Source of the DNA: Taxawa tesnikishii (nom. ined.) | Taxonomy: Eukaryota > Ascomycota > Dothideomycetes > Dothideales | Length of the DNA stretch: 64,000 bases | Direction of reading: 5' to 3' | NCBI GenBank assembly: GCA_030247885.1 | Contig: JAPDRO010000013.1 | Coordinates: 372,001-436,000 of the forward strand | Program-made: the position numbers and the translations under genes | In this document: positions 1-64,000 of the stretch, piece by piece | Numbering within the stretch: position 1 is the first letter of the stretch | How the letters are laid out: each line of letters begins with the position of its first letter | The notes under the pieces: generated by a model | Told to the model about the DNA's origin: nothing | Seen by the model: the letters and a program-made list of their open reading frames with translations, nothing else | Database searches by the model: none

Positions 1-431
1 AATACGTGGCAGGTGTGGGCAACGATCCCCGCGGCGACCACCGCATCTTTAACCCGGTCAAACAGGCACTGGATTACGACCCTCAAGGCGACTACATTCG
101 GACCTGGATCCCCGAGCTGCGCGATGTCAAACGCGAGAAGCCTGAAGACGTTCTAGGTGTGTATCAGGCTTGGTGTCTACCCAAAGATGAGAAGAAACGT
201 CTAGGCCTTGAGGGCGTCGAATGGGTCGAGAAGCCCCTCGTGCGCATCGATTTCTCACTCAACCGGCGTAGTGGTGGTTCTAGAAGGGACAGAGGTGGTA
301 GGCCAGGAGGAGGAGGAGGAGGAGGAGGAGGAGGTGGAGGTGGAGGTGGAGGTGGTGCAGGCCGTGGAAGGGGTTCGAGTAGGGGACGGAGAGACGATAT
401 GGGAAGGTCCGGTCTCACCGGTCTGACTTAA
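1..431 (+). CDS. DASH-type cryptochrome/photolyase, C-terminal part (5' truncated by window edge)
   Basis: Open from the first bases in the frame that reads YVAGVGNDPRG at base 3 and ends at TAA 429-431. The end of the FAD-binding photolyase domain is visible: the IFNPVKQ motif, a DYDPQGDYI segment and the TWIPEL motif, which together mark the DASH branch. The family binds FAD and an antenna pterin and either repairs pyrimidine dimers in single-stranded DNA or acts as a blue-light sensor. The domain is followed by a low-complexity tail: Arg-Gly pairs, then about 18 consecutive Gly codons (GGA/GGT repeats, about 308-355), then RGR and RGRR. Fungal DASH proteins often carry such RGG tails, which may bind nucleic acid. 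The tail is encoded in one frame, but long GGA tracts slip easily, so its exact length is uncertain. The start lies outside the window. Confidence 0.9.
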   Translation, partial: YVAGVGNDPRGDHRIFNPVKQALDYDPQGDYIRTWIPELRDVKREKPEDVLGVYQAWCLPKDEKKRLGLEGVEWVEKPLVRIDFSLNRRSGGSRRDRGGRPGGGGGGGGGGGGGGGGGAGRGRGSSRGRRDDMGRSGLTGLT

Positions 432-2597
432 GTGGAAAGAGCCTGGAGGAACATAAAGGTTTGTGGATGGAGTTACTGTGTCACTGGGGTGGTGTGGTAG
501 CGCTGGAGGTGCGCGAGTCTGGAATGGCATGATTGGGGGTACGGTCATGGATACGGAGAGGGGACGGAGGGACATCAATGGGCTTGTTAGGGCACAAAGA
601 GAGGCATTATGGGCACATTCGCGGAGGGTCAAGAGGGACCACTCGCTTCGCGAAAAACGATACCACCTTCGCATCTAGTTAGGTTGTTAGGCTGTTCAAC
701 TCTGGGTACTCATGGATAAAAGTTGTCGCGTTACGCACTGTTGTCCATTCCTTTCTGCTTCTATCCCTCAGCACTCGCGGCTTTGCGGAATCGAATACAG
801 GATGAACTCGAAGTCATGAGACAAAGCAGTGTCAGGAAATGCCTAGTCGTCCGAGAAGTAGAAGATCTGGATGCATCTAGATGGCCCTCCCCAAGGGTCC
901 AGATCTACGGAATACGATCGCATAGGAGTCCGTTCAGAATTAGGAATAGGTGATAGTTCCCTCATCCACATTAATCTGCAAACGCACGGGAAGTCCCAGT
1001 ATACAGGAAGCCAATGAGGTCCAGATAGACGTTGAGATACTGACAAGTTTACAGGCCCACCACATGGTATAGACATCTGTGCGGGCAAAGGTCTAGACTT
1101 CAATGGCCGGTTGAAAACGGCAGGAAAGCCCGTCGAAAGCCCAGTGATGCGCTGTTGAACGGGGCAAGGGCAACTTCACTCTACCCTGAGCCGGTCGCCC
1201 CTCGGAAAAACGCAACCTAGAAGATACAGCAAAACGTCGGCAGTTAATCAAGGGTGTGCCGTCGCAGGCGCATCTCAGGAAAACTGCAAAAGTAACACTC
1301 CGGGCTCTTCAACACCAACGATCTTCCTTAAACCATCACGCGTCTGACGGAACGGCTTTCGGCTACGGCACTCCTGCCGTCAATACTCAACAGCGGTCAT
1401 CGGATGCTACAGCGAACCCTTACCGCTAGTAGTGTATGCCTCCGCAAGCGCCTAGAAAATGAGAAAGGCGCTAGCGGGCATCTCAATCTCGATCTCATGT
1501 CGCGACGGGAGTGAAAGTGTGACTGTCTCGACCGCCCATGACGGCGCGTCCGTGCAGTTTCCGACAATCTGACGCTGCGGCCTTGAGCGTGCGTCGCTCT
1601 GAAGCCGTCCGTACTTGCAATGTTCGTTCCGGTACGAACGTCGAGAAGAGGGCGCGCGACATCCAGGGCGGTGTGACGACCACTCGTCAGTTGCTCTCGT
1701 CCATAATTGCTGGTAGGTGGTAAACACCAATTGTTGTCGCAGTTCGTGATGTCTTTGGGCAGGCTTCACACCGGCGCTTCGTACGACTTCTCCACGTGCG
1801 TAGCCTGGGATGTAGCACAGAGCTGCTCGTGGCCCCAAATCTCTCTACAGGGTGTTGATGCGTAGTTTCTTGGCATTAAACCTTCCGGAAAAAATACGTG
1901 GCATCGAAAAGAGACGGCGTGATTGGTATCCTGCCTGGGGCATTCGCAAAATCACATCTTCTGCCGTAGTTGAAGAGGTCGCTGCTCCTGACTCAGCTAG
2001 AGAGCAGAAGTGGATTCCGTGCGCGGTTGGTATAGCTCCTCAACATGGGAGAATTCTGCCCGATATTGATACTCGGAAAGGATGTCTAAGTGGCATATGA
2101 GGCCGGTTTAAGCGTGATGATGCCAGCGGTGTGACGAGGATTCCTGCCTCGATCTTCCGAATCGTTCTCAACATGCGGTGGTGCCCATTTCGCTGGTCCC
2201 ACTCGTTGAGGATAGCCTGGATGTGCCTCGCTTCGAAGCGCGAAGGCGCTGGCATTCGCTACTTAGCCTGCTCAACCGGGGACCCAGCGTCGAGTTTAGT
2301 CCTTCAGTGAACCATCCATGTTCGAAGGGTTTCGTGATATGACGGTGTAGTTGGCCATGCCTGTGGTTCCACACAGCTCATATCACGTTCGGCTGTACAT
2401 TGTGGACTGCTAAGCGGTAAAACCGGCGTCAAACCTATAGATCTGAGAAAGATCAAGGAATCACAGGATGGGTAGCAGATGGTAGATGGTCCTAATTGTA
2501 GTGTGTTATTCCTCTCTTCGTTCAAACGTACATGGTGTTACATATGGTGACCCGTTGGAGCGTGTGATCACCGCAGCCTCGGCCTGACTGCTCAATC
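432..2597. other. Intergenic region between convergent genes, no gene recognised
   Basis: About 2.2 kb between the 3' end of the cryptochrome gene (+) and the 3' end of the small membrane protein gene (-). The longest open frames (about 130 codons) lack motif content, overlap one another on opposite strands and do not form a spliced model. I see no tRNA, repeat or mobile element. The length is unusual for a convergent gap in a compact fungal genome. Confidence 0.5.
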
Positions 2598-3275
2598 CTA
2601 GATTCCCAATCCAATCTGGCCCTTCTCCACCATGGTCGCCTCAGTGCGCAGCACATCGGCCCGGAATCTCCGGAATGCAGTCTCGATTCTCTTTCTACTC
2701 TCGGGATCGCGCGATATCGCCCTGTTGGCCGAATAACTACCCGTCAAGAGTCCCGTCTCACCGCCAAAGAACAGCCCACCAAATCCGAAGAAGGTGTATG
2801 TGGCCACATCGCCGAGCGTGGAGGGCTGCAGGTAGGAGTGATGTCTGGGATAGCTTCTATTCAGAAGATCAGCACACCATGATCTTGCCACAAATGAGAT
2901 GGAAGCATGGTTGCGCACCTGTTCTGCCATTCGCGAATTGCACGTGTGTGGGTTTCTCGCTGGCCTTGAACGCGTTGAACATCGCAGTCCTATTCGCGCG
3001 CAGCTTGTACGCAGCGTACAGACCCAGTCCCAAGCCTACGAGCGAGCCAATCGTGGCATGTGTGCTGATCTTCGAAGCGGCGGATTTCAATGTGTCGCGG
3101 TCAGATTGTTGGAGACTGTGAATTGTGTCAGGAAGAGGGGCATGCAATTAGAGCACGCATTGGGTGCCAACCCAAGCAAGAGGGGAACATACTCGTGCTT
3201 GTAGTGTTCTTCGGCCAGATTGCCTAGCTCTGTGCCCATGCTCTTGCGGAACATGGCAAGGGAGTCGGACGACAT
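2598..3275 (-). CDS. Small conserved fungal membrane protein, three exons
   Basis: Exons 3275-3193, 3115-2919 and 2856-2598. Donors are GTATGT and GTGCGC; acceptors are CACAG and AATAG. Phases fit only if one C is restored in the CC at 2831-2832 (G on the + strand). The repaired product is about 179 aa: a polar N-terminus (MSSDSLAMFRKSM), a hydrophobic helix (IGSLVGLGLGLYAAYKL), the segment THVQFANGRTEAIPDITP, a second Gly/Phe-rich hydrophobic stretch (TYTFFGFGGLFFGGETG) and a basic Arg-rich C-terminus (SRKRIETAFRRFRADVL). I remember this layout from uncharacterised proteins of filamentous ascomycetes. Two membrane passes suggest an organelle membrane, possibly mitochondrial, but nothing in the sequence settles location or function. 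Confidence 0.75.
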
Positions 3276-3778
3276 GGTGGGCGTGGTGTATTTGAGTGTC
3301 GTTGAAAGTGGAAGAGTTTGGAGATTGGGGTTCGAAACGAGGCAGTAATTGGAAGATGAAGTGGTACAGATTGCAACGGAGAATAATTGTGGCAGAGAAC
3401 GCTTTGGTTGATGTAGAGGAAGGCTACGGATGTCACCCCATTGCTGTTGACGTCATTGTCGAAGCTCTCTCCAGATTTCCAAGCCGAAGTGAAATGGCCA
3501 CATCACTCTGTACTCATCAAAGAACAGCACGTACGGTCACAGCCTGCTCGGACCTCACCAAACATCACACGATATCTAGTGCGGCTTATCGTACCATCAG
3601 AGGCTGCGACTAGAATCTCACTTCTCGCTGCCTAGCAATCCTAGCCTTTTCCTCAAACAAGAACTACAATGTCCGACTCTATCCAAATGCAAGTAGCAGA
3701 TGCCAGCTAGAAGATGCAGTAGAAGTATGCTTTTCCCCCACCAAAGTGCCAGGTATGCAACCCGTAAACCCGCTGCAT
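3276..3778. other. Intergenic / promoter region
   Basis: About 500 bases between the start of the small membrane protein gene and the 3' end of the PHD/forkhead gene, both on the minus strand. It must hold the promoter of the former and the terminator of the latter. The forward open frames here lack recognisable motifs. Confidence 0.5.
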
Positions 3779-6700
3779 TCACATCTTAGCGTTGAGCCCG
3801 ATCTTATAGTAGTTTTTGGTCCGCTTGAGTCTCCCCAAGGCATCCTATAGATATTGTCAGCCGACCTAGCCTTTGATCGTCTTGGTGTTCCGTACTACAC
3901 TTACCCTATTGTCATCCCTGAACACGAGTTGGTTATCGTAAACCGCCGGGATCAGATGATCAATGTTACCCAGCACGTCTTCCAGACTTTTCGCTTCCTC
4001 CATTTCGTCTCCGCCACCAGCAACCACCATATCCGGCATGCTAGTCTCATTAGAATGTTTTCGAGGCCAGACATGCGCCGAGTATGTACGTCTGGTTCCA
4101 AACCGCTGTTTCCGCGTCGGCCGCTTCTTGATCTGCTCAACCTTTTCGTCCCAATCGATGAACTGCTCCTCGAACTTGTCACCACCAGGTCGGTATGCGG
4201 GATATGCCTCGAACAATTTCTTCACATTGAATTGCTGCGGCCGCAGCGGCCTATCACCAGACGGCGGAGCTTCGTCTTCTATGTTGGAGGTTCGTTCTAG
4301 GTTGCGCTTGTGCTTCGGAGAGGGAACCTCCTGTTGACGCCCCTTTGGTCTTCTTTCCTATCTTCCCAGGGCAACGTGGTTGCATGCCCCTTGGGTACGT
4401 CGACCGGTTCGCTGGCCGTTACGCTGTCGAACGAGATCCCATGTGCGGCAAGGAGCTCTTTAAGTCTTCGATTCTCCGCAGCGAGTGTGTCACGCGATTC
4501 GTCCTCCGATTTTTGCCTTGCTTGTGCTCGACACGGGATTCCGCTCGCTTGGGGCCGTCCTTGCATGGGTATTCTCCAGCAACACTGGTCCCGTCATCGG
4601 TTGCATGCGCCTCTCGCGCTGTGATCTGGTCCGTCGGAGTAGATTGCTTCGATTGGAATTCATGCGGATCTATGTCCATAGCTTCAGAGAGCGTGCTTGT
4701 GCCTGGTGCATGGGACGTGACTGGAGCGACCCGCGGTATTGTGTTCCCCGGTTCTCAGAGATAGATTCCAGCTGCTGTATCGATCTTGGGCTATCCCGGG
4801 ATCCTTTGCCAGAGGGAAGAAACGCCGAGTTTGGGGTGGTCGTGATTTGAGAAGGCGATCTTGACGCCGGCTGTGGTACTGTCACTTGTGCTGATGAGAC
4901 AAGCGCCGTCTCCTTGGCCGACAATGCAGGGCTGCCTGTGGTTTCCTCGTTGACACTAGTGGTGTCTGCAAGTGATGGATTGGGGCGGGTCAGCCATGCA
5001 GGACGCTTGAGCTTGCTCATCACAGTGCTGGGCGCAGATTTACGAGCAACGATCGCCTTGGGCTTTTGGCCACTGTTCGGTGTCTCTTCTCTCTGCGGCG
5101 TTGATTGCCTAGATGTTTGAGGTGTGCGTTTTAAAGGAGGTTTCGCAGCATGCCCCACTGTGGATTTGCGAGCAATAGGCCTTGTCGATTTCCGTGAGCG
5201 ATCCTTCGTCTCTCCCTCTTGCGTGACGGGTGACTCGGTTATTGGCATCCTTGGCTCCGGAGAATGTTGTGCGACAGAAGAAGGTGCAGTTTTGTGAATG
5301 AGGGACCTGGAAACTTTCTGCACACGCGGCGTAGTCTCTTCATGATGCTTGTTGGGTTGTGTAATTGTTTGATGTGGGAGCTCTGCGGAAAGGCTTCCAA
5401 CACGATGAGTCGAAGGACTAGCTTCATTGACTACACGCTCACTCTCAGCTTCAGAAGGCCTTGTTGTTGCATGTGATACCGGGTTAGCCGTCGGCGGTTC
5501 CACCGCGTCTGCTCCGGTATTGGTTTGTTCAGGCCTCGGGATCCACGGCGCTGCGGATGGTTTCTTGTATATGAAATCTTCTGCCCCGTCAAGCAACGCC
5601 CACAAGCCTGGCCTACGTTTCCCATTCTCCTGCTCTTGCGGTTGAAGTTCAAACAAGGGATGTTTGCATTTGCCTTGTTGTTTCTGCGACAGTACTGCAT
5701 TCGTAGCGTTTATCCAATGTTTGTCCGCAAGTGAGTAGCCGGGGATGTTCTCTGAAATCCACTGCGAAATTCCTTTCGGGCGAAGGCGACGTCCTGGGGC
5801 GTTCAAGAGGGCCAATCCAAGCATTTCCGCGTATGTGAGATCAGGCCGATCCGAGTTGGTAGCTTTCTTGTGGCCTTTTGGATGACCCCTTGTAGACGCT
5901 GGGCTAGAAGTTGGACCACTGGAGAAGCTTGTGGAGATGATTGAATCCGGGGCTTTGGTTACATTAAGTCTTTCGCTTCGGTCGGGCCCAGCGTTAGCGT
6001 TCTTCACCACAGGATCTTTGCGTCCTATGTCTGGAGTAGCTTGCTCGTCATGACCAGGATCTCGCTCTGGAGGAGCTGCGGCATTTTCGACGCGTTTGTA
6101 CTGAATGAACATCTCTTTCTCTGCACCTGCATTCGCCTGACCCTTAGGCCCATGTGCGTCGGCTCGGATACTAGGTTTTGGATGATCGTGCCATGGCTCT
6201 GCTTCTTGCGCACGATGCCGCTTCTTTTGTTTAGTTTCAACAGGAGTCACTCGTGCCGGGACGTGCTTGGGATTCTGCCCTAGAACTTCTGGTGCACTAT
6301 CTTTTGAAGCAACCTTGTGGGCAGGGTTGTCTTCACGCTGCGATGATACAACGTCCTCTGCAATGTCACGCTGGACGTTTTCGGAACTTGGCTCGATTGC
6401 GGAGCGGGCAGGAGCGGTTGGTGGCTCTTGCTCGGCTTGTAGGAAAGAGTCATCACATATGCTAATTGTATCTTCTGGTGTCTCAGGGATGGTGCATGAG
6501 TTTCCCTGGGCCTTCTCTGGCGTGAATGGAACCGGTGTGTTCTTGCACTTTGCACTACCTTGTGGTTACTGCCCTGTTCGCTACAAACAGAATGTCAAGA
6601 CTTACCACAATACTCCTCCTGTAGCAGATGGTGCTACAGCCCCAAGAATCCTCTTGTTGCAATGCGAACATTTGGTGTTGAGTTCCCGATGTCTCGGTGG

Positions 6701-8341
6701 GGACGCCGGAACAGCATCCGGTTCAACGCCACTCTGCAATGCTTCGAGGACTTGTTCTGCGTCAGGGGATTCCGGAACCTCAAAGGGGTCTCGCATGGCC
6801 TTCTTGTATGAAAGCGGTACTTCAAGCTTTCGCCGCTTTACTGGACGGTCGGTACCGGTCGGGTTAATAGAGTGGCCAACCTGTACATTAGAGGAAAGCT
6901 TCTTTGGAGCTTGGCCGAATCTGCAACTTCTACCAAAACCGTTTTATTAGCGTAGTACTTCATTTAGGATTAGAAGCGCATCCATGACGTCTTTCTTCTG
7001 AAGCCGATATCAACCGCGGTGCATCTGACTTACCAGCTAGACCCTTCGTGTTGTCGCGCCCGTCGGTTAGAATCTCGGATATGTTTTGAGATGTGTTCGT
7101 TGATCCGGTTGGAATAGCTTGGTTGTGCACACCCTTGCCGAGACGCTGTCCCGCTGAGATGTCTTTCTTGAGACAGCGTTGGCATACAAAGACTGAGTCC
7201 GCACCAACGTTAGCGGATATAATCGGCTTGTGGCATCCCTTGTGGTAGCGCCGGTTGCAGCAGATGCATTTGACCAGCGGGTCCACTGTTGCTGGCCTGT
7301 TGCAGACATAGCAGAGCTTTGACTTGCCACGAGAGGTGCCAGACGACGACCTTGTAGATGCTGATTGCCCACTAAGCAATGACAGGTTGTCGTCAGTACT
7401 CTTGCTTGTTCCGTTTCCCAAACTAGTCCCTTTGCTGGGTTTCTTGCTGCTGACAGGCACAGTGCCAATATCTGGCGGCTCATATTCACTAGATTCTTGA
7501 TCGGCAGATGGCACTGATACAGGCGAAAGTGCACCGGAGGCATCTCTTTCAGAAGCTGCCTGCAACTGTGCTGCTGGGACCTGACGTACAGGATCATACG
7601 CAGGCCCGAAGTGAGACGGAGTTGCTTCGGCAAACGAACGCTCGAAAGGATTGTTCGGATAATCTCTTTCCCAATCGGAAGAGATTGAGGTGGGCCTGGT
7701 TCTGGTGGAAACCCCTCGGAATGAAAACTCGCCGCGTGCTGAAATACTGCTACCTGCGTGCTCTTTACTCCAGTCGTTGCCGGCGAGCCCTTCATCCTGA
7801 AAGCCTTTGGGCGGCAGAGTGTTTCTGGGGAAAATGAGGGTCTCCGCATGGCCCTCGGCATTTTCGGAGGCTCTCTGATAAATTGCCCAGTATTCTTTAG
7901 CGCCGTCGATTGTTGCCCTCCTGAGTCCGTGTAGTCGTCATCCCTATACGCTGGTTCTGGCCTGTACCTGTATGACTCTAAGCGGGGATGTTCTGGGGCG
8001 CGAGATGTCCATTCGGCCTTCCGGGAAGGACCGTTATCATATCTAGGTCTGTGAGAGTCACCGCTGCGCCGTGCTTGCAGACCGCTACCCTCGCGAATGA
8101 AACGTCGTGATAACGGTGGTGAGGGCGAGAATTCGACTGGCGAGCGCGGTGATTCCAAAACTGGCCCACCCCGACGTTGATGTGGACTGGATCTTTGTGG
8201 AAGAGCTGCTGTTGACGTATGGTCCTAGAAAATGATCTAGTTAGTGACCTTGTGCAGCATGAATGAAGTGTTGTTGGTGAATTGAGATTACGCGGATGGT
8301 CAGATCTTTTCAGTTTTGTTTTGGATCGTCAGTTCGCTCAT
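3779..8341 (-). CDS. Large PHD finger / GATA-like finger / forkhead-like nuclear protein
   Basis: Five-exon model: 8341-8292, 8224-7034, 6929-6606, 6548-3905, 3844-3779. The four introns have donors GTAATC, GTAAGT, GTAAGT and GTAAGT, and the first has a CTAAC branch site. Six single-base slips in homopolymers (8307-8310, 7916-7918, 6903-6905, 4746-4749, 4510-4514, 4340-4343) must be repaired; the product is then about 1,426 aa. In order: Arg/Ser-rich N-terminus; C4HC3 PHD finger (CYVC ... CICC ... H..C ... CQRC, about 7160-7310); a second Cys pair (CSHC, about 6670); a winged-helix/forkhead-like domain (LTYAEMLGLALLNAPGRR, then QWISENIPGY, HWINATNAVLS and GLWALLDGAEDFI, about 5560-5850); a Ser/Thr/Pro-rich region; a short coiled coil (TLAAENRRLKELLAAHGI); and a conserved basic C-terminus ending NYYKIGLNAKM. 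PHD fingers read histone tails and forkhead domains bind DNA, so a chromatin-linked transcription regulator is likely; the target is unknown. Confidence 0.8.
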
Positions 8342-8388
8342 TGCGAGGTTGCGTATCCTTGGTTCGCACTTGAACACGGAGGAACTTG

Positions 8389-8896
8389 TCACAACACTTC
8401 CTCATGTGTAGCTAGTGGAGTGTAAAGATTGAAACGCGCGACCGCAGGATGTGCGCCGCTGCCATTGGCTGAAGACTTTAGAATGATAGAGTCGTCGGCT
8501 CCATTAAGTGGCGCATATAGATAATTGATGTGCTTTGCTTTCAAATTGGCGATACCGCAGAGACGGTTGCCGATTAGAGCAAGACCCCACCAAGCGAGGC
8601 AAAGGTAGTGTCGTGGGCACATGCCAGACGATCCGAAGGACCGCAACCGTCCGCAACGAGATGCGATAAGCCCTTTTACCATGGTGATCATCATAGAGAG
8701 TTGCACAGACAAGACAACGATAAGGGAAACCAGTAAGACTTACTACTCCCTTGGATGCAGCAGGTGCATCCGGCGCTTCGTAGCGGTTTGGAGAAGACTG
8801 TCCATTGCCCATTGGAGGAGCGCCTTTGAGCTGCGCTTGCCTGTTGTCCAGAACCAAGTTTTGTGCGTACAGTTGAGCGGGAAATCCGAAAGCCAT
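8389..8896 (-). CDS. Small orphan protein, two exons
   Basis: Exon 1 8896-8744 (MAFGFPAQLYAQNL ...), intron 8743-8673 with donor GTAAGT and acceptor AAAAG, exon 2 8672-8389. The second exon stays open only if one base is restored in the CCCC at 8585-8588, giving about 145 aa. I recognise no domain. It has Pro/Ala-rich residues in exon 1 (APDAPAAS) and the segment ANLKAKHINYLYAPLNG in exon 2. There is no signal peptide or clear membrane helix. The stop is only 47 bases upstream of the ATG of the PHD/forkhead gene on the same strand, so terminator and promoter nearly overlap. Being a gene rests on codon-like continuity across a well-formed intron; the family is unknown to me. Confidence 0.5.
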
Positions 8897-9377
8897 GGGA
8901 CTATGTTGAGCATAACGACAACAATAGCGCGGATAGCTTGTCCTGCGGATCAAGTATAGCCGTGACCTGGCCGAGAAGCCAAGATCGTGGCATGGATGTG
9001 CGTTTCTGATGCGGGACTTTTTCGAGAGGTTGCGTGAATGTTGCAACGAGCGTGAGAAGGCTTAGCGAAACGTATAAGGTCCAGTCCGACTTGAAAGTTT
9101 CTGTTGTTATCGAGAGGAAGATGTTGATGAATGGTGGAAGGAAAGGCAAGGACGAGTTGGTCGGTGAACGTGTCTGTGTAACCAAAGAGGAAACGGTGAT
9201 CCGTGCGAGGCTTATCGATAGAGTGGACCCTGAAGAGACCGGGAGAGTTAAATGGGATTTGGTTAGTTCTCGTGGCATGCATGGCATGGCATGTTGACAC
9301 CACTACTCATATGTTTAAGTAGGACTCTTCAACCTCTGCTCGTGCTGTGAGTTCTCGAACAGACTCTGGTCGCCACC
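8897..9377. promoter_or_regulatory. Divergent promoter region
   Basis: 481 bases between the starts of the orphan gene (-) and CEX1 (+), so it must serve both. No TATA box is obvious. A short direct repeat of GGCAT (tggcatgcatggcatggcatg, about 9272-9292) lies about 90 bases upstream of the CEX1 ATG. Confidence 0.4.
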
Positions 9378-12183
9378 ATGGATTTCTTGAAGAGCGCCGT
9401 AGCGTCCGCCATCTCCAAAGGACCCGCTTTTCCCTACTCCTTCGGCGAGAGGGTTGACGTCGACCAGTCTATCTGGACAGTTCAGAACGGAACAAGAAGA
9501 GTACGCAGCCTTGCCCCAGCATCGACATGGGTGGTCAGCAACTAACGGTCTCGCACAGGAAGACGGCTCTAAGTGCAGCATCTTCTCCTTCGACGTCAGC
9601 GCTAACAAGTCACGACTGCCGCTAGCGAAGAACGCATTACGAAAGTTCCGCACACTGCGCCATCCTGGCATAGTAAAGGTCTTGGACACGGTCGAGGTGC
9701 GTCTTCGCCATCCCTTACCGCGCATACACTGCTTATTGGAGCGCAAGCTAGACAGACACCTACATCTATGTTGCGACTGAGCGAGTGACACCTTTGGGCT
9801 GGAAGACAAAGAGGAAAGCCATTTCAGAAGAGAGCATCAAGTGGGGCTTGCACAATATAGCGGTAGGCTGGACCATGCATGCTGTTGGATACAGAATAGC
9901 TGAACTTGGTTTTGCAGAAAACGCTGCGGTTCATCAACGATGAGGCGACATCCGTCCATGGAAGCGTCCGCGCCTCGTCAATCTTCACCAACGAGAGTGG
10001 AGAATGGAAGCTAGGCGGCCTGGACATTCTGAGTTCAATGAAAGAGGACGACGCCGTTATCTACGTAAGCATCTGGGTTGGTTCTGCTGTACGATCAGAA
10101 GCACTGACTGCGTCAGACCTATGGGAGTCTTGTACCTGATTCGGGGCGCTATGCCGCACCCGAAGTAGCAAAGGGAGGGTGGGATAGCATCAAACGTAAC
10201 CCGGTATCTGCTGTGGATTCCTACAACTTCGGTATTCTGATATCGGAAGTCTTCAATGGCGGCTTTTCGGGCTCAGATCAAGTTGGTCAAACAAAGGGCA
10301 TTCCTTCTAGCATGCAACCAAGCTACAAGCGACTGTTGCATGCCAGCCCAAAAGCCAGACTCAGCGTTGGGCACTTTCTCGAGCAGGGGCAGAGGAGCGG
10401 TTCATTTTTGATACTCCGCTCATCCAACTGACTGAAGGTATCGAGAATCTGGGACTGAAGACAGAGACTGAGCGGGAAGCATTCTTGAAGTAAGGGGTTC
10501 TTCATACTCCGACGGATTTGCTCAACTATTGACTCTCCCTAGTGAACTCGATGCCGTTGCAGAATCGGATGATTTTCCAGAAGAGTTCTTCAAGATCAAA
10601 GTTCTGCCGGAATTGCTGAAGTCATTGGAGTTCGGTGGCGGAGGGCCCAAAGTTTTTGCATTGGTTATGCGCATTACCAAGAAACTTTCCGTCGAGGAAT
10701 ACGATTCACAGATCACGCCCGTCATTATTCGGTTGTTCAGCAGCCCGGACCGGGCATTACGCGTGTGCTTGCTCGACAACCTTTCACTCATGATTGATCA
10801 TCTCTCACAGAAGGTTGTTAATGACAAGATCTTCCCTCAAATGGTATGTCTCTGCATAAACGACCAAGCATCTCAGCCTGACAAGATATCAGGTCACCGG
10901 CTTCACAGACTTGGCTCCTGTTGTGCGAGAACAGACCGTCAAAGCAATATTGATCATCATTAATAAGTTGTCTGACCGTGTCATCAATGGCGAGCTCCTG
11001 CGATACCTTGCAAAGACTGCCAATGATGAGCAACCCGGAATTCGAACAAACACGACCATCTGTCTTGGGAAGATTGCACGTAATCTTGGAGCCAACGCGA
11101 GTATCTCTCTCATGAAAGTAACGCGCATTTGTTGACCTGCTTTCTAGTCTCGAGCCAAAGTCCTCCAAGCAGCATTTTCGCGATCCCTAAAGGATCCATT
11201 CGTCCATGCTCGTAACGCAGCTCTGCTGGCGCTAGCGGCAACAGCTGACCTCTTCTCGGAGGATGACTGTGCTATGAGGATGCTTCCTGCTATTTGCCCC
11301 TCGCTTGTGGATAGAGAAAAGTACGCTTCCTCTTCCAGTGGGCGATGGAACTACGCTGACGACTGACAGGATCGTACGAGACCAAGCAAATAAGACTCTA
11401 GAGGCGTACTTGCAGCGTGTCCGCAAATTCAGCCAAACAATGCCCGACAGCGTGCTGCCACCACCCGAAACCGCTGCGTCGAACGCTCCGCGCATGAGCA
11501 CACCACAGCAGGAAAACTCCTGGGCCGGATGGGCCATCTCCTCCTTCACCAACAAGCTCACAGCCGCCAGCGGTGAGATCCAGCCGAACAGTAACGGTGT
11601 TGTCATCAAGCCCACACTCGACCGTTCTGCATCCACACCTCCCGCGCGTTCGACTCTTTCGGCAAGTCCCGCCTCTCAATTGCGCCCTTCGCCTTCGTCG
11701 ACACCCTCCGCTCCCGCCGTGCCCCGTGTCTCCTCCAACCTTCGCACCGCAACACCGGTAGAAGACGAGGGTTTCGGAGACGACTGGGGCGCCATGGACG
11801 ACGGCGACGACGGGGATGCTGCAGACGCCTGGGGCGATCCGGAACCTGAGCCCGTCGCCAAGTCTCGTGCGGCCCAATCTCCCACACCCTCCAGGCCGAC
11901 GACAGCGGCATTCGACGATCAGGGCGAGCCGGACTTTGCTGGCTGGTTGAACGCACAAGCGCAGGCTAAAGGCAATGCGAAGAAGAAGCCCCTGCCAAAG
12001 GGCCTCAGTAAAGCGAAACCAACGGCGGCGACGGCGCCTGCGAAGCCGGCCGTGGGCGCGAGGACGACGGTGGCTGCTAGACCGGCTGTGAGCAAGCCGG
12101 CAGCGGAGAAGAAGGCGAACAAGCCCGCGCCGGCTACGCCGGCCGTAGACGAGGATGATGACTGGGGAGAGGCATGGGGATGA
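9378..12183 (+). CDS. CEX1: SCYL1/CEX1-type N-terminal pseudokinase with HEAT repeats
   Basis: Nine exons: 9378-9500, 9559-9696, 9752-9862, 9918-10064, 10117-10489, 10543-10843, 10893-11117, 11148-11320, 11370-12183. The ATG has a strong context (CCACCATGG). One T must be restored in the T run at 10405-10409; all phases then fit and the product is about 801 aa. The N-terminal third is a protein-kinase fold without catalytic residues: where DFG is expected it reads KLGGLD, and no HRD loop is seen. HEAT-like repeats follow (for example KVLPELLKSLEFGG and NAALLALAATADLF), then a Ser/Pro/Ala-rich tail with acidic DDWG motifs (FGDDWGAMDD, DDDWGEAWG). Yeast Cex1 collects tRNAs at the nuclear pore and hands them to eEF1A; animal SCYL1 also works in COPI traffic. 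The function is inferred from the family. Confidence 0.93.
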
Positions 12184-12553
12184 GTTGGCGCTGAGGAGTA
12201 TGATGACTGGTGATCCGAGAGTAACGGCAGTGCTAGGCCACAAAACGAACAAGCAGTGAGGTTTTCGTAATCAACAAAACGATGCACTTGCGGCCCTTCT
12301 GCCTTATCGAAACAAATCCTTTGCACAGAGACATTGCTGGAATTCCAGGGGTAGAGCTTGATATTTGCGATGGTGCGCAATTCCTTACCATATGCTCAGC
12401 CTTCGGCGAGGAACTTCCGGCTTCGTACCTTACTACGGTCATTCTTGCCCACTAGCATCCGTTCAGTATAGAGGGATGATACACCGCAACCGACCAGAGT
12501 GTGTGCGGTGGTCGTGACGACCACCTCAGTTGTATTCCGGTTCCCACTACCCT
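12184..12553. other. Convergent intergenic region
   Basis: 370 bases between the stop of CEX1 (+) and the restored stop of RQT4 (-). It holds both 3' untranslated regions. No gene or strong hairpin was seen. Confidence 0.5.
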
Positions 12554-14274
12554 TCAACCGAAAGCATGCTCTTCAGCTCCCAGTACCCTCCCCTCAGTCC
12601 TGTTGCCATAAACACCACCATCCAGGATCCACTGCTCGTTGTCGTCGTTGTCGTCCTGCACTCTCCTCCACGTGCTCCTCGTCCTTCCCTCTGCTTCACC
12701 ATCGATACCCTTTCCTTTCTCCTTCCTCGCCACCGGCCTGATCATTGCTCCCAGCAGCGGGTTCTTACTGAACGCGCCACCCTTCCCACCCCTTCACCAT
12801 CAGCAGCAGCAGCAGGCGGCTCCTCCATCCCGGCGTCATCCTCCTCGGCATCTTCCTCCTCGGCCGGCCTCTCGACCTCCGCCATCCTTCTGACAATCTT
12901 GCCACCCACGACATCGATGCTGGCGACCACCTTCCTCTTCTCCCACTCCGGGCGCGCATTCCACTCCAGCTCACGCAACACCTTCTGCTGCCGCTTCAGC
13001 TGCATGGCACGCTCGGCCGGACTGGCCCACATGTTCGTCCCCGAGCTCGGGACGTCAAAGTCCGCGGCTTCGTCGTGGATGCGCGTGCGGCGTGCGTTGT
13101 GCGCCTGGAACGCCAACAGCTTATCCCTGTGCTCCTTGGCCCTGCTCAGCGTGGCATCGACCTCTCCCTCGCTATCCGACGGCGGGGCGGAGGACAGCGG
13201 CGAAGCGGAAAGGGATGGGGTGGCGGAAGTCGAGGATAGGAAGTCGCGGCCTGTGAACGCGCGGGGTTTCTGGGACACTTCGGCACGCTTGTGTGCCGCG
13301 TTGTTGAACGCTTGTCGCTCCTTGCCGCGCTCGTCTTTGAGCACGCGCACCATGGAGCTGATTTCCTGCGATGAGAGGAGAGGCGTGGAACAGAAGGTGC
13401 AGGGACCTAGACCTTCTTTCACGCAGATGATCTTTCCGCAGTTCAGGCAATTGGGTGCGATGGTGAGGAGAGGATGCCGTGTAGCCATGCAGTTGCAGCG
13501 ACGCTTGGCAAGGTCTTCGGCCGAGGTGGCGGAGGAGGAAAGAGTTGGGTTGGTCTGCAGTTCCAGAGACCGGATGGCGGAGTCGAGGTCACTGAGTGTG
13601 TTGGAGGCGCCGTGCATGTTCTGCCCACCGGCGATAGTGACCTTGGCTTTGGCGGGTGCGGGCGAGGCTTGTCGGGATGAGTTGCGCGACGACTTTGGCG
13701 CGAGTGCATCCGAGACCAGAGAACCTGCTGCCGATGGCGGCGGTTTGGGCGAGGCGTTCCGGGAGGCTGACGTTGAAGCTGGCAGCGGAACTTGCAGAGC
13801 ATCCGGTCTCTCCTGCAGAGCCAAGGCATTGGCCAAAGGTGGCTCTTTCTGCTTCTTCTGCCGCGACGAACTGGCCATGTAGTCCTCCTCATCCCGCTTG
13901 ACGTATGCGCCAGCAACATTGCCGCGGTCTTCAACCTGCCTTGCTGGTAGGCTGTGAATGTTCGGCTTCTTCTTCTGCTGTCGGGGTCGTGCGCGGGGTA
14001 CTTCTGACGCTCCGGGCGCAGGTGACGCGTTTGCACTGCGGGAGGCGGTTGATGGAGGAGGTGCAGCTTCCGAGGGTGCTTTCTGCCGACGCGAGTTGAA
14101 CGATGTTATGAACTCAAGGGCCTGGGGAGAGTCGCCCAGCATGTTCTTGAGATGCTCCGCTGCTACATCTTTCGAAAGAGTGTCGGTATAGGCGATGATT
14201 TGTTTCAGGGAATCCTCGTCCAGTGGGAGCAGGCGCGAGAGCTGAGGGAGCGCCCACGTTTGTAGAGCAGCCAT
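12554..14274 (-). CDS. RQT4: TRIP4/ASC-1-type zinc finger protein (RQC-trigger complex subunit Rqt4)
   Basis: Single exon. The first ATG of the frame is at 14274 (MAALQTWALPQLSRLLPLD); the upstream extension in the open frame has no ATG. An N-terminal CUE-like helical domain (LPLDEDSLKQIIAY, LGDSPQALEFI) is followed by low-complexity Ala/Ser/Pro/Lys sequence, then the diagnostic C2HC5 finger (CNCMATRHPL ... NCLNCGKIIC ... GPCTFCSTPL, about 13370-13500), then coiled and acidic sequence with an Ala repeat. The frame breaks at 12780-12782 (CCC). Restoring one base adds the conserved ending with SKNPLLGAMIRPVARKEK and TWRRVQDDNDDNEQWI, for about 573 aa. Yeast Rqt4 binds ubiquitinated collided ribosomes and helps the Slh1 helicase split them; the same role is inferred here. 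Confidence 0.9.
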
Positions 14275-15866
14275 GTTCGTCGGATTCAAAGAGGCTGTGT
14301 GTTGCTCTATGGGGAGTTGTTGTAGCTGTAAGATGTTCCTGAACAGAATGACTATGGGCTATGGCTATGGGCTATGACGCCGACGTCCTCAAACGGTTAC
14401 CGAATATGTGGATTCACTTGAGCCGCCGCGGGGTCGGTCCGCACTGCAGAGCTTGGCGTTCTCTAACGCATGTGCTTTCACGAGCGAGCCAGGTGCCCCA
14501 ACGTACCATGTCGGGTCATCTCATCCAATACAGCTCTCGAACTGTTGTTTGTGCTTTAGATCCTGATTTCAGTCAGCTTCCACGAAGGAGCACACTTCAG
14601 TCCTCTAGGCATGTTGAAAGACAAATCGGCGATTCAATCTCCTTTGACGACTAGCCGAATGCCAGTGCTTTCAATGGAGTGGCGACGAACAACCAACACA
14701 AACGGGGTGGTGTTGAATGTTCGCATGCCCGTCTGCGGAACAGACGGGTTATGGCAGATGAAGAAGCTGTTTGTATAGACGCTAGAACCACGCTGACGGG
14801 GGCGGTGAGGGTTAGTGGCTGCGAATCGACAAAACAGTGTGAATGGACGTACGCAGAGCACAGCCCTTTGCGTTGAGCGTGCCGTTGACTGTGATCACAT
14901 CACGAGCTCCTGCATCAACTCTTTCTGGTGGCGCCCAAGTGAACGTTACGCTGGACCGAGCCTTCACCCGTCGCACATTCCTTCCCCTCCTTTTCTCGTC
15001 TTCCAATATAGATCGTTCGACTGGAGAAGTTTGAGATATCGTCTCCTCACACAGGGAGAAGCCTCGACAAGCAGCCGCCGTGACGTACAAGAGGCGTAGT
15101 TCCACACTCTGACTTTGACCAAAGTTGCCCAAGAAGCTGTCCTCATAATCCTCATAGCCCAACTACGCGCTGCAACAGTAGTGTCTTCATTCCTGTCGTG
15201 GAGTTTTTGCATCCTCTAACGGAGATGAAGACCTCACCAACACCACCCAGACCCGGTGAGCCCAAGTGCGAACATCGAACGGAGCATCCGAACTCCGATG
15301 TTGTGCTGTTGCACGTGGAGCCTAGTGGTTATGATCTCTCGCGTTGACAGCCCTAGATTTGGCGCTCCATGTGTTTCCAAAGGTGCCGGATGGATGATGT
15401 CAATCACGGTTGCCACGAATAGCCCATCCCACGTCATGCGCCCAACATATGCGCCAGGGATTTGACCGCACGCTGCATTGAAACTTCGTTCTTGCAGTGT
15501 CCAGTCCACCCTTGCGACGGCCGTATACCCTCTCTCATAGGAACATTTCTTTCACAGCTTGCATCTCTTCCAGGGACCTGGAACCCCTGTTCCTCATTTT
15601 TACGAGCATCACACGGATTTTTGGTATTTTTCTGTCTTTCTGCCTTGTACCCAATCGTAACCGAATGAAGAAACCTCTTTTTCGTGGACGCCCTTGTTTT
15701 GAATGTGCAGAAGAACCATTAAGCCGTTTGAAACCCCTCCACCCAACAACCACCGTTATAACCTCTGCAATAAAAGTAGTTTGTTTGGAACGGCGGTCAA
15801 CGAGCACGCAGTTAACACGCGGACGCTGTGCCGAAGGGTGTTGATTGCATGCGCATGGTTAGTGGA
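14275..15866. other. Intergenic region, promoter of the RQT4-type gene
   Basis: About 1.6 kb between the start of RQT4 and the 3' end of PAB2, both minus strand. It starts with an imperfect tandem of CTATGGG/CTATGGC (about 14350-14375), about 80 bases upstream of the RQT4 ATG. The open frames present (up to about 116 codons) have no motif and overlap on opposite strands. Confidence 0.5.
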
Positions 15867-16616
15867 TCAGTATGGCGAGTAGCCTGCGCCACCACGTCCG
15901 CGGTAGCCGCCACGGTAAGGGCTGGTAGAATGGTTAGCTGCCTGTAAGAGTAAAGGTAGGAGAGATGAACTTACCCGCCACGACCACGAGGAGGATAACC
16001 GCCTGGTCCGCCGTAACCGCCACGGCCGCCATGGGGCGTACCATAACCTGGCGCACCGTAACCACCGCGACCACCACGAGGGGTCCGCCTCCACGGCCGC
16101 CTCCACGTCCCCTAGTCATTCCGGGGAGGTTGGTGCGCTTTGGGACGACCTGTAGGAGGTCAGTATGGATTTCTTTCTTGGAAGCGACGTGAGGGCATCA
16201 AACAACCTTAAGGTTTCTCCCGCGGAAAACACTCTCGTTGAGCACCAGCGCATTGTTGACCAAACTTGGCTCAGCAAACTCCACATAGGCATATCCCTTG
16301 GGGTGTCCGGTGAACTTGTCAAGCAGGATTGTGACGCGGTTGATGCTACCACAGCTCTGGAAGTGCGACTGAATCTCTTCCGGGCTTGCGCCGTAGTCGA
16401 CGTTGCCGACGAAGATACTGCGGTTGTCGATATCTTCCTTGCTTTCGCGCAGGTCCGGCGAGTTCAGCTCGGCTTGCATCTCGCGCAGCTTCGCGGCTTC
16501 AGCTTCCATCTCTTGTACGCGCTTCTTCATTGCTGCGATCTCCTCCTCGTCCCCGGCATCGTCGTCACCAACGTCAACGGGCTCCTCTTCTCTCGGGGTG
16601 CGTCGTTGTCGGACAT
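15867..16616 (-). CDS. pab2: Nuclear poly(A)-binding protein (PABPN1/Pab2 family)
   Basis: Three exons: 16616-16207, 16149-15975, 15921-15867. Single bases must be restored in GGGG at 16595-16598 and 16080-16083; phases then fit and the protein is about 213 aa. Layout: acidic N-terminus ([18 protein letters not shown]), a coiled-coil helix ([18 protein letters not shown]), one RRM with RNP2 [10 protein letters not shown] and RNP1 KGYAYVEF, then PKRTNLPGM and a Gly/Arg/Tyr-rich tail (RGGRGGYG, ending YSPY). A coiled coil, single RRM and RGG tail is the signature of PABPN1/Pab2, which coats new poly(A) tails in the nucleus, stimulates poly(A) polymerase and feeds exosome decay. RGG tails are usual substrates of arginine methyltransferase. 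The first donor (AAG|GTTGTT) is weak but gives the conserved NLKVVPKRTN junction. Confidence 0.92.
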
Positions 16617-17232
16617 TGTGACAGGCGTGGGTGGTTGATCTCTGTGCAGTCTGGTTGTCCGAGTCAAGGTCAGCTGTTGTATGTGGTGCGCCGAAGCAAT
16701 GGGCATACCTGAGGTGTCTGAAGGGTCAAGGGTGATGCGCTACTGCAAGATAGATAACAGCTGCTTGGTTGAGAAGGTGTGTGGCACGCGTGGCTTGCGC
16801 AGCTTTGTATGACAGATATGGCGGGTTTGAAAGCGGTGGACAAGACTTGCAGCAACAGAACGTGACTCGCTGAATAGACGCGTGAATGGGGGACAAAGTG
16901 AAGCTTGGTCAACATTGTCATGAAGGCTGGTCGGCTGCAGAGAGAGCCGGCCGCCAAGCAGATCAAGCGTGCTGAGATGTACGCGCAGAATAGAGCAGGG
17001 AGGGTTATGGTGTACTTAACGCTGGTGATCCATCCGCCTTACATTGCTGTATCTCCTTGTTTCCTCTGCTGTTCGCACAGAAGTTGCCAGACGGGTGAAG
17101 CGTAGCTTGAGTTATCGAAACATTGCCCCCATTCCGTCAAGAAGCTGGACCTTCCAGTGAGTGCCAAGCCACTCATTTCACCTTACTACTGCCGTATTAC
17201 GACGATGAAGCTTATCCATACAGCTCCACATC
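16617..17232. promoter_or_regulatory. Divergent promoter region
   Basis: 616 bases between the starts of PAB2 (-) and the proton channel gene (+). No gene seen; open frames are short and without motifs. Confidence 0.4.
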
Positions 17233-17905
17233 ATGAGCGAACAACAACCTCTCCTACGTCCCGTACGCAGTCCTTCTCTCCCACACTCAAACCACACTTT
17301 TGTAGCTACCACCCGGCGTCAAACGCGTCGCTATCTGAGCTCCAAGACCGGACACTACTCGGTCTTGCTTCTGGTGTCCCTCGACGTTGCCTGCATTTTC
17401 GCAGACTTCATCATCCAGATCTTCCGCTTGGAAGGCAGAATTGCGGACCGAGATGGCGAGGTCGCACTTGAAGCATTAGGGATCGTGAGTTTGGTGTTTT
17501 CGTGTCTCTTCGTTGCAGAGTTGGTGGCTAGTGTTTGGGCATTTGGATTTGGGTGAGTACTCTATCTTCCGGTCTGAGGGTATGGAAGAGGGCGGATACG
17601 AAATCGCGGATTATTGAGAAGACGATCACAGATACTTCCGCTCGAAGTTTCACTGTTTTGATGCGTTGGTAATCACGGCCAGTTTCGTCATCGACGTCTT
17701 ACTTCGGGGCGTATTGGAAGAAGTCGCCACCTTGGTCATCGTCCTACGTCTCTGGCGTGTCTTCAAGATCATTGAAGAGCTGAGCGTCGGCGCCGAGGAG
17801 CAGATGGAAGGTCTGCAAGAGCGTCTGGAGCTGGTGACCAAAGAAAAGGAGGCTTTAGCCAACGAGGTGGAAGCCCTCAGGGCCCGCTTAGGGGAGCAAG
17901 TCTGA
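17233..17905 (+). CDS. Fungal voltage-gated proton channel (Hv1 family)
   Basis: Two exons, 17233-17552 and 17632-17905 (donor GTGAGT, acceptor CACAG, phase 2), giving 197 aa with no frame problem. Four membrane helices are visible: S1 (SVLLLVSLDVACIFADFI, with the Asp expected of the Hv1 selectivity site), S2 (ALGIVSLVFSCLFVAELV), S3 (FDALVITASFVIDVLL) and S4 (LVIVLRLWRVFKIIEEL) with charges spaced R-x-x-R-x-x-K and the Hv1-type Trp beside the second Arg. There is no pore domain. A C-terminal coiled coil with heptads (EEQMEGLQERLELV, KEKEALANEVEALRARL) follows, as in dimeric Hv1. These channels extrude protons when the membrane is depolarised and the cytosol is acidic. The physiological role in fungi is little studied. 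Confidence 0.9.
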
Positions 17906-18132
17906 AAACAATGCATGTCTGTATTAATCTCGTAGCACCATGATCGCGTAAGGTAGAACTAAATCGCTTGACAAATGGGGGATATCGCTCAGTAAACAAA
18001 TGCTCCGAAGGAACGGATTGCAAGAACCGGCTTGCTGAAACGGCGGTAGTGGTATCTTCGCTGAAATGCCAAATCCCATAATCCCGAGCACGATCATAAC
18101 ATCAAAACATTAGTCCCAGCATTAACATCCAT

Positions 18133-20073
18133 TCATACTCGCGTGAGGACATGATCCAGACTGGCTCGTCCGTCAGGAGGTCTGTCCGCCCATTGTGGGC
18201 TAGTGCGCTCGCTCTGCTGCCTCGCTTGAAGGTTTTCAGGGACGGATCCGATCCTCCGCATCGGATTCCCTGCCACAATGAGGCCCGGCTTGACATCCTA
18301 CAGATTGTCGTCAGTCCGTCCGTTGCAGTGCTACATACGGCCTTGTATACGTACTTTGTTCACAACGGTCCCTGCGCCGACAACACTGCCCTTTCTGATC
18401 GTCCTGCCGGCATGAACGATAGCACCAGCACCAATGAAGCAGTCCTCTTCGATTATGATGGTATCACCATAGGACATGCCTGGACTCTCGTTTCTCAGCG
18501 CAGGTTCAATTGGACAAGTTCTGCCAAGCAGCTGGACGTTAGGTCCGATCACTACGCGATCGCCAATGATAACCTTGCAAGGGTCGAGGATCATACAACC
18601 CTTCTCGATGACGACATTGTCCCCAATGTTGATGTTGTAGCCATACTCGCAAGTGAAGGGAGCTTCTATGACGCATGAGTGGCCGACAGTACCAACCGGA
18701 TGGTGAGACTCAGGTTCCACGACCGCACGGAACAAACGCGCACGTTCAAGAGGGGCTACGCCTGCAGAAGGTCTGGCGGCGTTGTTAAATCGCTCGAGTG
18801 CCGCAGCGCACCTCTGGCGCTCTTCAAGCAACTCGGGATCATTGTAGTGGCGGTATGGTCGCCCAGAGAGCATCTTCTCCTTCTCACTCATCGGGTTAGG
18901 TTCTGTTGCAGCCAAAGGATGCTGAAGCGCCCGTTGCGCATCCAATCGTGCTATTTCGCCGCTGCTGTTGGAGACTGTAGTTGTGGCAAGAGAGTATTGA
19001 TGAATCTTCGGAGGCTGCTGGTGGTCCGGCGGTCCGGGTAGTTGCTGGCCGCGCGTCAAGTCTGATATTGGTGGTATGCGACGGAAGTCTGAAGGTGAGG
19101 AGTGGTTGGTTCCGGCTGCCATGTGAGAGGACTCAGGCCATGGTTGTTCCGGCCAGGCGCTCGGAGGGCCTGTAGGAAGGCGGTCATCAGCATATTCGTT
19201 GCTCCCCAACGAAGGCCTCGGCACGTTATTCCTAGAACTACAACGTTAGGAGTGCCGACCATTCTGGACCGTGTTGGACTTACCCTTGATATACAATCTG
19301 GCCAAAAGGCTGTTCATCCTTGGCCTGTATTGGTATGGGCAGTCTCGGGCCTTGCTGCCTGGTCGGTATTGCTGATGGTTTTGGACCATATCCATCGCAG
19401 TTGAAGTTGCCACGGACGCAGTTCTGGCAGTGAGGTTTTCCTTCATCGCACTTCTTTTTCCGCCTTCTGCACGTACTGTACGGACAATCAGCCGGACTGG
19501 TTTTACGTATGTCGGGAGAATCTTCAAGAATCACTTACTGACACCCAGTCTTAGTTCTATTGGCGAACTGTCTTTTCCGGGGCTTGGTTCCATGAGTAAC
19601 GCCATTGGGTGTTCTCCTGTAGCTACGGACCAATTCCACCATTCCCTCAGGTGTGTTTGTGCCATTCGCATCAGCGTAACGATCTCCTGCAGAACCTGGG
19701 TCTTGCAGGTCTCTTTGCAAGTGTTCAGCCAGGTGCGAGTCGGCGTCAGGCCTGGCAACTGGACGCGGAGTTGCCCATGTTCTGTCCTCGTGTAAGACAA
19801 ATGAGCCTAGCGTGTTCAAGGACCACGTACCTTATATATGCAGGCGATTGACCTTGGTCCTGACCTCGATGGAGATGCGATGGCGGCTGCTGTTTTGCGC
19901 GTTCTTCTGGTGAATCTCTATCTGAGAAGAACGCAAGGCCAGAATGTGGAGGTGAAGTATATCCCTGTTCTCGAGAAGGCAGAACAGGACCTTTGTTCCG
20001 TGCATCGTCTGGTTGTGGTTCGGCAATGTGAGGAGAGGTTGAGCGCTTGCGCTTCCCTGCAGGTCTCCATCCT

Positions 20074-20105
<32 letters not shown>

Positions 20106-20417
20106 TTGCCGCATTGGCCTGGGATATGTTGTCGCATGAGGAGACGATCCTACAAGTGTACCATTCGCGCCGTTCGTGCCATTGACCAAGGGTTCTTGCC
20201 TGTTCTCGTGCTCGGCGGTATGACCATTCTGTCGCGGAAAGGGATGCTGATGAAATTGTTCAGAAGAGATGGTCTTTCCTGGAGGGAGCGATGGACCTTG
20301 TGGTGGAGAGGTATTGCCGTTGATTCCGTTGACGCTGGTAAACTTGGTCGAGCGTGTATCGATATCGCGTCTGTTTTCATTCTCGGCAGTCCCGACGTGC
20401 TGGTCCTCGTGCGGCAT
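18133..20417 (-). CDS. Zn2Cys6 DNA-binding domain fused to maltose/galactoside-type O-acetyltransferase domain
   Basis: Five exons: 20417-19831, 19781-19539, 19475-19284, 19231-18355, 18297-18133. Every junction has GTACGT/GTAAGT-type donors and in-phase acceptors, giving 687 aa without any frame repair. The first exon is Asn/Gln/Pro-rich with a hexanucleotide-encoded Glu-Gln repeat (QEQEQEQEQEQE, about 20076-20110). Exons 2 and 3 together form a Zn2Cys6 cluster, RTKTGCHTCRRRKKKCDEG then HCQNCVRGNFNC, split by an intron. The C-terminal half is a maltose-acetyltransferase-like region: an N-terminal helix (EKEKMLSGRPYRHYNDPEL), then left-handed beta-helix hexapeptides (INIGDNVVIEKG, VIIGDRVVIGPN, CFIGAGAIVHAGRT, GSVVGAGTVV) and the family ending GLIVAGNPMRRI. 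It may be a regulator with an enzymatic or ligand-sensing domain; acceptor substrate unknown. Confidence 0.9.
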
Positions 20418-23279
20418 GGCTCCGTCTACGGTATGCGCTTGTTTTGTTCCGTCGCCTATTCGTCACCTACCGCGATTTAATATACAGCGGTGAAGGACCG
20501 AACTGGTCGACGGAATGCGCGCTTAAGTCGGCTACTGCGAAGGGAGGGCTTGGAGGCAGAACAGGGCATAAGGACAAGTTGTATACAGCGGTCGCGTCGA
20601 CAAGGCGCGCCTCGCAACAGCGCCCCCAGCGGCGGTGCTCAGTGGTTCTGTGCAAGGTATGGCGGTTGATGGCGGTAAGAAGTCGGCTAAGTGGAAAGAG
20701 GTGACGGCTAGATACGCGCGTGCGACGCGCAGTCCTGAGCTGATATATGCTGCAACTTGGCAGTTGGACAAGACTGATAACGATACTACAAACGAGAAAC
20801 TGGGACAGGTATGCAAGAAGGCAGAAGAGGTCAACAAAAGCAGGGATGGTTGAGACTGGGAATGGACACGGGCAGCTTCCAAAGACGCGCGAAAGACGCT
20901 GCAGGTTACAGGGTAGCGCTTAAGTGCTCAGTGCTTGCTTGCATGGCTGCACAGCCTAGCACTACCGCGCAAGCAAAAACGCCCCGTTCGTCTTTCCGAC
21001 AACTGGCCCGCTTGTCAGTCGCTGTCCGTCGCTACGGCTGCACGCGCAATCACTCGGTAAGCGCTTGCCATCTAGCGCTGTGGTGAGCCTCCGACTCGAG
21101 CACACGGCGCTCAAGAGTCACCCCTCCGTCTATGCAGCAGCATCCATCCGCCTGCCGACGGCGGCTGCTCCTCCAACTGATCAACTGCCAACCTGCGCCA
21201 CAGTCTCCGCAGCGTGTCTGTGCCTGCATCGTGCGTGCTTGAACGTGCACAGTTCTTTTCGCCTATCCGGTGGGGCGGTGGGGAAGCCGCCGGATGCATC
21301 TCTCTGGCTCCGCGAGCCGCGCTAGAAACGAAGTCACCTGTGATGTGCGTCTGTCTCTTGCGTTTGTGCCTGTCGTGCAAACATGTCTTTTGCAGCTGCG
21401 TTTCAATCCACGGCTTGTGATACGATACACACGTGGCGCACCATCGTTGTCTCGTGTGGCATGTTCTGCAGATCCGATCAACACGCCTGACGCCAGGGCT
21501 AACATACGGGTGTCGATCCGTACCGCTGGTGTGAATGCGGCCACCACCCTTCTTGTCTGCCGCTAGCGGTAAAAAGCAGCCCCCATTCCTACATATACCC
21601 ATTTTCTTGCCGAACCTCATTTCCGTTCTGCATGCTAGAATGTTTCCCGATTGCTTGACCGGCAGAGCAGAAGACGTGCTTGATATCCCTGAATCTTGTC
21701 CGGATGCGTGCTTTACACGATGCTGCCTATGCGTTACTTCTGACCCGACTGAATGGTACGCCGCGGCTTCGCGAACGGCATCGCCGTTGAGATTCGCTGC
21801 AGACGACTGCGACTTGGTGTGTAACGCCATAAGACTGCGACCTGACAACAAGCTTCGTCCTCCGCCCAACCCCACAGCGGTTAATTCAGCAGACCTCACT
21901 CCGTGAAAGCACGGTATACGCGTTCATATGATGCGAAGCGCGTCTCTCTCTGCTAATCGCCTGAACAGGCTGATGTGACAGGCGCCCAACACTTGAGCCG
22001 CCACGTTCAGCCATGCGATAATCTCGCTAACGTCAGTATTGACAGTCGGCATCTGGCTTTGACCGTCATTGCCTTTATCAAATTTATCAAGCGGCTCAGC
22101 TCACATTTGCAGACGCCCAACTCCACATATGCCGTCTGCAGTACTGCGAACGTGCTTGGCATTGCGCCTGTTAATATACAGGGTGTTGTGGCATGAGGTG
22201 AATGGTGCGATCTTCCCAGTTAATCAAAATTTGTGCAACCACACGGCTTGTCTGCTTTGGTTGTCTTTCCGATCTGCCTGGCAGGTGAAGATTGCTTTTT
22301 GCGATCCTCTTCCGATCTTAACGAACACCCATGCACACGGGCCGCGGCTATACCGAGACGGCTCAACCACGTTTCCGGTAAGATCTGGCCGGAAGGGAAC
22401 TGCGTTCCGCCATATTGAAGAGCACTATACCGGGCCGGAGCCAGGATAAGGGAGCGACACCTCTCATGTGCCCACTGCATAAGGAGTAGCGCAGATCCCA
22501 AAAGCGCCTAGTTACCTGTATCAGCGAGTGATATAGACAAGACTTAACTCGGAGTATTTGTACAGGCATAGTTCCTATTTGCTGGCCCGCCTGACACACC
22601 GCAAACTGCTTAGTCCCCGCGGCGTGCATTGGGATCACTGACGAGAAGGTGGTCAAAGGAGAAACTCCGAGTAGCCATAGACCGCATGATAGCAAAGTCT
22701 TCATGTGAAGGCCCCATATGCTCGGTATGCGACACCCGCCCACAGGTGTTCCGGAGATTTTCGCCCAACTCTGAACGAATCCATTTACACTCGGTTACAG
22801 TCTGACCTGGACTTTCAATACAAGCACATGCCCTTAAAATTCAAGCTGTCACAAGTGGTTCAAGAACGGATCTATATGGGTGTCTATGCCATGTACTACA
22901 CGGCAACTGTCTCACATGGTACAGAAACATACACATACATGTATGACCTAAAGCCGACGCTGGTGTGGAACAATGATTTGATCAAAGGAGACAGGATGAA
23001 GCAGAAGAAACGCAACAGCAACAGCACGCGGAAACTATACGGAACAAGGTTTATGCGGACGTTCTGGCGTTTGGCGGGGTGGTTGTCGATCGAAACTGGA
23101 TGATGGCGGGGCCGTTGACGCAAGTCGCAGTTGACAAATACACCCTCATCAAATACATCAAGGTGCTAAACTCTCTGCTGTTCGCCATAACTTCCATCAT
23201 CGTCTCCTCAGAACCTACATTCATCAATTCAACCCATCGATCCATCTAACAGATCCGTTACACCAACTAATCCGTCACA
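20418..23279. other. Large divergent intergenic region
   Basis: About 2.9 kb between the starts of the Zn2Cys6-acetyltransferase gene (-) and the peroxiredoxin gene (+). One minus-strand open frame of 262 codons (21111-21899) has no motif and is antisense to other open frames, so I do not call it. Sequences matching the end of Illumina adapters occur at 22266-22275 and 22307-22318. No terminal repeats, transposase or tRNA seen. Confidence 0.5.
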
Positions 23280-23911
23280 ATGCCTCTTCAAGCCGGCGAC
23301 AAGTTCCCCGAGGATGTCCACTTCGAGTGGGCTCCTATCACCGATGAGGACCCAACTGCCTGCGGCATTCCCCAGGACTTGAACGCCAGCAAGGAGTGGA
23401 AGGGCAAGAAGGTCGTTCTCGTCAGCGTTCCAGGTACTTCCTCTTACCATCTGACTTCCATTCTAGTCATGCTAGATATAGTAAGATACTGACACATGTA
23501 TTCCCCTAGGTGCCTTCACCCCCGGCTGCCAGGCCTACCACCTCCCACCTTACATCCAAAAGTTTAATGACCTGAAGACCAAGGGGTGGATCTCGTCGCC
23601 GTCATCGCCTCCAACGACGCTTGGGTCATGAACGCTTGGGGCAAGGTCAACCATGTGCCAAAGGACGATATCATCATGCTCAGCGACACCAAGACCAAGT
23701 TCTCGGAGAAGTACGGGTGGCCGGCTGGTATGGGAGATCGCAACGGTCGCTGGGCTATGATAATTGAGAAGGATGGCTCTATCAGCTACGCTGAGAACGA
23801 GAAGAGCCCGCGCGAGGTTACTGTAAGTGCCTTCACTTCAGTGTCGGATCTAGATAGCATGCTAATGCTGGCAAGGTCTCCGGCGCGGACGCCGTTCTTT
23901 CTCGCTTGTAG
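23280..23911 (+). CDS. Peroxiredoxin, PMP20 / Asp f 3 type (Prx5 subfamily)
   Basis: Exons 23280-23433, 23510-23822 and 23876-23911. One G must be restored in GGGG at 23583-23586, after which the protein is 167 aa, the usual family length. The peroxidatic site PGAFTPGCQAYHLP fits PxxxTxxC with its cysteine, and the supporting Arg lies in GDRNGRWAMIIEKDG. The enzyme reduces hydroperoxides with thiols and in fungi is often peroxisomal or cytosolic. The C-terminus SGADAVLSRL ends in SRL, which could act as a weak peroxisomal PTS1 signal. Homologues in Aspergillus and Candida are known human allergens; that is a family property and not shown here. The neighbours give no operon-like context. Confidence 0.93.
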
Positions 23912-25216
23912 GGTAAGGACTTCTCGAAACTCGACGAGAATGCAGTTGCATGGCTCAGAGCTTAGATCAGAAAAAGCGTCGAGAACTCTCATCCGATCAG
24001 ATCCGACGATTTCGTGAAAAGGATAAACCGCATTCTACACTAGAACAGGCCGGTGATCCAACCTAGATACACGAAACGAACGATGAATTCCACCTAGTAT
24101 CGCTGCTGCAGGAGACGTCAAAGCGTGAGAGCCTTCAGTTGCGTCCAGTGTTGTATAAAACTTGGGCAATACTACCACACTCGAGTGCTCCAGTGTAATG
24201 ATCATAAAGAGGGTAGCGAAATGCCATGTCCACGGCAAGAATACACTAACATGAACCAACCTTTCACCACCTACGTTAGCGTAGTCTGTACATAGACGCA
24301 TCCGTCCTCGTCCGCTTCTTGCTCTCCTTTACCTTATCAGTAATCTTTCTACTGCGCGCTTTAGGATGGCGAGTTGTTGTTAAGTGCGAATCCTGGTTTC
24401 GTCTTTGACGGGCTTCATTGAAGCATCTACCGTTGACTGGCCTTGAAAGGGGCTTTATATCGTGTATCAATCTACAGAGCCAATAACAGAGAGAAGAAAC
24501 AACGAGGCTGAACACCTGCACGTGGGCGGAGAAGCTATGCATGAAGGATTGGGTCGTGATACTGTATCAATCCTGATCGGCACACGACGGGCTACCTATT
24601 CATCTCCTCTGTTGAACGTGTTCAAAGAGCAGGACACGATCCACGAACAGTCCAGCGAGATGGTATCTAGATCCACGTCTCCAAAGCTGCTGAGTTGTTG
24701 GGCGTAACGGCAATTGCCAATATGCCCTCAGAGGTTGAGCAAAGCATCCACCCTGAGCCACGAGCCCAAAAGGTTTCTCGTGGTCCCATAGAGGAACGAA
24801 CTCCGGTACACGACCGCTGCCAAGGCGCAGTGCTTCGTTCTCAAACCCGAGTTGTGCAATGTAATGCGCAGCGTACCGTGTGGTATATAAGGGTATGTAG
24901 CGTCACAAACGACCCGCTTCCTTCAAAGAGAAGCTCTCAAGAGCAGGAGATACAGGACGAATCGTCGGTCTCACGCGTCCATGGATGCCAACAGTGAAGA
25001 GGCTTCAGCCTTGACAACTCCTCCTGAGAGGGTAGAAAAGTTGCCTGCGGACGCGGTTGGAGGAGAAAAGAAGATCACGTCCGCGCGCTTGAAGAAATCT
25101 GATACTCCCGCTTGTCCTCGCTTTCGAAACAGCTTGGATTTCTTGGCAGCAGTCATTTTCTAGCCAGATTTGCAAGCTTTCTGTGCTTCGTTCCCATCTG
25201 TTGACATGCCACCACC
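23912..25216. promoter_or_regulatory. Intergenic region with TATA-like element upstream of MRS6
   Basis: 1.3 kb between peroxiredoxin (+) and the Rab escort protein gene (+). A TATATAA motif at 24884-24890 lies about 330 bases upstream of the MRS6 ATG and may be a promoter element. No gene is convincing; open frames are under 100 codons. Confidence 0.4.
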
Positions 25217-27111
25217 ATGGACTCGCTCGACGGCACATCATGGGATGTGTTGATTGCCGGTACGGGTATCCGGCAGTCTTTACTTGCATTGTAAGTACTG
25301 CTAGACGTCCGCAATATCAAGGGTCAGCGGTTCTGACTGACTCAGTCCGCCTTGAAGAGCCCTTTCCCGCTCTGGCAAGCAAGTCTTGCACATTGACAGA
25401 AACGATTACTATGGAGGCTCTGAAGCTGCGTTGAGCTTACAAGAGGCAGAAGCGTGGACTAAGAAGGTCAACAAGGGTAGAACGTTTCGCATGCTGATCT
25501 GTCAAACAGTGGCTGACATGCCTGTGTAGATGACTGGCGTTCCGCATTCCATAATGCGAAGGTGATAAGACCTGCAGAAGCCAGTGATGAGCCTTCCAGT
25601 TCAAAGCTAGGATTCCCTCGAGCATACAGCTTGTCACTAGCGCCAGACCTTCTCTACACCCGCTCGACTCTATTACCTGTTCTTGTCTCTTCTCGGGTAC
25701 ATCAGCAGCTGGAGTTCCAGGCTGTTGGCAGTTGGTTCGTCTTCAATCTCGCTGAGGGTTCGGACGAAGCCACTCGACTCGTCCGTGTGCCAAATGGTCG
25801 AGAAGATATCTTCGCGGACAAGACACTCAACCTCAGGGCTAAAGGAGCTTTGATGAAGTTCTTGCGCTTCGTAGGCGTTTATGAGGAGAAGCCTGAAATA
25901 TGGCAGCCTCATGAGGACACACCTTTCCCCCAGTTCCTTTCCGAACAGTTCAACTTGCCTGCCGCATCACATGGGCCTTTGCTTGCCTTAGCTCTCTCTC
26001 CAAATCCGCCGGATTCGACCACGACGGGCTTCGCTCTCCCACGCATTGCCAGGCACCTTCGCTCCATTGGACTGTTTGGTCCAGGGTTTGGCGCTGTGAT
26101 ACCTAAATGGGGTGGGCTGTCAGAGGTTGCGCAGGTCGCTTGTCGCTCTGGAGCCGTTGGAGGTGCTGTCTACGTCCTCAACAAAAGCATTGAAAAGCTT
26201 GTGCAGAATGAGCCGAACGGTTCAGCTGAAGAGCAAGCGGAGAGAAAAACATTACGGGTGTCCTTGAACGAAGGGGAAGTCGTAACGACGGACTATGTTA
26301 TCGGCAGCGCAGAAGAATTGCCGGCCGAGCAACCCGCATTTACTCTTGGTCGGACGCCCTCAACCAGCACAGTTGTTGTCCGCAGCATATCCGTTGTCTC
26401 ATCGCCGTTAGGCTCACTCTTCCCACGACTTCGGAAGGAGGACCTAACCCAGCTGGGGCTGTAGTTATCTTCCCTTCCGGATCTCTGTCCTCCCAGGACC
26501 AATCCGTTCCTCCAGTCCATATCATGGTCCACGCCAGTGACACCGGGGAGTGCGCAACAGGGCAATGTGAGTACTACCATTTTGTTCCGCTCTACTCGCC
26601 GTCATGCAATGATGAACAAACAAAAACGAATACTTATCTACATTGTCTGCAACTACATTGAAGATCAAATATCTCTGACAACCTGAATGCTTGACCTCTC
26701 TCACTTCCCTCACTATGCATGCTTTGGTTAGGCGAGCAAGTGCTGACAGAATCGAATAGCTGTTCTGTATGCAACTGCCGCACTCGCGGGGATGTTGGGT
26801 TCAATCTTCTCACCCATGCCGTAACGGCGCTGCTGGATGGTGTCGGCGAACAGCCCGCGCCTAAAGTGCTCTGGTCTCTCCGCTATGAGCAGCGTTTCGG
26901 CGTCCCCTCCTCAGTTGCGACTAACGCCGGTCCTGACCGCATCATGAAGTTTGCTGAGGGTGATCTGGATCTGTCCTTTGACGATTCCGTCGTAGATCAG
27001 GTCAAGGAGGCGTGGCGGAGGATCATGGGCGATGCTGCGGTTGAGGCTGGGGAGTTTATGCAGTTCCAGGATAGGCAGGCCGAGGCGGGGGACGAGGATG
27101 AAGAGGAATGA
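25217..27111 (+). CDS. MRS6: Rab escort protein (REP / Mrs6), Rab geranylgeranyltransferase component A
   Basis: Four exons: 25217-25290, 25358-25476, 25530-26566, 26760-27111. Two single-base slips (CCC 26422-26424, GGGG 26788-26791) need repair; the product is then about 527 aa. The N-terminus has the GDI/REP dinucleotide-fold signature (WDVLIAGTGIRQSLLALALS, then HIDRNDYYGG). Further GDI-superfamily blocks are DLLYTRSTLLPVLVSS, a conserved LNLRAKGALMKFLRF, and a region around PKWGGLSEVAQVACRSGAV. The acidic C-terminus ends DEDEEE. REP presents newly made Rab GTPases to the prenyltransferase and delivers them to membranes; it is essential in yeast, so a true pseudogene would be surprising. 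Intron 3 is long (193 nt) and could hide a small exon, but the junction ATGQ/SVLYATAALAG reads well. Confidence 0.9.
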
Positions 27112-28078
27112 TCGACAATGACACCAATTACGTTGCACACCCCTTTGATTCCATTCCTTCGTTTCCACGGGCGCGATCTCCCTGTAAAGGCTACGGACGT
27201 TGATTTTTGAGCAGCCGGAATTGCCTCGCCCCTCTACCTTCATCGTTGTTGCTCAGGGGGTACTTGTCTTCTTGAGAAGGCCTCCCTTCTATCCTCGTAG
27301 TACGTCATAGATCAGAGGATTGTTGAGGCCGATGAAAGTCGAGCGAGTTCTATGCGAGGTCCCTAGCGAAATCAAGCTGTATAGCCTTGCTCGAGTCCAA
27401 AAATCCACTCGACAGAGGGACGTCGATGCCTCTGGTCTGGCGTGCTGTCCGCTCCCTGGAGTCTGTGTATTGCCACATGTCCTCGAGGGTTCGATGGACG
27501 CTGACAGCCCGCCGCGTTGCCCGACAGCAACCGTCTTGTCGCCATCAGCATGACCGCTCAACCGTCTCCCTCTATCCCCCCCCCCCCCCCCAACCCCCTT
27601 TCGAGCCTACCATTCCGATTCCATTCTCTAGACCTAGCACAGACTCCTCTGGTCACACGTCACAAGAGACATGGGATATGTTGCCCTTGGCGACTTGCTT
27701 GCAGCTACACTGGCATAAAGGCAAGATGAAGAAAAAAAAACCAGGGCATCATGTCCCTGCAGCGGAGCGTATCGACATGACCGTCTAGTCTCCTTTTTTC
27801 TGTCGTGCTGGGCTACTCCGAACAAAACCGAGACAAGAGCGAACGAAATACACCACTACCTTCAGCCATCGCCGGCCCTTCGAGGCTTTGTTTGTGTGAG
27901 CGAAGCTCACAACGTCTAGCCTGAGCTGCACAGTTTACGTGTCGGGGGGGGGGTCGCTTCCACTGACGCCAGATATTACCGGCGCCGTTTTCGTTCATCG
28001 TGTACATGGGGGATATGGAAGACGTGGCATCGGTATCTCGTATCACTGCCTGCTTCGGTCCACAATTTACGCAGCGAT
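27112..28078. other. Convergent intergenic region with long C and G runs
   Basis: Nearly 1 kb between the stops of MRS6 (+) and the sugar transporter (-). It contains an uninterrupted run of 16 C (27576-27591) and one of 10 G (27944-27953). No gene was recognised; open frames are short and repetitive. Confidence 0.55.
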
Positions 28079-29939
28079 TCAATAACCCTTCTCCGCCCTT
28101 CCCTCGCTCAGGCTCGTCCTCCTCTCATCCCTGTTGTTGTCAATGAACACCTTCTTCCACCTGAAGCGCAACAGGTCCGCGGTGACCTCCTTGGCGCTCG
28201 CCAGGTTCTCCCTGACCAACTCCCCGGTCGGCTTCTGGAACAGGAGATCGATCTCCTCGAGCGTTTTGTCCTTGGTCTCGGGCATGAAGAGGACCTGGTA
28301 GAACCAACCCAGGACGGCGATACCTCCGTAGAAACCGAGCGTGAGACCGATGCTGGTCATGGCCTTTTGCATAGCGCTGAAGTTGTAGGTGACGATGAAG
28401 GAGCTGAGGAAGAGCCAGCCGTCCGAGGTCGTCATGCCGTAGGAGCGGAGGTAGGTCGGGTACACCTCAGCTGGAATGACCCAGGTAAGACAAGCATAGG
28501 AGCCGAAGAAGATCTCGTAGATGATGAGACCGGTAAGGTAGACGCCCTCTTTGGCGGCGATGTTGCCCGCGGGTACGAGGTAAGAGCAACCGACGAGGAT
28601 GAGACCGATGAAGAAGCCGGGCAACATGGCAATGGCCCAGAAGCGACGACCGCAAGTCTCCATCAGGAAGATGGCCGGGATGGTGCCGATGAGGAGCGCA
28701 CCACCACCGACGAGCGACATGTAGTTCGCCTCGATTGGGTCGAAACCGATTTGGTTCATCAGAACGGACATGTAGTACATGATGGCGTTGATACCAGTGA
28801 ATTGTCCGAGGAAGATCATGACGTTTGCGTAGATGATGGCGCGACGGGCACGGGGCACACGCACAAAATCGAGCCAGGGATACTTGCCAGTGCGGCCGCG
28901 CTTCACTTCAGCTTCCTCTTCTTCGGTCGAAACCTTCATAACGAAGAACTCTTCGCGGCTGTCGTGGTCGGCCACACCACGGATACGTTTCCAGACCTTG
29001 TAGGCGTCGACCGGGCGGCCGGCGTGCATTAGGAAACGAGGAGATTCTGCGAAGACGGGTGTTAGTGGGACCTACGGAAAAGACGGATGCAGAACAAGAA
29101 CTAACCAGGCATGAACAGCATTCCGACAAGCATGATGGTGGAGAAGACGAGAGAGGAACCGAGGATGTAGCGCCAGTTGCCGTCGACCTTAAGAAACATA
29201 GCGGCAACGGCATAACCAAGAACTTCTCCGAGCGCAATGTTGAACTGGTACAGAGAGACCATGTTTCCACGAAGCCTGCGTTCGACCGTCTCGGCGACGT
29301 AAACAGGGACAGTACCGCCCTCGAGACCGACGCCAAGACCGAGGATGACTCTTGCGGCCACGATCATGCCGTAATTGATGGATCCAGCTTCCAGCGCACC
29401 ACCGATGGTGTACAGGATGCAAGAAACAATGATGGACCACTTTCTTCCGAGATACTCGTTGCAGGGGGACAGGAGCAACGCGCCACCAACGGCCCCGAGT
29501 GGCATACCAGAGTTGACCAGGGAATTCTGCTGAGTGGTGAGGCCAAGATCGTTTGGCAGGAACAAGTTGGCACCAGAGATCAAACTCTGGTCCAGACCGG
29601 ACAGAAGACCACCCATGGAAGCAAAGGCGACAAGTAGCCAGGTGAAATGCTTCGGGTTCTTGAACTCGAGGTCAAAGGGCCCTTCTTGTCTCCTCTGGCC
29701 TGGAGCTCGTTTTCCATCTCAGTCATCAACGCGTCGATTTCCCATCCTCCGGCCTTGGCAATGTCGATGGCCTCGCGCTCACCGCCGATGTGAGGGACAC
29801 TACCGTTGCGAACGGCATCCTGAATCTCAACGGCTGACATGCGGCGGCGGTCCGCGAAGGAGGCGGAGCGGGGCGTTGTGATGTCTTCGGCGTGAACTTG
29901 CTTCTTGGCCTCGAGGCTGTCAAGTTCTTTCTCCGCCAT
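28079..29939 (-). CDS. MFS sugar transporter (sugar porter family)
   Basis: Exons 29939-29106 and 29046-28079 (donor GTTAGT, CTAAC branch, acceptor CGCAG). One base must be restored in AAA at 29674-29676; the protein is then about 600 aa. A soluble N-terminus of about 110 residues precedes 12 membrane helices. Sugar-porter signatures visible: GGLLSGLDQSLISGA in TM1, NEYLGRKWSI after TM2, RVILGLGVGLEGG in TM4, PVYVAETVERRLRGN, PESPRFLM, the GQFTGINAIMYY motif in TM7 and the C-terminal FMPETKDKTLEEIDLLF. It imports a hexose or related sugar by proton symport; the substrate cannot be told. It lies 2.4 kb from a beta-glucosidase gene on the same strand, which suggests uptake of released glucose or disaccharide, though co-regulation is not shown. 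Confidence 0.92.
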
Positions 29940-32331
29940 GGTAGCGGCTGACGGTGTGTTCTTCTCTTGCTTCGAGTACGAGATAGATGGAATTGAGGGG
30001 GCGATTGAGGGGCGAAGTAGAGGAAAGACTCGAGCAACAAAACAACCCCACCCCTCTTTTTAAGTAGCAGTTTCAGTAGAGGAGGGAAAAAAACCACGGA
30101 CTTCAAACCTAGTTATAGAGCGACTCTCCGCTTTTTGTACCCACGGGTCAGCAGAGCATGGAGCGGGGCACGAAACAAACCATTACCCATGGAGAGCTTC
30201 AGTTCGCTCCAACTAACTCAGACCCGGCTCGAGCTCGATCTCGCTGTCCAAGACGGGGCACGACCGACCATGCACCGACCACATGCCGCCGTGATCCCCC
30301 AGGGCAGGAGAGTTTCCCACATTTCATCACCACGCAGCGCGTTCCGGCCCCCAGACAGCGGTGGCAGGACGGTTGGTGGTCACGATGGACAGCAAAGACA
30401 ATGTATCACGGCAGACCGGCACCAACAGCGACGCTGCTAGCATCCCACCGCTGCGGTATCATGCCACTAGAGTTTGAGAAGTAAAAAGCTGGCAGGGATG
30501 ACAAACTCGCATGTAGAAGCAGCAGCTGCGAGTCGTGCGACGTGACGTTTCCCCTTCAGCCTCGATACGGTTAGCGTGCACTCAAGCATTCGGACCGACC
30601 GCGGCGGGTGCTTAGACGAACCACTGCCGACCTTTAGGCGTGGTGGCTATTGTTTGTTCCGGCATGGCCTTTCGTATGTCCGAGCCCGACACACTGTCTA
30701 TACTGAATGCAGTATTGCAGACCCATCGTGGCCCCTGCAGGCTCCAATTTTTCACCGCTGATCAGCCAATCTGAGATGGCCTCCCTGACTCAGTGTCGCG
30801 AAAAACGGAGCCTTGACCCTGAGACAGACACGAGTTTTTCCGGTTCCGGTATGGTATAGACTGCGCGGTGCCGATATTGCCATGATGCTGGTGGATACTC
30901 GTGCCTGGATGGTTGCCTGAACGTCCCGATGTCCCCATCGAGTGTGCCATAACAAACAGGGTCTACGGTCTGCACAGAAGCAAACCCAGAAGAAGACTAG
31001 AACTGGACGGACGGTGATTCGCGCGTCTGAAGAGATCCGCTTGTCGGAAACTGCAGGGCAGGGAGCCTCGCTTCCACACGACTTGCCGGCGGTGGACGGG
31101 TCAGCCTCTGCCCATATCAGAGGGTGCAAGCTATCGTCTGCGCGCCATGATGCGGATGGGGGCATGCGTGCCCGGAGATTTTCATACCTCCCATATTGTA
31201 CACCGAGGAAAAGCAGTATCGATAGTCTACAAGCTGGTGACGGTCGTCTGCGCAGTGGAACGAGTGAGGAGATATGCCCGCAGAGCTGAACCCAAACCTC
31301 CGCATGCGGTATACACGTGCATGTGGTCAGGAGGTGCGGCTCAGGGCCAAGCCGACCTCCATCAACCGTTCCCACTAACAGGCCAAGGACACGAGGCGTG
31401 AGACGAGTTATTTTCGCGGTCGGAAAAAAGGTCAACGAGAATGACAAAACCACCTATGTTTACATCCCGACGCCTGCAGTTTGCGCCGCATTACTAACGA
31501 AACATGCACCTTCGCCTCTCCTCCTCCAGAAATCCGGTTGCCCAGGGACGCTGGGACCCGCCTCCCTAAAGCTCTCCAGGAAGAAAGTCGATATAGGGTG
31601 TGAGGTGACGCGGCTTGCTCCTGGCAAGCAGGTACCAGCGATATGGAGCAAGTGTGGATGAGAAGTAGTAGTCCGCATGGACGCTTTGTAGGACGGAAAA
31701 GAGATGAGACCGGACCTAGCATCTGACGGATTGGCGCCTTTCTTGAGATGACACGGTCGGAGAAAGAACGTCCGCAGGACTTGTGTGCCACAACTTCACG
31801 TACAATACGTGGCATAACGTCTCCTCTCGTAACGTCCGCTGGTGGAGCCCAGAGCCAAGCATAACCGGGCAGACTGCTATCCGCATGCTGTCAATGCAGC
31901 GAGTCATCTCAGGCCTCATGTGACGGGAGGAGTGTCAGCAAAGACAGCTCAAACAACCTCCGCGCGTGGGACATCTATACCCCGCATCGAGCTCCATTGT
32001 CATGCACCCTTCAAACGAGGAGTGGGTGAGTTCTCGGTGGTATCGCGGTGGGCATGCTCCCTCGCTTTCCATCGCCCCACGCGTTCCCCGAACCCGGTTT
32101 TGCTCCATAACCTCACAACTCCACCGATCCCCATCTCCCTGCCCATCGGAAGAAGCACTCCAGAGAGCGCTCTCCGCGCGTTCGAGGGCGACACTGCGGC
32201 GAGATCGTTGTCCATCACAGGCCCACCCTCTTCAACGCCAACATTCCCATTTCCTTCCCCTTTGCCCCCCAACTCCCCCAACCGTTTCGATCCCCTCTTT
32301 CCATTACCGCTCCCTCGTTACCTTCCCCGAC
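29940..32331. other. Intergenic region between transporter and beta-glucosidase genes
   Basis: 2.4 kb, promoter side of the sugar transporter and 3' side of the beta-glucosidase (both minus strand). A minus-strand open frame of 233 codons (30752-31453) shows no domain and no splice context, so it is not called. No repeat family or transposon feature seen. Confidence 0.5.
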
Positions 32332-35326
32332 TCAGAAGATCCCCTTGACCTCCAGATCCCTAGAGCTGTATCCCAAAGCCACGCCGAAGCTTCCCTCCGG
32401 AATGACCCAGTTCTGCTCACCCACGTCCCAGAAACTGAGGTCGCGCCTCGTGAGCTCCATAGCCACCTTGACCCTCTTATCGGCCACGTGCAGCTTGGCC
32501 CACTGCCTCAGCACCCGAGGGGCATGTCCACCTTCTCGCCGAGCGAGTTGGTCAGGTTGGCCGGGAAGGTGAGGTAGAGCTGGACCACGCAGTCGGCCGG
32601 CGGGCCGGCGGTCTTGACGAGATTCGCCTGCACCTGGACGGCGGCGTAGTACAGGTCTGGGTTGCCGCCTTGCGCGCCGCCGGCCGGCGAGGGCGTGAGG
32701 GGCGTGTCGTAGCCGGGCGGGTAGGGGTACGCGCCCTTAGAGACGTCGGAGACGGAGTCCAAATACGGGTAGACGAACTTCTTCAGCTTCCGCCAGCCCC
32801 TGGGCCAGACCGAGTCCTTTGGATCGGGGACATCGGTTGGTAGAGAAGGTGGCGCGATTGCATCCGGTCGCGGGGCGGGAAGCTTGGCGCGGGTGTTGTT
32901 GAGTGGATGGATGAAGAGACCTGAGAGGTGGAATTTGGAGTATGAGAGACCGTAACCGAACTCGTAGCGAGGGGTGACGTTCTTTGCGTCGAAGTAGCGG
33001 TAGTCGAAGAACAAGCCTTCCGTGAAGTTCTGCTGCGGTACCACTCCGTTCGGGTAATACAGCACCTTGGATGTGGGACCGTAATCTTCCTCCTTCTTCG
33101 CGACCGTATACGGCAGCTTGCCGCTCGGGTTGTAGTCGCCGAACAGCACGTCTGCGAGCGCGTTGCCGCTTTCCTGGCCGGGAAGATGTGCGAGCAAGAC
33201 TGCGCGAACATTGGGAATGTCGATCCATTTCTCAAGGATGGTGGGGCCGACAGCGTGAAGGACGACGACGACGGGCGCAGTGCCTTTGGCGCCGCAGTTG
33301 GCAGCGACGGATTGTACGAGTTCGTCGCCGCCGTTTTGGGGGTACAGGTCATTGCGGTCGCCTTTGACGCCGTTCCAGGACGCGAAGCCTTCGCCCGCAT
33401 CTGAGGTGATGAATACCATGCAGAGGTCCTGGTCGCTTGCCGAGCCGGACGAGGAAGCCTCATCAGAGGTCAGCTTGTTCGAGTTGAAATTCGTGAGTTC
33501 GACGGATCTGTTGTCGAAGTTGGCGTGCAAAGCCTCTGCGGGCGTGACCAGGTAGGGCAATTCTACGGCGCCGGAGCCCCAGCCCATTGCCAAGGCGTAC
33601 TCGTTGCATGCGCGATCCTTGCAAGCGTTTGGTCCCTTGGGATTGGGGAAGGCGGCCTGACCAAAGATACCGATGCGCAACTTCTTGCCGTCCTGTGGTG
33701 TGGTGGTCGAGCCGTTGCGCGTGAGAGGAAGGGTGTTGTTCTCGTTTTTGACCAGCACGATACCCTCGCGCGCAACCTGGCGCACGATCTTGCTGTGTGC
33801 GTCATCGCCCTTGCCTTGAGCGTCAACAAACTTATTCACTACACCTGTCGTCTTGTCATCGCTTCCCGGATGTAGGAGTCCGACCTTGTCGTTGGTCCAG
33901 GAGGAAAAGTTTGGTCCACCGCCGTCCTTGACCGCCGGCCATGTTGTCTTGTTGTCCTGTCCGAGCTGATACCAAGCTGCGACCACACGCAGCGCCATGT
34001 CGTTCATCCTCTCGACAGGAACACTGGTGTTGAGAACGGCCTTTGTCAGTTCCTTGCCCCAGAGACTCTTGCCATCTTGCCACTTTAGACCATCACCAGG
34101 CATGCTCATGTCCAGGCCTGCAAGTGCCGAAGCAACTCCGCTTCTTTGCGCCAGCCAATCGCTCTGAACGAATCCCTGGAATCCCATCTCATCCTTCAAG
34201 ACCCCGTTGAGCAGCTTGCTGTTCTGGCATGCGTAGCTGTTGTTGACTTGGTTGTAGCTGCACATGACACTGGCAACGCCCGCTCTGATCGAATCCGCGA
34301 ACGGCCAAGCGTAGATCTCATGCAGTGTGCGATCGTCAATCTGGGCACTGATCGCGTTCGGTGTCCCCCATTCCCAGCTCTGGCGGAAGTGTTCCTGCTC
34401 GTTGCCGACGTAATGCTTAGCCGTCGCCATCACGCCCTCGTCTTGAATGCCCTTGATCGTCTGTGCGGCCGCGATTCCTTGGAGGACGGGGTCTGCACCG
34501 AAGCCTTCCCAGTTTCTGCCACCGGCTGGCAGACGACCTAAAGGCCCCATTGCCGGTCCGAGGATAACGTTGACGCCCTTGAGGCGGGCCTCCAGACCGT
34601 GTGCGCGACCACGAGCGTACATCAAGTCCTTGTTCCATGTTGCGCCGACAGTGATACCGGCAGGGAAAGCAGTGGTGTTATCGGTAAATCGCAGGCCGAG
34701 CGGGCCGTCTTGCAAACAGAGAGAAGGGAAGCCCAATCGATCCACCGGTCCCGTGTTGCCCACACACATGCCCATCATCCAGCCCGTGCCTGTTGTGATG
34801 TTCACCTTCTCCACCAACGTCATCTGATTTACCAGCTCCGCGGCCTTCTTGTAGCTTTCCTCCCATTCTGCAACAGAACCACCGAGAGGAGACGGGTAGA
34901 AAGGCGGACTCTCACCGTCGTCGGGTGATTGCTTGTACACCCAGATGCCGCCCGCGCTGAGGAGAAGGACAAGTGCGGCAGTGAACAGCATGATCATCAT
35001 GCAGCACATGCGACTCGGTATTAGCCATCTTCGCCAGCCTGTCCGTCTACGGTTCTTGTTTGTGTCGAAGATGGAGGTGAGCGGTTCGCGGGCGTCATCG
35101 CGGTATGGGCGATTGGATTTGAGGGGATCAAATTCATCAATTGATTCTATCGAAGAACGAGACGAGGTCGAGAGACGGTAGCCGGAGGGAGAATCTAGGT
35201 GTTCGGGGAAGCAGTACGGTCGAGCTCGTATTGCTCTTGCTGTTGGCCACTGTTGGGGATGACGTTAAACCTGGCCTGCTGAACCGTCCGAGGGGAAACG
35301 AAGGAGATATGCCTTGACGGCGGCAT
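32332..35326 (-). CDS. Membrane-anchored GH3 beta-glucosidase
   Basis: Intronless. ATG at 35326 (MPPSRHISFVSPRTV). Single bases must be restored in GGGG at 35205-35208 and 32519-32522, giving about 998 aa. The N-terminus is a cytosolic tail of about 110 residues, Ser/Arg-rich, then one membrane helix (MIMLFTAALVLLLSAGGIWV) with basic residues before it, so a type II anchor places the enzyme outside. GH3 domains follow: the N-terminal barrel with GPAMGPLGRLPAGGRNWE, KHYVGNEQEHFRQ and the nucleophile Asp in GFVQSDWLAQRSG; the C-terminal alpha/beta domain (AREGIVLVKNENNTLPL, LAHLPGQESGNALADVLFG); and a fibronectin III-like end (DLSFWDVGEQNWVIPEGSF) that is recovered only by the second repair. 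It hydrolyses terminal beta-glucosides such as cellobiose. Several N-x-S/T sites fit secretion. Confidence 0.95.
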
Positions 35327-35812
35327 GATGAGGCTGGGATGTGTCCAAAGGAATGTCGAGGGGTGAGAGTGTTTCCGCAGCCGTGTAAGAGGGAGACGAA
35401 GGATGGCGATCGGGAGGATGATCTTGGCTCTGGTGGCTAGCTCCGGGGACTGGGGACCTGCATTAGCCCCGAACGCTATTTTTGGATTCACTTGGAGAAT
35501 CTCGTGCACTATTGGCAGTTGGAGACAAGCGATACCTGGGACACCGTGAACAACTCTCACTCCATCACCTCCTGGCATTGATGTCGACGTATAGGTCAAA
35601 GTAGTTGCTCAAAACTACGGCTTCGCACAAGTTCAATGGGTCCCGCATCGAAGAGGAACAACGTATGCATGTGCAAGGCTATCTGGGCGTACACTAGGTC
35701 ATGGCAGAGATATCCCATTATGATAATCCTCACCGCCTCCCATTACACCCGTCACCCATTCTGGTTGTAGACGCCCTCTGGCTGTGCTCCCATATCTTGT
35801 CGGTCCGTTTGC
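35327..35812. other. Intergenic / promoter region of beta-glucosidase
   Basis: 486 bases upstream of the GH3 gene and downstream of the Gfd2-like gene, both minus strand. No TATA box or clear carbon-catabolite repressor cluster was seen by eye. Confidence 0.4.
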
Positions 35813-37157
35813 TCATTCCATATCCTCTTCTGCGTGGCTGTCATACATTAGGCTAGCAGCCATAACCACAGCACCAACAGCAAGAACAGAGAGCCGTGCT
35901 CTCGATATTATCTTTCTCCATTCCGGATCCTTGGCAACTGGCGTCGAGGGAGGAAGCTTCCAATCTTTCTGAGCAGTGACGGCGAGAAGGAGCAGAGACT
36001 GCAGGGTATAAACAGCGTCGTTTCCCGCATTGTGCCAACCGTGTGAACCCCCGGTGTGAATGCCATTCAGGTGTTTCCACATCTTCAGTAATCCTTCCGG
36101 GATCTGGGCAAACACTGCGAGACGGGAGGTGTCAATCGTTCGTGATAGCTGCCTCTTGCCGTAGACGTCGTATTTCAACCAACGTGCAAGAATCTGAATA
36201 TCGTTGTTGAGACCATGACCGATTAGGATAACCGGCCGATCGCGAAACAGCTGGTCAAGAGCCTTTACCATTCCTATATGTGAGACCCAAGTGCTTTCGC
36301 CGAATCGGAATTGCTTGTGCTTTTTTGTAAATGTCCCGGGACAAACATGTGTATGGCTCGTATGTGCTGGAACCATGTTGCTGCTTTAGGTCCGGGAGGT
36401 GTGTGTCTTACTGCTCCAGTATCAAGCGTTGCAATGCCGAGTTCAAGGATAGAGGTGTCGTTGAACTCGGTATCGATCGCGACAAGGACCGGGCTTTCAT
36501 GGAGGAGGCGTCTGAGGACAAGATTGGGGTGGCGACGTAGCTGCTCGTTTGCGTGACCGATTCTAAGAGAGGCACGGACGAATTCCAGGTTCTGTACGCA
36601 TTCTTTGATGAAACATAGGCGGGCAAGTCTCTCCCTGTCGGTTCGGCTGGGTTCGCCATCGCTCAGAGATTCCTCTGACGCTGAGGTAGCATCACATGTC
36701 AGACCGCTATAACCGGCAGAAAACAAGCCAACCGGTCGACAATCCTTTATAGTCGGCCCTTGTACGCCAGCGTTTGATGGCGTCTTCTTTGGTGGAGCAG
36801 TGACAGCGTTGCGATTTAGACTGAGCCTTGTGTGTTAGGACGGAGCAGAGCAGATGCCGTCTCGGGAGTTTCGCGGGCGATGGCGGTTGACACTCGGCCG
36901 CGCGATGTTGGTATCAAGATGAGATGCTCCGGAAGGTTTGATGAGAAAAGAAACGGAGAGACTTACGGTGCACGAAAGTGGGGAAACAACTTGACCCATT
37001 TCGAAGCGGACACACCCTTCTTGTGCTTCCCTGTCGCATGATGCTGCCTCCTATCAGAGGCATTGAAGGAGGCAATCCCTCTTCTCGGTGCAAGCATTGG
37101 GGTGCCGGTCGTGGCGGAGACGTACGCAGACCCGATTCTCAGTCTCATGCTGGGCAT
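35813..37157 (-). CDS. Gfd2/YDR514C-like DEDDh exonuclease-fold protein with C-terminal membrane anchor
   Basis: Exons 37157-36967, 36820-36412 and 36366-35813, with donors GTAAGT and GTAAGA and a CTAAC branch in intron 1. One A must be restored in the six-T/A run at 36321-36326; the protein is about 384 aa. The RNase H-like fold shows DxE in LVAIDTEFNDTSILELGI, the central GHGLNNDIQILARW and the final HNAGNDAVYTLQSL (H-x4-D), that is, all four DEDDh acidic/histidine positions, so catalysis is possible. The C-terminus has a hydrophobic helix (LSVLAVGAVVMAASLMY) followed by acidic residues, like a tail anchor. The N-terminus is basic (RLRIGSAYVSATTG, APRRGIASF) and could target mitochondria. 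Yeast Gfd2 was found as a suppressor linked to Dbp5 and mRNA export; the substrate is unknown. Confidence 0.8.
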
Positions 37158-38375
37158 GCGACGCACTTCTGGAGATGATACCCCATAAATATTCCTTTCG
37201 GAAACGCAAAATGCATGCTTTACCAAGCGCGTGCGCCTACTACACAACGGTAGAGGGCTCGGGAGAGAAGTTGACCGGCAGTGATTCCACGAGGACAGGC
37301 ATGTCAACAGCCCTTGCATGGATTGACGCCACTTGGAAGGCCTTAGCGGGTTTCTGGATATGCTGACGTTGACATGGTGCTGGCCGACAGAGAAAGTTGG
37401 TATGTCACGGAGCTGTTGAGGCTGGAAGGACGAAGGACGAAGGACTGCAGCTGTCTGCGTTCGGGTGCTAAGGTGGTCTTGGCGGGTGGAATGAGGATGA
37501 GATCATCCCGCAGCTGGGCTCCCGCTATTCCTCGTAGTGGCAGTCGCAGTCGCAGTCGCAGCCGCATTTACAGACCACATAGCGGGAGAAGGCCAGCGCC
37601 GATGAACCACCGCCACAGCATCTTGTGGCTCTGTGAGACGTGAACCTGTCGCTACGAGGCAGACTGACCTTTGCGGTCGATGTCGAGAGACACGCCCAGC
37701 TTCAGTCCACGTACGATGGCCTGGGCAGTTGTAGAATGTCTGTAGGCGGGAATCAATCGTTGGCCCAAGAACGAACGCGAGGGGCTGAGCGAATGAACGT
37801 CAGCTTGACTTTCTTGCCTTGCCTGCCCCGCTTCTTGATGCTTCAACACCACGCGAGCTCTCACGCCGTCTTTCCCCCCTCCATCCAGTCTGCCACATAT
37901 ATAGTCTCGCACTCATTGCCTACCCTGACACTGCCACCGGCACTGGCACTGACACTGACACCAACGCCGACACCGACACCCATCCGAATCCGCTTCGCTC
38001 GGCTCCTTCAAGCTGGCATTCCGACGCCGTACAAAATCTCTCCCTTCCATCTCGCGAAGCACATCCCCAGCTGCGAACACAACCCAAGAAGACCCACCCT
38101 TCCTCCGGGACCTCCGCAACGCCAACAAACACTCGTCGTGGGCCCCGTTAGCTTCCAAACCACCTAGCCTCACCCACCTTTTCTCTGTCCTAATCCTTAT
38201 CACCGTCCTCGTCATTCAATTCTTGCTTCCGCGTCTTCAACTCGAGAGCATCCGCACCGCTCCAGAACTTGCGCCCCCAGCCTACTGTCCGCCCCACTCC
38301 AACCCTTTTCTGCAGGACCTTGTCTGTCCGAGTACTGAAGAGCACGGGACCTTATACAACGAAGCACCACGCGAC
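37158..38375. other. Divergent intergenic region with hexanucleotide repeats
   Basis: 1.2 kb between the starts of the Gfd2-like gene (-) and glucokinase (+). It contains a GTCGCA tandem (about 37540-37564), a degenerate CACTGN/CACCGN tract (about 37927-37985) and TATATA at 37897-37902. Any or all could belong to the glucokinase promoter or leader. Confidence 0.5.
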
Positions 38376-40053
38376 ATGGGTCTAGCACAGGAGGCGCAGC
38401 GTGTTGCTGCTGAGTTCGAATACTCCGCCCAGCATGTCAACAAGGCAGTCAAGCACTTTGTCAAGCAGATGAGTGTGTCAACGTGGAACGGGAGGGCCAG
38501 GATGCCCAGAAGCTGATTGTATGCGCAGACGAGGGCCTGGAGAAGAGCGGAGCTACCATGCAGCAGATCCCGACCTATGTGACGGCTGTGCCCAACGGCA
38601 CCGAGAAGGTATGCTCGCCATTGCCGAATACTACGGCTGGTCAGTTGACGAGGATAGGGTCTCTACATGGCCGTGGACCTGGGTGGAACCAACTTCCGTG
38701 TCTGTTCCATTCAACTGCACGGCAACAGCACCTTCTCCCTCACGCAATCAAAAGTCGCCATCCCCCGCGAGCTCATGGTGGCCAAGACCAGCAAAGAACT
38801 CTTCTCCTTCCTCGCCAAGCAGATTGGCAACTTCCTGGAAACCCACCACCAAGATCACTACCACTCCTCCGTCCGCCGCAGAACCACGGTATCCGACCCA
38901 TCGGGATTCAAGGACGAGGAGATCTTCAACCTCGGCTTCACTTTCTCCTTCCCAGTAGACCAAGTGGGCATCAACAAGGGCACTCTGATCCGCTGGACGA
39001 AGGGTTTCGACATTGCCGACGCCGTCGGCAAGGACGTGTGTACGCTCCTCCAGGACGAGATCGATGCGCTCCACCTTCCCGTCAGAGTCGCTGCTCTGGT
39101 CAACGACACCGTGGGTACGCTGATGGCACGCTCGTACACGTCACCAGGCAAGAGCGGAACACTCCTCGGCGCCATCTTCGGAACCGGCACCAACGGCGCA
39201 TACGTTGAGAAGCTTGACAGGGTCACGAAGCTCAAGAGCATGGAGACGGCTGGCTACGACACCACAACCGGCGAGATGATCGTCAACACCGAATGGGGCA
39301 GCTTCGACAACGAGCTGGCCGTGTTGCCCAACACACCTTACGACCGGGATCTCGACGCCGAGAGTGTGAACCCTGGCATCCAGATGTTCGAGAAGCGCAT
39401 TTCCGGCATGTTCCTCGGTGAGATCCTCCGCCGTGCCCTCCTCTCGCTGGTCAAGGACCCCAAGGTCAGCCTCTTCAGCGACGAGCACAGCAACACAAAC
39501 GACGTGCACAGCACGACCACCATTGCCGACGACAGCCCGCTCTACAAGCAATGGGGCATCGACACCTCTTTCCTGTCCATCGCTCACGGCGACGCTTCGG
39601 CCGGCGCAAAGGTCACCCGCCAGACGCTCGACAGGGACTACGGCATCTCCGCCGCATCTGCAGAGGACGCCGAAGCGGTCAAGTTGATCGCCGCCGCCAT
39701 CGGCAAGCGCGCCGCCCGTCTCGCAGCCGTCGCCATCGGCGCCGTCGTGCTCGCCACCGACAAGCTGAGCGCGCCCAAGGACATCCACCACACATCTGCC
39801 TCCGAGGCCAAGGCCGCTGAGGACGACATGGTCGACATTGGTGTTGACGGATCATTGGTCGAGTTCTACCCCGGCTTCGAAGACTACATCCGCGGCGCTG
39901 CGCGAGACCGAAGGCATCGGCGCCGAGGGAGAGAAGAGGATCCGCATCGGTATCGCCAAGGACGGATCGGGCGTGGGTGCGGCTTTGATCGCGCTGGTCG
40001 CGGATAAGATGGCCAAGGAGGCCGTGATCCGGGAGGCCGAGAGGGGGGATTAG
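38376..40053 (+). CDS. Glucokinase (hexokinase family)
   Basis: Exons 38376-38472, 38529-38608 and 38658-40053 (donors GTGTGT and GTATGC). The start MGLAQEAQRVAAEF matches fungal glucokinases. Visible motifs: QIPTYVTAVPNGTEKGLY, phosphate 1 loop AVDLGGTNFRVCSI, connecting and sugar-binding residues in FTFSFPVDQ and RWTKGF, phosphate 2 loop AALVNDTVGTLMA, IFGTGTNGAYVE with the catalytic region, and TEWGSFDNE. Near the 3' end the frame slips within CGCGGCGCTGCGC (39887-39899) by one extra or two missing bases; after that the expected ending ETEGIGAEGEKRIRIGIAKD and VGAALIALVA appears in the next frame. The predicted protein is about 524 aa. It phosphorylates glucose at C6. The slip is unlike the others, being in GC dinucleotides and not in a homopolymer. 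Confidence 0.93.
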
Positions 40054-40689
40054 ACAAGGGTGGTGCGGACGATGGGGAGAAGAGTGGAGGATGGAATTTA
40101 AGAGGAGGGAGGAGAAAAGATGGAGGACGAGGTTGTTGGATGATGTTGGACGCATATGCCCCTCCCCCCTTTTTTTTCTTCTTTGTTCATATGCTTCTCG
40201 TTTTTTCCACAGAAGAAACGAAGTTTACGTTTACGCACACAAAAGCAAGCAGCCATGTGGATACTGAAAATGCCTCTTTCGTTACCGGTTTAAACTATTT
40301 CGCAACATCTGCTGGGGCGTATAGGACCCCGCAGGGTAGAAGTTCACAGATATATCGTCCGTGATGCCGATTCCTTGTCTCAAACTGTCGACCTACTTAT
40401 GGTCGCAAAATCCCAACCGCCAATGCTCCGGCGACAGCACACTTGAGGGGGGGCGGGGGGCGCACACTCAAGCCTCGAATATGCATGTCGGCCGCCTCGG
40501 CGCCGTGTCTTCAACAAAGCAACAACGCACCTCTTGTGCGCCCCGGAACACGCCCGGCGGCGCGGCTGCGCATACAGCAAACGCTCGACGCAAGCTCCCG
40601 CAGAAGAAGACGGGATCAGGAACAATGCCAGGCATGCTTTTTTCCCCCAAAGGGGTTTGGACCTCATCGCTCACAAGGGAACGGATACT
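40054..40689. other. Convergent intergenic region
   Basis: 636 bases between the stops of glucokinase (+) and the Zn2Cys6 regulator (-). Contains a T-rich stretch (40170-40182) and a G-rich one (40447-40460). No gene seen. Confidence 0.5.
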
Positions 40690-43280
40690 TCACCATAGCC
40701 AAGACTCCTTCAGATGCTCCTGCCTAGCCAAACGTCAGTGGGCGGCTTCGACGCAGTACAGGTACGTACGCCGCTTGTGTGGGCCAAGCGTGTTTGGTGC
40801 CTGTGATGACGAGAATGTCCATCAGCGCCTCCTGTTCGCGACGGCCTGTGAAGCGGTCGCCGGCCATTGCGACCCCCATACTCGCGTGTCTGCGAAGCTG
40901 CGTCAGCGAGGAAAACCATATCGCAGCCAGCGTGTGGTCCCCTACATGAAGCTGGTTGGTACTCGTGGGTTGGACGTCGCCAGGCCGCAAAGGATCTTGG
41001 TGTGGGTCCTTACGGTTTCCTGCACATACATTAGAAGCCCGGTTGTTACCGAACAAGGGTCAGAGCGTTACATCGACGGCTTTTGCAGCACTTTTCTGAG
41101 CAAGACCCATCCTGGACGTCGTCAGTTTTTCAGGTCTCATACTTTCCGGAAGCAACGCCTAGCTTGCCTCGGTATCCGTGGATCGTACACGGCCAGCAAT
41201 ATCTTTGCTAGGTGATAGTGCTGCAACCCAGTGATGACAGCGTCGCTGATGTGCCACGTCTCGGGAAAGACCCCATCCGGGCCAGGGTCGGAGTAGCGAA
41301 TGGGCAGGAAAGAGTGCGGTTTCCGAGTGTCCCATTCGTAGAAGTAATCCCAAAGTTGGTCGTAGGTGGGTATGGTGTGCTCACTTTCACCGAAACAGTA
41401 TTGGATTACATCCGCTGTTGCAACGATGATTCTGTTGGCCCAGTCGAAGTCGTCTGCAGGTCCAAGGGAACGGTCGAGAAAAGAGAACTTGAAGGAAGAG
41501 TGGATGGGTCGCTGGTTGATATAGGACACGTGTATCTCTTGCCGCAGTCCTATCCAATACGATGCTTGCCTCAAGCCGCCTGTCAATGTGGGATGATGCG
41601 ACTGAGAGCTCATCAAGAGATGAGTTCCGTGCAAATGACTCTCCGCGTCCGCACCGGTCAGGGAAACTGTTGTCACATATCAGAGGCTGCTTGTTGGAGA
41701 CACAACAACAACAACATTATCATCTCGGAAACTTACCGTCAAGCTCCTCGAGATGGCGAAGAAGTACGGTCGCCGCCAAAAGATTCTCATCATCCGTGAT
41801 AGCATTGACGTCGCCAAGCATGGGAATGAGATGTTTCAGACATTGTTGATTGTACTTGTTGGATATCAGTGGATTGTAATCGCTGCAACGGCTGAGATTC
41901 CTTGCTGATACGGCGAACAAGGCATTGAGAAGCATCGGACATCTAGCGGCTCGCTGCGGCACAATCAGTGCGAAATGCCGACCCCTGTCGCAGAGGTCGA
42001 ACGATGAGGCTATGTTCTCAACAAAATACCGCATCAACTCGGCTTCCTGTGTGCTCTGCAGAGGCCAAGCCAAAGAAGGATCGTACGAAAAGCCTGAAAT
42101 GGCACTACTGCCCGCAACATCAATTCCAATGTCGCTTGCAGAGCGTGGTGTTCCGCTTGCAAGTGACTCAATGGTCCATATCCGGCTCAGTCTTCGGCAT
42201 GAAGCCAGATCTTGCTGAACCGCAAGGGTCAAGGAATCTCCCATGTAGTCCTCATCCCTTGTCACAGGGCGTGACTGGGACGGCGAGTGATAAGTCACGA
42301 CTGGGCTCAGCTGAACGTTAGGAGGAACGAACTCGCTGAACTGCGGCGGAGCTCCCTGATTGATCCCGATCGTTGGCGGGTTGGGCACATCGGCATCTGC
42401 TGCACCTGGTTCCGGTAAATGGACCGCGTACGTCTGCGGAGTAAATTCATCATGCGTCACCGGCTGGCCGGCGATTGCTGCATCGTCGTTGCTTTCCGAA
42501 GCTCTAGATTCTGACTCCTCCTTGTCGCTGTTACCGACCTGTTTGTAGATCGTGGAGATTTCCTGAGTCTCATCTATGAAGCAGATCTGACGGGGTACCG
42601 GAAGCCAGGTCTGATCTCGATGGAATTCCAGGCCTGGCGCATCCCCGTCTTGGCTCTTGGACTTCGATATTCTGGAGTTGTATTAGTGACCAAGCTAGGA
42701 CTGCGTCTGTCTTCGTGCTAAACTCTCGGAGCAACTGCATCGTGGCCTTCAGACCGAACAAGTGGTCGAGATGTTCTCCAGGCCTCCACGGTGCTGCTGA
42801 AACATTCAGATGGTTTTGTGGGATACAGCCTTCATAGGTCGAGACCTTGTCCAACGTCCAGACACGAATACCATGTTGGTTGTGACGCTCGGTGATGATG
42901 ATGTTGTGGTTGCATTGGGATGAGGACCGTGCTCTGCGAGAGCCTCCCGGAGCATTGAAGAACAATGTAGTGTGCCATCACGACAGCAAGGGAAATGCTA
43001 CTCACCTGGGGTTCCACGCTCGCTTGAATTTGACCTTGCTGTCTCTTGTACACTCAATTCCAGCGCGCTCGCACCTGGAGCAAGTGGGTTCTAGCTTATC
43101 GCTACATCGTTGGAGGAATAGTCAGCATAGTCAAGTCATGCTGCTGTAGGGTGCATAACGGTATGGCTGCAACTACTCACCATTTGAGATGTTTATTCCG
43201 GCATGGCTGTTGACATCAGTCTGAACGTTTCGCTTCATGGGGGCGTCTTAGCACACCAGGCATCCGAGCCTACTGATCAT
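40690..43280 (-). CDS. Zn2Cys6 transcription factor with fungal MHR domain, nine exons
   Basis: Exons 43280-43257, 43206-43181, 43101-43006, 42933-42724, 42671-41737, 41666-41143, 41019-40946, 40880-40770, 40723-40690. All phases agree without repair, giving 677 aa. The first three exons (24, 26 and 96 nt) together build the binuclear cluster: GCLPC, RNKHLKC, DKLEPTCSRCERAGIEC, with spacing C-x2-C-x6-C-x6-C-x2-C-x6-C. A linker and the block HRDQTWLPVPRQICFIDETQ follow, then the middle homology region (FVENIASSFDLCDRGRHF, LLNALFAVSARNLSR, AATVLLRHLEELD) and a conserved end (ETVRTHTKILCGLATSN, MGVAMAGDRFTGRREQEAL, HAWPTQAAQEHLKESWLW). It is a nuclear DNA-binding regulator; its place between glucokinase and a sugar transporter suggests sugar genes as targets, which is inference. 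The exon 4 donor (GTTTAG) is unusual but in phase. Confidence 0.88.
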
Positions 43281-44098
43281 GTTTTGCGGTCTTCATTGCC
43301 CGTCAATCAGGACAACGCGCCAACTCGACCCTTTGCAATACAGCGTGTGCTTTGAGTGAATTAGTCGACTTGCCATGTTCGATGAGAACGACCAAGAGGT
43401 CCATATAACAAAGCACCAACCCGGGACACATGTGGTCGGAAGATGGCCTTCCACTGTCGTCCATTTTGGCAAGTACTTGGCCGACGCTAGTGCGCAAGTG
43501 GCGTGCTCAGGTGCCCTGGCAAAACCATCCCCGCGCATCGTTAGACATTCTATGTGGGGGCGGCAGCAGCAGCGGCGGCCGGGGCTCATGTCCGAAAGCA
43601 CTGCACTCGGTTCTCAAGTACGACCTCGCGTTACCAGAACATCGTTCTTCGAAAATCTTCGTATAACCATCGCTAAACGTGGCATCTTTCCTTCCGCAAC
43701 ATGTGCGCAGATTTCTCCCTCCGCATCCCCCCGCTCATCTCCCCGCTCTCCAGATAACGCTAGTCGGACCTGTTAACGTGGAGCTCGGCCCCGTATGGTG
43801 GTATGCGGGTGTACATGAGGTACGGATGTATACCGAAACGTGGGCATGGCTCCGCTTTAGACACTATGACCCTGTCCATCACAATCGCAGGCTGGGCTAG
43901 CGGTTGCTCCAGAAAGATATAAGACCGTTGCTCGCCCGGGACTCGAGGTAACGATTCACCATTGCAAAGGCATCTCCTATCAGCTGCAGTCGTTTTCTCT
44001 ACTGTCATTCTGATACCTCTATACTGTCTTTTGGATACTTCTTTACTGCCTCTACTATCGCATCGCTCATGCAGTGATCCTCCATCATCATCGTCATC
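43281..44098. promoter_or_regulatory. Divergent promoter region (regulator / sugar transporter)
   Basis: 818 bases between the starts of the Zn2Cys6 regulator (-) and the MFS transporter (+). A shared control region is possible. Pyrimidine-rich sequence at 43720-43755 and CAT repeats just before the transporter ATG are visible; no inverted CGG half-sites were identified with confidence. Confidence 0.4.
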
Positions 44099-45802
44099 AT
44101 GGAGTCCTACATCGAAAAGAAAGACACGGGCCGAGAACACATCGAGGATGCCGAACACTCTGAGCGGAGGCAGAGTATCAGCGATGACCTCACAGCCATG
44201 TCTGGCATTGAAGCCACCGCTGCATCGACCGCGGCCTGGTTGATCTCAGTCACCGTCTCCCTCGGAGGTTTTTGTTCGGCTACGACACGGGCTACATCTC
44301 CTCCGTCCTGGTGACGCTCGGAACATCTCTGGGTCACGAACTCGACTCCGGCGAGCAGGAACTAGTCACCTCCCTTACCAGTGGCGGAGCGCTTGTCGGC
44401 GCAGTTGCAGCGGGACTCACTGCTGACCGCTTTGGTCGCAAGATGCCAATTTGGGCCGCATGTGTCGTGTTCGTAATTGGAACGCTTCTACAAGCCGCCG
44501 CATACTCTGTTGAACAGTTTGCCGTAGGCCGCTTCGTCGTCGGCCTTGGCGTTGGTTCTGCAGCAATGATTGTTCCGCTTTATAGTAAGTCAAGCCATAC
44601 GCGCTGAAGGCCAGCGGCCAGGTGCTAAGAATCATTCCAGTCGGAGAGTTAGCGCCCGCCAAGTACAGAGGCCGTATGATTGCTTTCAACAACATGAGTG
44701 TCACGTTCGGACAGTTCATCGCTAGCGCTATAGGCGCGGGTCTTGCACACGTAAAAGGAGAAGGCTGGCGTGGCACTGTCGCTATCGGAGCAGCGCCAGC
44801 CCTTGCTCTTGCAGGCATGCTGGTCTTCTGTCCCGAGTCTCCTCGTCAGCTGGTTGCTCACGGCCGCTACGAGGAAGCCGACACCGTCCTGCTGCGACTC
44901 TACAAAACTTCTTCCGCCGAGCAGCGGCAGGAGAAGATCAAGTCGATTGAGATGTCCATCCAGGAAGCGACGGCAGCCATGGCAGACGAATCTCTCTGGG
45001 TCTCGTTCCGTCGGATCTTCAACACGCCAGCAACTGGAAGGGCTGTTCTGACTGCTTGCTTGATCATGGCCATCTCCCAACTAGGTGGCTTCAACACTCT
45101 GATGTACTACAGCGCGACGCTCTTCGCGCTCGTCGGCTTCAACAACGCTACAGCCGTCGCCATCACCGTCTCCGGAACCAACTTCGTTTTCTCGATCGTC
45201 AACCTTGTCTTGGTCGACAAGTTCGGCCGCCGCATCTTGCTCTGCATCACCGTTCTTGGAATGGCCATCTGCATGCTCATTGCGGCCGTTGCGTTCCACT
45301 GGATCCCGATCAACCACGACTTGGTACTCGAGAGCGACAACGTTGGCTGGGCGGGTATCGTAGTCCTCGTCACTATCATCTGTTACGTTGCTTGCTTCTC
45401 CTCTGGTGTTGCGACCATTGCATGGATCGGCACCGAACTCATTCCCACCGAAGTCCGCGCTCTCGGAACTATGCTGGTAAGTCCGTTCTTATTCGCCTAC
45501 TTCTATCATCGCTAACACAAGCACCAGAACACCGTGACCTGCTGGAGCACCAACATCATCATCGCTTCGACCTTCCTCTCCATGATGAAGGGTATGACCC
45601 CTCAGGCGCGTTTGGCTTCTACTGCGGCATTTGCTTCTTCGGCTGGTTGTTCATCGTCTTCTGCTATCCCGACGTGAAGGGTATGCCGCTGGAGACCATC
45701 CGAGAAGTCTTCCGCCATGGTTTTGGTCTCAGATACTCAAGACAATGGCAGAGGGAAAACAAGTACACACCCAAGGTCACACAGCAGGTCTTTGGCCACT
45801 AG
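44099..45802 (+). CDS. MFS sugar / myo-inositol-type transporter
   Basis: Exons 44099-44584, 44641-45476 and 45528-45802 (donors GTAAGT). Two single-base slips (T5 at 44269-44273, CCCC at 45598-45601) are needed; the protein is then about 532 aa. Motifs: GGFLFGYDTGYISSVL in TM1, ADRFGRKMPI, GRFVVGLGVGSAAMIVPLY, GELAPAKYRGRM, PESPRQLVAHGRYEEAD, GGFNTLMYYSATLF in TM7, DKFGRRILL, TELIPTEVRALG and the C-terminal YPDVKGMPLETIREVF. The family is sugar porter, close in pattern to inositol transporters (TM1 GYDTG and the E-V-R-A-L-G block), but the substrate cannot be assigned. It imports sugar or polyol with protons. It is divergently placed to a Zn2Cys6 regulator, a common arrangement for inducible transporters. 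Confidence 0.92.
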
Positions 45803-46353
45803 AAGGCTCGCAATGTGATGTTTGGCCGCCGGGAGCGGGATTGGATGAGCCTGGTTCAACTTGCCCGGAGCTCTTTCCTGTTTGGTCAGCTGTTACTGTT
45901 ATTTTGGCTCTGAGTACTGGATGGCCCGATCTACTTCTTGTTTCAGATGAATGTAGGGTCCGAATACATATATAAGGCTCAGCGCAAACTTGCCCAGCCA
46001 AGGATAGATGCCATCCAACCCACATTTCTATATCCTTTTCAATCGCAGAAAAGTAGCAACATGGCCCCCAGACCGTTGCGTGGTATATTTATTTGAGTTC
46101 AATGGCGCAGTTTGCCGGGAATAAAACAAGAAATTGAGCCGCGTAATCCCCACAATTCTTGCAATGCTTGATCCCCAGAGACGTCATGCGGATCACCGGC
46201 AAGTTTGACTTACGCGTCTGTACACACGGGCTCGATTGAGGATAGAGGAGGCGACGCCAGCAAAAATGTCATCCATCAATTTCTGTCTCTTCGGCGACTG
46301 TCACAGCAGTGTGTCTTCAGTCGTGAGCAAAGAGGCCAATTCCATCTGGGGCC
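45803..46353. promoter_or_regulatory. Intergenic region upstream of TOK1
   Basis: 551 bases between the transporter stop and the TOK1 start, same strand. No gene, repeat or strong promoter motif recognised. Confidence 0.4.
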
Positions 46354-48352
46354 ATGAGTAGTAGCCACGAATCAGACCAGGATACCAAGGAGGAGGAGAG
46401 CCCGCAGGATTACCAACATGAAGATGAAGAAGAGGCAGAGGACGACCAGCTGGCGCCTGCGTATGCTGCATTAATTAGCGACGAAGGTATACAGTGCTGA
46501 CGATTTGTAGCCACTGGTGGTTCACCACCACTCTGTTTCCCTTATAGGTTCGTCGCCCAACAACTACAACATGACCAGGTTTTGACTTACAAGAAACACA
46601 GGAGCGACATTCGGGCCTTTAGCAAACACATTTAATGTTTGCGCCTTGGTTGGCCATCTTCGAGTCGTCGTTGACCCCAATTCAACCGCTGGGTCTTCAG
46701 AAACAGAAGGATTCCGTCCACCGGATCCGGCATGGTAGTTATCTTCCTCGTACAGGTCTCACCACCGACTAACGACATGCAGGACCTACGCGCTTCTAGG
46801 CATATCCCTCGCTCTCGCCATCATAGCAAACCTCTCTCTTCTATTGCATATCCTCGGCCGCCTCAGCTTCTCCATCGCACAACCTGTCACCATAGTCGGC
46901 TGGTACATCAGCTCGTTCCTCATTGTTGGCCTTGTAGCAGCCGCACCGGACCACCTCACCCTACCTAACAACGAGTCACGCACCTTTGCACAAGCATTTT
47001 ACTATGCCTGCTTCGCTGCAGCACTCAACTTCATCCTCGCAACACTCATGTCCACAACAGCATGGAGCGTGTACGGACGCCAGATCAGCCGAGAGTTCAA
47101 GCTTACAATGGCACAACGAACGCTGATGCTGCAAGTCATTACCTTCCTTGGCTACGTGCTATGCGCAGCTGCCGTCTACATGCGCATCGAAGGCTGGGAG
47201 TATCTGGATGCATTATACTGGGTAGACGTCACCCTTTTCACAATCGGATTTGGTGATTTCAAGCCGGTGACGCATCTAGGAAGGTCACTGCTGTTTCCCA
47301 TGGCATTAGGCGGTATCCTTTTCGTCGGTCTCATCGTCGCATCAATTCACCAAGTCGCCCTCGAAAGTGGATCGCACAAGGTCAGTCGCCGAAACGTCGA
47401 GAAAGCGAGGCATAGAATTGTCACGCGGCTCGAGCAGAACGGCGGTGTTGTTCGCACTTCGCTGTCCAAGAAGCATCACGTCGATGCAAACGCCTCGAAA
47501 CAGGTCCAGGGAGAACAAGAATTTAACCTCATGCGCCAAGTACAGCGCAATGCGCAGTGGGCTAATGTCCTCATCGCGCTCTCATTTTCCGCCGGACTGT
47601 GGCTCTTCCTCTGGCTGGTCGGCGGCGTAGTGTTCTGGCAAGCGGAAATGTCGACGCAGCAGTGGACATATTTCGAGGGCTTGTACTTCACCTTTGTTGC
47701 ATTTACGACCATCGGTTACGGCGACTACTACCCGCAGAACAACTCTGCCAAGCCCGCGTTCGTATTCTGGAGTATGTTGGCGCTGCCCACGCTTACGGTG
47801 TTAATCGGCGCGATTGGCGATACTATCAGTGAGGGCGTCAACACTGCGACTCTGTGGATCGGCGAGAAATTGCCGCCCGAGACGCCTGCATTAAGGAAGT
47901 TGAAGGGTGCAGCGAACAAGAAAAAGAAAGGCAAGGATGGTGCGTTCAAGGAAGCAAAGCCGCCGGGATTTATGGAAGATGGTGGACGGGAACAACAGTT
48001 GGGCAATTCTGCGGCCGGGCAAGCTGTACAGGGGATCAGCGGCAACGAGCACCCGGACGGTGATGAGGGCAAAAAGGATGTTGGGGAGAAATACAGAGGC
48101 TATCTGCTCATGAAGGAGTTGAAGAACGTCGTCAACCATCTCGACGCAAATCCGCCAAGGAAATACACGTACAAGGAATGGAGGTGGTTCTTGAAGCTGT
48201 TGGAGGAGGATGAGGAGGAGTGGAGCTGGTTGGCCCAGAGGAGTCCGCTGATGGACAGCGTGGACGAGCCACGATGGGTTATGCAACGGCTGATGGACAA
48301 GCTGGAAACTGTCTTGAAGGGGATTGGGGACGAGAAGACCGGAAAGAGTTGA
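46354..48352 (+). CDS. TOK1: TOK1-type outward-rectifying two-pore potassium channel
   Basis: Exons 46354-46486, 46602-46734 and 46783-48352 (donors GTATAC and GTAGTT, second intron with CTAAC branch), 611 aa, no frame repair. Acidic N-terminus (TKEEESPQDYQHEDEEEAED), then eight predicted membrane helices arranged as six plus two. Two pore loops carry the K+ filter: VTLFTIGFGDF (P1) and AFTTIGYGDY (P2), the unequal GFGD/GYGD pair typical of fungal TOK channels. A linker with basic residues separates the pore units, and a Lys/Glu-rich cytosolic tail (about 160 residues) ends the protein; yeast TOK1 tail controls closed states. The channel releases K+ on depolarisation. With the Hv1 channel gene this window holds two voltage-responsive cation channels. 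Confidence 0.95.
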
Positions 48353-48680
48353 TGTGTTTTCTCGTAGATCTGTTTATATGATACCCATGTAATTGCTCTA
48401 GTACCTCGTCTCTCCATATCTAGCAGACTGGCAGGACTTCGTTCTTCATAATAGTGGGGTCAGTGAGCCAGTGTACGAAGGTGGGAATGCAGTATCCGAT
48501 CTTGGGCGCCCTTAGCCAAACTCGGTAATCTCCAAGTCAGATCTGTTAATGAAAGTCTACAGTCTATACCCCTCTACTTCCCCGCCACCATCTTCTCCAC
48601 GCGCGACGAGTACCCCGCCATCTATAAACAAAGCCGAGTTTCCTTCCGTTCACATCGTCTTGTACCCCCACCCTCACACA
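48353..48680. promoter_or_regulatory. Intergenic / promoter region of O-methyltransferase
   Basis: 328 bases. A pyrimidine-rich leader with short CCCTC/CACCC tracts runs just before the ATG (about 48560-48680). No other feature. Confidence 0.4.
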
Positions 48681-49407
48681 ATGTCTTCCACAACTCCTTA
48701 CGTTGGCCAATCCTACGAGCAGGACCCGCGCTGGACCGCCGTCGACCGCTACACACTCTCTCACCTCTATCCCCCTCCTCCCCATACGCCTCCGCACTCG
48801 AGCATGCCGCCTCTCTCGCGTCCTCTCGCGGCCTCCCAGACATCGCCGTCTCCCCGCGCAAGGCGCATTCTTGGCTCTCCAGGCACGGTTACTGCGCGCA
48901 GAGCGCGTACTCGAGGTCGGCACTTTGGGCGGGTACAGCACCATCTGGCTCGCATCCACCGCTCCCTCGATCAAAGTGACGACGGTGGAGGTGAACTCCG
49001 CACATGCGGCTTGCGCACGCGAGGCCATCGATGCCGCGGGGCTGGGCGACAGGGTCGAGATCTTGGAAGGTGCAGGGGTGGACGTGCTGCCGGGACTCAG
49101 ACGGCAGGTCGAGGAGGGGAAGAGGAAGCCGTTCGATTTCGTGTTTATTGATGCGGATAAGGAGAACAACCTCAACTACTTGAACGAGAGTATACCCATG
49201 GCGAGGCAGGGCGCGTGTATAATCGTGGATAACGTGGTAAGGAAGGGAAGCCTTGCGGACGAAGAGACGGCGAAGACGGACAGTAGGGTGCAGGGTGCCA
49301 GGGCAGTGGTCGAGGGAGCAGGGAAGGATGATAGGGTCGAGGGCGTGGTTATGCAGATGGTGGGAGAAAAGAACTATGATGGATTTCTAATTCTTTCGGT
49401 AAAGTAG
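48681..49407 (+). CDS. Caffeoyl-CoA / catechol-type O-methyltransferase
   Basis: Intronless, ATG 48681 (MSSTTPYVGQSYEQDPRW). Two single-base slips close together (CCCC 48780-48783 and TT 48867-48868) must be repaired, giving about 242 aa. The SAM-binding fold is clear: RVLEVGTLGGYSTIWLA (motif I), TTVEVNSAHAACAREA, FDFVFIDADKENNLNYL with the metal-binding Asp residues, and GACIIVDNVVRKGSLADE. This is the Mg2+-dependent class I OMT family that methylates catechol-like hydroxyls. In fungi related enzymes act in pigment or phenolic metabolism. Its neighbours do not form a biosynthetic cluster, so the substrate is open. Confidence 0.9.
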
Positions 49408-50553
49408 ACGATGAACGAAGAAACGAAGTCATTTCTTTACGCGCAGGCTCCTAATCATTGCTTCCTATGCGTCCCAAATGCCATTCTCTACGGATCTCTT
49501 TTCTTCGTTCGTCGTTGTTGCTGTGATAGTGGTAATACATTTCGCTTCTGCACAGTAGCTTCCGAGCAGCGTCCTCATCTCGAATACTGAACGACGTATA
49601 GAACGTACTAGTGCGCTGTCCATTACAACGCTCTTTGATCTCCTCTCTCAGAGACTAGCCTGAGCTAGCCCGACTGACGGGCCTCGCCTCTTCGAAGAAG
49701 TGCTGTTGGTAATTCGTGCCACGGTATCACGGCATACCGGACCGGCTGAATCCGTCCGTTTCGAAGCGGCAGAGTCGGAAGAAGCACCTCTTACCGCAGC
49801 CTTATGATCAGATTCCTGCTCCAGCCTTCCTTTCTCTTCTTTCGGAGTCTTGAGCATGACGAGCTGTTATGGGTTCAATCGAACCACTTTAGCAAAGGCG
49901 GTGATGGTAGCGTTCTTAGATATCTTGTACATGTCATAGATTTCGTCGGACGCATGCGTGCAAACAGATACGGTGCCGTCCTCGCCGATTTCCGATACCA
50001 CTCAGTTAGTCGCATCAAGCCCATGTCGAGAGTGCCTAGGTGAAGGATGATTGATCCGCCTCATAATTGGGCGCCAACATAAGATAGTCAACATCTGTCT
50101 GACAGCAGACGCATGCAGACGTGGTAGTGTTCTCTCTGTCTTGTAATGGCAGCTCATGGGCTGGGATAACTCGAGATGGGAGTACTGGAATGAAGGGCGG
50201 TTGCTTGACCCAAACGCTCGAGGGCAAGCATCCTATGACGTTCATTCGTCCGAGTTGAAGGGATACAGACTTGGTGGTTTTGCCGTCGTTTTGCCATAGT
50301 TGTTGATAGGCAGAATCAAAGGACCGATGACAACGTCGTTGGAACGTGAAATCGCCGGGCACTCGTAGACGAGAGCGGTAGAGTAGAGCAAGACCAATGA
50401 AAGGAAGAACGCATGACAACTCCGTTGATGGACCTACACAGTTCTATAGCAAAACATGTCCTGGGTATAGTGCTGTTGAGACCATAAGCAAAACCCGCCC
50501 CTGATGCCCTGCTCGTCTGCCGATCAGTACGCAATTCCTGCAAAATATCTCGA
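49408..50553. other. Intergenic region, possible minus-strand gene fragment
   Basis: 1.1 kb between the O-methyltransferase stop (+) and the DUF7918 gene stop (-). See the separate low-confidence entry for minus-strand frames at 49648-50419. Nothing else recognised. Confidence 0.4.
49648..50419 (-). CDS. Possible hypothetical protein, model unresolved
   Basis: Three minus-strand open segments look protein-like but do not join cleanly: 50419-50036 (with SAYQQLWQNDGKTTKSVSLQ, VWVKQPPFIPVLPSRV), a middle part near 50000-49870 (SEIGEDGTVSVCTHASDEIY, MYKISKNATITAFAKVV) and 49857-49648 (MLKTPKEEKGRLEQESD, then Ser/Arg-rich). An intron with a CTAAC branch ends before the second segment (acceptor near 50000), but no canonical donor in phase is obvious, and a stop lies between the second and third segments. 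Homopolymer slips as elsewhere in the window could be the cause. No ATG is present at the start of the first segment. I assign no function. Confidence 0.3.
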
Positions 50554-51672
50554 TCAGTCCTCCGAAAGATCAATGACCTCCACCCCAAGGCCCGCATCGA
50601 ACATCGTCTTGAGTCTCTTGCGCACATGGACAGAGTGAATTTGTACAGCTTCCTCCCCGTCATCATCCTTATCCGAACTGTGTATCTGCGTAGCGCGCTC
50701 GCGCTTCATCTCCTGCTTGATTTTAACTTGCTGTGCGTTCGCCTAGTGTACTGTCAGCTGATGTTGAGAGTTGATACGTGGAAGATACCTGTTCAGCACG
50801 CCGGAGACGCTCCCGCAGTTCATCTTCCGTGAGCGATTCTATCGCTCGTGCCTCCAGTGGGGCTGGAGACGGAGTCCTAGGGATGATGAACTGCGCTTGT
50901 AGTGCTTTTCTCGATCGATACTTGAAAATGTACGTTGCAAAGGGCGTTCTGCCTCGGGGGTAATCGAGCCTGATAATGTTGTACGGGGCAATCTTCTCCG
51001 CTTTACTCAGACTGCTTTAGTCAGCATTGACTTCGATGCCAGTGATGATAAAGCTTACGTGGCTTGGTGAGAGATGGCGCGGCCCTTCAACTTCTTCTCC
51101 GCTATCTCACCTGAATCCACCACAGACTTATAGTTGGAAGTGCTGTTCTGTTTGGTGGCTGGTTCGACGCTGAGGTGGCGAGCACGGATCCAACGAACTT
51201 CAATCTCGCCAAGATGCTTTAATTGCTTTACCGTTTGAGATCCGGTGTTCAGATCTTCGACTATATAGGGGATGTCAGCACTGGATGTGATCTGCAATTG
51301 AGCTTGTAACGTACCGGTTGTGAGTTCTGCGAAGGTGAATAGCCTGACATTGTGACCAGCATCGTCGACTACTCTGACGCCTTTCCAAGACATTGTCGGA
51401 GTACGATGGCGATCATGAGCCTCGACAACTGTACTCTGAGCGTAGTTACCATCAAGATGGATTTCCACCTCCACGCATTGGCAAAGGGCAAACACGCTAC
51501 CATCTCGAAACGTCCATTCCACCTCAAAGCTCTGTCCCGATTGCGCTTCGATGTAGCAGGAAGTATGGGTTTTGTTTCTATCGTCGGCATCCGGATCTGG
51601 GTACTCAGACAGAGGTCCAGACGCTGTACGAACAACTGTAGTAAGGCCGGGCAAGCTTGGTAGGACCGCCAT
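50554..51672 (-). CDS. DUF7918-type fungal protein
   Basis: Exons 51672-51315, 51260-51059, 51011-50789 and 50742-50554 (donors GTACGT, GTAAGC, GTATCT), 323 aa without repair. ATG 51672 (MAVLPSLPGLTTVVRTASG). The N-terminal 200 residues fit the domain I know as DUF7918 from many ascomycete and basidiomycete proteins: a beta-rich start with PLSEYPDPD, CYIEAQSGQSFEVEW, then HLDGNYAQSTVV, and the later FKYRSRKALQAQFIIPRTPSP. A helical C-terminus (ELRERLRRAEQANAQQVKIK) and acidic DKDDDGEE follow. The domain has no known biochemical role; families are expanded in some fungi. No signal peptide or membrane helix. Confidence 0.8.
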
Positions 51673-52333
51673 GATATGACGTGACCGCGAGTGAGCCGAC
51701 GCGTGGAAGGCCTTGCAACAAAGGGGGCAGCGACGCGTCCTGCCGCACAGGTATTCCCAAGTGAAAGCTGGGAAAGGAAGACAGTGGTCTTTGGAACGTC
51801 GGAGAGAACAGAGGAAGAGGTGCTGGTCAAAGAAGGAAGTCGCAGACAGGCGCCAAGACGCTGGTCGGCACGTGGTAGGGCCAGGCGTGTGAGCATGTGA
51901 TGAGAAGGGTAGGATATTGCTTCGCTTCAGCATCAGCAACACACTACTTGACTGAGGACGGGAATGGGTTTACTTGCAGCAACTGGCAAAGGCCTGACTC
52001 AGAATGTGTGGTATTTCTGTTGCTCGTATCAATCTCAAGCAAAACGTTGTGTTGGTCTCATAGCTAAGTTGTCAGCAGCCGCTTGTCCTAAAACTCCCGA
52101 CAATGCGGATGCAGCACCTTCTTTACACCCACAGATGCGTTTAAAAAGACAAAGACAAAAGAAAGAACGAGGGAATGCCGCGGAACATGATCCAGCGTGA
52201 CAAAACAATCCTCCCAAGGGGTATCTAATCTCAGTTTCGTGAATGCAGTAGTCGGCCGTTAGACGACCCTCAGCCCCGGCGTCATATGTATACTTCCTGC
52301 TCCTTCCTCCATTTCATTGTCGGCATCATGGTA
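51673..52333. other. Intergenic / promoter region of the DUF7918 gene
   Basis: 661 bases between two minus-strand genes (start of DUF7918 gene, end of Cut8/STS1). The open frame continues upstream of the DUF7918 ATG for 90 codons without a stop, but the residues there are Cys/Ser-rich and not family-like, so I keep the inner ATG. No repeat seen. Confidence 0.45.
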
Positions 52334-53176
52334 TTACCATGGCCCAATACCCACAGATAGATCCTGACCATACGTTCCAGACAGAATCTGCTGCCTGATA
52401 CGTGCCCTGTCGTTGCTTCCGGTAGGGAGAGCGGGCGCTGCAGGTCCTGCGGTAGAGAATCCCATGGCGGTGCGCAACGCCTCAACTGCCTCCTCCATTC
52501 TTCCGCCCGATTCCTGGTTGTGTTTTACCAGCTTCTGGTCCCATCCTCCGAACTGCAAGTGAAATCCGCCCCCTCTCTTCGCGCCCTCCTGAACCACCAA
52601 AGCCCATGCTTTCCCAATCTCCTCGTATGCCTCGTGCTTCGGCCTGTTGTGCTGGAAGGTATCCCACTCCGGCAAGCGATGGATGATGTTGGTGACGGCA
52701 TCCAGGTAATTGAGAGAGTTTGTGAGGTGTGGCTCATTTGGTGGAAGGTAGTGTGGCGTGAAGTCCTTGAGCGCCTCTATGAGCTGCAACATCGGCTCCC
52801 GCACTCTGTTGTACGTGTAGTCCGACGTCGGTCGGTTGCCGTAAGGAAAGGCTTCCTTGAGCGTGTTCTCGTACTTCTCCAAGACCGCCATGGTTGCTTC
52901 GATGCTGGGTCTTGGAGCTTGCTTGACCACCTCATGGGCGATGGCAGGGTTGTGATCACAGATCTTGTGCAAAAGCGACCTCATCTCGTCTGGGTTCAAG
53001 GTTTCCAGCAACCGTGGCAAGGCCAACGGTCGTCCAGCCGACACGTTTGTTCTGGTCCTCTTCACAGATCGGGGTGTGATTGCCTGCGGGTGGGGTCGCG
53101 TAGCTGGGGAAGGTGAGGTGGACATGCGCTCCTCACGGTCATACTCTTCATCAGCCTTTCGTTTGCGTCCAGACAT
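52334..53176 (-). CDS. STS1: Cut8/STS1, nuclear proteasome tethering factor
   Basis: Single exon, ATG 53176, 280 aa, intact. A basic N-terminal nuclear-localisation region (MSGRKRKADEEYDREER, then TPRSVKRTRTN) precedes the Cut8 domain: RPLALPRLLETLNPDEMRSL, HEVVKQAPRPSIEATMAVL, then a helical bundle (REPMLQLIEALKDFTPHYLP, TNIIHRLPEWDTFQ, GKAWALVVQEGAKRGGGFHL). Cut8/Sts1 anchors the 26S proteasome at the nuclear envelope, and its own short life makes it a sensor of proteasome activity. Homologues have the lysine-rich N-terminus required for turnover, also visible here. The gene has no introns, unlike most of its neighbours. Confidence 0.95.
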   Translation of the reverse strand: MSGRKRKADEEYDREERMSTSPSPATRPHPQAITPRSVKRTRTNVSAGRPLALPRLLETLNPDEMRSLLHKICDHNPAIAHEVVKQAPRPSIEATMAVLEKYENTLKEAFPYGNRPTSDYTYNRVREPMLQLIEALKDFTPHYLPPNEPHLTNSLNYLDAVTNIIHRLPEWDTFQHNRPKHEAYEEIGKAWALVVQEGAKRGGGFHLQFGGWDQKLVKHNQESGGRMEEAVEALRTAMGFSTAGPAAPALPTGSNDRARIRQQILSGTYGQDLSVGIGPW

Positions 53177-54145
53177 TCTTTCGGTGCTGAGAGTGTCTAA
53201 GATCAGGATGTTAGCTCTGTTCTAACGGAGGTGTTGTCAAGTGGGTCATACCTGAAGGAGAGGGGAGAATCTAGAGTTTGCGAGCAGGTGCGGAGCGAAC
53301 AACGGGTTCGTCGAAATCACCGTACTCATGTCGAACAACCCCTCAACTGGTAAGCGATATCTTGAAGTGCCGGCGGCTTTCGAGAAGTGAGGTGTTGGAT
53401 CAGCAAGCCTGTTCTGCAAAAGAAAGGAAGTGTTGCTGTATGCCCGATGATGCACGGATGTTACGCTTGGACGAACCTTCTAGCCAGGGTCCGCTTCCAG
53501 ACGTCACGTGCGTATCGTCGTCGGCAGCGCTTCCGAAGGATACATATCGTTGTCGGAAGCGACATTATAACGCTTTTCCTATACGACTCAAGACATCAGG
53601 TGGTGGAGTGCGCAATCGAAGGAAACGCGCAGTGGAAGAGATGCTTGGTGGAGACGCGAGTGAGCAGATCTTTAGCAGGTTGTTACTCCAACGAATGCCC
53701 TTTGGATAGGCAGTCGGTTAATGTAACATCGCCATCGCAGCGGCCATCATGTTCCTTAATGCATCTCGATTTAGACTCTTCAGCTTAGTCTGTTCTGAAA
53801 TCCAGTGAGCGGTAAAATAGCAAGGCATGCTGTGGTGTTTCTGTCATGACTCCAGATACACTGGGCGTAGACATGCTGGGAGGTGAGGTGAGCGTGAATA
53901 TAGCCTTGGCTCTTTCCAAGAACGACCGAAATGGTTTTCTCGCTGCCGATAGTATATGTCCCAATGGAGACAATGTACATGTCTATGCAACCATCAAACC
54001 AACGCCATACGCCAATGCTCAAACGCATGGAAAAAGAGAGAGAGAGAGAGAAAAACCGATATCCGCAAACAACGCCCTTCAATCCGATAATTTTTCCAAG
54101 TCCATTTCTCAAATCCCAACACAGGCATCTTCCGAGGTCAACTTC
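53177..54145. other. Intergenic region, promoter of STS1
   Basis: 970 bases between the STS1 start and the Cys-rich ORF end. Contains a GA microsatellite (about 54032-54050). Short open frames only. Confidence 0.45.
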
Positions 54146-54367
54146 TTACTCTTCCAGCTCGAACTCAAGCGTATGGTCTTCCGAACACTCGTTGCAGTAC
54201 TGATTGCTAAAACCAGCACATGTAACAATCATGTTCTTGCACATATCGTTCGACCAGGCATCAAAAGAGTAGCCGGACAAGAAGCGGTGCTCGCAAATCT
54301 CAACGCTGTCGTACCAGATGAAGTAGTCATGATTGCAGATGTACCAGCTGTATGTGTAGCCGCACAT
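54146..54367 (-). CDS. Small Cys-rich hypothetical protein
   Basis: ATG 54367 to TAA 54146, 73 aa, no intron. Sequence features: MCGYTYSWYICNHDYFIWY, seven cysteines in all, a C-x-H-like start (ICNHDYF, ICEHRF), aromatic-rich composition and an acidic C-terminus (EDHTLEFELEE). It has no signal peptide, so it is not a typical secreted effector. The CNHD and CEHR pairs, with later CxxC (YCNEC), could bind zinc, like many small fungal proteins that carry a Cys/His frame with a Trp/Tyr-rich start. Codon use is normal and the opposite strand has an overlapping long frame without motifs. The gene may have an upstream exon. Function unknown. Confidence 0.55.
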   Translation of the reverse strand: MCGYTYSWYICNHDYFIWYDSVEICEHRFLSGYSFDAWSNDMCKNMIVTCAGFSNQYCNECSEDHTLEFELEE

Positions 54368-56047
54368 TGTGAGGACTGTTTTGCGAATGGAGAGAGAACT
54401 TTCGGTTACGCGTAAGAGGCTGAGGGTACCAGGTCGCGTCCACCGATGGATGTGGACTTGGAAGCAGGATTTGGTGAGTACTAGGGCTGCGATAGGATGT
54501 GCAACAGGTACTGCGAGTGTCTATTGAAACCTGACAGCAGTAAGCAATAAGTGCCATGAGAGATAACTACCTCCACCTACAGTGTATACAGCCAGCGGTA
54601 TGTTTTCCGAGACAACAGGAGCGTGGTAAAACGAGAACGACAACGGACAGCCAACCTACATATGTCCAGCGCAGCAAGTGTATGAATCATCTTTCAGGCC
54701 TCGCCCCTTTGACCGCCTCGTCCGATGTGGCCTTGCATTTTCCTTTGTCATCGGGTTACCGCAGTCATGCATCCTTTGTTGAATAGTTATCGCCTTGGGT
54801 CCGGCCCATTTTGCGCAAGACAGTGAACAACAACCAATCACTGGCCTGGTCGTCCGCAATCTCCGAGCCTGCGTCGTTGTCCGACTGCTGTTGACCGCCC
54901 CAGAATGCTGAAGACGACAAATATAGAAGCGCCTAGTCAGCCGTATCTGACAGCCTGATGAGATTGCGGAGGCGGGGAGCGAAGGGCCAGACCGGAAGTG
55001 AAGATAGGGACGTCGGCTTCTTCTGAGACAAGCCAGGCGGTCGGGAGGAAAGGTAGCTTAGTGACAGTGAACGCCTGCTAGTTCAGTCCGAGCGAGGAGG
55101 AAGATCGTTGTCCTGCAGCTGTTTTCCCCAAGCACGGCGAACGACCGGGGTAGTTTGAGCCAATGGGAAGCTGCCCATGTTTCCGGTTCCTGCAGATCAA
55201 GGATCAGGGTCTGCACTAGCTAGTCCAGGTTGGCCGGTGGACGACTCCGACCGTACGCACTGCCGACAGATAAGTCTTCAACCAGCACATTTCAGAGCAC
55301 CTTATGTTATACAAAGAGCTTCTGCATTGTTTGCGTGGTTCATAGTAGGTAGACGTGCAGATGGTTGTTACAACACAATAATCGGAAGGTTTCTCGAAGT
55401 GCATGCTTGGTGCCATAAGCTTTCCCTTTCAAGGTGAAATAGGTGCAGCATCGAAGGGGCATGGGTAGACAACAGTTAACACCACCCCATGAATGCCCTC
55501 GTAGCTGAACCATCAGCCTGACAATATCGGAGTTCAGGAACGTGAACAGAACTGTGTCACCCTCCACTAACTGCCCGGAAAGGACAGTGAACCGGGAGTG
55601 CCCGACGCCAATGCCGGTGCCTCCCGTTATGCACCAGTTTCATGCTCTTGCGACCACCCAAAAGACTGGCCCAGACGCCGGGCTTGCACCACATCAAGCA
55701 TAGGCAATGCAAGCAGACAGTGCCGGTTAGGTGGAAGAAAAGAACTCGACAACCTAGACCGACAAGAGGAGAAGCGGCCCGGTTTATGGTGTTGCCCATT
55801 GTCGTCAAGGTCTTCGACCGCGAAATCTAGGCGGTCTGCGTTGATGATGATTCGCTGGCCCTTGGTGTGTCGGTCTGCCTCTGCTCAGCTCGTCCTCCGC
55901 TTGCTCATCGCCATTTTCCACCCGTGCACTCTGGTCCTCATGCGGATGCTTCTCACCGCGCCAGCACCGCTGTATTTCCTCAATACCACCTAGCAAGTAC
56001 AAAGAAACGCCATTAGTCAACGACGCCAGTACCATTACTCTGCAACA
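54368..56047. other. Intergenic region
   Basis: 1.7 kb on the 3' side of LST8. One stretch (55805-56035, minus) is open for 76 codons with hydrophilic sequence and directly follows an intron-like sequence at the LST8 end; it is discussed in the findings. No other gene recognised. Confidence 0.45.
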
Positions 56048-57320
56048 TCACCTGCTTTCAGAGTAATCATTAAGTGCCACGCAAACTGCTCCCCGGTGGT
56101 GGCCATTGTACTGTCGAATTACCGATTTGCTGTTCAGCTCCCACAGTCGGGCGTAGTGGTCACTACACGCCGTGACGAGATATGCGCTGTCAGCGCTGAA
56201 GGCGCAATCCCAGACCCAGCGCTGGTGACCGTCGAGCTCTTGCTCGAGCTCAAAGGCGGTGCTGGTCTCGTTGTTACCTCCATTATTACTCCCAAGCATG
56301 GGAGTGTGGTTCGACAGATCCACGGACCAGATACGCGCCGTGTGGTCAGCCGAACAAGTGGCGAGATGACGAACATCAGGCGAAAGCAGCACGCGGGTTA
56401 TGTAGGTGTTGTGCGCGCGAAACTTGGTGACAGGAACGAGGGTGGTAACGTCTTTTGCTGTGATCATCCGCCAAACGTACACTGCGCCTTGTACGCTATT
56501 ACTAACAGCTGCACATAGCAGAGAACCGTCCGAGGCGACGGTAACTGAAGCGACGGCCTTGTCCTCTTCCGGAATGAGCTGGTGGGAACATTTGTTCTCG
56601 CCCAGATCCCAGATTCTGACGTTTCCGCCCCGGTCGCAGCTGATGAGCTCGCCCTGGTTGGGGTGGATGACGACATCGTTCACCGGCACACCATGGCTGT
56701 AGTTGCGTTGGATATTGCCGCTACGAGTGTCCCAAATTTTGACAGTGCCGTCCTCGGAGCTGGTGACCATCCATTTGCCTTCGCAGTGGAAGGCGACGCC
56801 TGTAATGTTGTTCGTATGGCCCTCAAATTGAAGCACAGGCGCGGGGTTTGTTGACTTGATGTCGAAGAGCTTGATTGTGTGATGACCGGCTGCGGCGAGA
56901 AACCGCTTGTCGGGAGATATGCAGAGTCGGTTGACCTGAGAATCCGGATGAGGAATCGTGCGACTACATATTCCTGACAGTGCTTCCCAGAACCTGCGGC
57001 GGTCTGGTGTCAGTGATTACGGAAGGAGTTACGATAAAACTGTGGATTTGATGCATTGAAATCGGTGACGAATGACCACTCATTCTGCTAGAACTTGGAA
57101 GCAAGAAACAAGAAAGCGCTGATAGCAAGTCTGTTATCAGAACACTGCGGGATTTCGGGAAGTCTTCTGAAGAACGTGACGCTCGATCATGGGCTGTGGG
57201 CAGGGTGAGCTCACCTGATAGTGTGGTCGTAGCCGGCTGCATAATGTCAAAACTCCGTCAGCTCTGCCGCTGCAGTCAATGATCTTCGATTCACATACCA
57301 GTGCAAAGGATGACACTCAT
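56048..57320 (-). CDS. LST8: LST8, WD40 subunit of TOR complexes 1 and 2
   Basis: Exons 57320-57299 (22 nt), 57236-57215 (22 nt) and 56993-56048. The two tiny exons give the exact family N-terminus MSVILCTAGYDHTIRFWEAL; donors are GTATGT and GTGAGC. The protein is 329 aa and needs no repair. Seven WD repeats are visible, for example TAGYDHTIRFWEALSG, AAGHHTIKLFDIKS, SSEDGTVKIWDTRSG, CDRGGNVRIWDLGEN, CSADHTARIWSVDLS and CSDHYARLWELNSK, so the propeller is complete. The end is ALNDYSESR. LST8 binds the TOR kinase domain and stabilises it; it controls growth with nutrients. A well-formed intron (GTGATG donor, GACTAAT branch, GCTAG acceptor) sits exactly at the stop, so a spliced isoform with a slightly different ending is possible. 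Confidence 0.95.
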
Positions 57321-58943
57321 ATTTATGCGAAAATGCTATGAGGTCCAGGAATCGAAGGTACTTCGGCTAGCGCTGGAAGATGTCGCAACGGTGCACTGAA
57401 GACGGGAATTCTTGTCTGATTAACAGCGTTCTCTGGTTAGCTCGCTACACCAATCTGCAGCACACTTTGTGTGTCGGCCGTCGCCTGTCCGATGTTCGCA
57501 AGACTTTGATGATGTTGTTGTGGTCTGGGGAACCTAAGAGGCTAAGAGGGATCTGCGGGTCAGACAGAGCCTCAACAAACATGTCAAACACGAGCCGAAA
57601 ACTCACAAAAAGCCTATTGCAACGTTAACCTCACCCTATCAACGTCACTTGGGGGAATTGGTATGACGACGACGAGGTGATGGCCGCTCCTCTGGCATTA
57701 GTCTGAGAAGCGTTTCACTTGCGAGACATGACCAGTGGATTTGATGGCGTGCGGAACAGTCGCTGCTGCAAGATTCAGCATTGGGTACGGGCGAGAAATC
57801 ATCTGGAAAAGATGGTCAAACGTTGATTCCCATTCATCGAGGATGCAGCAAGGAAGTGTCGCTTTTGTTCCTTTCTCAAGCGGAAAAGTGTTGCTTGTCG
57901 CGCCGTCGCATTGGTGCGAAGGAATTGAAGTAGTTCGAACGATCTCGACGCTGACAGTGGGGAATCTCAGGGACAAGGGAAAGTGCGATGCGCTTGCAGA
58001 GACAAAAGGTATTGCATTCTGGGTAGCTGTTGTCATCATAGTGGCATCGCCCGTGTAGTAGATGTATACCAAATGTCCCTTCAAGTGTATTGCATCTGCA
58101 CCCCTGTTTTGCCTGTATGAGATCACAATTCAAGACTTGGAAAAGTCCCCGAGGTGCCAGTCACCACGACACCCGGCGTCTGCGCCCCTTCCTGTATTAT
58201 GACTCTGGCCTAGTCGAGGGCCTGTTTCCCTTTTTGGCGTCGCGCGGCCGGCGTATAGTGTCATCCAGCCACTGTGTGTTGCCTCGCAGCCCGTACCTTC
58301 TCTCGTGGCCTACTGCGCGGCTACATCTGGCGGCTGTCGGACCTATGCACTGCCACTCTCCCACTTGTGGATGACTCTTTGCGCCTTCCTTTACCCTTTC
58401 TTAACGCTCCTGATAACCTGTACCTGGCCGTCTGAATCTCTCCGGATTTCAGACTGCATTTAGGTTCCATTGTTGCAGAAGCAAACTTCTTTACCGATGA
58501 TGGACGGATTCTGCTTAGGCATCTGCTTTTCATGCTGCTTAGTCTACGGATGAAGACAGGCTGATCGAGTAGATGCTACTGCTCTTTTTCCGGCCCGGTC
58601 CAGATTGGACCAAAACTGGATTGAGGGGACACGATAGAGTAGCGACGCGAACGAGCAGAAAACATGCTCAATGTTACACTAACGCAGAAGTTTCCTGCAA
58701 GGCATCAGTAAACCACTCCCATAGACTTTCTGTTTTCTTCGGTATGCTGACTGGTGGTGCGGGCAGCAAATCGTTTATGAGCTACGCTCATCCCAGACTC
58801 ATCCCATATTTTTTTCTCTCTATCATACAGCAGCAGCAGATTGCAAATGCACTCTCACTGCACGCATACCGACAATTTACACCCACAGCTACTCACACCA
58901 ACGTCCGGAGGGCAAGAAGCCTGCCCGCCGCAGCTACGGGTGG
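57321..58943. other. Divergent intergenic region
   Basis: 1.6 kb between the starts of LST8 (-) and the Lys/Glu-rich protein gene (+). A minus-strand open stretch (about 57698-58030) of about 110 codons from an ATG has ordinary composition but no motif and no splice context, so it is left uncalled. A polypyrimidine/A-rich stretch precedes the + gene. Confidence 0.45.
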
Positions 58944-59566
58944 ATGAAGAATCCCGCTCCTGGCTCGGTGGAGTGGCATGTGGGGCACGTGAAGAAAGAG
59001 AGCGAGGCTAATGCGGCGAAGAACTGGGTTTTCTTTGAGGAGGCCGAGAAAGAGATGGCCGCTCCGCAGGCCAAGAAGCATGACGAGCGCAGGAAAAAGC
59101 TGGCCGACGCACGCCAGAAAAAGGAGGAGGCCAAGAAGCAAGCCAAGAAGCAAGCCAAGAAGCAACAGAAGAGGAGGAGGAAGGAAGAGGCAGAGGAGCA
59201 GGAGAGGTCCAGCAAGCGCGCCAAGCAGCAGGCGGCTAGCGAGGATGGTGAGGACGAGGACGACGATGAACTGCTCCTCACACCTCAGCTGGCAGCCGCA
59301 CTCAAAGAAGATGAGAGCCTGCAGAAAGGCGACCGGCAAAGACCTATCCGCCGCTCGCCGATACCTCCGCCACGATTACCATCACGGCTCGGCAGACTCG
59401 CTCGATCAATCCTGAACGCCTAACAAGTATGCTCTCAAACGAAGCTTGTACAGATAATGACAGTGTCACCGGTGCTCTGACTTGGTATACAGGCGTGAAG
59501 GGAGGGGTGATAGATGCGTTTGGCTTCGAGTGCCTGGATAGGAATTCTGATATTCGCACTACATAG
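58944..59566 (+). CDS. Lys/Glu-rich coiled-coil protein, uncharacterised
   Basis: ATG 58944 (MKNPAPGSVEWHVGHVKKE). One A must be restored in AAA at 59338-59340; the frame then runs to TAG at 59564-59566 and gives 207 aa. The middle is a strongly charged coiled coil (KKHDERRKKLADARQKKEEA, KKQAKKQAKKQQKRRRKEE) with a likely nuclear localisation signal (KRRRKEE, SSKRAKQQ), then acidic DGEDEDDDELLL. The C-terminus, seen only after repair, is well-formed sequence (INPERLTSMLSNEACTDND, VTGALTWYTGVKGGVIDAFG, FECLDRNSDI). An upstream exon is possible, because the frame is open before the ATG with RSYGW. No family recognised; the composition suggests a nuclear or nucleolar protein. Confidence 0.6.
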
Positions 59567-59729
59567 CGTGAGCTCCACTCTCATCTTAAGAAACGTGGAT
59601 TCGCTCAGGAAACCATAATCCCGTCTGTACCATCGCGCTGTGCGCCAGAAAAGCAGCACAAACCCTCAACTCTAGGACGCCGACGCTAAACTTCAAAAGT
59701 TTCAAAAACGCATCCATCACTTCCCGCCC

Positions 59730-60970
59730 TCAGGTGATCATAACCTCATCACTATCGTGTCCGTCCTGTTCAGGAGCAGATTCATCAACGCCCAACCCAG
59801 CGTGAATCTTCTCTGGCAGGTCGAGCTTTGCATTACGGCCCTCTTGTTCGGCCCAAGCTCTCAGCCGCACCATGCTACGTATACGAGCTTCCCGACGCTC
59901 TCCTTGTGACTCGAGTATGGCTTCGTTAACGGTACGCGCGACTTTCTGACGCAGTGCTGGATCAAGAAGTTCTTTAAGCTGAGGTGTCATTTTTTCCGCC
60001 GGAAAGATCAGTAACGCCATCGTGCGCTCTAAATCTTGGAGAAAGACTGAAGAGGTGGGTGCACGGGGTGCAAGCTGTTCTTGTGCAAATGTGAGGGCGG
60101 GTACGAAGGAGTCGGGAGACGGTGGGCCGGGCAAGTTAACGACGTCACGGATCAATTCAACGAGTTGGAGGCGGAGGAGGTAGAAGTGGAGTTCGGGGTT
60201 TGTATCGAGGATCTGATAAACAGCATGTCAGTGGTAGGTCTACTGAGGCGAGGAGGTACGAAGATGCTGCTAGGTGAATTGCTCATACTGAGGACTGAAG
60301 TGTGAGTTGTTTCTCATCAACACCCGGAGGTATATGAGTGGTGCATGAAACACGTATAATCGTTGCAAGGAGGCAGGAAGACAGTGGAAACGGGAGGATG
60401 CTACCTGTTTGTCCAACTCATTGATCTTCTCAATTGCTTGCTGGATTTCTCCAGCATGAATAGCGTTCCGTATATCAACCCGCGCTTGAATGGCGCCGCC
60501 AGGCGCTGACTGCTGGATATTGGCTTCCTTTGCGAACTTCTGTGCAGCCGAGGGGTAGCCCTCATTAATGAGATAGTCCATGATGACATAGTTGATATCG
60601 CTGGTTCAGGCGTGTCAGCTAGGTGTGTAACGACATGCTTGATGGTGATTGCGTGAAATGGGATACGTCGGATCAGAAAGACAAATTAATGTAGTCCTCC
60701 ACATATTATTTCGGAGAGATTCCCAATTTGAATAAACAGCATCATGTGGGAGCGGAGCAATGCGGCGGAGGTGCAAGCAACTCACGTTTTCGACGGGCGG
60801 ACTTCGTCGACACGACGCTCGAAGGCATGGCGCGCCGCAGAGGGCGGAGAGATGGTAGACGAGCTCTGAGAGGGAAAGTCAGGCATGAGTGGTGACAAGG
60901 GATACAAGGCGTAACGTCTGCCATGCTCGTCGGCGAAGGAGGGTGGAGTTACCATGTTTGCTGCGTCCAT
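59730..60970 (-). CDS. GID8: GID8, LisH-CTLH-CRA subunit of the GID/CTLH ubiquitin ligase
   Basis: Exons 60970-60786, 60600-60405 and 60212-59730, 287 aa, no repair. After a Ser/Pro-rich N-terminus come a LisH motif (DINYVIMDYLINEGYPSAAQ), the CTLH region (IQARVDIRNAIHAGEIQQAI, EKINELDKQILDTNPELHFY) and the CRA domain (LVELIRDVV, ALTFAQEQLAPRAP, LERTMALLIFPAEKM). GID8 is the scaffold at the base of the GID E3 ligase that degrades gluconeogenic enzymes when glucose returns. A glucokinase gene lies 20 kb away; the link is only thematic. The acidic end is DGHDSDEVMIT. Intron 2 is long (192 nt). Confidence 0.93.
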
Positions 60971-61426
60971 CACCTACATCCCATCAGGTATGGCTAAGAG
61001 TAGGCGCAGCCAGGGGCTATATCATCATGCCAAAGAAGACGGGAGAACAAGCTGTGGAGCTTGGAGAAGGCACGCGACGCGTCGTTGTTGCCGGTGTTCT
61101 TTAAGATAGACTGCAAGGATGCGAGTGGGAGGAATGAAGAGGAGAAGGAAGGGAAGTGGGATGGAGCGAGGTGCGAGAGAGCAGAAGCTGCGCAGAGGAC
61201 GCTCGGACACACGTGACGTATCCACCTTTGACGAAATTCGACCTGGTAGTAGCAACTCGCTGACCTCTGCTCCTCCTCCTGTTCTTCGATCTGGTTTATC
61301 GATTGTGCTTCCACCACTGTTGCATTCGTACGTGAGTTATCTGGGTCGTTGCGAATGTGATGGCCTTGTTCATGTCACGATAGCCCGCCCGTCGTGCGGC
61401 TCAATTCAACTTCAATCTCCGCCAGC
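60971..61426. promoter_or_regulatory. Divergent promoter region (GID8 / uridine kinase)
   Basis: 456 bases shared between two start codons. CT-rich tracts near 61268-61290 precede the uridine kinase. No TATA box apparent. Confidence 0.4.
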
Positions 61427-63288
61427 ATGGCAGACTCGGACGTCGCGCAGCGCATGGAGCGAGCACATTACTCGCCTCCATGGGCAAACACAAGCATCAT
61501 AGCTGTTTGCGGTAGCTCAGGATCAGGCAAGACCTCGTTGTCCTTAGAGATCATCAGGTCCCTGAGTCTGCCATGGGTTGTCATCCTATCAATGGTGCGG
61601 TCACGCGATCATCAACAATATCCGAAAGCATACCTGTGGCTGACCCACGACAGGACTCGTTCTACAAGCCATTGACTGAGGAGCAGTCCGAGGCTGCTTT
61701 CCGCAACGAATATGACTTTGACTCTCCGAACGCCATTGACTTCGACATTCTGGTAGACCGGTTGAGAGACATCAAAGAAGGGTACCGCGAGCCAGGCCGC
61801 GTTGTGCTATTTCCTCTAACATTGCTGCAAGGAAGAAAGCAGAGATCCCCGTTTATTCTTTCGAGAAACATTCCCGGCTGGACCGTACAACGACCATCTA
61901 TTCACCCCACGTGTTAATATTAGAGGGCATCTTTGCTTTGCATGATGATCGGGTGTTGGATATGCTAGATCTCAGGGTACAGTAACATTGTCATTGATCC
62001 TCTTACCGCTCTCGCTGACCTTGGTCAGATTTTCTGTGAGGCCGACGGAGACGTTTGCCTATCTCGAAGACGTAAGTCTATCGCCAAATCCTCGTGATTT
62101 GGTCGACCTGGCTGACATGACCGCAAGGAAGTCGTCCGAGATGTACGAGAGCGCGGTAGAGACATCGAAGGCTGCATCAAGCAGTGGTTCGCCTTCGTCA
62201 AGCCCAACTTCCACAAATACGTAGAACCTCAACGCAATGTAGCAGGTTTGTTGTCCCGCTCCCTATCGCACCCACCGCACTTCCATGATGATCCAAATTC
62301 AACGCATAGTTCAACCGAAATACATTGACGAAACACGATTACCATCTTTCAATCCTGTCTGATGAAGCTTTCAACTCCGCTACTTGCATGCTTCCACGTC
62401 GAGTACCTCCCACGCTGACGCTGCGTCATAGATATTATCGTGCCACGCGGCATAGAGAATAAGGTGGCCATCAGTAGGTTCATCATCCCATCGAGCGCGC
62501 TGTCAGGTTGCTTACTTTGTACAGGCATGGTCGCTGATCGCATTCACAAGACTCTCGATGCGAAATCGAAGATGCATCAGATCGAGCTGAAGCGTCTTGG
62601 AAAAGTCGCAGAAGATCTGCCGCTGTCGAAGAACGTCATCGTCCTCCCGGAAAAGAACCAGGTCCGCGGTATCAACAATATCATGTTCGACCAGGAACTC
62701 GACAGGGAGGAGTTTGTGTTCTTCTTTGACCGGCTCGCCACGATGCTTGTCGAGCGGTATGTTGCGGAGACGCTGTGTATGCGGTACTCGCTGACCTGCT
62801 ACAGTGCCGCCGATGTCATCAGCTACAAGAGCACGACGGTCGAAACACCACAAAATGAAGAATACCACGGCCTCAAACCTTCCGGGGAGACAAGCGCAGT
62901 GGTCATTCTCCGCGGCGGCAGCATTCTTGAGACCGGTCTCAAACGGGTCATACCAGACTGCAGAACCGGCCGCGTGCTGATACAGACCTCATGGCGTACG
63001 GGTGAACCGGAGCTGCACTACTACAAGTTGTCCGAGGATGTCTCGACTCACGAGCAGGTGTTGCTGCTCGATTCCCAGATGTCGAGTGGCGGTGCCGCGT
63101 TGATGGCGGTAAGGGTACTGCTCGATCATGGCGTACCTGAAGACCGTATCGTCTTCGTCACGTACATGGCTGGTAAGATAGGATTGAACCGGTTGATGAG
63201 CGTGTTCCCGGATATTAAGGTGGTTGTGTGTCGCATTGTTGATGATTTGGAGATTAGATGGGTGGAGAAGCGGTATCTTGGGTGTTGA
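61427..63288 (+). CDS. URK1: Uridine kinase (with UPRT-like C-terminal domain)
   Basis: Seven exons: 61427-61594, 61654-61781, 61832-61976, 62029-62071, 62132-62245, 62432-62473, 62525-63288; exons 4 and 6 are 43 and 42 nt. All phases close without repair, 467 aa. P-loop CGSSGSGKTSLSLEII; then DSFYKPLTEEQSEAA, YDFDSPNAIDFDILVDRLR, IYSPHVLILEGIFALHDDRV, RLVRDVRERGRDIEG and VADIIVPRGIENKVAIS, the uridine kinase set. The C-terminal third has a uracil phosphoribosyltransferase-like fold (ILRGGSILETGLKRVIPD, LLLDSQMSSGGAALMAVRVL) that in fungal and animal uridine-cytidine kinase-like proteins is usually degenerate. The enzyme phosphorylates uridine and cytidine in pyrimidine salvage. This is a clean multi-exon gene, useful as a control for the frame slips elsewhere. 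Confidence 0.95.
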
Positions 63289-63614
63289 AGACATGCATGA
63301 TAGTGAGCGCTATCCTATTACCTTGTGTTTTAGGACACGGGTGTTTACATAAGTATTAAACTTTCATTTCAACCTTTACTGCCACAATTAGCGTTGCACA
63401 TCCTCGTTCCATGTACCGTCACTTGGAGCTCACTTTTGACGATCAAGTAACCGAAGACTAACTTCTGACTTCACTGACACTACCACGCATTGAATCAATT
63501 GAATTTACAACCCTGCCCTTCTTCCTCTTCTCTTCGTCTCTTGTATTGTTCAAGTCCACTACCTCATCAATCTCTCCTCACGCCATAGCTGGTTGCGACC
63601 CAACAACAGACAGG
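63289..63614. promoter_or_regulatory. Promoter region of the RBR-type gene
   Basis: 326 bases between the uridine kinase stop and the next start, same strand. Pyrimidine-rich tract (63510-63545) before the ATG. No other feature. Confidence 0.4.
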
Positions 63615-64000
63615 ATGATGTGGCCCTCCAAACGGGACCGCTCCAACAGCCCCGACGGTTATGTCAAGAAGAGGCGCATCGGCAGCCAAAATGAGGGCAA
63701 AGCCATGTCGAAGAAGACCTGCGCTAGCTGTGAAACGGAGTTAGCACTGAACCAGTTCCCCAAGCACCGGCGTCCCTCCGCCCATCAGCATGAGCGCAAC
63801 ACCTGTCGCAACTGCTTCCGCAACTGGGTCAACAGCCAGATTGAGAGCAAACCCTGGGATCAGATCGGCTGCCCTGAATGCTCTACTCTGCTGCAGTACG
63901 ACAAAATCAAGGCATTTGCCCAAGAGGCCACTTTCGACAAGTCGGTCATCACTCCTCTGGCCCACCAGGCGCATGACTAATGGGATCCATGTGTAGGTAC
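63615..64000 (+). CDS. RBR-type (RING-IBR) ubiquitin ligase, N-terminal part (3' truncated by window edge)
   Basis: ATG 63615 (MMWPSKRDRSNSPDGYVKKR). Arg/Lys-rich N-terminus, then a Cys-rich segment: KKTCASCETELALNQFPKH, NTCRNCFRNWVNSQI, IGCPECSTLLQYDKIKAFA. This follows the pattern of the first RING of fungal RBR proteins (C-x2-C ... C-x2-C ... C-x2-C). Exon 1 ends at about 63931 with a GTCGGT donor; an intron with a GACTAAT branch and GTGTAG acceptor ends at 63996, and the last bases read on in phase (AA|G TAC, Lys-Tyr). RBR ligases accept ubiquitin on a Cys in RING2, which lies outside the window. Membership is inferred from this one half-domain, so moderate confidence. Confidence 0.7.

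Follow-up and report, generated by a model that had tools for sequence, protein, structure and literature searches.

Frame breaks at short homopolymer runs in the Taxawa tesnikishii JES_119 assembly: very probable consensus errors and a distorted MRS6 model

Errors in long-read assemblies reportedly affect protein prediction, to go by the title of a 2019 work by Watson and Warr. Nanopore assemblies of the ascomycete Drechmeria coniospora contain homopolymer errors that break reading frames and that short reads fix; BUSCO misses many such errors, and after polishing overcalls were commoner than undercalls (PMC7500977, as far as its available text goes). The accessible portion of PMC9453082 raises the same concern for Guppy 3 data and reports that three genes were free of homopolymer indels once polished at 100x, while that of the Kastor paper (PMC12007338) describes bacterial long-read assemblies whose gene-fragmenting errors are mainly false deletions, with the highest frequency following four to five identical bases. 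The frame breaks analysed here resemble those of D. coniospora in that a Nanopore assembly of an ascomycete has its frames broken by homopolymer errors, and differ in direction, since losses prevail here whereas polishing added more insertions than deletions there (available text of PMC7500977). They likewise resemble the Kastor assemblies in being mostly false deletions, probably at runs of about four to five, and differ in composition, with C/G runs of four touching 11 of the 24 sites considered below, whereas A/T runs dominate in the bacterial assemblies (accessible portion of PMC12007338).

Taxawa tesnikishii (nom. ined.) is a desert black yeast of the Dothideales whose source is biological soil crust (PMC11195213); this describing preprint was the only literature found under the species name. 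According to its available sections, strain JES_119 was covered 194.58x by Nanopore reads (Guppy 3.4.4) and 25.38x by Illumina reads, which were combined by MaSuRCA in a hybrid assembly of 29,383,553 bases and 38 scaffolds, slightly off from the assembly examined here (29,367,862 bases, 34 contigs). The methods section names no short-read polishing step, and "polish" occurs once in the available text, about Exonerate. According to Table 2 of the preprint, BUSCO completeness was 97.4% for Illumina versus 92.9% for Nanopore in JES_119 and 84.7 versus 73.4 in JES_112, with the opposite order in the sister strain JES_115 (90.2 versus 92.6). The window, 64,000 bases in all, corresponds to positions 372001-436000 of one JES_119 contig (C5), and the original prediction had listed 24 frame slips in it, all but one of them described as equal to one missing base, interpreting them as an assembly artefact and not as biology.

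Five breaks against an independent assembly

Three query frames from the window (MRS6, the forkhead gene and the GH3 beta-glucosidase) each matched one protein of an independent assembly, 'lgn', at 100% identity. From their lengths (7,372 to 19,800 bases) and this identity we infer that the 'lgn' contigs are short-read contigs of T. tesnikishii. For the forkhead query the 'lgn' protein was the only match among scored candidates (length 0.55 to 1.75 of the query), and no Taxawa name appeared among the shown names of the 120 GH3 matches listed (same length range). We aligned the three 'lgn' ORFs to the window with losses and gains allowed at like cost, and 1975 of 1976 aligned codons were identical: 341/342 for P0002 (MRS6), whose single mismatched codon was its first residue, 746/746 for P0121 (forkhead gene, 749 aa; window 6112-3869) and 888/888 for P0122 (GH3; window 35000-32335). 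The alignments required one loss in P0002 (26422), three in P0121 (4746, 4510 and 4340) and one in P0122 (32519), with no gains or further indels in these three frames. The 'lgn' ORFs were thus intact at all five listed breaks within their spans, and the window was one base short each time, which is the outcome expected for consensus undercalling when, as the original prediction had proposed, the window is compared with independent sequence. With 5 losses over the 5938 coding bases that were compared directly, the measured rate (~0.84 per kb) agrees with the predicted one loss per kb or so. At each of the five sites certain one-base additions gave the 'lgn' peptide and no one-base removal did; lengthening the run restored the peptide at 5/5, yet each site offers 3 to 7 such options, this one included, and placing the missing base within the homopolymer run is parsimonious rather than proven.

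The frame breaks are almost certainly base-calling and consensus errors of the Nanopore-dominated JES_119 assembly, with the genes of the living genome intact. Short homopolymers, mostly of true length 4 to 6, would have been called one base short, the consensus would have kept the shortened run, and the living genome would have the missing base and unbroken genes. The Nanopore technology and the BUSCO figures of JES_119 fit this explanation. Points against it are that a MaSuRCA hybrid should use the Illumina data, that BUSCO runs the other way in JES_115, that PMC7500977 saw more overcalls and PMC9453082 no homopolymer indels after polishing, and that one unlisted break has the opposite net sign; the independent assembly bears witness at 5 of the 24 sites. 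It is very improbable that the losses are real mutations, marking many young pseudogenes or a degenerating culture: slippage also mutates homopolymers and most breaks touch runs, but the 'lgn' assembly, otherwise protein-identical bar one residue, has intact frames at every one of the five sites that could be tested, conserved genes such as MRS6 are hit, and the further decay expected of pseudogenes was not found in the three frames, given their codon identity and lack of any other indel.

The MRS6 (Rab escort protein) gene carries one shown and one homologue-supported loss, and alignments to its relatives P0009, P0016 and P0018 switch frame at 26422-26425. At the second, 26788, MRS6 relatives match the frame after the break (tblastn), and by eye the ten residues before it resemble them. 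In the protein deposited at NCBI (P0001), the 12 residues that follow 26422 are out of frame, as are the nine that, after a jump from 26461 to 26761, lead up to 26788; the deposited model skips to the last exon, leaving P0001 without a conserved stretch that P0002 and the relatives carry. The deposited MRS6 model is distorted around the losses, which is the kind of damage by gene callers that had been foreseen. The GH3 relatives P0123 and P0125 similarly switch frame at 32517-32520. Resumption of conserved frames beyond the breaks in MRS6 and GH3 is also what common programmed ribosomal frameshifting in T. tesnikishii would produce, an explanation to which we attach next to no probability: an in-frame XXXYYYZ heptamer lies within ~15 bases of 1 of 20 sites examined (29674), the old frame continues for anything between 8 and 847 bases before its next stop, so that a shared frameshift signal is not seen, and the 'lgn' assembly needs no shift at the five sites. 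Elsewhere in the assembly, an apparent frame change near 1025265 of contig C34, in a GDI-family gene, was set aside, an intron accounting for it by eye.

The other listed breaks and two exceptions

The 24 listed sites comprise 5 shown by the independent assembly, 3 supported by homologues, 12 that are consistent with one missing base by other evidence only, and 4 that were not established (2831, 8307, 8585 and 59338); the first three classes are located in Table 1. By eye, the open frames before and after the break differ by exactly one missing base at 20 of the 24. The longest run touching each listed position, as that position was originally placed, was 2 bases at two sites, 3 bases at six and 4-6 bases at sixteen. 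We infer that the consistent sites have the same cause as the five shown losses, and rate as very small the chance that genuine recoding or a true strain-specific frame change accounts for a few of the sites to which the independent assembly bears no witness.

Table 1. Coordinates of genes and features with frame breaks in the window (detector: the ab initio period-3 model described below)
Feature	Position	Strand	Frame breaks and evidence
Candidate 52-base GT-AG intron	2826..2877	-	Splicing leaves an unbroken frame
Forkhead and PHD-finger region	3866..8224	-	Losses 4340, 4510, 4746 (shown); 6903, 7916 (consistent)
Gene 9378..12183	9378..12183	+	Loss 10405 (consistent; frame logic, detector 10393)
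C2HC5 zinc-finger gene	12742..14358	-	Loss 12780 (consistent; Pfam zf-C2HC5, detector 12786)
RRM gene (PAB2 in the original prediction)	15812..16725	-	Losses 16080, 16595 (consistent; Pfam RRM_1, frame logic)
Type-2 peroxiredoxin gene, Asp f3-like (gene ends from detector)	23280..23912	+	Loss 23583 (homologue-supported)
MRS6 (Rab escort protein) gene	25217..27111	+	Losses 26422 (shown), 26788 (homologue-supported)
Sugar transporter gene	28079..29940	-	Loss 29674 (consistent; Pfam Sugar_tr in both exons, detector 29681)
GH3 beta-glucosidase gene	32332..35579	-	Losses 32519 (shown), 35205 (consistent)
DEDDh exonuclease-like gene	35813..36834	-	Loss 36321, run of six T (homologue-supported)
Unlisted break near glucokinase C-terminus	39880..39912	+	~39891, net gain of one base or loss of two
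Sugar-transporter-family gene	44099..45802	+	Losses 44269, 45598 (consistent; detector 44270, 45596)
O-methyltransferase gene	48681..49407	+	Losses 48780, 48867 (consistent; detector 48771, 48864)

The homologue-supported sites include the peroxiredoxin gene, in which, against structure 5j9b, the piece before the break corresponds to residues 56-80 and the piece after it to residues 80-160; residue 80 ends and residue 81 starts at base 23583, so that one base serves two codons, and the Pfam Redoxin match likewise runs over 38-60 and then 60-144 across the break. At 36321, Pfam PF21762 (DEDDh_C) is matched over model positions 1-56 in one frame and 56-186 in another.

For the consistent sites the evidence was more varied. 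The forkhead and PHD-finger region, which may hold one gene or two, has a Pfam Forkhead match and a PHD match slightly below the cut-off. The gene containing 10405, which we take to encode a SCY1-like kinase, yielded a piece with only weak and unrelated PDB matches. The piece preceding the 29674 break of the first sugar transporter gene had no Pfam match, and the second transporter gene matched Sugar_tr over 10-126, 127-390 and, weakly, 418-452 (E 0.029). In the alignment of the O-methyltransferase to 3dul, the very first residue of the post-break piece pairs with residue 46, and no PDB match was obtained for the piece between its two breaks. Two further frames in the window are open: one of 537 aa at 46739-48352 (+) with two Ion_trans_2 stretches, presumably resembling TOK1-type outward-rectifier potassium channels, and a WD40 frame at 56048-57016 (-), free of listed slips, which we assume to be Lst8-like.

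It is likely that some listed breaks are instead short introns or misjudged gene structure. A slip at 2831 is unnecessary because splicing of the candidate intron in Table 1 leaves the frame open, and this site is probably an intron; misjudged structure may apply at 8307, 8585 and 59338, where frames on both sides could not be established. Short introns are inapplicable, however, to the five sites that lie within ORFs read through by the 'lgn' assembly, and to 23583, where neighbouring residues share one base. The list of 24 frame slips stands for the 20 sites that fit, five of them shown, with 2831 probably removed and the other three unproven; similarly, the statement that one added base restores the protein "every time" holds at the five shown sites and is overstated for all 24.

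The claim that the slips are "always in the same direction" is overstated. An unlisted break near the C-terminus of the glucokinase gene (~39891) has a net sign opposite to that of the listed sites. Judged by the number of residues relative to 6p4x, 6r2n and 9f3k, an insertion of one base is favoured there; a deletion of two, with the loop longer by one residue, is a conceivable alternative.

Direction of frame changes outside the listed sites

We built an ab initio detector from a period-3 model that penalises frameshifts of either sign equally; its training sequence was the window plus 20 stretches of 10 kb from elsewhere. When introns were cheap the detector concealed slips as false introns, much like gene callers, and intron costs were raised for this reason. 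It placed a loss within 15 bases of 9 of the 12 consistent sites, among them 35205 (call at 35200) and 16595 (16587), missing 6903 and 16080 (a call at 15964 is 116 bases off) and calling a gain at 7916. Of the eight sites with better support, three had a call within 15 bases, 23583 (call at 23586) among them; 26422, 26788 and 36321 were missed, and calls were displaced by 71 bases at 4510 and by 50 bases at 4746. Overall, 59 losses versus 24 gains were called in 136,757 coding bases (window plus 20 stretches), and 39 losses versus 15 gains in the 20 stretches outside the window. Spiked-in losses were recovered at 103/114 and gains at 86/110, and relative to this ratio the excess of losses was significant (binomial P = 0.0009 overall, P = 0.004 outside the window, both on the assumption of symmetric false calls). 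By eye, both classes of call hold intron artefacts (for example 9545, 23861, 38477, 38658 and 44590, the last a loss call), and because such artefacts remain the calls serve as support only. Losses outnumber gains, and they do so genome-wide rather than in particular genes.

Run lengths pointed the same way for G/C. Coding G/C runs of 6 numbered 1 versus 12.6-17.4 in Markov simulations and runs of 5 numbered 56 versus 73.5-86.5, whereas runs of 4 were in excess (512 versus 425-444); a deficit at 5-6 with an excess at 4 is the pattern expected from shortening. The deficit of long G/C runs was weaker in non-coding sequence, and no depletion relative to Markov simulations was seen for A/T runs of 5 (coding) or 7-9 (non-coding). 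Neither the window nor the 20 stretches contained a tRNA according to ARAGORN.

Meaning for the JES_119 gene set

Taken together, the loss is confined to the JES_119 assembly at 5/5 listed breaks that could be checked, and the original interpretation, consensus undercalling in an assembly and not biology, is supported. The breaks are an ordinary artefact of a kind documented in other fungi, and not a real biological feature. The authors' own Illumina reads, used to polish the assembly anew, would likely repair them. Meanwhile, counts of lost genes, pseudogenes, introns and gene families drawn from the JES_119 gene set are likely to meet false breaks.
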